A model generated the notes under the pieces. It saw nothing but the letters and a program-made list of their open reading frames with translations, made no database searches and had not been told where the DNA came from. This document shows positions 1-64,000 of a stretch of DNA of 64,000 bases, piece by piece. The translations under genes and the position numbers were made by a program. This DNA is from Lytechinus variegatus (Eukaryota; Echinodermata; Echinoidea; Temnopleuroida; Toxopneustidae). Each line of letters begins with the position of its first letter. Positions within the stretch are counted from its first letter, which is position 1. The stretch lies in the NCBI RefSeq assembly GCF_018143015.1, contig NC_054748.1, positions 6,483,967 to 6,547,966 of the forward strand, in the 5' to 3' direction.

Positions 1-1999
1 TCTCAATTTTGTTTGCTGTTATAAACATCCATTGATCATGTTAATCATATTGATTGAATGCAAATGCATATCGACATTGATGGTAGCATATATGATGAAC
101 GAGTTTAACTTTTTTTTCAATATTCTAGTCTATAAGGCATAAAGCTTAAACATGTTAAAGACACCGAAGGTTCATGCCTGTCATTAGCATTTATTCCCTT
201 GAACAAGGCATTTATCTCCCTCTTCTTTTATCATATAACAATGAAAGATTATCATATCGACGTCAGAGCTAAACGATGCATAGATTGTGATTTTTATATC
301 GATTTTATAGATGACAGACTAACCCAATTACTACCCCGTGATGTGGACTCCGAGAATGCAAGTCTGAACGTGTATAGCATAAATTTTTCCTCATGACGAT
401 AAGACTTAATAAGAACATTGAAAAATAATCATATGATATCCAGCACCAAAACATATAATGTGGGCAAACTATGTGGTCTGTGGCGTAGGAATCAATATTT
501 GCAGTTCTTCTTCAAATTTACCAATGTGCAAAATGATTATTATTATTGTCACACGACAAATAGGCCTACTCAGATGACATGCCCAGCTAGTTTTTAGAAG
601 TCGTATAGGTTGTAGGAATGGTACCTCCCTTGATGTGAGTCTTGTTTGTTCACTAATAATTGTGAGAGATCTTCGATAATTACTCTTAATGAAAGCACCA
701 GGGCAACGTTCATGACTTGTGCAGTATAAGTTTGGGGTCCGCGGGCAGAGGCTCCGCTAAATTTCCCGCTGAGCCTTGTATTCAATGTAAAATTAAATAT
801 ACACATTGAAAGCGCTGTAGTCATATTCAGAAAAAAAAGGGGAATTGTTCTTAACAAAAATAAAACTTATCCAGTGAGATGAAAATTTTGCCATTCTAAA
901 GTGATTGCTTCTTATGTTTTTAACCTTACTCGACAATATGCTTCCCGCTTTGGGTAAAATGCTGCCCAAATTACCCCCGTGGTGGTAAAAATTTACCTAA
1001 TAGCTTTTTTTACAGTGTACGTAAAAAAGAATATAATAATAAACGAACACACTTTAAGCTTTCAAACTGGGAGAGGGGGGCAAATTTTCAGAGGAAATTT
1101 AGGGGAATATCCCGACCTCCCCGACTCACCATCTGAACGTGACCTAGATTCGCACGCAGACAGTCTAAAACCGATCGATCAACAGAGCACAATAACTCAT
1201 TGTCGCTGAATAGAGAGAAGTATTGCCCAATAATGTGACCACATTCTTCAGAGTGTGAAAAGGGGTTTCCTCCACAGGTTTTCCCTTCTACCCATTGTTA
1301 CGTCACCTTTGAAGTAAAAATCGATAACCGTGCGGAAAGGTCGATAGACTGAATCAGTTCATCAGACTATTTTTTTATCGTCACACATGGGGCCAAAATA
1401 GTACGCTATTGTTATTTATGTATTAATTATCGATACGCATTTGATTTTCAAAATTGAACTTGAACTTAATAAGAGATAGTCAAGGCTGTAATTAATAATT
1501 ATTTGAACAGACGAAGAAATATCAGATAAACATAACACTGAAAAGGTAAACAAGAAACAGCTTATAGCGCTTTAAAGATTTGCATTATTTCGGTGAAACA
1601 GTTCGACATGTTCCAGACATGTATTCTTGAATATTGATTGAGCTAGCTGATGATATTATATCTCCACTTGTTCTTTTGCATTTTATGCATTACATGAAAA
1701 TATGTTTGTTCAAATCTTTTCTCCAAGAAAGTGGGGTGTGACATGATCAACCGACCTTCGCAATATTCATGATAAATCTCAAATATAACTGTTTTCACAA
1801 AATATTCAATAACTTCTGTTTGTTTTATCAGGTTGTGATGATTTTTTTTTATTATTTTGCTCGGTGAACTTTACTTTGTTTAGTTTTTGAATAAAAATAT
1901 TTTGTTAGCCCGGAATACCCCCGTTAAGTAATTAATTACCAAAATAACATAATTTCATCATTTGGCTAAGCATTTGATGTAAACGCTTAATCAATAATT
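1..1999. other. Intergenic, no recognised gene
   Basis: AT-rich sequence with only short, non-conserved reading frames. A weak SINE-tail-like phrase (TTGAACAAGGCATTTA) occurs near 200-215. I see no gene, RNA gene or clear transposon here. Confidence 0.5.
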
Positions 2000-2362
2000 A
2001 TGTGAACGGCCAAGTTATAATGTCCATAATGTGGAATTATCTCTGCATTATTATAATTATTATTTATATCTTTATTTCATTATCTATTTTGTATGGCCGC
2101 TCGTTTTTGGCCCATATAGTTTTAAGTGCTATACCCTTTTTTTCGTCTGGAGTGGTCCACACTTTACAAGCTTTGCTTTTTAGTGGACCACTCCGTTTTT
2201 CCAACATTTTTGATATATTATCTTCTGTATCAGGTGCATATTCTTTATATTGGGTTTATTTGAATATTTATGTCATTTGTATTTCCTGATGTTATATTTT
2301 ATTTATTGTAATTATTCTACATTTTGTTGGAAAAAATGAATAAATGAATGAATGAATGAATG
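2000..2362 (+). mobile_element. 3' end of a non-LTR retrotransposon copy
   Basis: A 5'-truncated 3' UTR of the same kind as the one that ends the intact element at 32.7-36.6 kb. It contains the conserved hairpin at 2149-2194 and, about 140 nt later, ends in an ATGA tetranucleotide tail (2337-2362). No reverse transcriptase sequence remains. The left boundary is uncertain. Confidence 0.55.
2149..2194 (+). other. Conserved hairpin of retrotransposon 3' UTR (copy 1)
   Basis: A 12-bp perfect stem, GGAGTGGTCCAC (2149-2160) with GTGGACCACTCC (2183-2194), encloses a 22-nt loop, ACTTTACAAGC then TTTGCTTTTTA. Four other copies in the window have almost the same loop but a different stem that still pairs. 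Inference: an RNA structure used by the element, perhaps for reverse-transcriptase recognition. Confidence 0.8.
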
Positions 2363-2510
2363 AGGAGGGGGCGACCTTATCAACAATGTAGGCCGACGGT
2401 TTCTCATTGAGTGTAAGACTATATGTTATAACATGGATCTATGTTTATAACATGGATCCTACTATAGAACGACCTATGGTTGTAAATCTTTTGAGATTTT
2501 ATGATATATG

Positions 2511-2798
2511 TGGAGCGTTGTGGCCCAGTGGATAAGTCTTCTGACTTTGAAACAGAGGGTCGTGGGTTCGAATCCCAGCCATGGCGTAATTTCCTTCAGC
2601 AAGAAATTTATCCACATTGTGCTGCACTCGACCCAGGTGAGGTGAATGGGTACCCGGTAGGATTAATTCCTTGAATGCATGAGCGCTGAAAGGCAGCTCG
2701 AGCTAAAGCCGGGGTAATAATAATAATAACAACGCGCCTCGGAATAGATTATTTCTAGATAGATGGCGCTATATAAATGCCTATTATTATTATTATAT
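2511..2798 (+). mobile_element. tRNA-derived SINE (family 1)
   Basis: The tRNA-like head has an A box (GTGGCCCAGTGG) and a B box (GGTTCGAATCC) with the phrase CTTTGAAACAGAGGGTCG. The body runs through CACTCGACCCAGGTGAGG and GGCGCTATATAAATGCC and ends in an ATT-repeat tail. Further copies lie at 14061, 27878 and 52611, so this is a dispersed family and not a working tRNA gene. Confidence 0.85.
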
Positions 2799-2982
2799 AG
2801 GGAATAATAATGATGACCTTTAATATTTTGTATAGAGAAATAGAGAAGTTTTAAAAGAGAAAAGTACTTGTTTAGCTGATTGATAACGTAAATTGTTGCA
2901 AAATGAATGCATTGAGTGGGCAAATTGATGTGTTCTCATTCGAGTCAGCCCTTTCTGCTGAGAATGTTGCATTATGGGTGAG

Positions 2983-3211
2983 TACGCTGAAAAAAAAACT
3001 CCGGTGTTGATTTAACACCAGCCCGGAATCTATATGTCCACGACATGCAGAGAAGTGTTGAATAACACCAGTTTCGTTTGGGTCTAACACCAGATAGGTG
3101 TTTGTACAACACCAATTAGTATTAAAACAGCATTGGTTTGATTCCGAACCGGTGTTGTTATATACAGATTCCGGGCTGCTGTTAAATCAACACCGCAGTT
3201 TTTGCAGTGTA
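2983..3211. mobile_element. MITE, GGTGTTGATTTAACACC family (copy 1)
   Basis: Terminal inverted repeats of about 45 bp. The left end reads TACGCTG then CCGGTGTTGATTTAACACC; the right end is its complement, ending GCAGTGTA. The interior repeats the word AACACC and both arms hold AGCCCGGAATCT. Related copies lie at 17102 and 30827. It has no coding capacity. Confidence 0.8.
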
Positions 3212-3896
3212 TCCTGACAAGACTGGAGTAGTAAGGTTAGGTTAGTAAGCTAGTTAGCATTTGCTTTGAGGTTTAAGTACTTAAACAGTGTGAATCATAT
3301 CTCAAAGATAAATATGACAGACAATGTTTTATCAATAAAACTCTTTGTTTGATAAGTTGTAAAAAGATATATATATATATACATAGTAGTTTTCCTTTTT
3401 TTTTCGTTTATGCTTGGATATATTGATCAATTAAATGAACTTGAAACTTGTCAGCAGAAGACTACGTGAACATACTCTAAATACAATAGGCGACATCGTT
3501 TTCGTTGCTGCACAACCCCCCCCCCCACTCCGTTCAGACAGAATTCATTAATAGACTACACTGGGGAGTTCCCTTTTTGTAAGCTCATATCAATGATAAT
3601 TGATATTATCTATGATATAGCGCTTATCGCAAAACATGTCTCTAAGCGCTTAGAAAGAGAGAAGGAATTTCAACAAAATGGGGAGGGGCTCATATCAAAT
3701 CTGGCGCAATGCATTAAAGGAAAATAAATATTATACAATTAAGGGCTGCTATAATGAGGGGGTGTGCCACAGGGGGTGGCAGAGAGGTACCCCTGTGATT
3801 TTTTTTCTTTTTTTTAAGTAGTGGAAAACGAATGGGAACAAAAAGGACAAAAGGGTTTACTAACGGTAGAGGGGAAATAGTGAGATTCATATTTGA
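3212..3896. other. Intergenic, no recognised gene
   Basis: Non-coding sequence with a short TA repeat at 3367-3381 and short homopolymer runs. Nothing else is supported. Confidence 0.45.
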
Positions 3897-4262
3897 CCAT
3901 CGAAGTGTATGTCGATCTACCGGTCTATTTTCAATTGGTCTAATGTGCCATTTTGGTCTATCATCAGTTCGTCAACTCTTCACATAGTCTAACTGCAATT
4001 TCGCCCACTAACCATTTGGTCTAATCATCAGTTAATTCAATGGCCAATTAGGCCAAATACCTTTAGGTCTGAATGGACTAAGTGTTAATTAGGCAAAGTG
4101 AATGAAAAGAAAATGGGAGCTAGACCAACTGGTTATGAGATGAAATGGTCAAAGACGGACAGGTGATTAGACGAAATTATTATTGGACCAAATATTTATT
4201 GGACAAGTTTGTGGTTTCTATGTTAGACTAAATGAAGGTAGACAATGTGATGAGTGGACGAG
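3897..4262. repeat. Short-word dyad repeat, ACCAACTGG family (copy 1)
   Basis: A string of degenerate ~18-20-bp units. Forms like TTGGTCTAATCATCAG stand on the left and complements like AGACCAACTGGTTATGAG on the right, centred near the phrase CTAAGTGTTAATTAG (about 4078). The copy at 51290-51515 has the same centre phrase and architecture. It is probably a foldback-type mobile repeat. Confidence 0.6.
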
Positions 4263-5617
4263 TTGGCAATAGACGGCAATAACCATCCAACAATCGTCAT
4301 TAAAATGTGGTCGTAGATGGCGCCTTTGAATCAAAGTATTATTTTGTGTACAGTACGTATGACAAAATATCGTGACATAACATAATAAATAAATGAATAT
4401 TTAAACATTCAAAGAATGTAACTATGAGACCATCACTTTAACCATTATGATATCTCGGCTATGCTGAAACACTCCAATCATGTCACCAGCAAGAGGTGTG
4501 TTCATTCGGTTATCTGCTGTATAAATAACATTGCCAATCCCCCTCCCCCCATGCAGGCTGGCAGAATCCACAAAGCAAATTGACTCGTTTGATAAACTTC
4601 TAGCGACAGCTCTGGTGAAATACCCGGATATGATTGTTAGCAAATTCGATGGCACTTGGTAAGCTCAATAAAAACCCTGATTTGACCAAAAGAAGAGGGT
4701 ATTTTGAGGAGGTATTGTGTTACAGACTGTACACTCTTGGCAAATTTCAAACCTTTGTTTGTTCTGCAAGTATATTATTAAGGTTCTTTAAACAACCTAC
4801 GGGGTTCTAGGTGATGTGAAGAACTCTATCAATTTTGAATAAGGTTATTTACACCGTAAAGAAAAATCCATAGATTGTGTAAGGAACCTTAAACATGTTA
4901 AATGATCCTGTGTACAATATATATATATATAGAAAGACAAAGGATATATTTACCATTCCTTTTCCCCAAAGAGCGTAAAGAAACTATACGCTAAAAAGGT
5001 ACCATAAATTTCTATTGGAAATGGTGGGAAACACAGCAGCTTGGCAGGGTTTTTTCACGGTACATTCGCGTTATGCTTCGCCTTTCAAAAGGTTAATTTC
5101 GCAGGCTCGAAACTTTTTTTTTTCAAACCAGTACTCCCTCTTAAAAGATCGTTCCCATTTATTATCAAAACGTTTACAAATCCGAAATATATAGGGCTTG
5201 TTATTCCGAAAGTTCGTTCATGCAACTACACAAGAAGGTCCTTATTCCGGCGGTCTTTATGATCCGAAATTGAAACAAGATAAAAAGCATTAGTAAAAAT
5301 TTACCTTACTTCTTTCTCGGATAAACAATAAGAAAATGCCAAGGTTATACAAATATACATTAATTTCAAAGTTATTTTTTGTGGCGCTATATGTATTCGG
5401 GTTCTGAACTGCCAGATAAGCCATGAAAAAGTATCATATTGCCGATTTTTCGAAAAATTTAAAATTTGAAATAAAAAAAATAATTAAAAACCTTTACGTT
5501 AAAAATAACTTATTTGATCTCCTCTGAAACCAAGGGTTCATTTCCCCTTACCTGGGATGTTTATAGCATTACTCAAAATTAGACAATAAAATGAGAAAAC
5601 AAAAAAATGAAGCAGCC
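4263..5617. other. Intergenic, no recognised gene
   Basis: No convincing coding potential. A TA repeat lies at 4917-4930. At 5170-5265 there are degenerate ATTCCGAAAGTTCG-type words resembling the repeat at 59705-60066. Confidence 0.4.
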
Positions 5618-5690
5618 TGCCCCGTGTGAGGATCGAACTCACGACCTTCAGATTATGAGACTGACGCGCTGCCTACTGCGCTAACGAGGC
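5618..5690 (-). tRNA. tRNA-Met (elongator), anticodon CAT
   Basis: On the minus strand a 73-nt cloverleaf starts GCCTCGTTAGCGCAG, has anticodon loop CTCATAA, a T arm with GTTCGATCC, and ends ACGGGGC plus discriminator A. The acceptor stem pairs with one G-U. Sequence past the 3' end runs into a seven-T stretch (5601-5607 on the plus strand), a good RNA polymerase III terminator. It is identical to the copies at 19001 and 37158. Confidence 0.93.
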
Positions 5691-5699
5691 CGCTGAAAA

Positions 5700-6145
5700 A
5701 CATTAACAACCAAAGTAGCATTTCAAAAATATGATCGATTAACCTTTGCACTTGTCTTCACTTAGGAATTGCCCTCATTTCACCGTATAGAGTATTCAAT
5801 AACACCACTCCCCCGAAACGTTGCATAAGAGAAGAAAAGAATGCCTTAGGCATTCTAAACTAATCTGTACAAGTTAATTAATGTAAAAATGAAAACAAAA
5901 AAGAACTTAACTAAACAAGACATCATTTGAAAGATACCCAGAAAAATTGAACATTGGCAAATTGATTGCATTTACTTTTATCTATTCTCTACACCCCCCC
6001 CCCCCCTCAATCATAATGTCTTTTTATCGGTCTCCCCGTATCTTTGGAAGTTATAAATGAAAATTGAAAAAAAGGAGTATTAATGTAACGGAATTTTATA
6101 AATAAGGTATAAATTAGTGCATTAATTTATGAAAGAGAGAAAGAA
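5700..6145. other. Intergenic, no recognised gene
   Basis: AT-rich non-coding DNA with a C-run near 5994-6006. No gene or repeat family recognised. Confidence 0.4.
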
Positions 6146-6325
6146 AGAAAGTATAAATGAATAAACGAATAATTGATTGATTAAATGAATGATTGAATGC
6201 ATGGATGAACGAATGACTGACTGAATTCATTAACTAATCAATCAATTGATTAATTGAGTGAGTGACTGACTGACTGACTAACTGACTGACTGACTGACTG
6301 ACTGTCTGGTTGGTTGGTTGGTTGG

Positions 6326-6402
<77 letters not shown>

Positions 6403-6505
6403 GGATGGATGGATGGATGGATGGATGGATGGTTGGTTGGTTGATTGATTGATTGATTGATTGACTGACTGACTGACTGACTGATTGATTGATTTGGTTG
6501 GTTGG

Positions 6506-6585
<80 letters not shown>

Positions 6586-6636
6586 CTGACTGACTGACTG
6601 ATTGACTGACTGACTGACTGACTGATTGATTGTTTG

Positions 6637-6667
<31 letters not shown>

Positions 6668-6760
6668 AATTGATTAAATGAATGATTGAATGCATGGATG
6701 AACGAAAACTGACTGAATAAATAAATTAATCACTCAATTAATTTATTGATTGATTAGATA
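6146..6760. repeat. Tetranucleotide microsatellite array (TTGA/TTGG/CTGA/ATGG)
   Basis: Long runs of TTGA interrupted by blocks of TTGG, CTGA and ATGG, with diverged edges (AATG units). The same microsatellite class fills PNP intron 3 at 47.2-48.5 kb. It codes for nothing; frames are open only because TCAA repeats lack stops. Confidence 0.9.
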
Positions 6761-7624
6761 CTGGACAAATTTTACGTTTTTCTTTTGCAAAATGAAATTA
6801 TAGGCAAAGTTACAGGTCTCTAATCGCTTTTTCTAGGTGGAGATAGAGTGGTAGGTAGATGGTAGATGGATGGAAGGATGGATGAATGAATCAATCAATT
6901 TTATATTTCAAACTAATTAATTAATTGATAAATGAATTTAAGACAAATTAATGGATCGATAGATGGATGGGTCAATGAATGAAATGAAATGAATGAATAG
7001 TGAAATGAGCCAATACAGAAATAAGTGCGAGATGAATAGGTTAATTGCTTGATAGACATGATAGATTAATCTTCCTAGTAATCTACTGGGAAAAATCATT
7101 ATCACAATGACAAATTGATGCTTCATCAAGGTAATCAATGCATAAATTCGTAGATTTTATTAATTGATTAGTCATTCATTCATAAATTTCGGGATGGAAA
7201 TATCAATATATGCATCTGACATAAAATCAGTGCTTAAGTGCGTTGATATTTCCCTTTAAGAAATCGAAACATATATCAGATCCAAGGCGAATAAATACTA
7301 TCTCGTCACGTACGCCATTAAACGCTTTGAAAAGATTAAGCAGTTAAAAATGAGGACGGAATTAATAGAACCGTGAAATTGGTGGAGCCAAATGATTGCG
7401 TTTGAAATAGATATTCATGTATAATTCATTATTCTTTCACTTGCTCATGATGAAAAAAAAAATGATAACCCAGGGCTGTGTACGCCCCATTTAGTCTCCA
7501 AACGCGAACTGAAACTAAATTGTCCTAACATTATAAACAATATCCAGTTCATTCTCTATCTTTACATTTTTTACTCAATTCTGTCAACACCATCAGAGCG
7601 CGTTGCAGAAAGAAAAAGCCACTT
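6761..7624. other. Intergenic, no recognised gene
   Basis: Continues the AATG/GATG-rich fringe to about 7000, then unremarkable AT-rich sequence. No gene recognised. Confidence 0.4.
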
Positions 7625-8095
7625 TTAAAAGGGAAAGCTCACCCTGACAAAAAGGTTTGAGGAAATCCACCAAAGAATGACAAGTTATAAGAATATTTAG
7701 TTATAAAGTTATGAAAATATATGATTTGTGACGTCATAATTATTTGCGAGCGGCTTTCTTACATATCGTATGGTAAAAAAAGTAAATAAAATGCAATTTT
7801 CTGAGAAAATTGTTTGTCTTATTGTACCTTCAGTATATCAATAGACAAATCTTTTCACATCCACTCGTAAACAAAATAATAAGTCATCACCAGTCATTAA
7901 AAAAATAAATTTTGCATTACATATTACATAGCAAAATGAGACAGCTACTCCTATATGACGTCACATATCAAAAAAAAAATTATTATAGATTTATTAATAT
8001 CCAATGGATTTTCGCAAGCCTTCACCGGTAGTACTTTTTATTATTTTTCTGCCTTTTTTCCAACAAACTATTGGTAAGGTGGACTTTCCATTTAA
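7625..8095. mobile_element. TTAA-ended MITE, GGGAA-GTTCACC family (copy 1)
   Basis: The ends are inverted and flanked by TTAA: TTAAAAGGGAAAGCTCACC on the left and GGTGGACTTTCCATTTAA on the right. The interior has the family phrases GATTTGTGACGTCATAAT and TATATGACGTCACATATC. Other members lie at 15846 and 29549. Non-autonomous; the TTAA target is typical of piggyBac-like transposition (inference). Confidence 0.75.
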
Positions 8096-8296
8096 TTGGT
8101 CGGATTTGAAGTTGCGTTTGGTTTCAACAGCTGCGTTTGATTCCAATTCGTCACGTGACCGGGAATCCAGGGATAACACAAAGATTAGCGATTTATCGAT
8201 AAATGAAATGACCTATGAAGATCATCGTTGCATACGCATTTTGCTCTGCAGTCGGATTAGGAACCAATCAGAATTATTTTTTCAAATAAGCGATTG

Positions 8297-8620
8297 ATCA
8301 TTTCATTTCGTTTATTTCCATTTTCAACAATGACAGTTTGTTTTGTACATTTTGACATAATTAAATAACAAAACATATTTCAAGTATCCCTGTACAACAA
8401 TTATATTCAAGATTATTACATATCAGGCTGGAAATGGAGGAGGCTGCTAAAAAGCGGAGCTTGTAGAGTGCAGCCTCCTAATAAATATTCTTGTAGTTGC
8501 ATAGCATATAAAATCAAAATAACAACTTAAGTATGAACCAGTAAAATTAAAAGAAAATAGGGGAAATTAAAATAGAAAAGGAAATAAGAAAAAAAGAGAG
8601 ATTAAAGGTCTCCAGAATCC
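8297..8620 (-). mobile_element. 3' end of a non-LTR retrotransposon (minus)
   Basis: On the minus strand the conserved hairpin (8439-8478) is followed by CATTTCCAGCCTGAT and, about 130 nt on, by GGAAATAAACGAAATGAAAT, which matches the terminal phrase of the copies at 36.4 and 58.9 kb. This is a 5'-truncated copy without coding sequence. Its upstream limit is uncertain. Confidence 0.55.
8439..8478 (-). other. Conserved hairpin of retrotransposon 3' UTR (copy 2)
   Basis: The minus strand reads GGAGGCTGC, a 22-nt loop (ACTCTACAAGC then TCCGCTTTTTA), then GCAGCCTCC. The stem differs from the copy at 2149 at most positions yet pairs perfectly, while the loop differs at only a few. Confidence 0.8.
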
Positions 8621-8925
8621 AGCCCCAGCACTCACAGACGGACCTCGCTGATCAACAGGAAAACCAAAGAGATGGAAAAGTGGACGTGACATGATGATCA
8701 TGTTTAATCTAAAAAAAAGATACAAAATAATCATGTTTGATTAAAAAAAACTAATAATAATAATCACTAAACTTTGTATTATCGGGTCCTGATCATCAAA
8801 TTATGTGTACTTGCCTTTTTTTCCAACGAATCAAAAACGAAACCATTGTCACGGTAGGCTAAATACACCGGCCTGCTGGGGGGGGGGGGGGCTGCAGATG
8901 CCCTAACATTTTCCCTAACAGTGGA

Positions 8926-9076
8926 GGTGCCGTGGCCGAGTGGTCTAAGGCGCCTGGCTATCACGTGGAAAGTCCGGGGTTCGATCCCCGGCATCTATGC
9001 CCCTGAGCAAGGCATTTAATGTACAATGCTTTTTCATCTTGCTTTGAAATAAATGGAAATGCTATACTCATTATTG
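8926..9076 (+). mobile_element. tRNA-derived SINE (Leu/Ser-like head)
   Basis: The head has A box TGGCCGAGTGGTCTAAGG and B box GGGTTCGATCCCC, then GAGCAAGGCATTTAA. It has no long variable arm and no pairing acceptor stem, so it is a SINE head and not a tRNA gene. The copy is cut short by the MITE that begins at 9077. Confidence 0.65.
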
Positions 9077-9679
9077 TTAAAGGGGAATCCAACCCAAATA
9101 AAAAAATGTTTTTATAAGGAAAAGAAAAATCAGACAAGTTGATAGGTGAAAGTTTGAACAATATTGGACAAACAACAAGAAAGTTATGAATTTTTAAAAG
9201 TTGTAAATATTGGTAATCACTATACCCATGGAGGCTTCAAATTGGCCGCATATGGGATGTCATAGTGATGTAAGGCAAGGACTATTCCTCCATGTACTCC
9301 AGTACATATTTTGGCTAATATGTAATTTTTCCCCAAAGTTTTATTTCAAATTATATTTTTCTTTCATGAGGACATAAAGCAATATACTACCTGGGTTACA
9401 TTTAGATTACTGCCCCAGGGGAATAGGTACTTTGGAGAAAACCACAAATCCCTGATAATAAAGAATATGGCCTATGAGAAAGTTGTCCTTGCCCCTTGTC
9501 ATAATTTACTTACTGAGTTGCCAATTTGAAATCTACATAATATTAGTGATCTCAATTTTAAAGCAGCTATAACTTTCTTATTTCTTGTCCAATTTCTTTC
9601 AAACTTTCACCATTCTGTTTAATTTATTTTTCTCCTTCCCGACACAACATTTTATGGCCAAGGCTGGATTCCCCTTTAA
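9077..9679. mobile_element. TTAA-ended MITE, AGGGGAATCCAACC family
   Basis: Near-perfect ends TTAAAGGGGAATCC and GGATTCCCCTTTAA, 603 bp apart, enclose AT-rich non-coding sequence. It is inserted in or beside the SINE at 8926. One copy only in this window. Confidence 0.8.
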
Positions 9680-9889
9680 CTTGGTGTGCACTTGTTAAAA
9701 AAAATCATAACCTGTATGTGTTTGTGCTTTGGTGGATCCAGGGTGAACAAGAGGCTCGGGCCCCCACCCCCCACCCCTATTGGCGGAGCAAAAACCAAAA
9801 GAAAAAATAGGGAAATAGAGGAGAAAAAACAAGGCAGAGGAACAACAAAGTACTTTAAACCCTATTTTCTTAAAAATTTATCAAAAATT

Positions 9890-10720
9890 CCGGCTCGCGA
9901 TTTACGCTCGCATTAATTGTTGGAAATATTTTAAACCATGCATCCTATTCATAATTAGGCTTATTAGATCAATAAATAAAATAACATTTCCATGAATTCA
10001 TAATCAAAATGTCTCTTTTTATCAGAAAGAAATATCGGAATATCAAACATTTTCAGCTCATGCTTCGCGCTCGCTTTATTGATTTTCATGATAAAAATTG
10101 TATTTAAAATGTCCAGATTCTAGGTCTTAGTCTAAATACGCGAGCGCTTGCTTGAGATACACAACTGGTGCTTTATTTATAATATGCTTACATTATGCAG
10201 TTTCAGACCAGAATATCCAAAATTTTCTGCTCTTACTTTGCGCTCGCGTTATTAATGTGGAAAGATCGACACCAAATAACCCATCCTTTTCATGATATAC
10301 AAAATATGAATAGAGTGTCCCATTTTTAGGTCTATATCTCAATTTTTCCGCCCGCGCTCCGCAATCGCATTGTTTTTGTTTATACCTATCCTGTTCACGA
10401 TTATCGAAAGTGCTTAGAATGTCCATTCTTTGGGTCGAATATCAACAATTTAAACTCGCGCCTCGCGCTCACATTATTTGATTGTTGAAATATGTATCGT
10501 CTTCATGGCTATAACTGCGAACAATCCTTTAATGGTCATTTTTCGATCAGACCAAAACGTATATTGAAAAATGTTTGCTCGCGCTTTGCGTTCGCAATTG
10601 CATACGCATCTTGTTGAGGAGCACAAACATTGCCCAAAATGTTCAATTTTCACGACAAACGACCCAAAAAATATAAAAATCTTAGCTCGCGCTCCCACTA
10701 TTTTAAAAGGGTTCATGGGA
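9890..10720. repeat. Degenerate ~110-bp tandem repeat (GCTCGCGCTTTGCGCTCGC)
   Basis: A GC-rich word like GCTCGCGCTTTGCGTTCGC recurs near 9893, 10068, 10243, 10350, 10460, 10577 and 10685. AT-rich spacers between copies share TCATG, AATGTCC and AGGTCT-like phrases. Spacing is mostly 105-117 bp. It is a decayed satellite-like array; short frames across it are not genes. Confidence 0.7.
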
Positions 10721-10886
10721 TTGTCATATATTTGTGTTGCTTTCTAAGAATATAGCTAAGAAGTGACTGTTAGGACTACCCCCTTCAAAGAAACAAACAC
10801 AAAATGAACTTTGAGTGGCAGATCAGGGAAAATGTGGGTTAATCCCCCCCCCCCCCCGTTATTGGCGAATGCGGATCTGCCCCTGT

Positions 10887-11210
10887 TTGTGTGTTGGGTC
10901 AGTTGGTAGGCCGACCGTCTCACAACCGGGAGGTCACGGGCCGGCCTCGTCAGACAAAACGACGTTAATACCTCGGTCACTTTTGCTCTACGGCGGCCGT
11001 ACGGCAAGTCGAAAGCAGACGTTTTATTCATTTTTATTCAAACCACCTATATTTAGCTGGTACGAAAAAAATGTTCAAACGACTGTTTTCGACTCGCCGT
11101 ACGGCCGCCGTAGAACAAATGTGACCGAGGTATAAAGAGTTGATGCTGCCCTGTTTAGCCGGCGTTCAACAATAATAGAATTACGTAAATCTGCGGGCCC
11201 ACGATCAATT
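10887..11210 (+). mobile_element. tRNA-Val-like SINE (family 3), interrupted
   Basis: The head GTGTTGGGTCAGTTGGTAGG ... TCTCACAACCGGGAGGTC and the body (GGCGTTCAACAATAAT ... GGGCCCACGATCAATT) match the uninterrupted copy at 59089-59285. A MITE at 10969-11132 splits it after GACGTTAA. Confidence 0.75.
10969..11132. mobile_element. MITE TACCTCGGTCAC, nested in a SINE
   Basis: A 164-bp element with inverted ends TACCTCGGTCAC and GTGACCGAGGTA, continuing through a shared arm with CTACGGCGGCCGTACGGC. The flank reads TAA on both sides; alignment with the intact SINE at 59089 supports a 3-bp TAA duplication. That fits PIF/Harbinger-type (TWA) targets. Related copies: 45813 and, more diverged, 63631. 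Confidence 0.85.
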
Positions 11211-11213
11211 TCT

Positions 11214-11526
11214 TCTTCAAGCTACATTGACTGCATTCTTCAATCCTGAAGAATCCTGAAGACCCTTCTCTTTGACGAATAATGTATTGGTTTTTAACGT
11301 GTTGTGACTCTCCTATACACGGGACCAACATTTGCGTCCTTTCCGATGGACGGAGTGTTTTTCCAACTGCATTCACACCTGCACTGAATACAGTGGTGAG
11401 GCGCGCTAACACACAACGCTATAGCATCAGATTTTTGTTAGCATGAGCGGGACTCGAACCCCTCACATTGAGATCTACGATCTTATCCAAAACATGCGCT
11501 CTAACCGACTGAGCTACGCTACCTCC
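11214..11526 (-). mobile_element. tRNA-derived SINE (family 4)
   Basis: The minus-strand head GTAGCTCAGTCGGTTAGAGC with B box GGGTTCGAGTCCC is followed by a body containing ACACTCCGTCC, GGTCCCGTGTATAGGAG and AGTCAC. That body core is shared with the SINEs at 14891 and 28680, whose heads are different. Confidence 0.75.
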
Positions 11527-11629
11527 TATTTATTCCGCCGAAAAAGAATTTTAGGGGAATTTCTATTTTCAGATTTCATTTTCAACAACGATTTTTTCAT
11601 GGTTCGTAACACTAGCGTACTCGTACCTA

Positions 11630-11885
11630 CCTACGGGGGGGCAGTCTGCCCCCCCCCCTGACGAGCCACAACCCATGCAAAGGACGTATCCCTGCCCCCC
11701 TGACGAGCTTGAATGACCTTTTTTGCCCCCCCCCCCCCCCGACGAGCTTGAAGACCCTTTTTTTTTGCTTGTCATTTTTTTTCTGATACGTATCCTTTAT
11801 TTGTGATTGAATTGAAGACCTTTTTGGGTGTCAAATTTCTTGGCGGACGGTTTTGTCCCCCCCCCGTCGAAAATCCTAGGTAGGC
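11630..11885. repeat. C-run tandem repeat (CCCCCTGACGAGCTTGAA)
   Basis: Three to four degenerate units, each a long C run, then TGACGAGCTTGAA or CGACGAGCTTGAAG and a T-rich stretch. The right edge GTCGAAAATCCTAGGTAGGCCACTGG resembles the edges of other dispersed repeats in the window. Non-coding. Confidence 0.6.
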
Positions 11886-12267
11886 CACTGGTTCGTAATG
11901 ATATTTTGTTTCATGAGTTATGTTTTAATTCTTGATTGCCCCCAATGACAGGTTGATTGGACCCCGAATGTTGTTGTAAGAAGACGATCATGTCTTTAGA
12001 TCAGATCATGAAGGTAACAAACAAACAAAAAATCTCTTCTTTGATCAAACTTGAGTTTGACACATATTTGTTCATTTTTCCCACGCCGAAGCTTTTCAGT
12101 AAACAATACCTAAAATTCGGTGTTTTCCTGCATTTTTACCGAGATTGAATCTTTCTGTGAGAATTTGTAAAATAGTCGTGACATCAAAATCATTCTGCTG
12201 TGACATTCATTTTTTTTTAAATAGTCATTGAGATTTTTTAGGGTTTGAGTCTTGGGGTTGACGACTA

Positions 12268-12466
12268 TACTCTTAAAAATGTTGGGCAATACTGTCCCCA
12301 CAACATTTGGTTAAAACTGTATTAAATTACGGGTACTTTTAAACCAATAATGTGTGCTTTGGGTTAAAACTACACAGTATTGGTTAAAAACTACCCAGAG
12401 TTGGATATTTTTTTTTTCAACGAATTGTTGTGTGGACAATATGTTGCCCAACATTTTAAGAGTGTA
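12268..12466. mobile_element. MITE TACTCTTAAAAATGTTGGGC
   Basis: A 199-bp foldback element. The left arm is TACTCTTAAAAATGTTGGGC followed by TGTCCCCACAAC; the right arm is its complement, ending TTTTAAGAGTGTA. Non-coding. Confidence 0.8.
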
Positions 12467-13744
12467 AGCCGTAGAGGGAAAAGAGATCTTATTCCCCCTC
12501 TCTCTCTCTCTCTCCCTCTCTTTATAATTCAACTTGAATTCAATAAATACAATTTATTTCTAATTTCTAATTTAGATTGATTTCTAAATTATGTATCAGT
12601 AGATGATCGCAAATTAATGACCATATCTGATGGAATGGAATGCGGCCATGACATCAGATCGATATTATTTCAATTTTTTTCTTGGGAAAAAAAGTGTCTT
12701 AGATTTTATTTAAAAACACATATAAAGAATGCTGAAAGCATGTCGCTTTTTTTCTTCTACTCCCCAATATTATCTTGGTTTTTTCCCACGCTGAGCTCTT
12801 GTAAACAAGAAGAGATTTTGCTGTATCCATGCCGTTCCCCGATTTTATCGGTAGTTTGGAATTTAAAGATAAATACTAATATTTTACAAGATGTCACTGC
12901 AATGAGACAAGACACTTTATTCATGTTATTAGCAATATGTGAAGCAAACGCTTAAAAATATGAATAGGCCTACACTCCTTGTATAAAAATATCATCCAAT
13001 ATTTTTTTTCTTTCTTGAAATTAAATTTCGTTTCAAAATACTTTCCGCGATAAATGCATCTATCAAAATTACTCTCTTCTTGCAATACTGCAATGATCAT
13101 ACCCTACTCATACTATATCAAGCAGGGGCACCATCCGGATACTTTAAGGGAGGGGCAGGACAACCTCTAGATGACGTCATATTTTTCCTCGATTTAACTA
13201 TATAGATTTACTTGAACGACACATGGCCAGGATTTCTGTTTTTTATATTCCCCCCCCCCCCTTCCGTCTTTTTATCCACCTCATTATCACTGCTTTCAAA
13301 ATCATATGGGCGATTGCCCCTCCCCCATATCTAAAAAGTTTCTTGTACTTTTTTTAGGTTGTCAAGAACATTTTTGCAGTTTGAAAGAAAAAAAAATCGA
13401 TACAATATATGGTGAGACAGATATCTTAGCACATCAAATGCGATGCGATTCGCTCTTTACGAATTTGACAAAATCATTAAAATTGCTGGATGCTTATTAA
13501 ATTTTTAGGGAAAATCATTTATATCCTACAGTTATAATAATAATGATAATAGAGATTATTCGAATAAGCGAATAATATTAACAATAATGACGATAATAAT
13601 AATAATAATGATAACGCTACTACTATTATTACTACTACTACTACTGCTGCTACTACTACTACTCCTAAAAAAAAAAAAAGGCAAAACAACATAATGATGA
13701 TACATATATGAAATAAATTGAATAAAAATAATATTAGAAAAAAA
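12467..13744. other. Intergenic, no recognised gene
   Basis: AT-rich, with a CT repeat (12500-12521) and mixed TAA/CTA trinucleotide runs (13530-13665). No gene supported; reading frames here are short and unconserved. Confidence 0.45.
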
Positions 13745-13945
13745 AAGAATCCGCTTGACTCAATGTGCCTCGTGCGTGGCACGAATGATTTTCTTTTTTT
13801 TTCAACCAGTTTATTATGTTTATGTTCCTATTTTTTCATTCGTTCCCATAAGTTTATTTCGGTTCAAAACGAATCGGGAAATGCAGTGAAATAAAATTAA
13901 TTCAAACTAGGGGAGAACTGTCTCCAGCACCAATGACCAAGTGAA
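13745..13945. repeat. Older duplicate of 15605-15795
   Basis: The sequence around GTGCCTCGTGCGTGGCACG through TTTATTATGTTTATGTTCC to AGGGGAGAACTG parallels 15605-15795 and its copy-B counterpart near 29307-29500, but is clearly more diverged. It suggests a local duplication older than the A/B segmental duplication. Confidence 0.65.
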
Positions 13946-14060
13946 GCAAAGCGTGTATGTGAATGAAATATCAAAATGCTTGATTAAAATATGGAACTGC
14001 CAGGTCTTAAAGGGATGGTCCAGTCTGGAGATATTTATATCTCAATAAATAGAGTAAAGT

Positions 14061-14357
14061 GGAGCGTTGTGGCCCAGTGGATTAGTCTTCGGACTTTGAA
14101 ACAGAGGGTGGTGGGTTCGAATCCCAGCCATGGCGTAATTTCCTTCGGCAAGAAATGTATCCACATTGTACTGCACTCGACCCAGGTGAGGTGAATGGGC
14201 ACCCGGTAGGATTTATTCCTTGAATGCTTTAGCGCCTATATGGCCGCTCAGCTACAGCCGGGGTAATAATGATATACCAAGTATATTTCAGCGCCTTGAG
14301 CACATAATCAATGTGGATTTGGCGCTTTAGAAATACTCGATATTATTATTATCATTA
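14061..14357 (+). mobile_element. tRNA-derived SINE (family 1), copy A
   Basis: A full head (GGAGCGTTGTGGCCCAGTGG, GGGTTCGAATCCC) and body ending in ATT repeats, inserted into the host MITE. The orthologous copy at 27878 has lost the first part of the head. Confidence 0.85.
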
Positions 14358-14890
14358 TAAAAAATCACAAAGCAAAATGCTGAAAATTTGATCAAAATCG
14401 GAAACCAAATAACGAAGTTATTGAATTTAAAGATTTGTAGTCTTCCACTTAAGTTCTAGGCATGTCTCTATGAATATTCATTAGGTGCGCTGATGATTTC
14501 GTATCCCCACTTAATCTTTTGTACTTTACAACATGAAATTATGTTTATTCAAAATGTTTCTACAAAGAACTAAAACAATTGAATTGAAAACTGATTAAGC
14601 GCATTGATTATTTATTCCTGCAACTTATTCCATCATCATGCAGACACATCATTTACACATAAATAAAAAATTAAACATTTATGATTTCGTTTAATAACAT
14701 AAGAAAACGGAATGTTGGGATGATTGTGACCTCATCAGCCCATACCTAATATTCATGACGATGTGCATATAACCGTTTTCACAACATATCTATGAACTCA
14801 ATAACTTCGTTATTTGTTGCCCGATTCTGATGACATTTTCAGCATTTGGCTCTGTGAATTTTACTCTACTCATTTAGATATAGATATATG

Positions 14891-15284
14891 AGAGCGGTGT
14901 TGGCTCAGTCCTTAACGCGTCTGCCCGTCGAACCAAAGATCGTGGGTTCGAGTCCACCCCGGGCGGATGACTGAAGCCAGTGCGTTGTGTGTAAACGTCT
15001 CTCCCATGTTTCATGGATGGAGGCTATGTTACAATGGAAAACACTCCGTCCCTCGGATAGGACGTTAAATGGAGGCCCCGTGTAGAGGAGAGTCACCACC
15101 TTTGAACGTAAAGAACCCACTGCACTATTCGTATAAGAGTAGGGGGAAACCCTGGTGTAGTGGTCCACCTGCATTCCCCCAATCAGTTATATCGGGAGGA
15201 GAGACCTGTGGGTCATAGTGATTCAGTTCGCTTTTCGCCTCCTAGGCACAGGTGACGCCAAACAAATAATAATAATAATAATAA
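14891..15284 (+). mobile_element. tRNA-derived SINE (family 2), copy A
   Basis: The head GCGGTGTTGGCTCAGTCC with B box GGGTTCGAGTCC is followed by the core ACACTCCGTCCCTCGGATAG, GGCCCCGTGTAGAGGAG, AAGAACCCACTGCACTATTC and a TAA tail. The copy-B counterpart at 28680 lacks an internal segment near 15153-15190. Confidence 0.85.
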
Positions 15285-15845
15285 ATATAAATATTTTCAT
15301 CCCGGACCATCCCTTTGAATATAAACGGTCCGATTATAAGTGAAGAACGAACGGGACTCGCGTTTCAAGCAAAAGTTAAGCTTTCCAATACATTTTGGTT
15401 AATATTTTGCCCTTTTCCTCTAAATTTGTGTAAATGAATAAAGTGAATTAAACGGGGATTCCTTTAAATAAAAGTCAGTTAATTTTGTTGTCAATTTGCC
15501 CACCGCCCCCCCCAAAAAAAATGTGATAAAATAAAATAAGGAAATAAAATGAAATAATAATAATAATAATGAAAATATGACAAAAAATAATCGAATTAGG
15601 TTGAATGATGTGCCGCGTGCCAGGCACGAATCATTTTTTTCTCATTTTTCAATCCGTTTATCATGTTTATGTTCCGAATTTACCATTCATCCCCACGATT
15701 TATTGTGGTTCACATGCATTAGGGAAATACGGTGAAATAATTTTTTATTCAAAGTAGGGGAAAACAGCGTCAAATACCAGCCAATTTTTCCCCTAAATCA
15801 CGGCTTTTCAGTTCATATATAATCAGGTAACTCCCCTCAGAGGCT

Positions 15846-16366
15846 TTAAAAGGGAAGTTCACCCTGACAAAAAAAATTCATTATCAAAAAAGCAGAACAA
15901 TATTACATAAATAAAAGCATTGGTCAAGGTTTGAGGCTAATTCAACAGAGCGTTAATACGATATTAGAATTTTAGGTTTTTTGATTTGTGACGTCATAGT
16001 AATTTCCGTTGTACTGTATCGTGAATTCAAAAACAAATCAATAAAATGTCATTTTCTTAGAAAAATGAAAATAAGTTTTATTGTACTTTTAGTAAGCCTA
16101 TAATTATCAACAGACATATTATTTCACATCCAATCCTGGAAAGAGAATATTTTAAGTGATCGTCGACCATTCAAAAATTAAAATTAATGAATTTTATATG
16201 ACATAACAAATGGGGCAGCTGCTCATATTATGACGTCACAAATCAAAAACTCTAAATTGAAATATTTTTTTCTTGATCTTTAATAGATTTTCCTCAAATC
16301 TTCATTATTTTTTTAATTGTATTTTACAGCATTTCTTTCTTTCCTAAAGGTGAACTTCCTCTTTAA
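15846..16366. mobile_element. TTAA-ended MITE, GGGAAGTTCACC family, copy A
   Basis: Ends TTAAAAGGGAAGTTCACC and GGTGAACTTCCTCTTTAA; inner phrases GATTTGTGACGTCATAG and TATGACGTCACAAATC. The duplicate is at 29549-30071. Confidence 0.85.
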
Positions 16367-17101
16367 ACATCGTTCCTTTCCAAGTTCCTTGTGAGTTTTA
16401 AAAAGTAAAAAAAACGTTAAATTTTCCGGAGAGGCCCTTTTCACTCACTATTCATGTCATTGCGCATGGCTGTCTATCATCATTGTCCAAAAAAAAAACT
16501 TTGTGGGAATACAAACATTGTAATCTCTGCTTCCCTTTTCAGTACTATTTTCATGAAGTATAGGCTTGTCTTTGCACACAAACAATTAACTGGTATTATG
16601 TGGAAAACTGTGTGTAAAATGGTAATTCTAATGACTGCTGTATACACAGGGATTCCACTTTAACTACTAACTGATTTTCAAACGTGCCTTGCAGATGATA
16701 ATATCCCATTACTACTCTTCCAAATTATATGATACACATAGAAAATGTAATTAAATTATTGTCATCGCCATTATTCGTCTTATATTAATGAAATATGTTC
16801 TGTCCTACATGTCCTAAGGAGGTTGAGGTTTATTCACGAAAACACCAACAACAGTAAAAAAATAAGAAGAATTAAAATTAAAATAAAGCTAATGAAAAAT
16901 AGCAATAATAATACTTATAATGAAAATCATAATAATAGATGTTAATATTATCCAAATGACAGTCTTATGTTTAAATGTATGACTATATACATGACTGTTT
17001 ATAAACAACTATACTGAATTTAAAATTGCTTGCAATTAAGATTTAGCCACATCTTTATTTAACCCCCCCCCCCCTTTCAAATGTTCCTAGGGTTCTAAAT
17101 A

Positions 17102-17319
17102 TACACTGCCAAAATGATTTAACACCAGCCCGGAATCTATATATGTCCACACCAGAGAAGTATTGAAACAACACCAGTTTGGAATCAAACCGATGCTGTT
17201 TTGATACTAATTCGTGTTGTACACGTTGCATAACAGCTATTTGATGTTAGGCCAAAACGAAACTGGTGTTGTTGAACATTTCTCTGGTGTTAAATCAACA
17301 CCAGAGGTTTGGCAGATTA
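17102..17319. mobile_element. MITE, AACACC family, copy A
   Basis: It begins TACACTGCC, carries AACACCAGCCCGGAATCTAT, and ends with the complement of its start (GGTGTTAAATCAACACC). The duplicate is at 30827; a diverged member is at 2983. Confidence 0.8.
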
Positions 17320-19000
17320 TTTTGTATGTTTAATATTGTTTGTGTTTTTGTTGTTTTAACGTACAGAATATTTGGCAGATGCTAATGAGGTTCAATTTCA
17401 TTCAATTTACTTCACCTCTCTATAACAAATCGCTATAGTCTCATTTGATTTCTGAAAAAAAAAACTCAAAATGGGGGAAAACACTTCTTTTCCCGTGAAT
17501 CGTCGATCTGGAACCAACTATTCCATTCGACACATTCGACCAGAGACTCACAAATTCATTGTTATTATTGTTATTATTTTTTTTCATTTCCTTTTATGAT
17601 TTTAATGTATATTTAAAATTGATGTACATCATGCACTTTTAAAACCATAGGCCTACTTTCAGCCTTTTATTTTTTATTGGTTCGATATTCATTTAATATA
17701 TTTATTTTTTCCTTCATCACTTTATTCAATATTCAAAATCAAACAAAGCAACAAAGGTGAATATACAATAAAAAAGAAATTAGCCCAGGTCATGAAGTAA
17801 TAAATTACATACAGGGCAACATGTGTGAATTATAGAGAAAACGATTTACAATATAAAGAGTAATTTAAAAAAATATATAGAAGATTAAGTTTTGAGGAAA
17901 AAAAATATATACATACTATATATATCATAAGTTGTGTATAATGCTACTTAATAGAAAAGTGAACAATTAACATTAAAGATGTTGATCTGGATTTCTTATA
18001 TGTAAACCATTTGCACGTTGTTTTTTTCTCCTATTTTATTGCGTTTCAAGGCCTTTGGGGTGGGAACAACATTATGCTGAAAGAGCCCCTCGCACAATAA
18101 TACTAATGAAATAATGTAAAATTTACCATTCAAAAAACGTTTTTCCAATTGTAATGCAAAGACGAGCAACCACTCGATGAATCTCCTTGAATCATTAGAC
18201 AAAGAATGGCATTCATAACTTTTGAGTTATGCAGTTTATACGTGTAAAATACCTTGAAATTGTATTTAAAATATTTTATTTTCAACCTAAATGAATTAAA
18301 TTCACCGGGACAGAACAGCACCCGAGTACAAAGTCGTGCATATTTAAAAAAAATCTGACGTAAGGGGCGCTAGTCCTTGCTCGTGCTCGTGCATGACTCT
18401 CCATTGACTGCCATTACCTAATTTGGAATGCGTACCATTTTCTCATTTGCTGACAGACAATGCATGTAGGGGCGTCGTCAGAATGTTTTGATGGAGGGGG
18501 TGGGAAGACGACCTATATGATTGTGACGTCAGCTTACACTCTATTGAATTACCCGAGTTATGAGTTAGAAGACCCAACCCTCTTTTTCTCCCTTTTTCCT
18601 GATTCCATTCCCCTCGTTTTCTTTTTTTCTCTTCACTACTGGAAAAGAAGATAGGGGTTGTCCCTCTGACCCCCCCCCCCCCCGTCGTCGCACTGCTCCC
18701 GACTGCCAGGGTGGGGCTGTTCACGAGATCTTAATGAGTACGTGCGAATTCCGTAGCTAGAGCGTGCTCCTCAGCTCTTCAAAACTCAGAATTGCTCAGA
18801 ATAAGGACGACAGGTTGTTCTTTTCTGTTTTTTTTTCAAGGGTTTGATTGCATGTTTCTTGATGATGATTTGCTCCTTCTTTGCATCTTTTAAAACAACA
18901 CGATAATTTCTTTATAAACTACATTATTTTCCAAAATAGTCGAAGACAAATCGGCTATTAATTTAAAAAAAAAATCTATATAAAAAAAATTGAAGCAGCC
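17320..19000. other. Duplicated non-coding sequence, copy A
   Basis: Matches copy B (31026-32692 plus 36605-37157) apart from small indels and copy B's two large insertions. TTAA at 17887-17890 and TGACAGAC at 18451-18458 are the two empty insertion sites. No coding potential recognised. Confidence 0.7.
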
Positions 19001-19073
19001 TGCCCCGTGTGAGGATCGAACTCACGACCTTCAGATTATGAGACTGACGCGCTGCCTACTGCGCTAACGAGGC
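19001..19073 (-). tRNA. tRNA-Met (elongator), anticodon CAT, copy A
   Basis: Same 73-nt sequence as at 5618, with intact cloverleaf and CTCATAA anticodon loop. A run of T follows GGCTGCTTCAA on the minus strand and serves as terminator. It belongs to the segmental duplication. Confidence 0.93.
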
Positions 19074-19689
19074 CGCTGAAATTCAAGAGGTAAAATTGCA
19101 GCCGTCTTTTCTCTCGCGCTCTCTCTCTCTCTTACGCACATCGCTCACTGATTCCTTTATTTCTTTAAGCCCTTTTCCCCTTTCATATATCCCTTTCTTT
19201 TTCACAAGATATTCAAATTCAAATTTGAATAAACATATAGGCTTATATATTATCTTTTGATGCCAATATTTTTGCACATGACTTGTACAAATATTTCATT
19301 TATCTTTTAATACGTTTGAACTATCTCAGAAATTGAAATGATCAAAGTTTACCTTCATTATGTTCTAGGCTAGTGACAAGGAAAAAGAGATGGACGACTT
19401 TGTGATGAAAATCTTTATTGTAATCATATTGTATTTCCAATTTATAAAAATAAAAGTTTAAATATTCATGATATTAACAGTATCAAGAAATGGGAGACTG
19501 CGTGTTTTCCTGAAATTGTGATTATATTAGAATCAAATTGGAAACTCTTTTCCCTCATCATTATTATTCAAATAATTTAATTTCAATCTAAAACAGTTAG
19601 ACTATTGTCCGATTTACAATGAGAATAGCGCATTGCACAAATTAAGACATACACGTAACATGCGTAATGAAGAGAACTAGTGTTTATTG

Positions 19690-20068
19690 ATAATGATTTG
19701 AGATCTTATTATTAGTATTATTATTATTACTTATTATTTGTACTGCGCTTTTCCCATTAGGCCCAAAGCGCTTACAATGAATAAGATGTAATATTTCAAA
19801 AACTACAAAGTATTAAAGAGATGAGTTTTTAATGACTTTTTGAAGATTTCTAATGATGGAGATTGTCTAATTATTAGTGGCAGGTTGTTCCAGGATTTTG
19901 AAGCCGACACCGTAAAGTTCTGTCACCAGCTAAGGTACGAGTTAATGAATATGTGAGGCGAAAGTGATCACTGGCCGATCTAAGAGCTCTAGTTGGTCTA
20001 TACAGATTCAAGCAGTTACTTAAATACTGTGGAGCCTGTTTATTCAGTGTTTTGTAGACAATCACGAT
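19690..20068. mobile_element. Copy-A-specific insertion with ATT-rich edge
   Basis: Copy B runs straight from TTATTAT into CTGGTACATTTCATT (37838-37855). Copy A has about 380 bp between those phrases: an ATT repeat, then TACTGCGCTTTTCCCATTAGG and sequence including GGCAGGTTGTTCCAGGATTT. Probably a SINE or MITE. The short minus-strand frame in it is not a supported gene. Confidence 0.55.
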
Positions 20069-20662
20069 CTGGTACATTTCATTTGCAGATAATTAATGTT
20101 TTGTTCATACCGAAATAGGGGCACATTTGAATTATTCAGAACTAAACGCCGCAAAAACAAAGAAAGTTCCTTTACCAAAATTAAAGTATTCTATTAATAA
20201 TGAAACAATGGGGAATTTTCACATTTACTACGAAGACACTCTCTCCAACGCATCGAATCCATTGAACATGAAATTAAAATCACAATGGAGAGCTGAGATA
20301 CTTTTGTCGAAAGTTTGTAGACTGCAACATAGCAGATCATCCGAAGATTTGCACCAGACGAAAACTTGCAAATATGTCGTTGTCCAGCATGTCCAGAGTC
20401 GAGAGATTCGATGTTCCGGTCTCAGGTCTCCATGGTAGTTCCTTTCTGCGCATGATCAAAAGATTCTACGCATGATCAGAAGAAGGTCATTTGTACTAAA
20501 GTGACATGGTGCGTTAAAATCTAATAAGATAAGCACCATTTCGATGTCTTGATTATTCATATATTCTTTTGAATTGTCGTTTTCATTTACATCCACAAAA
20601 AGAACAATGCTTCCACGAACGACTGGTATTTCACAGTTTGTCAAGTACATTGTGCAACATGC

Positions 20663-20923
20663 TAAAGCGCTGTCACACCTTGGCGTTTTAGACAGCGTAT
20701 GCCCGACGTATCAAAATTTCTCTAAAACGTCGGCATACGTTGAACTTTGTTGTTGTTTTTTTCAACTCTATGCGTATACTTAGCGTATTCATAACGAGTT
20801 GGACGTACACATAACGTATTAGTAACTTATATCGAACGCTTCGTTAACTTATAAGTAACGTATTCCAACGAATGCTTAGCGTATTGCTGGCGTACACAAC
20901 TTATGCCCTACGATAGCCTAACG
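20663..20923. mobile_element. Left arm of a foldback element (partial)
   Basis: Starts with the same terminal sequence as the full foldback element beside it (GCGCTGTCACACCTTGGCG) and is built of the same ACGTATT/ACTTAT words, but has no matching right arm. Either the inner element inserted into it, or it is a partial tandem copy. Confidence 0.65.
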
Positions 20924-22051
20924 TAAGGCGCTGTCACACCTTGGCGTTTTAGACAGCGTATGCCCGACGTATGAGGAATTTGGCGAATACGCTGGCGTAC
21001 GTCGAATACGTTACGGGTAAGTTTTGCATACGTTGAGAGTACGCTAAAACACGCTGGTATCCGTCGTCATACGGCGAGGTCGTCGAAAAATTTTGTGCAA
21101 GCACAAAATTTTTCGACGTATGCCAGCGTATGGCTCATACGTCCCGCATACGCCATGTACGCGGGCCATAAGTTGTAGGCAAGTTACGCGATCGTTGATA
21201 CACGTTGACACACGTTACTCGTAAGTTACTCATAAGTCGATGTACGTCGAGATAATGTCCAGCGTACCCTAAAACTTACTTCTAACCTATGAGTAACGTG
21301 CTTTGAACGTATGTGTAACTTAACTCCAACGTATATTGACGTATGAAGACGTGCTCCGGATGACAACAAAACTTACTGAACGTGTTTATAACTTACAGCT
21401 ACCGTATAATGGCGTATTGACAACGTTTATAGGAATTGGTATACAAAGGTGGGGTTCACATGAGTTTTCTTCGGCATGGCGGTGGTGTTGATACGGTGAT
21501 GTATCGTGCGGTTATGATTTGAATAGTCGAGGGCAGCCTTTTTATAGGCTATGACACGTGTTCGTCAGCGATACGCTGCCGCGCGCGGTACCTGTAAGTT
21601 ATAAACACGTTCAGTATTGTTTTGTGGTCGTCCGAGCACGTCTTCATGCGTCAATATACGTTGGAGTTAAGTTACACATACGTTCAAAGCACGTTATAGG
21701 TTAGAATTAAGTTTTAGGGTACGCTGAACATTATCTCGACGTACATCGACTTATGAGTAACTTACGAGTAACGCGTGTCAACGTGTATCAACGATCGCGT
21801 AACTTGCCTACAACTTATGACCCGCGTATGCGGGACGTATGAGCCATACGTTGGCATACGTCGAAAAATTTTGTGCTTGCACAAAATTTTTGACGACCTC
21901 GCCGCATGACGGCGTATACCAGCGTGTTTTAGCGTACTCTCAACGTATGCAAAACTTACCCGTAACGTATTCGACGTACGCCAGCGTATTCGCCAAATTC
22001 CTCATACGTCGGACATACGCTGTCTAAAACGCCAAGGTGTGACAGCGCCTT
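20924..22051. mobile_element. Foldback element with ~470-bp inverted arms
   Basis: The left arm begins TAAGGCGCTGTCACACC and the right arm ends GGTGTGACAGCGCCTTA. The arms remain complementary to near 21410 and 21597, leaving a ~180-bp centre. Arms consist of degenerate ~10-12-bp words around ACGTATG and AACTTACG. Each arm holds a smaller palindrome (AAATTTTGTGC facing GCACAAAATTT). No coding capacity. It lies in a block unique to copy A. Confidence 0.85.
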
Positions 22052-22830
22052 AAGATATGCATTCAAAGTAGGAATGCAACATATACCTTCATTAAGACAT
22101 TGGTGTGCTATTCTAGTCACCGGATCTATTCAATTTCTTCATCCTGCTATGTAAGGCAAGCTTACGTAATATCTTGCTTTGACGTCTGCCTATCATGATG
22201 AAAGAAATGAAAGGTCATTTGACCAAAATTGCCCATGAAGTAACTACGAACTGGTCTATTGGTGCGTGGTAGAGACTGTCTCCTCAGAAAATTAATGCGA
22301 AAGGTTCGGAATATACATGGCAAGGAAGAATATAATTATATCGTTCTTTTTTTTATTCTTCTGATTAAAAATTATCGAACATACATTCTGATAAGATCTA
22401 ATTATGGTACTCTGCATAATGTACATGAAAGTATGGTATCTCAAAAGATAAACCAAAGGGAAATAAAAAAAGGGAAAAATAATACCAAAATAAAACCACA
22501 GAAAAGTGAGGCTACTCATTTCACTAAAATTTATAATAATAGAACTTTTTTTTAATAAATCACCTCTTTATTGATAAATCATACAACAAAGGTAATAAAC
22601 ATGTAAATTCAGGATATCAGTTCTTGTCGAAGGAGATACAGTAACATGACATAGATGTGAACATAACATTGTAACAGATACATGAACGAAACAGAAGTAT
22701 AAACCTTGTACAAATAACAGAACTTGAGTGAAGTGCGCAAATCAGGAAGAAAATCATTGGAAAACTGTAAATTCATTGCATATTTAAAAAAAAAAATAAT
22801 ATTGTTTCCATAAACAACTGTTTACAACAT

Positions 22831-22985
22831 GAACCTATTAATATTCATGGACCTATATTTATACTAATAGAGCAAATATAAACAAAACGTTCAAGAACCT
22901 ATTAATGTTCATGGACCTATATTTATACTAATAGAACAAATATGAACAAAATGTTCAAGAACCTATTAATGTTCATGGACCTATT
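22831..22985 (+). repeat. 64-bp tandem repeat
   Basis: GAACCTATTAATGTTCATGG recurs at 22831, 22895 and 22959 (period 64), giving two full units and a partial third. Copy B keeps only a single comparable unit near 38595. Confidence 0.85.
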
Positions 22986-23603
22986 ACTTACAGTGCGTAC
23001 ACGTCAATTTGGGTAGTCATGTTATTGGATGCTGTACAAACCTCAGGTACAAACTATATTTTGAAATCGTAACTACAACTTTCATTTATCTTTAATTAGG
23101 GAAAGCATTGCTTGTGCCGTGTCAGTAAAAGTTATTTGTCTGTTATTTTTGCCACTACTCTATCTGTGTAAAATATAAATGTAGTAATCAGGGGAGTCGG
23201 GTAAGACAGGTCAATGGCCTTTCTGACTTCCTACATCCGCTACATTTTCTTTTCATTTCTTTTATATCTCTACCATTTTTCCATTGCTTATACTGTGATT
23301 TACACCTGCTGGTGTCCGTTTGATAAAACTTGTTACTATAACAAGTTTGCTACGACAGTTCAAAGCTACTGAAATCCTTCAATCTAATTGGCTGAAAGAA
23401 GGGGCGTAGATAGCGGGGGGGGGGGGGATGGGGGGATGCATCCCCCAGAATTTTAGGTGGGGGGATGGTGTGTACAATCATCCCCCCCCCCCCAGGTTTC
23501 TGTGGGGGAAGAAGCAAAACTATACAGTAATAAAGCAATGAATGCTAGTTAAAATCAATCAATAATAATAATCATAACGTACAGCAAACAAACCTGGTTA
23601 TAC

Positions 23604-24607
23604 CTCAACAGTAGTACTGACTGACTTTTCAAAAGCATTTGATCTTGTAGATCACAACATTGCTATTCGCAAAATCTTTTCTCTTGGAGCTACACCTGAA
23701 CTAATCCCATGGCTGTCGAGTTTCCTAACTCAACGAACCCAACGGGTGAGGTATAGTGGTGAATTATCAGACCAGCGAGTAACACATGCTGGCGTCCCTC
23801 AAGGGACACGATTGGGCCCCTTGCTCTTCCTCGCACTCGTGAATGATGCCCTCCTTGAATCATCGGTCCCTAGGTGGAAGTACGTTGATGATCTTACACT
23901 GGCAGAGAGTCGACTATCAACATCCACTGGCATCATTTCAATCGCTGTGCACGAACTAGAGACTTGGTGTAGAAACGCTAATATGAAGCTAAACCCTAGC
24001 AAATGTCAATCCCTTCAAGTGTCTTTCGGTAGAAACCCCCCATTGCCACAAGAAATTAGCATCTCTAATCAAGTCATCGAAAATTCAAATCATGTAAAAC
24101 TGTTGGGAGTCTCAATCCAAAATGACTTGAAGTGGAGTCTTCACATTACTGACATCGTATCCAGAGCAAGTAAAAAACTATACATGATTCGCAGTCTGAA
24201 AAAGTTCAACCTCTCTAGAAAAGACCTACTAACTATCTTTACATGCTATCTACGACCCATATTAGAGTACTGTGCACCTGTGTGGCACTCGTCCATAACA
24301 GCCAATGAATCAAAACAAATAGAATCTGTCCAGAAAAGAGCATTGCGTATCATTTTTGGCAAAGATTATTACTCATATGATAATGCACTTTCAACTTCTG
24401 GCCTTACAACCTTAATGACTGACGTGTCACTTTGTGTATGAAATTTGCACTTTCCCTTGAAAAGTTCTTTCCTCATTGGCTACCCCCAAACAATCTGAAT
24501 TTAGAGCCCTCCGAAATAGCGAGAAATATAGACTGACGAAGTGCCGCACAGAATGTTACAAGAAAAGTACCATGCCCTATCTAATCAGGCTTTTAAATGA
24601 TAGATGA
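23604..24607 (+). pseudogene. Non-LTR reverse transcriptase fragment (dead)
   Basis: The frame reads TDFSKAFDLVDHN (RT motif 3), GVPQGTRLGPLLF (motif 4), KYVDDLTL (catalytic YVDD) and KLLGVSIQNDLKW, followed by the usual post-RT region. Everything upstream of the palm, including the endonuclease, is missing. After MTDVSLC the sequence shifts frame, continues as KFALSLEKFFPHWLPP, shifts again and ends TMPYLIRLLNDR. Two frameshifts and 5' truncation make it non-functional. It belongs to the CR1/Jockey-like radiation of EN-type elements; the exact clade is not decidable here. Confidence 0.85.
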
Positions 24608-25266
24608 GTAACACATGTGTTTCTATGAAGTTTAAACGTCCTATGTATTCCCGGAATGATCTTATAATGTATTAATTACCCTTTTTATATCCATGATGAA
24701 TATTACCAACTTCCTATGTATGTTCAAATAATTATATATTCATTGTATAACAAACACCAGATGAACGAAACAATGGCCAATTTTACCAATTATGACTTTA
24801 TCCTATTTTGTAACAATGCCCCATCTATTTTGAAACTTAAATAATAATTTGCTGAAAGATAGTTTTTACCCCCCCCCCCCCCCCCCCCCTCTTCCATATT
24901 ATTCCCATTATGTTGAACCTTTTCGATTTTGTGTTCAGCAGGACCGTTTTTCCTCTTTATGTTCTACTTGTAAACGCTTCCTTACACACACACTCAAATT
25001 ATCATTTCTCTTATTTTTGAATCATTATTGTTCAGTGAAATAATTATGGTTAATCGAAATTAGTATTGCAATTAGAATCACTATTTTTGAAATTTGAATT
25101 ATCACTGTATATTTGAATTATAATGGCTATATTGAATTAAGATTATTATTGTAATTGAGATTTTACCATGTTTATGTGCAATTTATATGTTTTTATTGTA
25201 AATTCAATGTCAATTCAGCCTTCGTAGCTGCTAAATTGAATAAAACATATCTTGAATCTTGAATCT
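24608..25266 (+). mobile_element. 3' UTR and tail of the RT fragment
   Basis: Non-coding continuation of the element, ending ATAAAACATATCTTGAATC with a short CTTGAAT repeat tail at 25250-25266. A C-run lies at 24870-24890. Confidence 0.55.
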
Positions 25267-26539
25267 AGCAATGACAAACATGATCAAAATTGGACTTTTA
25301 TTCAGAGTCAATCATCTTATATGCATTTACAACTTGCAAGTTTTAAGTAATAACAACTGTCTTGCGTCGTCATATACATTTAAGGATCGTTATTCAGAGT
25401 TTCACCAAGTACATTTCCTTATAATAATTATGTATTTGCAAAGGAGATAAGTTCAAAATATTTCATTACAGATTTAAGAAAGTGTCGCTTAATCACTCCC
25501 TTTCAGAGCAATTGCTTTCATAACACATTAACACTGTTCAAACGAATTAATAAGAAATTACCTATACACATACACTGACCCTTTTCCCTGCTGGCCATGT
25601 CCTTAACCCCTACTTTGCAAAGGAAAGGTGAAAATTTTCAGTCTCTAAGGAGCGAATTAGTAAATGAATGATTTTGGAATGAAAGTGCAAATTTTGGATG
25701 GCCTCAGTGATATCCGAGTTTTTTTTCACTCAATATTTTTGGCGCAATGTATTTTGGAATTACTTATACCAGTGATTTCTGTACGTGCGCAGTCTTCTAG
25801 GTTTGAAGGTTATAAACTGTTACATTTCCTTACCTATGTTTTTATCATAATCATCATAACAAGGTACACAATAAGAAATGAATCGAAATTATAACAAGTT
25901 ACTATCTATACAGTTTACTTCCGACAAACCGGTGAGGTTTATTTCATTTCCATACTTAATTCAATCAAGCCTTTGTAATCATGGTAATTTTAAACAGAGT
26001 GTGCTTATCATTTTAGTGTCCGCATATCTGCACGTGGATAAGAAATATAATGTCGAGCTTTTTTTTATATTACCCCTATTACTATAATTGTAATTGATAT
26101 TTTTTTTAGTTATTTGGCTGTTTATTTGTTTATTCCTTTAGTTGTTGATTCATTCGTTTGATCATTAACAATATCGCTACTTTTAAAAGAGTATACTACT
26201 ATACTAGTAAAATAAGGAATACTAGTTATTCTAGATCATGTTTAGCAGGACTGTCATGACCAAGATGATAACTAGACATCCGACAAATGACATTTCTCTT
26301 ATGATCATCTTTACTCATTGTCATTAATCAAACAAAAGATTACTGCCATGAAAAATGTGCAAGGAAGTTTGTTTATTACTGGATGCCCTGTTAATTGCTG
26401 AAAGCAAAGTGATTAAAAGACACACGAGATAATGCATGAGGCAGATCGTGTTATTTTGTTATCTTTAACTCGTCTGCTTTGGCCCATGATATTTTGTTTT
26501 TATCGAGTACGTTATCTCCTTCGTTCTTTTTATTTATAT

Positions 26540-26662
<123 letters not shown>

Positions 26663-27029
26663 GACCCAGCTAGGGATCATCCCCCCAGGTCTAAGGACCT
26701 GTCTACGCCACTGGCTGAAAGAAAAATTGTCATATAAATTGTGCAGTTGTCATTATAAAAAAATCTTTGTGAAACCGAAGCCTGGTCTATCTGTGCATCC
26801 ACTGGAGTGCCACGAACACATTTTTGTGCAATGGTCATACAGCTATTGTTATGCCTATTGCATTTTTAGGAGTGCATTGCATGCATGAGTGATTCCATTG
26901 CTCAGTTCAGCTTACGGTCAAGAGGTTTATTATTATTGTCTCATGAGTGATTCTCTTTTTATAAATAAAACAATTAAGTATAGATTCTTTGAAAAAAAAT
27001 GGCACTCACTGATTGCAGTGAATGGGACA

Positions 27030-27598
27030 TTAAAGGGGTGGTCCAGGCTGAAAATCTTTATAACGTAATACACAGAGTAGAACTCACTGAGCAAAACGCT
27101 GAAAGTTTCATCAAAATCGGATAACAAATAATAAAGCTATTGAAGTTTAAAGTTTTGCAATATTTTGTGAAAACAGTCGTCATGAATATTCATTAGGCGC
27201 GGTGATGATGTCACATCTCCACTTTCCGTTTTCTTATGTTATTACATAAAATCATATTTTTTTCATTATTTCATCCCTGTGTGAATCAAATGTCTCCCTT
27301 ATAATGAAATAAGTTGCAGCAATAAATATCTAATGCACTAAATCAGTTGTCAATCCAATTTTTCTAGTTCTTGGAGGAAAAAATTTGAATAAACCTAATT
27401 TCATATAATAAAATACAAAAGAACAAGTGGAGACGTGACATCATCAGCCCACCTATTTTACAAAATATTACTAAACTTTGAAATTCAATAACTTTGCTAT
27501 TTGTTATCCGATTTTGACGAAATTTTCGGCATTTTACTTAGTGAATTCTAATCTATTTATTAAGCTGTAAATACTTTCAGCCTAGACCACCCCTTTAA
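27030..27598. mobile_element. TTAA-ended MITE, GGGGTGGTCCAGGCTG (uninterrupted)
   Basis: Perfect ends TTAAAGGGGTGGTCCAGGCTG minus its last base and the complement CAGCCTAGACCACCCCTTTAA minus its last base, 569 bp apart. This is the reference structure for the split copies at 14007 and 27850. The interior has ATTCATTAGGCG and paired ATCAAAATCGGATAAC / TTATCCGATTTTGACG phrases. Confidence 0.85.
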
Positions 27599-27849
27599 GA
27601 GTTAAGCAGTTGAGCCAAGAGATGGCGCGATTCCTTTGCCAATGTGAAACCCAGCATGCCATGGAAGTGTGGTCTAAAAATCAGTGAAATACATATCCGT
27701 TTAATGGCACGGCATGTCCTTAAAATATGTCTATTAGGTCAGAATACCTGACAAATGAGCGCGCTTCGCGCGCTCCCTAAGTGACCCGAAATTTTTGCTG
27801 GTGCCCCCCCCCCAATGCCGTGGCCCACGGTATGCCACTGGCCAGATCT
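27599..27849. other. Spacer with two repeat fragments
   Basis: 27600-27680 (AGCAGTTGAGCCAAGAGATGG ... CCCAGCATGCCATGG) recurs at about 42628-42710. 27755-27840 holds the palindrome GCGCGCTTCGCGCGC and a C-run ending CCCACGGTATGCCACTGG, a dispersed-repeat edge. No gene. Confidence 0.5.
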
Positions 27850-27877
27850 TTAAGGGATGGTCCAGTCTGGAGATATT

Positions 27878-28147
27878 AGTCTTCGGAGTTTGAAACAGAG
27901 GGTCGTGGGTTCGAATCCCAGCCATGGCGTAATTTCCTTCGGCAAGGAACTTATCCACACTGTGCTGCACTCGACCCAGGTGAGGTGAATTGGTACCCGG
28001 TAGGATTTATTCCTTGAATGCTTTATCTCCTATATGGCCGCTCAGCTACAGCCGGGGTAATAATGATATACCAAGTATATTTCAGCGCGTTGACCACATA
28101 ATCAATGTGGATTTGGCGCTTTAGAAATACTCAATATTATTATTATT
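27878..28147 (+). mobile_element. tRNA-derived SINE (family 1), copy B, head deleted
   Basis: Starts inside the tRNA head at AGTCTTCGGAGTTTGAAAC; the A box is gone and the B box GGGTTCGAATCCC remains. It ends in an ATT tail. It has lost its internal promoter, so it should be silent. Confidence 0.8.
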
Positions 28148-28679
28148 AAAATTCACAAAGCAAAATGCTGAAAATTTGGTCAAAATCGGAAAACAAATAA
28201 CGAAGTTATTGAATTTTAAAGATTTGTAATATTCCAGTTAAGTTCTAGGCATGTCTCTATGAATATTCATTAGGTGGGCTGATGATTTCGTATCCCCACT
28301 TAATCTTTTGTATTTTACAACACGAAATTATGTTTATTAAAAAAATTTCTACCAAGAACTAAAACAATTGAATTGAAAACTGATTAGGTGCATTGGTTAT
28401 TTATTGCTGCAACTTATTCCATCATCACGCAGACACATCATTTACACATAAATGAAAAATTAAACATTTATGATTTCGTTTAATAACATAAGAAATAGCA
28501 ATGTGGGGATGTGACCTCATCAGCCCGTACCTAATGAATATTCATGACGATGTGCATATAACCGTTTTCACAACATATCTATGAACTCAATAACTTCGTT
28601 ATTTGTTGTCCGATTTTGATGACATTTTCAGCATTTGACTCTGTGAATTTTACTCTACTCATTTAGATATAGATATATG

Positions 28680-29040
28680 AGAGCGGTGTTGGTTCAGTCC
28701 GTAACGCGTCTGCCCGTCGAACCAAAGATCACGTGGGTTCGAGTCCACCCCGGGCGGATGACTGAAGCCAGTGCGTTGTGTGTAAACGTCTCCCATGTTT
28801 CATGGATGCAGGCTATGTTACAATGGAAAACACTCGGTCCCTCGGATAGGACGTTAAATGGAGGCCCCGTGTAGAGGAGAGTCACCACCTTTGCACGTTA
28901 AGAACCCACTGCACTATTCGTATAAGAGTAGGGGGAAACCCCGGAGGGGAGACCTGCGGGTCATAGTGATTCAGTTCGTTTTTCGCCTCCCAGGCACAGG
29001 TGACGCCAAACAAATAATAATAATAATAATAATGATAATA
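28680..29040 (+). mobile_element. tRNA-derived SINE (family 2), copy B
   Basis: Same head and core as 14891. It lacks the segment GGTGTAGTGGTCCACCTGC plus following bases present in copy A and ends in a TAA/TGA-repeat tail. Confidence 0.85.
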
Positions 29041-29548
29041 AATATAAATATTTTCATCCCGGACCATCCCTTTGAATATAAACGTGTTTCAAGCAAAAGT
29101 TTACATTTTGGTTAATATTTTGCCCTTTTCCTCTAAATTTGTGTAAATGAATAAAGTGAAATAAACGGGGGTTCCTTCAAATAAAAGTCAGTTAATTTTG
29201 TTGTCAAATTGCCCCCCCCAAAAAAAAAAAATGTAATAAAATAAGGAAACAAAATGAAATGATACAAAATGAAAATATGAAAAAAAAGTAATCGAATAAG
29301 GTTGAATGATGTGCCGCGTGCCAGGCACGAATCATTTTTTCTCATTTTTCAATCCGTTTATCATGTTTATGTTCCGAATTTATTATTTATTCCCACGATT
29401 TATTGTGGTTCACATGCAATAGGGAAATACAGTGAAATAATTTTTTATTCAAAGTAGGGGAGAACAGCTTCAAGCACCAGCCAATTCTCCCCATGGATCA
29501 CGGCTTTTCAGTTCATATATAATCAGGTAACTCCCCTCAGCAGAGGCT

Positions 29549-30071
29549 TTAAAAGGGAAGTTCACCCTGACAAAAAAATTAATGATAAAAAAAGCAGAAC
29601 AATATTACATAAATAAAAGCATTGGTCAAGGTTTGAGGCTAATTCAACAGAGCGTTAATACGATATTAGAATTTTAGGTTTTTTGATTTGTGACGTCGTA
29701 GTAACTTCCAATGTACTGTATCGTGAATTCAAAAACAAATCAATAAAATGTCATTTTCTTAGAAAAATGAAAATAAGTTTTGTTGTACTTTTAGTAGGCC
29801 TATAATTATCAACAGACAGATTATTTCACATCCAATTCCGGAAAGAGAATATTTTAAGTGATCGTCGACAATTCAAAAATTAAAATTAATGAATTTTATA
29901 TGACATAACAAATGGGGCAGCTGCTCATATATGACGTCACAAATCAAAAAGTTTAAATTGAAATAACTTTCTTGATCTTTAATAGATTTTCCTCAAATCT
30001 TCATCAATATTCTTTTTTGTAATTGTATTTTACAACATTTTTTCTTTCGTAAAGGTGAACTTCCTCTTTAA
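29549..30071. mobile_element. TTAA-ended MITE, GGGAAGTTCACC family, copy B
   Basis: Ends TTAAAAGGGAAGTTCACC and GGTGAACTTCCTCTTTAA. Duplicate of 15846-16366 with small indels. Confidence 0.85.
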
Positions 30072-30826
30072 ACATCGTTCCTTTCCAAGTTCCTTGTGAG
30101 TTTTAAAAAGTAAAAAAAAAACGTTAAATTTTCCGGAGAGGCCATTTTCACTCACCATTCATGTCATTGCGCATGACTGTCTATCATCATTGTCCAAAAA
30201 AAAAACTTTGTGGGAATACAAACATTGTAATCTCTGCTTCCCTTTTCAGTACTATTTTCATGAATTATAGGCTTGTCTTTGCACACAAACAATTAAATTG
30301 TATTATGTGCAAAACTGTGTGTAAAATGGTAATGCTAATGACTGCTGTATACACAGGCATGACAGGGAAGCCACTTTAACTACTAACTGATTTTCAAACG
30401 TGCCTTGCAGATGATAATATCTCATTACTACTCTTCCAAATTATATGATACACATAGAAAATGTAATTTTATTATTGTCATCGCGATTATTGTCTTATAT
30501 TAATGAAACATGTTCTGTCCTACATGTCCTAAGGAGGTTGAGGTTTATTCACGAAAACACCAACAACAGTAAAAAAAAAACAATTAATAAGACGGAGAAT
30601 TAAAATTAAAATAAAGCTAATGAAAAATAGCAATAATAATACTGTTAATGAAAATCATAATAATAGATGTTAATATATCTAAATGACAGTCTTAGGTTTA
30701 AATGTATGACTGTATACGTAACTGTTTATAAACAACTATACTGAATTTAAAATTGCTTGCAATTAAGATTTAGCCACATCTTTATTTAACCCCCCCCCCT
30801 TTCAAATGTTCCTAGGGTTCTAAATA

Positions 30827-31025
30827 TACACTGCCAAAATGATTTAACACCAGCCCGGAATCTATATATGTCCACACCAGAGAAGTATTGAAACAACACC
30901 AGTTTGGAATCAAACCGATGCTGTTTTGATACTAATTCGTGTTGTATACGTTGTTAGACCAAACGAAAATGGTGTTGTTTAACATTTCTCTGGTGTTAAA
31001 TCAACACCAGAAGTTTTGCAGAGTA
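30827..31025. mobile_element. MITE, AACACC family, copy B
   Basis: Duplicate of 17102-17319. A ~19-bp stretch of copy A near 17229 (CATAACAGCTATTTGATG) is absent here. Confidence 0.8.
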
Positions 31026-31584
31026 TTTTGTATGTTAATATTATTTTTGTGTTTGTTTTTTTAACGTACAGAATATTGGCAGATGCTAATGAGGTTCCAT
31101 TTCATTCAATTTAATTCACCTCTGTATAACCAATCGCTATAGTCTCAAGTAATTTCTGAAAAAAAAAATAACTCAAATGGGGGAAAACACTTCTTTTCCC
31201 GTGAATCGTCGATCTGGAACCAACTATTCCATTCGACACATTCGACCAGAGACTCACAAATTCATTGTTATTATTTTTTTCATTTCCTTTTATGATTTTA
31301 ATGTAGGCCTATATTTAAAATTGATGGACATTGTGCACTTTTAAAACCATAGGCCTACTTTCAACCTTTTATTTTTTATTGGTTCGATATTCATTTAATA
31401 TATTTATTTTTTCCTTCATCACTTTATTCAATATTCAAAATCAAACAAAGCAACAAAGGTGAATATACAATAAAAAGGAAATTAGCCCAGGTCATGAAGT
31501 AATAAATTACATACAGGGCAACATGTGTGAATTACAGAGAAAACGATTTACAATATAAACAGTAATTAAAAAATATATAGAAGA

Positions 31585-32115
31585 TTAAAGCCTGTGTATA
31601 GTTTTGGTAAATCCACCAAAATGCACCTATCACTATTCCAATTCATTGCTAGCTAATATGAATGGATATGCCCTATAACAGTTATGATGTGGAGGATATG
31701 AAATGAAAATGTGTTTTACAGGATAAATTTTGCGATTTTACATGGAAATTTAACTTGATCGGGTCACCCGATCAAATTAAAATATCTGTGTGTTTTTGTC
31801 TTTCAATTAAATCCTATATCCAAATCATGGAATGGGCTGAAACTTTCAAGATATGTTCTTTGTCTGTAACTTTTGGATATCTAATCACTAAATTTATAAG
31901 ATAAGTGCTTGAATGCCCATTTTTTTAATTTAAAACAAGCATCGCCGAGAGAGGGCGCTATATATCCAAGATTTGAATATTTGAAATTTTCTCAGAGAAG
32001 TGCAGTTGGAAAAATATCTAACGGTCTCTACGCTTCAGTAAGACTGTCATATTAGATGATATTCGATTATCAATCACATTATTGACCCTTTACCAAAGCT
32101 ATACACAGGCTTTAA
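31585..32115. mobile_element. TTAA MITE, AGCCTGTGTATAG family (copy 1)
   Basis: Inverted ends AAAGCCTGTGTATAGTTTTGG and CTATACACAGGCTTTAA are flanked by TTAA on both sides. Copy A has a single TTAA (17887-17890) at the same place, so the 4-bp duplication is directly shown. A central palindrome reads TTGATCGGGTCACCCGATCAA minus its last base. A near-identical copy lies inverted at 55899. Confidence 0.93.
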
Positions 32116-32905
32116 GTTTTGTGAAAAAAATATATATATATATCATAAGTTGTGTATAATGCTACATAATAGAAAAGTGAACAATTAACATTAAAGATGT
32201 TGATCTGGATTTCTTATATGTAAACCATTTGCACGTTGTTTTTTCTCCTATTTTATTGCGTTTCAGGGCCTTTGGGGGTGGGAACAACATTATGCTGAAA
32301 GAGCCCCTCGCACAATAATACTAATGAAATAATGTAAAATTTACCATTCAAAAAACGTTTTTCCAATTGTAATGCAAAGACGAGCAACCACTCGATGAAT
32401 CTCCTTGTATCATTAGACAAAGAATGGCATTCATAACTTTTGAGTTATGCAGTTTATGCGTGTAAAATACCTTGAAATTGTATTTAAAATGTTTTTATTT
32501 TCAACCTAAATGAATTAAATTCACCGGGACAGAACAGCACCCGAGTACAAACTCGTGCATATTAAAAAAAATCTGACGTAAGGGGCGCTAGTCCTTGCTC
32601 GTGCTCGTGCATGACTCTCCATTCACTGCCAATACCTAATTTGGAATGCGAAAGAATCATTTCGCGTACCATTTTCTCATTTGCTGACAGACTCATTTGT
32701 CTTCTACGTCTTGTCATCCCCCCTCTCTGTTTTTTTTCCTGTCTTGCGCAACATATCCTTTACAACGAAGACCTCTTTGTGTGAAAAGCTTTGCATTTGT
32801 TCAGTTTTTATGTTTCCGCCAATATGATTTCTTTTTCTCTTTTTCTTTCCTGTAATACATGCATGTACGCATATAGTAAGTCGACTATAATTTCTTCTTT
32901 TCCAA

Positions 32906-32950
32906 GGGGGATCCACAATTTTACAAGCTTTGCTTTTTAGTGGATCCCCC
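32906..32950 (+). other. Conserved hairpin (copy 3) at the 5' edge of EN-RT
   Basis: Stem GGGGGATCCAC (32906-32916) with GTGGATCCCCC (32940-32950) and a 23-nt loop, AATTTTACAAGC then TTTGCTTTTTA. The open frame reads through it without an ATG. The following CATTTCCATATCCATTTAA parallels the sequence after the 3' UTR hairpin at 36262, so this may be a displaced 3' UTR piece. Confidence 0.85.
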
Positions 32951-35615
32951 TCATTTCCATATCCATTTAAGCTCTATATATGTTTCACAATCATATGATT
33001 ATGTAGTTCGAGACGAGCTTAACAGCATGACTGATACAATTGAATCTCTTTTTATTGAAATTACTATCCCCAACAGCAAAAACATTATCATAGGTGTTAT
33101 ATACAGGCCTCCGAGTTCGAACATCAAATCATTTCTAGATCATCTCTCTGACTTGGTTAAAAATCCAATTTTTGATAGTAAAAATTGCTTTATAATGGGC
33201 GATTTTAATATTGATTTATTAAAACAAAATAATGTTACACAAGATTTTTTGGAAATATTTCTATCCGCTTCTTACTTACCTTTAATATCTAAACCAACAC
33301 GCATAGTCAATGAATCCGCTTCTCTTATTGATAATATTTTCTGTAATATTCTTCCCCCACCCGATTCCTTCATATTACTCTCTGATATCACAGATCACTT
33401 CCCTGTTTCGACTAATTTCTCTTTAAAAGACAGATTCAATAACAATAGCCGTCCACTAAAACGAAGAATAACACACGAAAATATAGCTCGTCTGGGTGCT
33501 AGCTTTTACGATGCTAATGGGTCTTGTGTTTTTGATAGTAACGACGTTAACTTGTCCTTTGAAAATTTTATGAATATTTTTAATCTACACTTTGACACTT
33601 ATATTCCGAAACTTAGAGATAAGCCATCTAACTACAAAAAATCACCGAAGCTTCCATGGATTTCTAAATCGCTCTTGCGTTCGATAAATAGAAAAAATAA
33701 CTTATATTATAAATACGAAATGAAACGGTCTGAGCAATCCAAACTTAAATATACTTATTATAAAAATACACTGACAAAGATTATACGTTTAGAAAAGAAA
33801 AGATATTTTACTACTCAGTTACAACTTTACAAGCGTGATATGCAAAATACATGGAAAATTTTAAAACAAGCAATGAATATATCAAATAATAAATCCAATA
33901 TTACAAAAATTAGATCTGGCGATGTCATTTTTGAAGATTCTCGCCAAATTTGCAATATGCTGAATAATCACTTTTCTTCAATTGGGGAAAATCTTGCAAG
34001 TAATATTCCTCCCGCAGCAAAACACTTTTCTGAATTTTTAGGACCACCAAATTCTAGTTCAATGTTTCTCGCTCCAACTTATAATCAGGAGATAATTAAT
34101 ATTGTTTCTGATTTCAGTTCTAAAAAAAGTACAGGACATGATGACATCAATAATTTTCTTCTTAAGGGGATAATATCGTCAATTGCGGATCCCCTAACTC
34201 ATATATTCAATCAGTCACTTCTTAACGGCATTGTTCCCGAGAGCATGAAAATAGCAAAAGTCATTCCTTTGTTTAAAAAGGGTGACAAATTAGATGTAAA
34301 TAATTACCGCCCAATTTCTTTGTTATCTACATTGTCGAAAATACTAGAAAAGATTATTTATAAAAGAACTATTAATTTTCTCAAATCAAATAATATACTT
34401 TCAAATTCCCAATTTGGATTTAGGGAAAAGCATAGCACTACACATGCATTATTGAGTTTCATTGAAAAAGCGGCACATTCAATCGATAAATCTTCTCATT
34501 TAATTGGTTTGTTCCTGGACTTCTCCAATGCCTTCGACACCATAAATCATGATATTTTACTAAACAAATTACATCATTATGGAGTGCGTGGGAAGGCCTT
34601 GGAGTGGTTCAGGAGCTACCTCTTGAATAGGAAGCAGTATGTCTTTTTAAACGGATGCAATTCTCAAATGAAAAAAAATAATTGTGGAGTTCCACAGGGT
34701 AGTCTTTTAGGCCCGATTTTGTTTATAGTTTATATTAATGATTTTTGTAGATCATCAGATGTTCTTTCTTTCATTCTCTTTGCGGACGACTCTAACTTAT
34801 TTTTTTCACATAAAAATCCTCTTCACCTTGCTAATACAATCAACTCTGAACTAAAAAATGTCACCCAATGGATAAGAGCAAATAAATTGTCAATAAATTT
34901 ACAAAAAACAAAATATATGTTGTTTAGCAACTCTATTAATACACTTCCTGTTGATATTATTTTGGATGGAACTCCCTTGGAAAATGTATCCCATATTAAG
35001 TTTCTTGGAATAACAGTCGATAATAAGCTCTCATGGAAATTCCACATAGATAACATATGTAAAACTATTTCACGCAACATTGGTATAATTAACAAGCTTA
35101 AATTTTGTTTGCCATTATCGTCCCTGCTTACATTATATTCATCCCTTATATTACCTTATTTAAATTATGGAATTTTAGCGTGGGGCAACACACATCAAAC
35201 ACTCTTAGACAAATTACTCCTATTACAAAAGAAGTCTCTTCGTGTCATATGTCACAAAGCATATTTGTCTCATACTGACCCATTATTTTTGGAACATAAA
35301 ATATTGAAAATTAAAGACTTGTATTTGTTCATTCTCGGTCAGTTTATGTACAATTATAACAATAACAACCTCCCAAATGTATTTCATTCAATGTTTCCAA
35401 AAAATCAATCCATTCATAACTATCCAACAAGGCGATTGGGTGAATTCCATTTACCACTTCTAAGAACTTTGCTGGCTCAGAACACATTTATATATGAGGG
35501 ACCGAAGTTATGGAACTCACTTCATAATGATATAAGAACTGCAAAATCTTTGAACTCTTTTAAGACTAAATTCAAATTATCTCTATTAAAATCTTATAAT
35601 GTATCCTCAAATTAA
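32940..35615 (+). CDS. Retrotransposon endonuclease-reverse transcriptase ORF
   Basis: The uninterrupted frame opens at 32880, has its first ATG at 33027 and ends with a stop at 35613-35615. It encodes the second half of an APE-like endonuclease (GVIYRPPSS, IMGDFNIDLL, and the catalytic-type ITDHFPV). The reverse transcriptase follows: STGHDDINN, VIPLFKKGDKLDVNNYRPIS, FGFREKHSTTHAL, DFSNAFDTINHDIL, GVPQGSLLGPILF, catalytic FADD, and the thumb region KFLGITVDNKLSW. The first ~100 residues of a normal endonuclease domain are missing: similarity starts at IYVSQSYDYVVRDEL. The element therefore copies RNA into DNA but is probably unable to nick by itself. FADD replaces the common YADD, as in many elements of this group. 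No in-frame stops, so selection was recent. Confidence 0.9.
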   Translation: MDPPHFHIHLSSIYVSQSYDYVVRDELNSMTDTIESLFIEITIPNSKNIIIGVIYRPPSSNIKSFLDHLSDLVKNPIFDSKNCFIMGDFNIDLLKQNNVTQDFLEIFLSASYLPLISKPTRIVNESASLIDNIFCNILPPPDSFILLSDITDHFPVSTNFSLKDRFNNNSRPLKRRITHENIARLGASFYDANGSCVFDSNDVNLSFENFMNIFNLHFDTYIPKLRDKPSNYKKSPKLPWISKSLLRSINRKNNLYYKYEMKRSEQSKLKYTYYKNTLTKIIRLEKKRYFTTQLQLYKRDMQNTWKILKQAMNISNNKSNITKIRSGDVIFEDSRQICNMLNNHFSSIGENLASNIPPAAKHFSEFLGPPNSSSMFLAPTYNQEIINIVSDFSSKKSTGHDDINNFLLKGIISSIADPLTHIFNQSLLNGIVPESMKIAKVIPLFKKGDKLDVNNYRPISLLSTLSKILEKIIYKRTINFLKSNNILSNSQFGFREKHSTTHALLSFIEKAAHSIDKSSHLIGLFLDFSNAFDTINHDILLNKLHHYGVRGKALEWFRSYLLNRKQYVFLNGCNSQMKKNNCGVPQGSLLGPILFIVYINDFCRSSDVLSFILFADDSNLFFSHKNPLHLANTINSELKNVTQWIRANKLSINLQKTKYMLFSNSINTLPVDIILDGTPLENVSHIKFLGITVDNKLSWKFHIDNICKTISRNIGIINKLKFCLPLSSLLTLYSSLILPYLNYGILAWGNTHQTLLDKLLLLQKKSLRVICHKAYLSHTDPLFLEHKILKIKDLYLFILGQFMYNYNNNNLPNVFHSMFPKNQSIHNYPTRRLGEFHLPLLRTLLAQNTFIYEGPKLWNSLHNDIRTAKSLNSFKTKFKLSLLKSYNVSSN

Positions 35616-36217
35616 ATCTTATTCATCATCTCTGTCAAGAGGTTAGTCATCATTTTTACTATAAAGACTATAATTAAAACATAAATCATCCCTTTTTTAA
35701 TTGAAAAAAAATCTGACACAAGTCCTTCCCAATTGTGCTCGGTTTTTAACCTCATATATTATTTGTGTCTATCCTCTCATCTTTTTTCTCTTTCCTGTCC
35801 GCTTATATCCGCTTTCCTACCGCTTATTTATTTACGGCATCAATCACATTTCTCGCGCATTTTATTCTTTCCAGGTCATTTTATATATTTTTTTTCTCCT
35901 TTTATACACATTGAATCCAGTTTGCTTGAGTCCACGATGGCATGTGTTCTACCTACGTTTAGCAGCACCCATCCATCTTCTCAGGGCATTCTCCCCTTTC
36001 TCTTTTCTTTTTTTTTGGGGGGGGGTGGGAAGGGTGGATATATTTTGGACATATTTCAGGACGGTTTGTTTTATCCTATACAATCTATATTTTTTGATAT
36101 CTTCGTATTTTATATTTTGTAAGTATTATTTCTCTCTCATTTATTTTTTTTTTTTTTTCTCATTTGATTACATATGTCTGCATTTGTACTCTGTTAATGG
36201 TTTTGTTATCTATTTTT
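35616..36217 (+). mobile_element. Retrotransposon 3' UTR, hairpin-proximal part
   Basis: Pyrimidine-rich non-coding sequence between the RT stop and the hairpin. Two overlapping hydrophobic frames here (from 35701 and 35733) reflect T-richness only. A G-run lies at 36016-36025. Confidence 0.7.
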
Positions 36218-36261
36218 GAGGGGCCCACATTGTACAAGCATTGCTTTTTAGTGGGTCCCTC
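36218..36261 (+). other. Conserved hairpin (copy 4) in retrotransposon 3' UTR
   Basis: Stem GAGGGGCCCAC (36218-36228) with GTGGGTCCCTC (36251-36261), pairing with one G-U, and a 22-nt loop, ATTGTACAAGC then ATTGCTTTTTA. It sits about 185 nt before the first tail repeat. Confidence 0.88.
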
Positions 36262-37157
36262 CATTTCCATCTTAATTTAATTTCTATTGAAAAATAGTTA
36301 AAACCTCCAATGTGTTGCCCAAATCGTGTAAGTTTTTTCCACAACATATGTATTATTATTTTTGTTTCTTTGCATTGGATATAAATAATTATTTTTATAT
36401 ATATGGTATACAATTTGTTTTTGTTTGATGGAAGTGAAATAAATAAAATTGAATTGAATTGAATTGAATATATTATACTGGTTTTTTTTACGAAGTAAGA
36501 ATGCCCTTCTGTAAAATTGTATTTGATTTGTATTGTTTTATATTACTTTGTATTATGTTTTGAATGGAAATGAAATAAAAGAATTTAATTGAATTGAATT
36601 GAATTGACAGACAATGCAGGTAGGGGCGTCGTCAGAATGTTTTGATGGAGGGGGGGTGGGAAGACGACCTATATGATTGTGACGTCAGCTTACACTCAAT
36701 TGAATTACCCGAGTTATGAGTTAGAAGACCCAACCCTCTTTTTCTCCCTTTTTCCTGATTCCATTCCCCTCTTTTTCTTTTTTCTCTTCACTACTGGAAA
36801 AGAAGATAGGGGTTGTCCCTCTGACCCCCCCCCCCCCGTCGTCGCACTGCTCCCGACTGCCAGGGTGGGGCTGTTCACGAGATCTTAATGAGTACGTGCG
36901 AATTCCGTAGCTAGATCGTGCTCCTCAGCTCTTCAAAACTCAGAATTGCTCAGAATAAGGACGACAGGTTGCTCTTTTCTGTTTTTTTTTCAAGGGTTTG
37001 ATTGCATGTTTCCTGATGATAATTTGTTCCTTCTTTGCATCTTTTAAAACAACACGATCATTTGTTTATAAACTACATTTTTTTTCAAAAATAGTCGAAG
37101 ACAAATCGGCTATTAATTTCAAAAAAAAAAATCTATATAAAAAAAATTGAAGCAGCC

Positions 37158-37230
37158 TGCCCCGTGTGAGGATCGAACTCACGACCTTCAGATTATGAGA
37201 CTGACGCGCTGCCTACTGCGCTAACGAGGC
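37158..37230 (-). tRNA. tRNA-Met (elongator), anticodon CAT, copy B
   Basis: Identical to the genes at 5618 and 19001, with the same GGCTGCTTCAA plus T-run terminator context. Structurally intact, so probably transcribed. Confidence 0.93.
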
Positions 37231-38812
37231 CGCTGGATTTGACGAGGTAAAATTGCAGCCGTCTTTTCTCTCGCGCGCTCTCTCTCTCTTGTGCACATCG
37301 CTCACTAATTCCTTTAAGCCTTTTTTCCCCTTTCATATATCCCTTTCTTTTTCACAAGATATTCAAATTCAAATTTGAATAAACATATAGGCTTATATAT
37401 TATCTTTTGATGCCAATATTTTTGCACATGACTTGTACAAATACTTTATTTATCTTTCAATACGTTTGAACTATCTCAGAAATTGAAATGATCAAAGTTT
37501 ACCTTCATTATGTTCTAGGCTAGTGACAAGGAAAAAGAGATGGACGACTTTGTGATGAAAATCTTTATTGTTGTATTTCCAATTTATAAAAATAAAAGTT
37601 TAAATATTCATGATATTAACAGTATCAAGAAATGGGAGACTGCGTGTTTTCCTGAAATTGTGATTATATTAGAATCAAATTGGAAACTCTTTTCCCTCAT
37701 CTTTATTATTCAAATAATTTAATTTTGATCTAAAACAGTTAGACTATTGTCCGATTTACAATGAGAATAGCGCATTGCACAAATTAAGACATATACGGAA
37801 TGAAGAGAACTAGTGTTTCTTGATAATGATTTGAAATGTTATTATCTGGTACATTTCATTCGCAGATAAATAATATGTTTTGTCATGTTTGTTCATACCG
37901 AAATACGGTCATACTTGAATTATTCAGAAGTAAACGTCGCAAAAACAAAGAAAGTTCCTTACCATGTTTATCAAAACTCAAGTATTCTATAAATGAAACA
38001 ATAGGGAATTTTCACATTTTCTAGGAAGACACTCTCTTCAACGCATCGATTCCTTTGAACATGAAATTAAAATCACAATGGAGAGCTGAGATGCTTTTGT
38101 CGAAAGTTGGTAGACTGCAATAGCAGATATTCCGAAGATTTGCACCAGATAAAAACTTGCAAATATGTCGTTGACCACTGAGAGTCAAGAGATTCCGATG
38201 CTGTCACCGGTCCACCAGCTTTCGTCAAAAAAACCTCTCAGCTCTCCATCGTGATTTGACTTGCATTTTCAAAGGAATCGGTGCGTTTTGGAGAGTGTCT
38301 CCGTAGCAAATGCGAAAAGTTCGGAATATCCATGGCAAGGAAGGACATGAAGGATATACAGTATACCGTTCTTTTGTTTATTCTTCTGATTGAAAATTAT
38401 CAAACATATACATTCCAATTAGATCCAATAATGTATACTGTACATGTATCTAAAAGTATTGTACATGTATTGTACATGTATCTAAAAAGATAAACCTAAC
38501 TGAAATATAACGAATAAAAAGGGGAAACATAATAATACAAAAATAAAACAACAGAAAAGGAATGGTGCTCACTTCACTAAAATATATAATAATAGAACAA
38601 ATATAAACAAAATGTTCATGGAACTATTCCGTGCACGTCAACACCTGCTGGTGCCCGTTTGATAAAACTTGTTACTATAACAAGTTTGCTACGACAGTTA
38701 AAAGCTACTGAAATCCTTCAATCTGATAGGCTGAAAGAAAATTTTATAATATAAATCTAGCAGTTGTCATTATAACAATTCTTTGTGAAACCGGAGCCTG
38801 GTCTAGTTCTGC
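37231..38812. other. Duplicated non-coding sequence, copy B right end
   Basis: Parallels copy A 19074-19690, 20068-20410, 22259-22555, 23292-23400 and 26712-26800 in order. No supported gene; the short frames are not conserved between the copies. Confidence 0.65.
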
Positions 38813-41157
38813 AGCTTTTAGAAGAATTCGCTATACTCATTAAAGGATACACACAAAGAAAATTCACGAAAGTGATGATTATAGACAAATTATATATGAA
38901 TGGAAAGGTCTTGTCTTTTTATACACAAATATGTCACTAAAAAGTCTTACAGATGTTGTGGAAATGCAAGAAATGACATTAATAGAGACCCTTCTCAGCC
39001 CCCCAGCCGCCCCCAGGCAGACATTCACGCGATCGAAAACAGTCGAGAATAATGACGTCACATGATCGACTACACACTATCTCTCTGTGCAATACACTGA
39101 TACACCTTCCTGGTCTCTATTTTTCTTCGAATTTACCGTTTTCTTAATGTGTTGTGATATCCGATTTCGACATCTTCAGACGATAAGAGAACCAGAACTG
39201 TGTTACTTTGTCCATTTTTATTGAATTATGAACTGGAAAGACCGATTTTGTCCACTCGACAGTCTTCGTTGTGTTGCTCTGATTCCAAGCTGTACGGTCC
39301 CATTCACTTGCTGCCGATGCAGGTTACGCTGTTTGATCCAGTCAAAAGTCAAGGTAAGCTGCTAAGCATGTTTGGAAACTGTAGTCTGTACTTGTTCTGA
39401 CGATGCATTCAGGTCAGATGACAGATACAGATCTGATATAATTTTAGAATCATGCATTTTGGCATGACTACTATTTAAATTAAAAAGTCTTTATTTTAGA
39501 AATAATGTTTTTGCACAATTCCAGCAGATTTTTCTTCACAAAGACTTCAGTCAGATTTCTAAATAAACTGGTCAGGACTCAGGCGATTAAATTATTTAGG
39601 AGCACTGGCATGGACCATGGCTGAAAATATGCTGTTTCAGAGGAATGTTTGGCATTATCGTAGTTTTTGTCCCCAGTCCATTCACTGCCGTTTATTTCGT
39701 CAACGGCGGTGATCCACTCCCATTGACTTTGTACACAACGAGCGCACAAACACCAAATTTCACGATAAGGCCGAATGTTTTCACGATAAGGCCAAATGTT
39801 TAAGTTTTTATTATACACAGGTCTAGTACCCAATGCGTTTATGCTCAGGAGGGCCCTGTATCGTATACATCCAGATACACAGAATTATATCACCATAATG
39901 CCGATGTCATGAAGCAAGACAAATTTTCAGCAGTGGTTACCCTGATCATGCTGATTCCTGGCCAAAACTAGAGTCTGGTGTTTCTTTCTGATTAGAGTGC
40001 TTCTACATATGAATGCGTAGTGCCTTCAACATAAAACAATGAAGATAAATGCACTCTTTGTAATGACACAGAGTACCGTACCTCAAGTGATTCACTACCG
40101 CTAAGTGGTAAGTAGAGTGGGGCCTACACAAACATCACTTGAGCGTTGAGGTAGAGCACCAGTGTTCTGAGTGGAATTTTTCAGGTGTCTAAACCTACTA
40201 TTATTTGTTGTTGACCGGGAATTACAAGCCACCGCACGTCGTCAATCATCAAGATAATGAAATTCATACTTTGATTTGATTATTTAAATTATTTCTTTAT
40301 TTTTTCTCTCTTCTACACACAGATCTGCACACTTGCTGACTCTGGTGACTTCTGGTCTCTGCTCGCTACTTCAATCTGGGAGATTCCATCATGTCTTCTT
40401 ACTGATTTGGATATAGCCATTTTTTTTTTCACTCTTTCCAGGAGCTACGATGCAAGTTTTGGACTGATAATGATGCAACAGAAAATTTATCTTTATCGAT
40501 CTTGGAAACGATTTTGAGCACAGTTTTGGAGAGAACTAAAAAAATTGACTTGGACAGGAATACAGCTTGTCGAAAATAAGAACACACAACTTAAAACGAA
40601 AAAAACAATTTTAATGTTATTAGGGCATTTTGCAAGAAATTTTCTAATCGATCACACGTCCCAAATCAAGGGTAAGTCCTTTGATTAAAGACAAACATGT
40701 ACATGTAGTTGAACTGCTATTGCAACTCAACCTTATTACGCTTGAATTTGAATTGAAGACTTACGCTTGATTTGCAATGGAACATAAGTTTCTTGCAGTG
40801 CCCCATATTTGTGTTTTGTTATCAGATATCTAACGTGCTGATTTTTCTCGAAAGGTATAATATATTTGTCCTTTTAAACGGTATTTGAATATGGGTACGC
40901 CTTTTATTTGTTTTCCACAATATTTATTGCATGTACATGTATGAACAGAAGTGAAATATTTATTGTGAAGCACTGAATGTTGTGTGCTGTTGTGTGATGG
41001 TTCATCATTTTTTTTTGTTCTAAGACTGTAAGCCTGGTGGGTGTGAGGAAGTGGCCTGGATGAAAGAAAAGTGAACATGTGCCCAATTTCAGATTTGCAT
41101 ATTTTAAGACAATTTTGTTTCTGGATAAATATTGCTATGCATTCCCTACATTAAGAG
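38813..41157. other. Intergenic; possible untranslated exon
   Basis: Single-copy-looking sequence without a recognisable protein. At 40441-40671 a segment has a strong acceptor before it (pyrimidine tract, TTTCCAG) and a donor after it (AAGGGTAAGTCC), so it could be a UTR or long non-coding RNA exon; unproven. Another donor-like CAAGGTAAGCT is at 39350. Confidence 0.3.
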
Positions 41158-41698
41158 TAAAGGAGAAGTCCACACAATCAAAAATTCATTTGAATTTAAA
41201 GAAAAATAAGATATTGCAGGAAATTTCATAAAAACTTTGATTCATATTAATATAATTACTACTCTAACATTGAGAAATTTTGCCTAATTTATAAAACGAT
41301 GATATGCTCATCTGTGTTGATGTGCAAATTACACTAACCGTTATGTCACACGCACTAAGTTCTTTTGTATTTTGTTGTTTGATATATTTACATGACATGT
41401 AGATTTGATATTTAATTTTCTATTTATTTTCTGAAAAATTTTCAGAGGGATTTTAATTCCTCCAAATAACATTTAGAGTTACAGTTCCGTAAATGTAACC
41501 TATTGTGTTCGGATGAAGAAATTCCTATACTCAAATCTGCAAAGAATTAAAAAACAAAATGCCACAAAAAAATTAGAAACGAATGTGATGTGACAACACT
41601 AATTTGCATATCATTGTTTTGTGACTGTTTTGAGTAAAAACAGCAAGGGAAATTACTCTATTCAAATAATTTTTAGTTGATGTGGACTTGACTTTTAA
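41158..41698. mobile_element. TTAA-type MITE, AAGTCCACA family
   Basis: Ends GTAAAGGAGAAGTCCACA and TGTGGACTTGACTTTTAA, 541 bp apart. The left TTAA has decayed to GTAA. The interior has TTTGCATATCATTG and an inverted TGATGTGCAAATTA. Confidence 0.7.
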
Positions 41699-41874
41699 CT
41701 CATCCTGTACCCCTCCCATCCCAAATAAGAGTAGAATCTAATCAAGAACTTGAAAATCAAAAGCAGCAATTAAATAAGATTTGATAAATACAGGTCTGAA
41801 TGGGATTTCACAAGAAAAAAAAGCTGGGTAGGGACGAGAAGGAATAAAAAAAAAATAACCAAGTTAATCCGAGT

Positions 41875-41950
41875 TTTGAACCAGGGTCCTCGAACATGTC
41901 AAAACGATGGCCAACACGTTTGGCCACAGACCACTCCCTACATTGTAATG
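41875..41950 (-). pseudogene. tRNA-like sequence, probable SINE head remnant
   Basis: The minus strand shows an A-box-like TGTGGCCAAACG and a B-box-like TGGTTCAAAACTC at tRNA spacing. Acceptor and T-stem pairing fail, so it is not a working tRNA gene. No SINE body recognised. Confidence 0.35.
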
Positions 41951-42789
41951 TGCTTTTAAGATATATCAAACAACGTCCGCTCGCCGCTGTGGGCTAATCA
42001 TGTTTCGGCAATCCAACTGCAATTTCAATCATTTCGCGATGGATATTGCCATGTTATTTTGTGGTTCCTGACTTTGTTACGTAATGAAATTTCATAATTT
42101 TTTTTCAGTCGTGACGAAGAATGTCTATGCTTTATATTGATTATAATATCAATTTGTCGCAAGTGTGATTTCTAAGTGAAAATATGCTTTGTTTATTCAA
42201 ATATATTTCTTGAAAAAAAAATCATTTTTTCTAAGCTAAATATCGGTTACCAAAATACGTTAAATGTGCGCTTTATTTCACTGTTCAGTAAATTCAAACT
42301 TTTATCTATATAACAAGACCAATCTTGTGAGGAATAAACAATTCTAAGAGCAAAAAAACGCTGATTGGAAAGATCGTCTTCAATGGGCTGCTGTCAGCTC
42401 AGCTGCTCACGCTCATTGTGTGACGTCACTCAGCTGGAGCTCGCAAGAGGACCGATGGAAGGCAGAAATATGGCATGAAAATAAATCATTTTTGAGAGCT
42501 GATTTCTGCAAACTCTAATGACTATTTTGAAAAGTGAAGTTATATATCTGATTAGTAATACTTCCCCTTTACAATGATGACCACAAAAAGGCATTATAAA
42601 ATACTTTGGATTCTTCGAGTGTCTCCTTTAAGCAGTTAAGCCAAGGAATGGCGTTATTCCTTTTCCAATGTAAATCCCAGCATGCCACGGCGGAAGTGTG
42701 GTCTAAAACTCTAGTTTACTTTAGTCTGGGGTTAAATCGAAATATCAGAATAATTATTATTATGATTATTATCATTACTATTATTATTA

Positions 42790-43124
42790 TTCAATCATTA
42801 TTGAAGCTAGACGACTGGACATCGTTCTCTTAAAGAAGAAGGGGAAGGAATGTCTCGTCATAGATATTGCGATTCCAGGAGACTGTGCACAGACCTTGGC
42901 GTAAAGAGGAAAAGATACAAAAGTATAACGATTTGGCATGGGAGCTGAGAAGGATATGGAAGGTGAATACGAAGGTGGTACCAATAGTCATCGGAGCCGC
43001 AGCAACTGTGACAACAAGACACAGAAGCCTTCTGGCTGTTCTAGGAGTCGAGGTGTCCTTTGAAACGATACAGAAGGCGAACTTGCTTGGAACATGTCAT
43101 ATCCTACGGAAGGTCTTGAATTAG
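42790..43124 (+). pseudogene. Retroelement C-terminal domain fragment
   Basis: Two frames join to give a domain I associate with C-termini of metazoan reverse-transcriptase polyproteins. First comes LDIVLLKKKGKECLVIDIAI then PGDCAQT, followed by a frameshift near 42900. Then KYNDLAWELRRIWKVNTKVV, PIVIGAAATV and LLGTCHILRKVLN before a stop. No RT domain lies upstream; a TTATTA microsatellite precedes it. The repeat fragment shared with 27600-27680 is at 42628-42710. Family assignment is from memory of similar proteins and is tentative. Confidence 0.55.
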
Positions 43125-43374
43125 AAGGAGAAGTGAACAATGAGAAGAGAACCCATTTGATAGAATATAAAACAATTACCCTAGATTTCTGGAAGAAGTC
43201 CGGTTGCTGTTTAATATACCAACTGAACATCAACTTGTGGACAAGGGAGATAATAATAGCAATAATAATAATAACATACCTTCTCGAGAGCTCATCTGCT
43301 CGGAATTCCAGAAGATTACGGCAACTCGTCCATTTCGAGGCCATTTTGTAAAACATATTTTATTTCAAATTTCT

Positions 43375-43380
43375 TTTATT
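43375..43380 (-). terminator. Candidate poly(A) signal for the PNP-like gene
   Basis: AATAAA on the minus strand, about 470 bp past the stop codon; another copy is at 43359-43364. The distance is plausible for a 3' UTR, but no transcript evidence is available. Confidence 0.3.
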
Positions 43381-43846
43381 TTTAGTAGACATTAATGAAT
43401 GCAGTCACAATATATATTAAAAAAAAGATGTGATAGTTGTCTACTGAAATATGCCTTTGATACTTCAAAATATGTTGTTAATATGTCGTTGCAATAAACA
43501 AGAGAAAAGAAAGATGGCTGCCTAAGGGGGTAGTTCGCTCCTTTTGCGACGGGGCAGGTCCGCCCCACTTTTCATTTACATTTTTTTTTGTCCGACAAGT
43601 TGTTGGGCCTCCTTGCTTCTTGATTGGCTCACAAGCACAGCCTCTAGGGTAATTGTCGGATAAAATATTAAATATTATTCCGATAAAACATCCGACAAGT
43701 CCTTTCATGAATCAATTTCTTGATCAACCCTCCATTGGTTGTCGAAAGTTTCAGTCCGTTTGACAACGAGGCGGACAATGAACACACAGACGAGATCGAC
43801 CGCGATCCTTTTTCGCTTTGGTGAGAGTCTGCAATCGATGATCCGG

Positions 43847-44055
43847 TCATTCGCAATCCAGCCTCTCTACCACGCCGACGACCAAATCGTTCATGGCCAT
43901 CGCCCGCCATTTCACCGTCTCCAACACGTCCTCGTCGTGGGCGACGACGCCGGCAGCCCCGTAATCCATGGTCACCAGATCCGTGATCAAGGATAATCCC
44001 AGTGCTCGCATCCCGCAATGCCTTGCAGCCACCACTTCCGGTACTATGCTCATTC
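43847..44055 (-). CDS. PNP-like gene, exon 6 (terminal)
   Basis: 209 nt, acceptor ATTCAG/GA. Encodes [20 protein letters not shown], then [12 protein letters not shown], then [20 protein letters not shown] and ends ERLDCE-TGA. SLITD carries Asp at the Asn243 position. Confidence 0.93.
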
Positions 44056-47000
44056 CTGAATGTTGGAATAAAAGGTCACAATACACGGCTTACAGTGTCA
44101 TGACTTCAAGTTTTTTTGTAATTTTTTTCGATCTTGTTTTTATCAAATATAAATCGAACAACCAGAGCAGCAGTAATAGGCATTGGCGGCGGAAGCCAAA
44201 AATTTTAGGAGGGGACAACCAAAAAATTTTTGACAAGCAAAAAGGTTCTCAACCCAAAAGTTCTAGGGAGGACATAGCAAAATAAATTGACAAGCAAAAA
44301 AAAAAAAAAAAAAAAAGGTTCTCAACCCAAAAGTTTTAGGGAGGACATAGCAAAAAATAAATTGACAAGCAAAAAAAAAAAAAAAGGTTCTCAGCCCAAA
44401 AGTTTTAAGTTTTAGGGAGGACATAGCAAAATAAATTGACACGTTCCCCCCGCATCCGCCGCCTATGGTAATAGGTAATGTAACTATGTAAATGGCATAT
44501 CTCAACTTTTATTTTTTATTGTTCTGGTATTCCATTCTTCTTCGCGAAAGAAAAAAAATCAAAATTATCTTAATAAGCTTTTAATGATCCAATCAAATAA
44601 AAAAAAGCGAATAATGCGTCTTCGTCTTGGTAAGAATGGTTTGTATAACCTAAACAGAATGGTGATATTTTGAAGGAACTCGAAGAAGGAATGTAAATGT
44701 TATGACAGCTTTTGCTACGGACGATACTCAAAATCAAAATAAAGCATGGAAAATAAGTGCTTTTAGCACATTGTTTATATTTTAACGATTCATATTAGAA
44801 CTGTGACCCTCTTAGCGGTAAATCGTTATTCTGATAGGATACGGGATGAAAACATTTGTTTGCATTATTGTGAGATGGTATGCTTTTTTCAGGATTAATA
44901 AGATGACCAACTCTACCCTTATCAGTACTCTTTTGTTATTACATTCTCTTTCCTCTTTTGTACCCATTTCTTTCTCCTTTCCTGATTATTTTTTTTTCAT
45001 TTTCATTAGCCCCCCCCCCCCGTTGGGCGGGCTTTTTCCCTTTCCATCCCCCCCCCCTCTTTTTTTTTTTTTACTAACCTACGGCATCTCCTCCCAGAGA
45101 GCGAAGAAAACGAGCCTCAGCGGGAGTCGGGTAGGAGGGGCCCCCGACCATCAGGTAAACGCCCTGCTTGGTGAAGGGGGCAAGGCGGAGTTCCTCGGCG
45201 ACCCTCAGGGCCGACATGCGCAACTTCTCATCGTATACCTTGTTCATATCGACAAACCGCGAACCGAACCTATAAACGATCAGGAAACATAATGAGAAGC
45301 AAATGGTTGGTGAAATGTGATGTCCTTGTACGAGAAAATAGTGGCAAAACGAGGAAAACTATAAACATGATAAAGAAAAAAACATCAACCTGCATTTAAA
45401 AGTTAGCATTCACATGTATATTCAACAATTTTCAAACAACTCCTTATTGATATTGTATTTTCTTACAGTGTTCTTGTAAAAATATCGAGAATAGAGGTGG
45501 GGAAAGGGGTGAGCCTGATAAGGAACTTGAATCCTTGACCCTCAGATTAAAAGTCTGATGCTCTACCGACTGAGCTTACCGGGCTTCGGTGAGGACACAA
45601 AAGACTAAGTACATGATTACTTTGAAAATCTTCCGTTATTTGCAAATCCTGTTTATTATGCTAATGTTAATGATTGTGTTTAATTCCTGGAGGTTTAAAC
45701 CCCAGTAGCAGAGTATTAATAGTTTATCTCGATATCAATGAAATTCATGTGGGGTCCAGTCCGGGAATCCGGATAAATATTGTTGAAATGTCTGAAAAGC
45801 CACGAACGATGATACCTCGGTCACATTTGCTCTGCGGCGGCCGTACGGCGCGTTGAAAACAGTCGTTTTATTCGTTCTTATTCAAACCACCTATGTAAAG
45901 CTGGTACAAAACAGTGTTAAAACGGCTGTTTCGTGACCAAGGTATAACATTCGAACTGTAATACAGTGTAGGTCAATCATGCTTTCGGATTTGGCCTAGC
46001 AAAATCATAATCATCATCACCATCTTCTAAAGGAAGAAGAAGAAAAGAAGGAGAAAAGGGAGAAAAGGAAGAAGATGAAGACGGACGAATAGAAGAAATT
46101 GGTGGTGGTGGTGATGATGTTGATGATGATGATGATGAAGAAAAAGAAGGAGAAGAAGAAGAAGAAAAGAAGAAGAAGAAGAAGAAGGAGAAGAAGAATA
46201 AGAAGATATGCAACAACAACACAAGGGGCCATTTCGCGTAGATACATGTATAGGGAAAGGCGGGGTAAGTTGAGCATATAGTGGCAAGTTGAGCCACCAC
46301 CCCAGGCCAATAATGAATGAGTCGGACATTGTGGTGGTGTCATGTATTGATGACCCATTACATAACCCTTAACCCTACCACATTGTTCTCAACTTTGAAA
46401 CAAAAAGTACTTTTTTAGAGGGAAAAATACACATTTCAGCAAAAAAAAAGTAAAAAAGGGTGTGAAATAGATCATTGCTTTTTACACACACACGTCTTTA
46501 AATATAGTAAAGAAATAAGAACAATATTATTAGTCCAGGTATAGATTCTCATTCTTGTCACGGTCTTTTACAAGATGGATGCATATAAAAGAGTTATATA
46601 TAGGTGAAAAATATTTCCCAAGAATCAAATTTAAAGGCAAGGTACTCACATGTATTTCTACATTATTATTGGTCATATCAATTCTAACATGCAAATTTCA
46701 TAAAGTGTCACAACTTACCCCGCCTTCCCCTACTATACTTAATGTTACCATAATTGTCATTAACTACCGTGAAAAACTTTCATTCGGATTGTCTGCTGAA
46801 GAATGTTACCATATCATTTGCCAAGTTGGTAGAGTTAAATACCTGTGACTCTTTATGAAACAGGCACAAAGAAAAGAACAAGAAGAACCTAACCAACCTT
46901 TCATCGTTTTTGCCATCGAGTGGGTTTGTCCCTGCGAGGGATGGGATGCCGACGTGGTCGATGTTGACCATGATGTCGCCGAGGTTGAACACGGGGTTGA

Positions 47001-47245
47001 GAGCACCGCTCGCACTCGTCACGATCACCGTATGAACGCCCATCACCTTCATCACACGGATAGGGGATGCAACCTAATGAGGAGAGAATGGATTGACAAA
47101 GGTTAAGACCGAGTGTGTGGGTAGGTAGGTGGAGAACAGGGGAGAGTGTGACAGTGAGTGAGTACATTTATTGCAAGAGTGAGTTGGTGAGTATGTGACT
47201 GATTGACTGCTTGCTTGCTTGGTTGGTTGGTTGGTTGATTGATTG

Positions 47246-47286
<41 letters not shown>

Positions 47287-47666
47287 CTGCTTGGTTGGTT
47301 GGTTGGTTGGTTGATTGATTGATTGACTGCTTGGTTGGTTGGTTGGTTGATTGATTGATTGACTGCTTGGTTGGTTGATTGATTGACTGATTGATTGATT
47401 GATTGACTGCTTGGTTGGTTGGTTGGTTGATTGATTGATTGAATGATTGATTGATTGATTGACTGCTTGCTTGGTTGGTTGGTTGATTGATTGATTGACT
47501 GCTTGGTTGATTGATTGATTGACTGCTTGGTTGGTTGATTGATTGATTGATTGATTGACTGCTTGGTTGGTTGGTTGGTTGGTTGATTGATTGATTGATT
47601 GATTGATTGACTGCTTGGTTGGTTGGTTGGTTGGTTGGTTGATTGGTTGATTGATTGACTGCTTGG

Positions 47667-47702
<36 letters not shown>

Positions 47703-48027
47703 CAGCTTGGTTGGTTGATTGATTGACTGATTGATTGATTGATTGACTGAGTGAGTGGGTGAGTGTGGTGGCGGTAGCTGATGTGAATGGGTGGGTTACA
47801 TGTAGGTGGAGGAAAGGGGAGACTGATTGATTGCATGAGTGAATTCGTGAGTGAGGGTGTTGGTGAAAGAGTGAGTTGGTAAGTATGTGATTGATTGATT
47901 GATTGAGTGAGTGAGTGAGTGGTTAGGTAGATATGGTGGCGGTGTAGCTGATGGGAGTGGGTGGGGTAAGTGGGTGGAAAATAGGGGAAAATGGGTGATT
48001 GATTAACTGACTGACTTACTGACTGAC

Positions 48028-48080
<53 letters not shown>

Positions 48081-50473
48081 AACTGACTGACTGTCTGATT
48101 TATTGATTGAGTGGGTGAGTGAGTGGGTAGGTGAATGTAGTGGCGGTTTAGCTGATGGGAGTGGGTGGGGGTGAGTGGATGGGTTGCATGTGGGTGGAAG
48201 ATAGATGAAAGTGGGTGATTGAGTGATTGATTGCATGAGTGAATTCGTGAGTTGGTAAGTATGTGATTGGGTGAGTGGGTATAGTGGTGACGGGTTAGGT
48301 AATGAGTGACTGGGTGAGTATGAGTGGATGAGAAACTAATTGGGTGAGAAATTGGGTGGGTGGATGGGTGATTGAGTGAGTCGGTGAGTAAATGAGCGGG
48401 CGATGCAGCTGGTGAGTGATTGATTGATTCGTGAGGGCGTGATGAGTAAGAGGGTGAGTTGATAGTTGGGTGGGTGAGTATGTAATTGAGTAGGGTTGTG
48501 AATGAATGAGTCATCTGGTGTGTGAGAGTGGATGAGGAAGTACACTGTTAAAAAAAACCTGAATTTACAGGGGGGAGAAGAAGATTTTGCAGAAAGCAAT
48601 AACAGATTCATTCTGTAAATTCATAAAACATGCATTTTTCTGCAATTTAAAAGAACATGTCTGTTTAAAAAAGAGAAAGGCTGTTTTATTTAAGGAAATT
48701 TGTAAGGATCCTTACACCATATACCAATTTCCTGTAAGATTGCCGCAGGATTTTCTTTTATTTTAAGGATAAATTTTCTAACAGTGTAAGATGTTTTGTG
48801 AGCAACAGTGAGTGAATGAGTTAGTGGGTTGGTGGATGGATGAGTGAGTGAGTGGGAATATGATGGATGGGGAATGAGGGACGTAATGACCTCTTTAAGG
48901 AAGGAATGAATGGGTATAGGAATATATGATGAATAGGAATATGGATGAATGAAAAAAAATAGTGAACGAACGAATTGATGAAAGAATGAGTGATTAATGA
49001 ATGTTCAAGTGCATGAAAGAGTAAAGAAGTACTGAATGGAAAATAATGTTTAAGATGTTTCAAATTCGAGGGAGAATTAGGTACTATTTCATGAGCTGAA
49101 TGAGTCAACTCGCCCTTTTTTATTGGAAGAAGACATTTTATCTAAAAAAATATAGATCATATACCAAATGCATTGTCGAGAAACTGATTCTAGAATAATT
49201 AATCGTATTGCTTTATTTTTAAAGGTCACCGCACACCTTACGACTGTTCGCGATCCGATTTTGGAACAAATCGCATTTTGATCATTTTCTGAAAATGTGA
49301 ATGGAACATAATAATTTTATTTGAGGTTGAAATTTACTGAAAGAATACTTATATAACCATTTTGAAAGATTGCAAGCCTTTATTTTTGGAGTAAAGACAA
49401 AATTCGTTTCAAATCGTAGCCAATCGTACGACTGCTATGACGTCATTACGACAAGATATCAAATTCGCTTTTATTCTAAGAAGGATGATAGCATAGTCAC
49501 ATATTTGAACATTAGAATTCGTACGATGATTTAGAAATTACACAGTAAGATATTCAAAGTCTCAATATAAGCATCAAATTCTATTACATTTTCTTCGGAA
49601 ATCGGGTCGCAGACCACTCGTAAGATGTGCTGTCGCCTAAGTGACGCGGTATATGATAGTTCGTAGCCGGTATTTTGAATTGGGTGACAAAATTTTATCA
49701 CTCATGTGTCGAAGGAAGACAACATTAGGAACTTAATTCCCCTCTCACCTTCCATGCTGGATACCCCTCGTATAAATGGAATGGTCCTCGCATCATCACC
49801 ACTGTCTTTCCTTTTAGAGTTCCAAAGCAAAACTCACCCTTTTGTTCTTCGACTTTGAAGGGGAGAAAGAAGAGAGCAGAATATCAATTGATCAATGTCC
49901 ATTTGATATTTTATTTTATTCATATCATACACTTTAAGTTAGTTCATGTCTATCCCTCATTTTCTTTCTAAATCCACTTCTTTTCGTTCCATTTCTTCGT
50001 ATTCTCTTTCATCCTTTTCTGATATCACTTCTTCTTTTTCTTATTGTTTTTCTTCGTCTTCTTCCTCTTTTCCATCTTCCTCCTTTGCTATTCTTCTTTC
50101 GTTTTTTTCTGTTTCTTCGTCTCCTCCTTCTTCTTCGTATTCCTCTAATGTTTTCTCTACTGCCAATACTGCTTCTATTACTACTACTACTACACCACAA
50201 CCATCACCACTGCTGCTGCCACTACTGTAATAGAAGTAGAATAAAAATAAGTAGTAGTGGCGGCAGCAGCACTAGTAGCAGTAGTATTTGTAGTAGTAGA
50301 AGTAGTATAGCAGTATATAGTAGTAGTATAGTAGTAGTATATAGTAATGATAGTAGTAGTGGTGGTGGTAGTAGTTGTAGTAGTAGTAGTTGTAGTAGTA
50401 GTAGTAGTTGTTGTAGTAATAATAGTCATGGAAGTAGTAGCAGCATTAGTAGTAGTACTAGTAGGAGTAGTAG

Positions 50474-50527
<54 letters not shown>

Positions 50528-51680
50528 AAGTTGTTGTAGCCAGTAAGGAGTGGTTATTAGAGTAAGTACAAGCTTAGTATAGTATTAACAAGATGATATC
50601 AGTTAAGTATAACGAGTGACAGAGATATTACTGAGAAAACTAATCATTATCCTCATCACTGTCGTCGTCGTCATCATTTATAGGTTCATCACTATATTCA
50701 CCTGTACAGGCTGGAAACTTTGGCACCTTCTCAAATGGGACGTTGTAGCGTTCCTCCAGCTTGTTGGCAAGATCAATCAAGCCAGACCCGCATATGATAC
50801 CAATACTCGGACGATGTGGTTGCCTTGACAACAGGCACTCGGCCATCCCCTCGTAGTCTTCGTAAGTAAACCTGACCAAATCACCAGTATTATTTTTTTA
50901 AAGAGAGAATAAAAGATAAGATTATAAACTCATGACTCATGATGATGAATATTGTAATGTATACCCAGTTGTGTGACCGGACAGGTTGTGTGTCCGGACG
51001 ATCAATTTTAGAAAGTCATTTGGAAAAATTTACAAGCGAAGTTTCACAAATTTTTAGTACAAAATGTTAGGAAATATCATAAAGAACAAAATAGGAGATG
51101 ATTGCAAGCATTGAATTCATATTTTTAGGGTAATCCAAAGACAAAAAAGACGGCTTCCACAATATAAATTGTCCGGACACCCGACCCCCCATCCTACTAT
51201 ATTGCCCTGGGTGTACTTCAAAGAAATCTCAAAAATATAGTAAGCATACCTCATATTTACCAATTTATTAGAATGGAAAACTCAATTCGTCCACTCACCA
51301 GTTCGTCGAATAACCAGTTTGTTGGACTAAGTGTTAATTGTCTAAATGAATGAAAATGAAATGAGTATTAGACCAACTGGTTATGAGACGAAATGGTAAC
51401 TAGACGAAGTGATGATTGAACCAAATGGATACTGGACCAACTGGTTGTTACACGAAATTTTGATGGACGGAATGGCATGTGACTTGGACGAGTTGGCAGT
51501 AGACAAAATTGGCAATCCCCCCCCCCACACTCACACTAGTAGGGTAGCTCTATTGTCAGCAGTAGCTCCATGTGACGTGCCTTCATTATCATTCAGGTAT
51601 ATCCGAAATGTAACCAAGATTTATAAAAAAATATATATATAGTAATGAACTTACATGTTTTCCACATTGTTATTCGTCAT
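43847..51680 (-). CDS. Purine nucleoside phosphorylase-like protein, 6 exons
   Basis: Joined exons (51680-51655, 50871-50702, 49852-49749, 47073-46898, 45269-45079, 44055-43847) total 876 nt and encode 291 residues; human PNP has 289. All introns are GT-AG, and exon boundaries and residue counts match the vertebrate protein without internal gaps. PNPs split purine nucleosides with phosphate to free base and ribose-1-phosphate in cytosolic purine salvage. Conserved (human numbering): Ser33 in CGSGL, His86 and Tyr88 in FHLYEGY, Phe159, Met219/Ser220 in GMSIVPEV, His257. Changed: His64 to Gln, Arg84 to Pro, Asn115 to Ser, Phe200 to Tyr, Glu201 to Pro, Asn243 to Asp. Asn243Asp in human PNP is known to favour 6-aminopurines, so substrate change is plausible; loss of Arg84 and His64 leaves catalysis uncertain. 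An in-frame TGA precedes the ATG. Confidence 0.93.
44181..44467. repeat. ~70-bp tandem repeat with inverted edges (PNP intron 5)
   Basis: AGGTTCTCAACCCAAAAG recurs at 44243, 44316 and 44385 with poly-A stretches between. The block is edged by GGCGGCGGAAG on the left and CATCCGCCGCC on the right. It looks like a dispersed repeat with internal tandem expansion; A-runs may be length-variable. Confidence 0.7.
45079..45269 (-). CDS. PNP-like gene, exon 5
   Basis: 191 nt, acceptor TTATAG/G, donor GTAG/GTTAGT. Encodes [20 protein letters not shown] to [20 protein letters not shown] and [13 protein letters not shown] replaces GPSFET, so the base-binding Glu201 is a proline. GC-rich against its AT-rich surroundings. 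Confidence 0.93.
45512..45584 (-). tRNA. tRNA-Lys(TTT)-like, possibly a pseudogene
   Basis: The minus strand starts GCCCGGTAAGCTCAGTCGG, with anticodon arm TCAGACTTTTAATCTGA and T arm AAGGATTCAAGTTCCTT, close to canonical tRNA-Lys. The acceptor stem has one C-A mismatch, the discriminator is T where Lys tRNAs normally have G, and no T run of four or more follows at once. It lies in PNP intron 4. Confidence 0.65.
45813..45944. mobile_element. MITE TACCTCGGTCAC, truncated copy (PNP intron 4)
   Basis: The left arm TACCTCGGTCACATTTGCTC with GCGGCGGCCGTACGGCG matches the element at 10969. The right arm is shortened to CGTGACCAAGGTA, missing the CGGCCGCCG part. Confidence 0.75.
46021..46205. repeat. 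GAA/GAT microsatellite (PNP intron 4)
   Basis: A purine-rich run of GAA, AAG, GGT and GAT units. It opens long frames in several phases on both strands, which are artefacts of the repeat. Confidence 0.85.
46249..46737. mobile_element. MITE GGCGGGGTAAGTTG (PNP intron 4)
   Basis: Ends TATAGGGAAAGGCGGGGTAA and the complement CAACTTACCCCGCCTTCCCC plus TACTATA, about 490 bp apart. The left arm repeats GTAAGTTGAGC / CAAGTTGAGCC. AT-rich interior, no coding. Confidence 0.75.
46898..47073 (-). CDS. PNP-like gene, exon 4
   Basis: 176 nt, acceptor CATTAG/G, donor AAAG/GTTGGT (weak). Encodes [20 protein letters not shown], then [20 protein letters not shown] and on to [17 protein letters not shown] of PNPs becomes TSASGA. 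Confidence 0.93.
47130..48540. repeat. Tetranucleotide array filling PNP intron 3
   Basis: About 1.4 kb of TTGA, TTGG, CTGC and GTGA units, with a higher-order unit TTGACTGCTTGGTTGG repeated many times in 47200-47760. A longer repeated phrase, GTGGCGGT...AGCTGATG...GAGTGGGTGGG, occurs near 47768, 47936 and 48140. The minus strand is stop-free for 448 codons because TCAA repeats read NQSI in every frame. Confidence 0.9.
48541..48788. mobile_element. MITE TACACTGTTA (PNP intron 3)
   Basis: Ends TACACTGTTA and TAACAGTGTA, 248 bp apart. The interior has inverted phrases such as TTTACAGG / CCTGTAAG and TTTCTGCA / TGCAGAAA. Non-coding. Confidence 0.8.
48789..49220. other. PNP intron 3, GAATG-rich stretch
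   Basis: Fringe of the tetranucleotide array (GAGTGAGT, GAATGAATG words). No coding sequence. Confidence 0.5.
49221..49640. mobile_element. MITE, GCACACCTTACGACTG family (PNP intron 3)
   Basis: The left AAGGTCACCGCACACCTTAC continuing GACTGTTCGCGATCCGATTT is matched inverted on the right by AAATCGGGTCGCAGACCACTC continuing to TGTCGCCTAA, allowing for mismatches. 420 bp, non-coding. Confidence 0.7.
49749..49852 (-). CDS. PNP-like gene, exon 3
   Basis: 104 nt, acceptor TCAAAG/T, donor TGGAAG/GTGAGA. Encodes [16 protein letters not shown] and [18 protein letters not shown]. The usual VPGH(A/K)G loop and the GRFH arginine are replaced (EEQKG, GPFH), while His86 and Tyr88 equivalents stay. Confidence 0.93.
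49950..50545. repeat. CTT-rich then GTA trinucleotide array (PNP intron 2)
   Basis: 49950-50160 is pyrimidine-rich (TTCTTC words); 50160-50545 is mostly ACT, then GTA/GTAGTG repeats. Poly-Ser, poly-Val and poly-Thr frames on both strands come from the repeat. Confidence 0.9.
50702..50871 (-). CDS. PNP-like gene, exon 2
   Basis: 170 nt, acceptor GGTCAG/G, donor ACAG/GTGAAT. Encodes [14 protein letters not shown] through IGIICGSGL (phosphate-loop serine) to KVPKFPACT. Ends in phase 1. Confidence 0.93.
51290..51515. repeat. Short-word dyad repeat, ACCAACTGG family (PNP intron 1)
   Basis: Words such as CCAGTTCGTCGAATAACCAG on the left and GACCAACTGGTTATGAGACG on the right flank GGACTAAGTGTTAATTGTC. 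Same centre and design as 3897-4262, where the centre reads GGACTAAGTGTTAATTAGGC. Confidence 0.65.
51655..51680 (-). CDS. PNP-like gene, exon 1 (coding part)
   Basis: ATG ACG AAT AAC AAT GTG encodes MTNNNVEN plus two bases of the next codon, with donor AT/GTAAGT. Joining to exon 2 gives [11 protein letters not shown], aligned with ENGYTYEDYK of the vertebrate enzyme. Good -3 A before the ATG. Confidence 0.85.
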
Positions 51681-52610
51681 ATTCACTCGTCCCAATCAGC
51701 CTCAAATGTAATGACTACCTCTGTGTATATGCAAGCCTCCCTTGTCCGGCCTTTTCAAAATATGATTTTAAGAAAAAGCAGCTTACATACTAGAACTTAT
51801 GACGATATTTTTGTGAAAAAATAAGATCCAGTGAACGCCAGACGATATGAATACAGTTCATTGACCTGTAAAAACTGTGGATAACCTTCCCTTCAGGAGA
51901 TTCCGTCAGTTTTCCACTTGAAGAAATCTAGGATTCCAAACCGGTTATTTAATGAATTTTTCGTCGCTCGATCTCGAAGTTTTGGCACGGTGCAGTTCAA
52001 CCTCGAACGATATATCTCAGTTCAATGACGCTGCTGGTAAATGCACTCCGTTACGTTCAGAGTGGTTTCCAGAACGGTCCTGCCATGGCATTATATATAT
52101 CAATCTGCAGGACCTGCAGATTGATTTATAATGAAGAATGGTTGCAGCTTTATCTACCTCGTCTGATGATAGCAAACGGTGTTAGTCCAATAATAGGCCT
52201 CAATAATACATGTTTAGTTAACAAATTTCGTTCCGGAACCCCAGGCCAGCCGTTGGCAAATATATATACAACGGTTAGGAGTTTGGCTTATCGTCATATT
52301 ACGTTGGAGGGGTTTAAAGTTCAAGTCGCTTTTGACATTACTGTCAACAGTTTGTCACGTAGTCTAAGACTTGCAGACATTTTTCTGTATATATTTTGTG
52401 AAAGTTATGTTATGACACTATTAGGTCTATATATTTGCAAATACATACATCACATCCTTTGCTTAGGACTGTTGCATTGAAAGCGTACACAATTAAGGAG
52501 AAAACGAATAGTATAGGAAAAACGTGCTGAGTGAGAACGCGGTGTTAGAATCATTTCAAACCAGACCCATCTACAACTGCCTTTAACAAAGGTAAGGTTG
52601 TAGAGCGTTG
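51681..52610. other. Upstream of the PNP-like gene; no second gene seen
   Basis: This presumably holds the promoter and 5' UTR of the minus-strand PNP-like gene, but no clear core-promoter motif stands out. A 151-codon plus-strand frame (52025-52480) has no domain I recognise and no typical coding character. Confidence 0.4.
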
Positions 52611-52863
52611 TGGCACGGTGGCTTAGTCTCCGGACTTTGAAACAGAGGGTCGTTGGTTCAAATCCCAGCCATTGCGAAGTTTCCTTCATCAAGAAATCCA
52701 CATTTTGCTGCACTCAAACCAGGTGAGGGGAATTTATTCATCGAAATGCCGAGCGCATAAAAGCTGCCTGAGCTACTGTACAGCCGGGATAATAATATCC
52801 AAGTCCTTTGGAAGCGCATAGACACGTTGCGCTCTACAAAACTGACCATTATTATCATTATTA
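52611..52863 (+). mobile_element. tRNA-derived SINE (family 1), diverged
   Basis: AGAGCGTTGTGGCACGGTGG, CTTTGAAACAGAGGGTCG and GGTTCAAATCCC mark the head. The body keeps CACTCAAACCAGGTGAGG and the ATT tail. It is the most diverged family-1 copy in the window. Confidence 0.8.
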
Positions 52864-54845
52864 GGTGTGGAAATCACCGACTTCCCGATTTAATGGAATA
52901 AATATAATCGCTGTTTTACAACTTGTAATTTTCAACAATTAATGAAAGAAGAAAATACCTGAAAATGTATTTCAGAAATAGGCCTACTTATGAATCACTA
53001 TGCTTGTTATGTCAAAGATTTAACGAATTTAGCAACAGTTTGTAAAATAATAATGCTTCACGTCAGTTTAAAGTAAACAGGTTTATTCGATTTGTACATA
53101 ATATTGTAAATGCAACAATCATAATTATGATGGCATGATTTTACAGCATGCGATGTCTGTTTATTTACACTTCAAATATTTTTTTAATGTTTTTTATTTA
53201 ATGTGCGTAAGTTAGTTTGCGACAGATGTATACTTAAATTTCCGGACCTTGCGATAATATTTTGAGTATTTTTTGTAAATGGCAACCTTTTTGTCAGTTA
53301 TTTTCATTTCATTTCCTTTTTCTTGTATTATTTGTATTATCGTTTTCGTCTTATATCTATTAACAATTGTTACTGAATTAGTGTAACATCTTTGTATGAA
53401 ACTGTAAATATTCAAATTGTTGCTCTGATTGTAAATGTAAACTTATGGGTTTTTTCTGTACCCATTTCGGGTTACATGAGGAAATAAAAATCACATTATC
53501 ATTGCGCATCTCACATTTTTATTTTTATCATTATAAATAAAAATGAAGGTATTTTATTTAAAAACTATTCGCAGCAAGAGCTGAATTGTACAGAACTTTT
53601 GTGTAAAAAACAACATAAAACATAACAATATCAAAATAGAATTTAAAAAATACACGAAACGTGAAAAAATATACTATCATTAATACTTTTGGGGTTAATA
53701 TGAATCAACAGAATATTTTCAAATATAAGTAATTGCAGAAGTTTCAAAATTTGCCTAAGATATAGTATACGGGAAAGCGGATTGGAAGGATTTATGATGT
53801 AAGTGAATTGGAATGGATAAATCTGACTTGAGGATATCGAGATTTTGAATTACTGACGTATACAGAGTATAAAGAGAAATGGAAGTGGGTAACAATGGGT
53901 AAATAATTAGAATAAAGTTTTATATACAGAGAGTTTTGTATAATTATTTCGTTCTACTGAAACATTACAGATAGTCGCTGATTATTCGAATTCAATAATA
54001 ATAAAAAAAGTCACATTGTAACACATACGCATTGGGAAGAGAAGAGTAAAAGTAAAAACTGGGACGAAGGAACAATAAAATAGAGAGAGAGGAGAAAGAG
54101 GTGGATAGTGAGATAGAAAAAGAATTGGAGAAAATGATGGAGGAAGGGAGAGAGAGAGAAAGAGAGATAAAGAGATGGAGGGTGAGATAGAAAAAAGAAG
54201 AGGAAGAAGAGAAAGGAGATATGAATAGAAACAAAAGATTTAGGAAGAGGTCATAATGCAGATCATAACAGATTGTCTTCTTTATCTACGATTCGTTCAA
54301 TAAGCTAATTAGATATGGAATTGGACTGAGTTGTACCTTTGTGTCCTACATTGAAGGAGATAGTAAAAGAGTATTAAGGAGACGTGATTGATAGCCCGTC
54401 ATCACTGGAAGCCAAATTGCTTCATTTTAGCTGTATAACATACATGACAATTTCACCCTTTACATATATAGAAAACCGGCCCTATTAAACATTAACTGGT
54501 AAGTCCAAAGGGTCGGAGCAAATGTGATGAAATCGTTCTAAGTTGTTTACTTTGCTGGTGGGGAAAACCCACTTCTATTAATCTCATGACGATTTCGCAG
54601 TACCCAATCAGCATGCACGGAACTATTTACCATTGTTATGTTTGATCAAAATTTTCAATTTAATGCAAGCGTAACCATTTTGAGCGGTAAGCCAACGTTT
54701 ACGCAGACTGGTACAGATTTTGATACTTCCTGGAAATGAACTCCATCCTCTTTACACTTGATATTGAAATCATGACTTTCCCATCCCCCTCCTTTACTGT
54801 CATCTGTTGTACTCTTGCCTGATTGACATACATCTAGAACTCAAC
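52864..54845. other. Intergenic before the TRIM-like genes
   Basis: AT-rich; an AT-rich 3'-end-like phrase (GAGGAAATAAAAATCAC) is near 53480, and a purine-rich GAGA stretch at 54080-54230. No gene recognised. Confidence 0.45.
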
Positions 54846-55478
54846 ATGGCTGAGAAAGCGGAAACTTCAGGCCCTCCACAAAGCTTGATATGCCCACTTT
54901 GCTTAGACATCTTCGTCGAAGCAGTCATTCTTCCGACATGTGGGCATACTTATTGCCGTAGATGCCTCAAAAACATCGATCTTTCCACTCAGAGCTATCA
55001 TATGACGTGCCCTGTCTGCAGAAAGAAGTCCAAGTTTACATCTGCAAAGTGTGTTGATGATTTCCCCGCTAATGTGACGGTGAACGCGTTCGTAGACGAC
55101 TACCACGCGAGAAAGAGTGAGACACGCCCAAAATGCAATACTTGCAGACGGCAATGGGATGCTGAGTTATTCTGCAAGACCTGCGACAGGTATTTGTGTG
55201 AAAGGTGTGTGACTGGTCATCAAGAAATGGCTTTTCATTTTGAAGGCCATGAGACTGTTGCCATTGAGGATGTCATTGATCAATCTTCTAAAAAAGACTG
55301 CACCAACGAACAAGAGGACAAAAAGAGTGGAACACGTCCAAAATGCAATGCTTGCAGACGGCAAAGGAATGCCAACTCATTCTGCAAAACCTGCCACAAG
55401 TACCTGTGTAAGAAGTGTGTATCGGGTCATCATGAGATGGCTTTTCTTTTTGAAGGTCATGAGATTGTTCCAATAGAG
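54846..55478 (+). CDS. TRIM-like gene 1, exon 1 (RING plus two B-boxes)
   Basis: RING at about residues 18-60. First B-box: RPKCNTCRRQWDAELFCKTC to GHQEMAFHFEGHE. Linker: SSKKDCTNEQEDKKSG. Second B-box: RPKCNACRRQRNANSFCKTC to GHHEMAFLFEGHE. The second finger is a clear copy of the first. Confidence 0.88.
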
Positions 55479-57985
55479 GTAGGCAAGGGGAAGATTAGTC
55501 ATGATGATTCATTGAAAAAATGCTGCATGATGATAAAAACAAGAAAATGTTTGTGCGAATTAAGGTCCACATTAATTTGTCAACATTTTGAATACTCATT
55601 GGTCGTCATGGTCATTAATTAAAGAGAATCGAACTGTACCATCACGACCAATTACGAATAAGAATTGGGGTGCGCCCGGGGCAACGGATGCACCCCTGAA
55701 AGATTTCAGCAAGAAATTCACCAAAGTACGAATACGAATTAAGGAAGAGTTATAAATAAAAAGGGGGAAGTATTGAGAGAAGGAAGGGGGAAGAATAACA
55801 AGAAGATTGATAAAAATCTTCAATTATATAAATGTAGGTAAATGTATCTATTCAATCCTCAGGAGGTAAGTATTGTAAGAATAAAGCTAGCATTATACTT
55901 AAAGCCTGTGTATAGCTTTGGTAAAGGGTCAATAATGTGATTGATAATCGAATATCATCTAATATGACAGTCTTACTGAAGCGTAGAGACCGTTAGATAT
56001 TTTTCCAACTGCACTTCTCTGAGAAAATTTCAAATATTCAAATCTTGGATATATAGCGCCCTCTCTCGGCGATGCTTGTTTTAAATTAAAAAATGGGCAT
56101 TCAAGCATTTATCTTATAAATTTAGTGATTAGATATCCAAAAGTTACAGACAAAGAACATATCTTGAAAGTTTCAGCCCATTCCATGATTTAGAATAGGA
56201 TTTAATTGAAAGACAAAAACACACAGATATTTTAATTTGATCGGGTGACCCGATCAAGTTAAATTTCCATGTAATATCGCAAAATTTATCCTGTAAAACA
56301 CATTTTCATTTCATATCCTCCACATCATAACTGTTATAGGGCATATCCATTCATATTATCTAGCAATGAATTGGAATAGTGATAGGTGCATTTTGGTGGA
56401 TTTACCAAAACTATACACAAGCTTTAAAACGTTGGTCTTAACCACTAATGGCTTCCCCCCCCCAAAAAAAAAAAAACCGTACAAACGTTGGTTTTGGATA
56501 CTATGGACCCCTAAACAAGCATTCATTACAACCATGAAAGGAGGACCAAAGAACGAAAGGAAAGTTTATACTAAATACATGGTCAAAAGGTTCGAGCCTA
56601 TTCCGACATAATTTTTAAGATCTGATGTCCACACTAATACTATTACTACTACTACTACTACAGTTGTGAGCCGGTCAATTGGAGATACACACCAGTTTTG
56701 AGTTTTGATTATTACAATAGTTGTATTACCTGTTTCATTATCCCCTGCCACTTTTTTTTAACCCAAGTACAAACCATAAACAGAACACAGAGCGCTTAGA
56801 AACAACAGTAGTAATAAGCGCCTTATAAATGTTATGTATTATTACTACTACTTTTAATAGTACTTATAATACTGCTCTGCTCCTAAAGGCGCGTACACGG
56901 ATTTGGACTTTTCCGCGATGTGAATTTGTCTGTAAAATTTGACCCCTCCCACCCCCATCCCCCCCCCAAAAAAAGGGGGAGAGTCTTTGCCAATCGTATT
57001 GGGTGCGGATCTGCGCCAGTACTTCTTTTGTCTTACATAATGCTTAATGTCCCATATTATTTGATTCTTGGGATTCTTTAAGAATGTCAATTACTGGGTT
57101 CTTTTTTCTCGCTTGTATTAATTCACACAGAAGAAGCCTGAACAAAATCTTCAACCTAACCTCGGCAGCAACACAAGATCAGATCCCAAGTTAAATGTCA
57201 TTAAACGTGTAACTCTACCAGCATTTGCAGAGGTGTGGGGAATGACGCGGTACTCTGATGACAGCGTGGGTATCCCGTTTGGGAAGGTTGGACATGGTGC
57301 AGCTATAATCAATTCAGATGGTAGAGAGCAGCCATGGCCGTACCCGAACACACGTAATGGCCTGGAGTATTTTGATCTTATTATACAGGAAGACAGGTCA
57401 CTATGCGTATCGACGGGTAATTCAGAAGCACACGTATATTCTCCCGATGGATCTAAGAAATCAACCATTCACGTGAATGACAATGGCAAATTTCTCACCC
57501 TAAACAGGAGTCCATCAGATGAAATCATCATTTCTAACGCTGGAAAACAAGTTTACATCTATGACCCTACAGGATCCACTCTCAAACACGCTGTTCAAAC
57601 AAGAAACAGGACCGGTCAGGCAGCAGCCACCAGATCGGGTTTGATCGTCGCGAGTTCATGTTGTTTCTTTCCAAGGGTGTTAACAGTCTATGACAGGGAT
57701 GGGAATGCCGGTGAGTCTCTACAAGGTCCAGATGGTGTCGGCCTGTATGCTGCCGTGGATGAGCAGGATAGGGTGTATGTAGCGAGTGTTGACATGCTGA
57801 ATAAGAGAGTTGTGATCAGGCTCTATGATCTTGACGATCTGAACTTGAAGGAAAGAGTTGAATTCAATGCGCTCGATTTGAAAGGGATGTTTTCATCGTG
57901 GTGTTACCTGGTTTCCCTTTCATACGAAATGCTTGCATTTGCTTGTATGAATCACTTGTATTTCATCAAAGTATCACTGGAATAA
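54846..57985 (+). CDS. TRIM-like RING/B-box protein with beta-propeller-like C-terminus
   Basis: Two exons are proposed: 54846-55478 (211 codons) and 57131-57985 (284 codons plus stop), both joining in phase 0, for about 495 residues. TRIM-type RING proteins are usually E3 ubiquitin ligases. Exon 1 encodes a C3HC4 RING (CPLCLDIFVEAVILPTCGHTY through CPVCRK, minus the cap of 20), then two B-box-1-like zinc fingers in tandem. The donor is GAG/GTAGGC; without splicing the frame runs to a stop at 55622. Exon 2 follows acceptor CACACAG and has propeller-like strands (HVYSPDGSKK, VYIYDPTGS, LTVYDRDGNAG, RVYVASVD). No coiled-coil or second B-box type lies between, which is odd for TRIMs. An ATG with A at -3 sets the start. 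Confidence 0.8.
55479..57130 (+). other. Intron of TRIM-like gene 1
   Basis: About 1.65 kb. It holds the TTAA MITE at 55899-56427, an ACT repeat at 56641-56661 and C/A-runs. No coiled-coil exon could be found. Confidence 0.6.
55899..56427. mobile_element. TTAA MITE, AGCCTGTGTATAG family (copy 2)
   Basis: TTAA at both ends, arms AAGCCTGTGTATAGCTTTGG and CTATACACAAGCTTTAA. Inverted relative to the copy at 31585 and nearly identical to it, including the central GATCGGGTGACCCGATC palindrome. Confidence 0.92.
57131..57985 (+). CDS. TRIM-like gene 1, terminal exon (propeller-like)
   Basis: Open from the acceptor to TAA at 57983-57985, beginning KKPEQNLQPNLG. Repeated strand-turn motifs (D/PDGxx, YDPTG, YDRDG) fit the NHL/propeller-like C-terminus of TRIM45- or TRIM56-like invertebrate proteins. 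The stop TAA lies inside AATAAA (57981-57986). Confidence 0.8.
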   Translation, partial: KKPEQNLQPNLGSNTRSDPKLNVIKRVTLPAFAEVWGMTRYSDDSVGIPFGKVGHGAAIINSDGREQPWPYPNTRNGLEYFDLIIQEDRSLCVSTGNSEAHVYSPDGSKKSTIHVNDNGKFLTLNRSPSDEIIISNAGKQVYIYDPTGSTLKHAVQTRNRTGQAAATRSGLIVASSCCFFPRVLTVYDRDGNAGESLQGPDGVGLYAAVDEQDRVYVASVDMLNKRVVIRLYDLDDLNLKERVEFNALDLKGMFSSWCYLVSLSYEMLAFACMNHLYFIKVSLE

Positions 57986-57986
57986 A
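57981..57986 (+). terminator. Poly(A) signal overlapping the stop codon
   Basis: AATAAA spans the end of the last Glu codon, the TAA stop and one base more. If used, the 3' UTR would be only some tens of nucleotides. Confidence 0.4.
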
Positions 57987-58440
57987 ATGTACCTCGTTTT
58001 CATATAATCCAAACTCAACTGAACTTAATGATCTGCATTATTGCGAATAATGGACCCCCCCCCCTTCCACAGATAGTGTAGGACTAATTGATTATCAGTC
58101 CATTAACCGTTTTATCTGCACATTAATCGGTTGTATGTCTCCGAAATATCAAAATTTGAATGTAAACTGTGAATTATCAACTCAAGAAGAGTGCCTGGTA
58201 ACTTTACCACTTCGTCGCACTCTCTTTCAATGAAAATGCAGTATATATATCGTTAATTCTTCGTTTTCATTGATTATATTCCCTACTACTACTTTACAAA
58301 TTTAACTGAGCTAATAAATATTGTAATAATATTTATTGTTAAGGTAGTTCAAGTGCACATATGAATTATCATATGATAGTTCATTGGCAAATTTATCAGA
58401 TATTAACTTAACAAGCTAACTTCTAATACTTTGTATTTAT
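57986..58440. other. Intergenic, no recognised gene
   Basis: AT-rich spacer between the TRIM terminal exon and a retrotransposon 3' end; C-run at 58054-58062. Confidence 0.45.
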
Positions 58441-58965
58441 TTATTTATATTATTTTATTTTGATTCCAGGCAAAAGGCAACAATAATATGTACAAGAGGA
58501 AGATATTACCACCCACTAGTGCCTGTGGATGACTATCAAAAAGAAAAACTAGTTTCTATTATGAAGCTCTCCTCACCAGTCGGGGTTTACAAATATACAA
58601 AAATAAAATGGGTATTAATTGGCAATAAATATTTTGTTTATAGTGCAAGACAAAGTGTACGTATCATTTTTTATACAAGTAGTTTTGTCAGGTATTATAC
58701 ATGTATATTCAACTAGATTCATGCTCAAATTTCTACCATGTTGTGTTTGTGTTTTGCTCATGTAGTAGGAGGCTGCATTCTATTAGCTTCGCTTTTTAGT
58801 AGCTTCCTCAATTTCCGTCCTGATTTATGGTTATCTTGATTATTATACATATAAAGTTTTCTGGTTTTATTGATTATAAATATCAAGATGTATGTAACAA
58901 AACTTATTGTAAATGATTGATGGAAGTGGAAAATAAATGAAATGAAATAGAATAAAATGAGCGAA
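58441..58965 (+). mobile_element. 3' end of a non-LTR retrotransposon copy
   Basis: Contains the hairpin at 58768-58807, then ATTTCCGTCCTGATTTATGG and, about 125 nt on, GATGGAAGTGGAAAATAAATG and an AAATG-type tail. This matches the 3' ends at 8297 (minus) and 36218. The left limit is uncertain and no coding sequence remains. Confidence 0.55.
58768..58807 (+). other. Conserved hairpin of retrotransposon 3' UTR (copy 5)
   Basis: GGAGGCTGC pairs with GTAGCTTCC through seven Watson-Crick and two G-U pairs. The 22-nt loop is ATTCTATTAGC then TTCGCTTTTTA. It is the most decayed of the five copies, yet still pairs. Confidence 0.75.
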
Positions 58966-59088
58966 CTGATGATGCCATAATCCTCATTTATATTATTTTG
59001 TATTATCACATTACGTTTATCCGCGAAGACAACTAATGGGTCTTTCAACCGATTTTCTATAATCACTGCTATAACTTTAACTATAACC

Positions 59089-59285
59089 GGTGTGTTGGCT
59101 CAGTTGGTAGAGCGTTCGTATCACAACCGGGTGGTCAGGGGTTCAAACCCCGACCGCGTCAGACCAAAAGACTTTAAAAGATGGGAGTTGCTGCTACCCT
59201 TTTGGGCGTTCAACAATTAAAGGGATAGAGCCTCGTCGATCTGGCGCTGCACAGCGGCTGCCGGGCCCACGATCAATTGGGCAAA
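59089..59285 (+). mobile_element. tRNA-Val-like SINE (family 3), uninterrupted
   Basis: The head GTGTGTTGGCTCAGTTGG ... GTATCACAACCGGGTGG with B box GGGTTCAAACCCC resembles tRNA-Val (CAC). The body has GGCGTTCAACAATTAAAGG and GGGCCCACGATCAATTGG. It serves as the reference for the split copy at 10887. No acceptor-stem pairing, so it is not a tRNA gene. Confidence 0.8.
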
Positions 59286-59704
59286 GCAAATTTTCAGAGT
59301 ATTTCATTTCATTTCGAACAATAAATTGTGGATTTTCATCATTTTCAACTTTAATGCTTAGGAGACATGATTTTGACTGAAAATATGGAAACATTATGAT
59401 TTGTTGAAATGATTATTGGAAAAAAATATGTTTAGGCATAAAATCATCAGCCAATCTATTGCATATTCCTGATGGAAGTATAAAAATGTTTTCATAAAAT
59501 ATTGATGGACTCTGAGATAACATTAACTTCATTTTTCAATTCGATTTTGATGAAACTCCAAAGCTCTAATAATTTTAGCCTGGTGTATGCCTTTAATACG
59601 TGTATTGAAACAGAGGAGAGGGAGAAAGAGAGAAAGGGGTGGGTGGAGGACATAAAATGAGAGGAGAAATGGTGTGATAGAAGAAAAGGTAAACAAAGAA
59701 TGCA

Positions 59705-60066
59705 TACATTCGTAATTCCAAAGCTTCGTTATTCCGAAGGTTCGGGTATTCCGAAGGTTCGTTAGTCCGAACACATAATGATTAACGAACCTTATTTCGT
59801 TTTCGGACTAACGGACCTTTGGAACAACGAACCTTATTTCGTTTTCGGATTAACGAACCTTATTTCTTTTTCGGATTAACGAATATTCGGAACATGTTCG
59901 GAACATCGAACCTTATTTCGTTTTCGGATTATCGAACCTTCGGAATAACGCCACGAATGTTCAGACTAACGAACCCTTTTACGTTTTCGGATCAACGAAC
60001 ATCGACATGATCGAGGTATAGGCACTTTACGTGTTTCGGAATTACGAACCTTCGGAATTACGAAGT
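59705..60066. repeat. Short-word dyad repeat, TTCGGATTAACGAACC family
   Basis: Degenerate ~25-bp units CGAACCTTATTTCGTTTTCGG, less its last base, in one direction and AATTCCGAAGGTTCG in the other, edged by ATTCCAAAGCTTCG and TTCGGAATTACGAAG. A foldback-like repeat, non-coding. Confidence 0.7.
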
Positions 60067-60380
60067 GTAACCAACAAGGAAGGGGGAATGGGGAAAATGG
60101 AATGACATGATGGTCGGAGTGGAATTAGGAAAGAGAGGGGTGGGAGGAGAGAGGGAGGGGGAGAAGACAAACAAGAAAGGAAAAGAGGCGTGGTTTGATA
60201 GGAGAAAAGGTAAAACAAAGAAGGTGGAATAAAGAAGGCAGGATGAATAAGGAGAGAAAGAGAAAGGGGGTGGAGGGAGGGGCGTGGGGGAGAGAGAGAA
60301 AGAGGGAAGCACATTCAATGATATAGGAGAGAGAGATGGGGAATGGGCTATGCATGCTGGTTTTCTTGCAATTTAAGTCA
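60067..60380. repeat. Purine-rich GGGA/GAGA low-complexity stretch
   Basis: A long run of GGGAGG, AGAGAG and GGAAAG words on the plus strand. It opens Ser/Pro/Leu-rich frames on the minus strand that are not genes. Confidence 0.75.
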
Positions 60381-60555
60381 AGTTTTTCTAAAAGACAGAT
60401 CACCCCAAGAAAAAATTGATAAGAATAAAAAGAGCGGGAAAATAACACGCATAGCACTTAAAGTATCATCAAAATCAGATGTAAAAATAGAAAATTTATT
60501 ATTTCTTTTTAAATTCGCTTAATTTCACAAAACAGTTATATGCACAATCCTGAAC

Positions 60556-60684
60556 CCCGTTGCGTAAAAGTTACCATTAAGGTAGCTTTGTCATGCAATG
60601 GTAACTGTCATGGAATCCTTGATGTTAATTGGCTGTTGAGCATCATTACCATAGTTACCATGATAGTAACTTTTATGCAACGGG
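60556..60684. mobile_element. MITE CCCGTTGCGTAAAAGTTAC
   Basis: A 129-bp foldback with ends CCCGTTGCGTAAAAGTTACC and GTAACTTTTATGCAACGGG. The flanking sequence (ATCAAAATCAGATG on the left; GCAAATGAGGGAACTGATGA on the right) looks like an older MITE of roughly 60383-60780 into which this one inserted. Confidence 0.8.
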
Positions 60685-60779
60685 CCACAGGTCTCTATGC
60701 AAATGAGGGAACTGATGATGTCATCCGCTCTCTATTTCTTCTGTATTTTATTACATGAAATATATGATTTTTTTTAGCA

Positions 60780-61801
60780 AATGTTGATCCAAGACCCGTT
60801 CCGGATACCCCTGTTTTAAGCCCAAGATTGACTTGTAGTACTATAGAGCTCCCAGACTTTCGTTCGGCACGTTAATGTAGGTACCATGTTATATTATAAT
60901 TCAATTCCCCCCCACACACACACACACACACGCTCACACACACATACACATCTCCTTCCAGTACCCTTGAATGTAAATTACGACTAGTCTTAGGTCCTGT
61001 TTAATAAAACGTTTATTTTGCTGTAGAAATTTCCACGAACCGTTACATCTGCTTAAACTCAAACAGCATGAAATGTGTATGATGTGTTATGTATACAAGG
61101 TGTCAGTTTCTGCTGGGAGTGGGAGCCTCGGTTACATTTTTCCAGTGTTATAATTCTCCCCAATCTTCCATAGATCTTTCCAATGTAGGCCCTACGTTGT
61201 TGTTAATGTTGGGTAGAAATGAAATATACTTCAATCCTAGACTGGAACTACTTTAACATATTCGTGACATAATCTACAGTTTCACTATTCAACAATCTCT
61301 CTAGATATGCTATCCCAGAAGTTTAAGGATGTTTGATTTGTTGGCGGGGAAACAGTTTGGTTTATAGATACAGTTATGCAACCTGTCAATGCGAGGTGTA
61401 TTTCCCCCTGAATGCTCATGCACCATTTACTATTGACGTCGCACTATCTGTTATTTGATAAAGATAATCACAAAATAGACTGTCAACATTAAATGTTACA
61501 GTCAGACCAATGAAGTCGGTTCCAAAGCAAGAAGTAATACATCATTGGAAATAATGTAAACAAGTTGGGTAGGTGTCGGATCGGTATTGCCGTTGTGACT
61601 GTGACTTAAATTGGTAGAATGTCCCCCACACAGGGAGCAAGCGAAACGGCATTTAACATTTAGCATTCAAGAATCAAGACAATAAGTTAGAGTATGATTC
61701 TGCTTCCGTCATATTGGGTGGTGAATTCTAGATGATATTAGAACTGTAATTCATACTCCTAATGCTTTAATGATTAGACATATTTTAGGATCTTGTAGGA
61801 A
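60780..61801. other. Spacer between the TRIM-like genes
   Basis: A CA repeat at 60912-60950, otherwise unremarkable; presumably includes the promoter of TRIM-like gene 2. TTAGGATCTTGTAGGAAATGG leads directly to its start codon. Confidence 0.45.
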
Positions 61802-62446
61802 ATGGCAGAAATGGCTTTGAGAAGGAAATCTTCTAGTTCTTCAGAAAACTTGACGTGCCCACTTTGCTTCGATATCTTCGTCGAGGCAAGCATTCTTCCG
61901 ACATGTGGGCACACTTTCTGTCGGGGGTGCCTAAGGATCTACGAACAAGCCCATCTACATAATAACCACATGGTGTGCCCAGTCTGCAGGAAGGTCTCCA
62001 AGTTTACTTCTGGAAAACGTTCTGATGATTTCCCTCCTAATGTGACGGTCAACGGATGCATAGACGACTACAACGCGAAAAAGAGGGAGACTCGTCCTAA
62101 ATGCAATGCTTGCAGACGGCAATGGGATGCCGAGTTATTCTGCAAGACCTGCGACAGGTACTTGTGTGAAAGGTGCGTGACTGGGCATCAAGAAATGGCT
62201 TCTCTTTTTGAAGGTCATGAGACTGTTTCAATTGAGGATGTCATTGATCAATCATCTAAAAAAGACTGCACCAACGAACAAGAGGACAAAAAGAGTGGAA
62301 CACGTCCAAAATGCAATGCTTGCAGACGGCAAAGGAATGCCAACTCATTCTGCAAAACCTGCCACAAGTACCTGTGTAAGAAGTGTGTATCGGGTCATCA
62401 TGAGATGGCTTTTCTTTTTGAAGGTCATGAGATTGTTCCAATAGAG
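61802..62446 (+). CDS. TRIM-like gene 2, exon 1 (RING plus two B-boxes), partial gene
   Basis: A tandem paralogue of the gene at 54846. The exon encodes 215 residues: RING (CPLCFDIFVEASILPTCGHT to CPVCRK), then two B-box-1-like fingers and the same donor GAG/GTAGGC; unspliced, the frame runs on to a stop at 62503. No propeller exon follows in the remaining 1.5 kb, so the 3' part lies outside the window or is lost. The RING half differs substantially from gene 1, while the second B-box and linker are almost identical at the DNA level, suggesting gene conversion. The likely role is as for gene 1, a RING E3 ubiquitin ligase. Confidence 0.85.
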
Positions 62447-62503
62447 GTAGGCAAGGGGAAGGTTAGTCATGATCGTTCATTTGAGAAATGCTGTACAATA
62501 TGA

Positions 62504-63630
62504 AAACAAGAAAACTTATAAAAAAAAACACACACAAGAACAAGTAGAGCGTCTCTGGTAGTCTTGCCTGCATTACGTAATTCAATATAGCAGCATTGCT
62601 GACTTTGAAACAACTATCAAGTAATTATTCACCATTTATGTAATATGTATCTTACTACGCCCACTGACCCTGAATTACATTTGAAATTGATCGTGCACTC
62701 TTAACCAAATTTCATTTCTCCCCCCCCCCCCATCGTCCACCAGCTCTCTCTACTTCTTTCCCCTTATTTTCTGTCTCTATCCATTTCCATATTATTTTGT
62801 CCCCCCTCTCCCATTGATTCTCGATCCTAAATTTCTTCCCCTCTCAAATTCTTGGTTTTTTTTCTCTTTCAACTGTTTTCCTCCATATTTTTGTTCACCC
62901 TTCTTCCATCCCAATATTATTTTCTTATTTCTCTCTGTTTCCCCTTCCTTTTCTTTCCCTATGACTTCTTCCTCTTTTCACCTTCCGTTTTGGTCCCACT
63001 TCTTTAAAACAAGGAGATAAAGAAAATTAAGAGACAATATGTTATCCCGGGGAAATGGTTGCCCGTCCAAAAATTGAACAAACTAGTAAAACATTTTCTA
63101 ATAAGTCTTTGATCTATCTATGCGTAATAGTGTCAAGCCGTTCCGGTCATTTTTATTTTATCATTCTATTTCCTTCTGTTTGTTTTTTTTTTTGGGGGGG
63201 GGGGCTCCCGACACTCAGTTGTTTCAGATGCGAGTAATAGTGAATACTACAAATTGACGTGAATTCTACGAATGGCTTGGGCCTACGAAACGAAAATGTG
63301 TGGTATCGTGACAAAAATGCTACCATAATCTCTACTCGTGGCCTTCTACAGGAGACGTTTCTGGGATGCCATTGAGCGTGAAAAAATGACAAGCAACAAA
63401 AAGTCACATAGCTAACGAATGAAGGGTATTTTAACAAGCAAAAGAAAACAGAAGGTCATTTTACGGGGAGTGGACTTTGGGCATCCTATATGGGTACAAT
63501 TCTATACAGTTGTATTCTCAAGATTTACGGGGTGCCTCGATCGACCATGCCTGTTAAATAATAGGTAGTAGTATTAAAAGCACTATCGACAGGACTATTC
63601 ATAATTCTTTTAAACCTATACGTATATATC
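62504..63630. other. Downstream of TRIM-like gene 2 exon 1; no exon recognised
   Basis: Pyrimidine-rich (62715-63005) and unremarkable sequence, probably intron. G-run at 63194-63204. No coding exon found. Confidence 0.45.
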
Positions 63631-63960
63631 TAAAGTCCTCAGTCACATTTCCCCCTACAACCGCCCTAAGGTGAGTTGAAATTCTCAAGTTTAATTCAAG
63701 TCTATTCGTTTTTTTCATTCTTCAACATAATACGAATTAATACAAGGTAAATTAATTCAATTTAAATAAAAGCATGAACAAAATTCAACATTGAATAAAT
63801 GATATACATATTCAATAGGTGATTCAGATATAAATTAACATTTCCCCTACAACCGCCGTAAGGCGACTTGAAAACAGCCAATATAACACTTGTTGTATAA
63901 GCTGGGTGGCTTGAATAAAATTAGATAAAACGGCCGTAGGGGAAATGTGACCGACGTTTA
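63631..63960. mobile_element. Diverged TCACATTTCCCC MITE, nested arms
   Basis: Left end TAAAGTCCTCAGTCACATTTC and right end GAAATGTGACCGACGTTTA are inverted. The left-arm phrase TCCCCCTACAACCGCC recurs at about 63841, so one element sits within another or its left arm is duplicated. Distantly related to the TACCTCGGTCAC family at 10969. Confidence 0.65.
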
Positions 63961-64000
63961 ATCTACCGAACGCTTCAATTTGCCACCAAGCAGTTGGGAG

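What the first reader, a model, noticed from the sequence alone, without database searches (positions are those of the whole stretch)
2149..58807. Five copies of a hairpin with covarying stem and constant loop
At 2149-2194, 8439-8478 (minus), 32906-32950, 36218-36261 and 58768-58807 the stems are GGAGTGGTCCAC, GGAGGCTGC, GGGGGATCCAC, GAGGGGCCCAC and GGAGGCTGC. The partner strand changes to match (G-U pairs in two). Loops are 22-23 nt and nearly fixed: A-Y-T-N-TACAAGC-N2-YGCTTTTTA. Compensatory change with a fixed loop is the signature of selected RNA structure. Four copies lie 125-190 nt before a retrotransposon 3' tail. Inference: the hairpin is the cis signal the reverse transcriptase, or another element protein, binds. 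I know of no named motif with this loop.
Basis: partly seen in the sequence, partly recalled or inferred. Interest (0 to 1): 0.78.

Follow-up and report, generated by a model that had tools for sequence, protein, structure and literature searches.

The report
Shared RNA handle of urchin retrotransposons
Many families of a sea-urchin jumping gene (a LINE) end in the same small RNA structure, a nearly fixed hairpin tip on a stem whose letters drift but stay paired, tied by a second helix to the tail, which looks like the handle by which the element's copying enzyme finds its own RNA.

Summary
The five hairpins are real and the only ones the model finds in the window. The genome is a sea urchin's. 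All five sit in LINE 3' ends; 32906 belongs to a LINE split by a nested LINE, and a duplicate locus shows its empty site with target-site duplication TGACAGAC. Both helices coevolve (0 of 20,000 permutations each; disjoint-pair p=0.002 and 0.003); a tree-based column test is weaker, 4 of 17 pairs. Of 20 places chosen by RT alone, 19 carry the structure, 14 by model and 5 mainly by reading; a sister copy of the twentieth has it. Of 20 LINEs of another RT clade, none has it on the sense strand; 14 carry a different module. Best reading: a clade-wide 3' recognition RNA of a stringent L2-like LINE. ORF2 binding is inferred. Kind known (UnaL2, ZfL2); this two-helix form I found nowhere in print.

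The parts
2149..2194 (+). P1 hairpin, copy 1 (GGAGTGGTCCAC stem, 46 nt)
   Evidence: (64.8 bits)
2196..2206 (+). P2 5' arm of copy 1, TTTTTCCAACA
2325..2335 (+). P2 3' arm of copy 1, TGTTGGAAAAA
2339..2363 (+). AATAAA and (TGAA)n tail of copy 1
8439..8478 (-). P1 hairpin, copy 2 (GGAGGCTGC stem)
   Evidence: (65.2 bits)
8427..8437 (-). P2 5' arm of copy 2
8318..8328 (-). P2 3' arm of copy 2
8298..8316 (-). AATAAA and tail of copy 2
32685..32692 (+). 5' copy of target-site duplication TGACAGAC of the outer LINE (GGGGGATCCAC family)
   Evidence: empty site at 18451
32906..32950 (+). P1 hairpin, copy 3, in the outer LINE's 3' UTR
   Evidence: (68.6 bits)
32952..32960 (+). P2 5' arm of copy 3
32973..36469 (+). 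nested 5'-truncated LINE inserted in the outer LINE's 3' UTR (both edges approximate)
   Evidence: most long RT matches start at residue 12 or 13; outer 3' end resumes at about 36470
32940..35615 (+). ORF of the nested LINE (endonuclease remnant plus RT, 891 aa; element-derived from about 32973)
   Evidence: (RVT_1 2.1e-40)
36218..36261 (+). P1 hairpin, copy 4, of the nested LINE
   Evidence: (67.4 bits)
36262..36271 (+). P2 5' arm of copy 4, CATTTCCATC
36427..36436 (+). P2 3' arm of copy 4, GATGGAAGTG
36438..36468 (+). AATAAA and (TTGAA)n tail of the nested LINE
36564..36572 (+). P2 3' arm of copy 3 (outer LINE, after the nested insertion)
36574..36604 (+). AATAAA and tail of the outer LINE
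36605..36612 (+). 3' copy of target-site duplication TGACAGAC
58768..58807 (+). P1 hairpin, copy 5 (GGAGGCTGC stem with G-U pairs)
   Evidence: (52.5 bits)
58811..58819 (+). P2 5' arm of copy 5
58919..58927 (+). P2 3' arm of copy 5
58932..58960 (+). AATAAA and tail of copy 5
25214..25231 (+). different constant module (TTCAGCCTTCGTAGCTGC) of the second LINE clade, downstream of the RT piece 23746-24441
53571..53585 (-). second-clade constant module (TTCAGCTCTTGCTGC) of another element

Best explanation
It is the 3'-terminal recognition structure of a large clade of L2-like (stringent-type) LINE retrotransposons of a sea urchin. Shown by sequence: P1 is a stem of 6-13 bp (10-12 in 20 of 25 representatives) whose letters drift with compensation; on it sits a nearly fixed module, (T/A)ACAAGC-N3..5-GCTTTT, which can form a 4-bp mini-hairpin above an asymmetric internal loop. 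P2 starts where P1 ends, loops out about 70-160 nt in the well-scored cases, and ends at AATAAA and the simple-repeat tail. Inferred: P1 and P2 stack end to end, so the tail leaves at the foot of P1, about one helical turn from the module, imitating the 'stem-loop next to the tail' layout of fish L2 LINEs. Inferred: ORF2 (probably the basic stretch between endonuclease and RT) grips the module by sequence and the stem by shape, which places the tail at the nicked target for target-primed reverse transcription. The stem is then free to drift as long as it pairs, and the module is held fixed across families.
For: Pairing: (10 of 11 P1 pairs changed on both sides; 54 cells against 16.0 shuffled, 0/500; slid controls at most 19), (P1 and P2 arm-swap tests). 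Part of a LINE: TSD and empty site, tail signal 53/60, RT on the same strand upstream in 27/60. RT-first sample of 20: 14 by model at E<=0.0052; L070, L073 and L085 at E 0.058-0.077 plus reading; L081 and L084 by reading; L076 none, but its sister copy L110 has it. Clade specificity: 0 of 20 other-clade LINEs on the sense strand; 14 of the 20 have another module. Module fixed while the rest drifts: in 49 pairs of loci with RT identity under 50%, module identity 0.94, stem strand 0.38, spacer 0.32. Geometry: P1-to-P2 gap -3..2 nt, P2-to-AATAAA -4..4 nt in the 18 of 25 representatives with P2 score of 8 or more. Sense strand: the five sense matches score 52-69 bits, the three antisense ones listed 15-19; G-U 27 against A-C 8 cells (49.9 and 32.3 shuffled). 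Protein: the 23-residue stretch that I match, by its PW, to the tail-binding region is 0.70 identical across 6 sequences against 0.38 in the later linker. Precedent: in ZfL2 LINEs stem swaps were tolerated, loop swaps were not (PMC4176376 section 13).
Against: No binding or mobility data. The R-scape-like tests reach E<0.05 for only 4 of 17 pairs when just structure pairs are counted on the model-fitted alignment, and for none among all pairs on either alignment. P2 scored below 8 in 7 of 25 representatives (one, L025, because the script took a wrong tail), and its cognate arm was the (joint) best partner in only 8 of 25. The constancy of the module in the C1 sample is by selection; only the RT-first sample speaks to it, and five of its 19 positives rest mainly on reading. 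The tail-binding stretch is only as conserved as much of the RT domain (80th percentile of windows). Module distance does not track RT distance significantly (Mantel r=0.19, p=0.074). L076 lacks the hairpin. No SINE with a tRNA head uses the tail in 33 loci scanned. The genome was sampled, not surveyed.
Confidence: 0.72

Rival explanations
1. The structure is bound by a host protein or the ORF1 protein and serves RNA stability, export, 3'-end processing or RNP packaging rather than RT recognition.
For: It adjoins AATAAA; 3' UTR hairpins often act this way (general knowledge). No binding data exclude it.
Against: Clade specificity: 19 of 20 against 0 of 20 in one genome with one set of host proteins, and a different module in the other clade. 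ORF1 protein could also be clade-specific, so that variant is not excluded.
Confidence: 0.17
2. Shared ancestry only: a family radiation whose 3' UTR looks alike, with pairing as an accident of GC-rich inverted repeats.
For: Some loci are close (RT identity up to 98%); stem distance tracks RT distance (Mantel r=0.45); tree-based column test weak.
Against: RT identity falls to 41% while the module stays 0.94 identical in pairs under 50% and spacers are 0.32 identical; disjoint-pair contrasts 9 positive, 0 negative, 3 ties for P1, 11 of 12 positive for P2.
Confidence: 0.05
3. A DNA-level function of the inverted repeat (cruciform, excision signal, MITE-like repeat dropped into LINE 3' ends).
For: Near-perfect inverted repeats around a pattern with 2045 exact matches.
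Against: In the RT-first sample they lie at one place of a LINE on one strand; G-U pairs outnumber A-C more than shuffles do; P2 arms are separated by 47-203 nt yet sit at fixed places relative to hairpin and tail; the insertion with the empty site has the TSD and tail of a LINE.
Confidence: 0.03

Closest known systems
3' stem-loop of zebrafish ZfL2-1/ZfL2-2 and eel UnaL2 (L2-clade stringent LINEs)
   Same: 3' UTR stem-loop of a LINE before a short-repeat tail; stem exchangeable, loop specific; [quoted passage not shown] UnaL2 stem also has an internal loop and a pentanucleotide tail (PMC5135761, passages).
   Different: UnaL2's loop is GGAUA (PMC5135761 passage) and no second helix to the tail is described in what I saw; here a structured constant module of about 18 nt and a helix P2 that bridges about 120-180 nt between hairpin and AATAAA in the window copies. 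Sharing here reaches RT identities of 41%.
R2 3' UTR RNA
   Same: 3' UTR (about 250 nt) needed for recognition by the element's own protein (PMC5135761 passage).
   Different: Different element type; no Rfam match of any such family here.
3' hairpin of monocot L1 LINEs and SINEs
   Same: Compensatory stem, conserved loop bases, stem bases variable (PMC3747384 passages).
   Different: Different clade, loop UCU and flank CGAG; no second helix described in the passages.
Sea-urchin LINE/SINE pairs (CR1-4_SP with SURF1; L2-1_SP/CR1-3_SP with SINE2-8_SP)
   Same: Shows that sea-urchin LINEs include ones sharing 3' ends with SINEs (table rows in PMC3747384).
   Different: The passages give no RNA structure; I could not compare sequences with Repbase entries.

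Membership tests
Stringent-type L2-clade LINE with 3' recognition stem-loop (UnaL2, ZfL2) | RT (and endonuclease) ORF upstream on the same strand | tested here: met
   Window ORF: RVT_1 2.1e-40; PF14529 endonuclease 0.00068, 19.9 bits, below its 27.4-bit cut-off in this truncated copy. RT found upstream in 27 of 60 loop-selected loci.
Stringent-type L2-clade LINE with 3' recognition stem-loop (UnaL2, ZfL2) | 3' UTR stem-loop before a short-repeat tail at the insertion end | tested here: met
Stringent-type L2-clade LINE with 3' recognition stem-loop (UnaL2, ZfL2) | Stem sequence free, loop sequence fixed | tested here: met
   (as a pattern of variation; not as a mutant test)
Stringent-type L2-clade LINE with 3' recognition stem-loop (UnaL2, ZfL2) | RT belongs to the L2 clade in a tree with reference LINEs | not tested
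   Only human L1 and R2-type structures matched among LINE proteins at hand; 'L2-like' rests on the PW...-basic stretch and recalled motifs
Stringent-type L2-clade LINE with 3' recognition stem-loop (UnaL2, ZfL2) | Tail-binding region between EN and RT (cTBR) conserved | tested here: inconclusive
   PW[IV][ST]xxLL[KR]SIN[RK]KN in 6 of 6 sequences, 0.70 identity, but the RT domain is similarly conserved and the match to cTBR is by motif
Stringent-type L2-clade LINE with 3' recognition stem-loop (UnaL2, ZfL2) | ORF2 binds the stem-loop; loop change abolishes retrotransposition | not testable with these tools
   Needs bench work
Stringent-type L2-clade LINE with 3' recognition stem-loop (UnaL2, ZfL2) | SINE partner shares the tail | tested here: inconclusive
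   No tRNA gene in 33 loci without RT upstream; other SINE types not sought
UnaL2 RNA family of Rfam (existence recalled) | Match to the Rfam covariance model | tested here: not met
   No match in the window at gathering scores nor in 17 loci at E<=1
R2 3' UTR element (Rfam model recalled) | Match to an Rfam R2 model; rDNA site | tested here: not met
   No such Rfam match; no rRNA match in the window

The most novel reading that the evidence does not exclude
Each LINE clade in this genome carries one clade-wide RNA password: a fixed module on a freely drifting stem, TACAAGC-N3-GCTTTTTA in one clade and AATTCRGCC-TTT-GGCTGC in the other. Because the password is shared by families whose RTs are as little as 41% identical, RTs of one clade could copy each other's RNAs in trans, so families compete for a common pool of enzymes. 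The second helix P2 is a measuring device that keeps the module one helical turn from the priming tail whatever the 3' UTR length.
Probability: 0.3. Interest if true: 0.75.

Novelty: new variant of a known kind. Interest (0 to 1): 0.56.

Why it matters
How LINE enzymes pick their own RNA out of the cell's messages has been tested in few elements. Here nature supplies about two dozen families with one fixed module, scrambled stems and a helix that ties module to tail, plus a second clade with another module as a built-in control. That makes loop-versus-stem recognition, and whether families can mobilise each other, directly testable with short RNAs. A covariance model of the module could also mark LINE 3' ends in echinoid genomes.

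Tried and rejected
A survey of RT clades by PF00078 did not complete; the contrast rests on one other clade. SINE partner: none found. Rfam: only tRNAs in the window at gathering scores; in 17 loci six miRNA-model matches below their gathering scores, in L022 (best E 4.3e-9) and L078, none at the hairpin. Viral contigs: 19 loop matches, none with the stem above 29.6 bits, taken as chance. MAFFT alignment A2 of 38 hairpins misregisters long internal loops and was not used for counts. The R-scape-like test on A1 gave no pair at E<0.05 over all pairs; on A3, after dropping 6 rows that were antisense or off-place, 4 of 17 structure pairs at E<0.05 and none over all pairs; kept as a result against the strong form. 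Paper searches for this motif listed none whose passages or abstract describe it; the library holds only open-licence papers. A paper on the UnaL2 hairpin was not held.

Sampling to know: the 60 C1 loci are 60 of the 100 places listed, all on the first 34 Mb of one contig; the first 40 were taken in order by strand, the last 20 with some places skipped, partly for variety of loop tips. In the arm test 26 representatives were picked by hand, after P2 had been noticed by eye in several but before scoring; L056 and L061 are the same family; tail anchors of L070, L080 and L066 were given by hand; L066 fell out (no tail within the stretch); L025 was kept though its tail was mis-assigned. The disjoint pairs were matched by arm similarity, not by an RT tree. 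In one search, 21 RT pieces were translated and L086 and L029 (under 110 aa) dropped; the 19 kept include L072 and L075 of one family.

Full report
What is there. The window is part of an 870-Mb, 33-contig genome. A mitochondrial COX1 gene on contig C33, translated with the echinoderm code, points to a sea urchin (that the protein looks like an echinoid's is recalled). A covariance model (R1) built from 27 hairpins, these five among them, finds the five in the window at 52.5-68.6 bits and nothing else above 18.7 bits.

Anatomy of P1. Each window hairpin is a stem with a long 'loop' that can itself pair: a short 5' bulge, UA/UA, C against UU, AAGC/GCUU and a 3-nt tip. In 25 representatives the stem has 6-13 bp, 10-12 in 20 of them. 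In 24 distinct sequences 10 of 11 stem pairs show changes on both sides, 54 cells against 16.0 +- 4.7 in shuffles (0 of 500), and slid partners give at most 19; five of the six inner pairs never vary, but 22 of the 27 sequences were fetched by the exact loop, so that constancy is by selection. On 44 distinct rows fitted to the model, 112 cells against 35.6 +- 7.5 (these rows included some of 6 that were antisense or off-place). G-U cells number 27 and A-C cells 8 (49.9 and 32.3 when shuffled), which fits the sense-strand RNA.

A second helix, P2. Directly after P1 comes a strand whose complement lies just before AATAAA and the repeat tail, for example TTTTTCCAACA...TGTTGGAAAAA in copy 1, CATTTCCATC...GATGGAAGTG in copy 4, and TTCTCTTTC...GAAAGAGAA, CATATTTCAC...GTGAAGTATG, TCCGTTC...GAACGGA elsewhere. 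In 25 hand-picked representatives (about two dozen families) cognate P1 strands score 12.27 against 7.42 for swapped ones and cognate P2 strands 10.09 against 7.49; 0 of 20,000 permutations reach either; the cognate partner is the (joint) best in 14 rows for P1 and 8 for P2. To guard against relatedness I compared disjoint nearest pairs: cognate beats swapped in 9, loses in 0 and ties in 3 of 12 pairs for P1, and wins in 11 of 12 for P2 (sign test p=0.002 and 0.003). An R-scape-like test with a tree from the hairpin itself is weaker: none of 1035 pairs on A1; on A3, 4 of 17 structure pairs when only these are counted and none over all 990 pairs.

Geometry. In the 18 of 25 representatives with a P2 score of 8 or more, P2 begins -3 to 2 nt after P1 (median -1) and ends -4 to 4 nt before AATAAA (median 0), while the spacer runs from 73 to 155 nt; over all 25 it runs from 47 (the mis-assigned L025) to 203. 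Two hairpins that abut can stack; the tail would then leave at the foot of P1. That stacking is inference.

It belongs to LINEs. Copy 3 (32906) looked like an exception. It is the 3' UTR of one LINE split at about 32973 by another, 5'-truncated LINE that carries copy 4; the outer 3' end resumes at about 36470 with its P2 arm, AATAAA and tail. A duplicated stretch (18000-18800) holds the empty site, and the outer insertion is bounded by an 8-bp target-site duplication, TGACAGAC, at 32685 and 36605. So five of five copies precede a LINE tail. Among 60 loci on contig C1 fetched by the loop alone, 53 have a tail signal 60-330 nt downstream (55 of 240 and 57 of 300 control windows do), 27 have the RT C-terminus upstream on the same strand within 900 nt, 59 have a model match at the expected place, and 56 of these reach 43.5 bits. 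L014 has no stem.

RT-first test. I searched the genome with the RT of one divergent family and took 20 places of diverse identity without looking at their 3' ends; by reading they fall in about 13 families, three of which were already in the model. The model finds the hairpin in 14 at E 0.0052 or less; in L070 and L073 it finds the core alone (E 0.058) and in L085 the whole at E 0.077, a level at which antisense matches also occur, and I accept these by reading. In L081 and L084 it is seen by reading only. L076 lacks it, but another copy of the same family, L110, has it with P2 and tail. Across 19 loci RT identity runs from 41 to 98% (median 52%). In the 49 pairs under 50%, the 13 fixed module letters are 94% identical, the P1 3' strand 38% and the spacer 32%; in these loci the module was located by its AAGC...GCTT core, and six of the 19 were fetched by the loop or lie in the window, which favours high identity. 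Module distance does not track RT distance significantly (Mantel r=0.19, p=0.074); stem distance does (r=0.45, 0 of 5000).

Another clade, another module. The window also holds a piece of a different LINE RT (23746-24441, about 30% identical). From its relatives I took 20 places and fetched about 1.8 kb of 3' flank each. None has the P1 model on the sense strand at E up to 1; three antisense matches include a strong one in L098 that lies beyond that element's tail. Instead a degenerate pattern for AATTCRGCC-TTT-GGCTGC finds a module shortly before AATAAA in 12 of 20, and L093 and L106 were added by reading; L091, L094, L095, L100, L108 and L109 gave none by the pattern. Its outer stem also coevolves: 14 loci, cognate 6.85 against 5.22, 0 of 20,000 permutations, though the cognate is the (joint) best in only 3 rows. 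In the window this module is at 25214 (+) and 53585 (-).

Mechanism. Zebrafish ZfL2-1 and ZfL2-2 are the tested precedent: their ORF2 binds a 3' stem-loop through a region between endonuclease and RT, stems can be exchanged, loops cannot (PMC4176376; passages, section 13). The urchin pattern, free stem and fixed loop, is what such recognition would leave behind over time. The protein stretch that I match to that region by its PW reads PW-I/V-S/T-x-x-LL-K/R-SIN-R/K-KN in six urchin sequences and is 0.70 identical against 0.50 for the next 25 residues and 0.38 for the 60 after those; the RT part is 0.61. Two sequences of the other clade differ there. I therefore propose that ORF2 reads the module, feels the stem, and that P2 sets the distance to the tail. 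Steps shown: structure by coevolution, position, clade association in the samples. Steps inferred: stacking, ORF2 binding, role in priming.

Known or new. Rfam has no match but tRNAs in the window at gathering scores and in 17 loci none at the hairpin at E up to 1. Passages of PMC5135761 list experimentally supported LINE stem-loops (SART1, UnaL2, ZfL2, R2). PMC3747384 passages list sea-urchin LINE/SINE pairs and a monocot L1 hairpin with conserved loop and compensated stem; a PMC4316615 passage mentions a conserved CR1 hairpin. [quoted passage not shown] having left this out at first, I lowered interest from 0.58 to 0.56. My searches found no account of this module or of a closing helix. I call it a new variant of a known kind. 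That the RT is of the L2 clade proper was not tested with reference sequences.

Noticed in passing
14058-19658 and 27852-37800: Diverged duplication (blocks 93-99% alike, spacing about 13.7 and 18.1 kb); much of the length difference at 32700-36600 is the nested pair of LINEs.
   Followed up: partly
23746-25290 and 53571-53585: Elements of a second LINE clade whose 3' ends carry another constant module on its own covarying stem.
   Followed up: yes
5618-5690, 19001-19073, 37158-37230, 45512-45584 (all minus): Four tRNA matches, three with identical scores, two of them in the duplication and the third in a related repeat; a fifth, weak one is at 59089-59161 (+).
   Followed up: no
2509, 14058, 27852, 52599: Dispersed 99-nt repeat with a tRNA-like B box (GGTTCGAATCCC) that may be a SINE head; no Rfam tRNA match there at gathering score.
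   Followed up: no
54807-55622 and 61802-62503: Two related open frames with RING and B-box motifs (Pfam run on the first only) and an internal 210-nt duplication.
   Followed up: no
6142-6744 and beyond, 47168-48514, 50231-50576: Long (GATT)n-like and (TAG)n-like low-complexity arrays, one open as a 448-codon frame on the minus strand.
   Followed up: no
L076 (C4:8520169-8522327): A copy with the RT of a hairpin family but no hairpin within 1400 nt; its 3' flank diverges from the sister copy L110 shortly after the ORF.
   Followed up: partly
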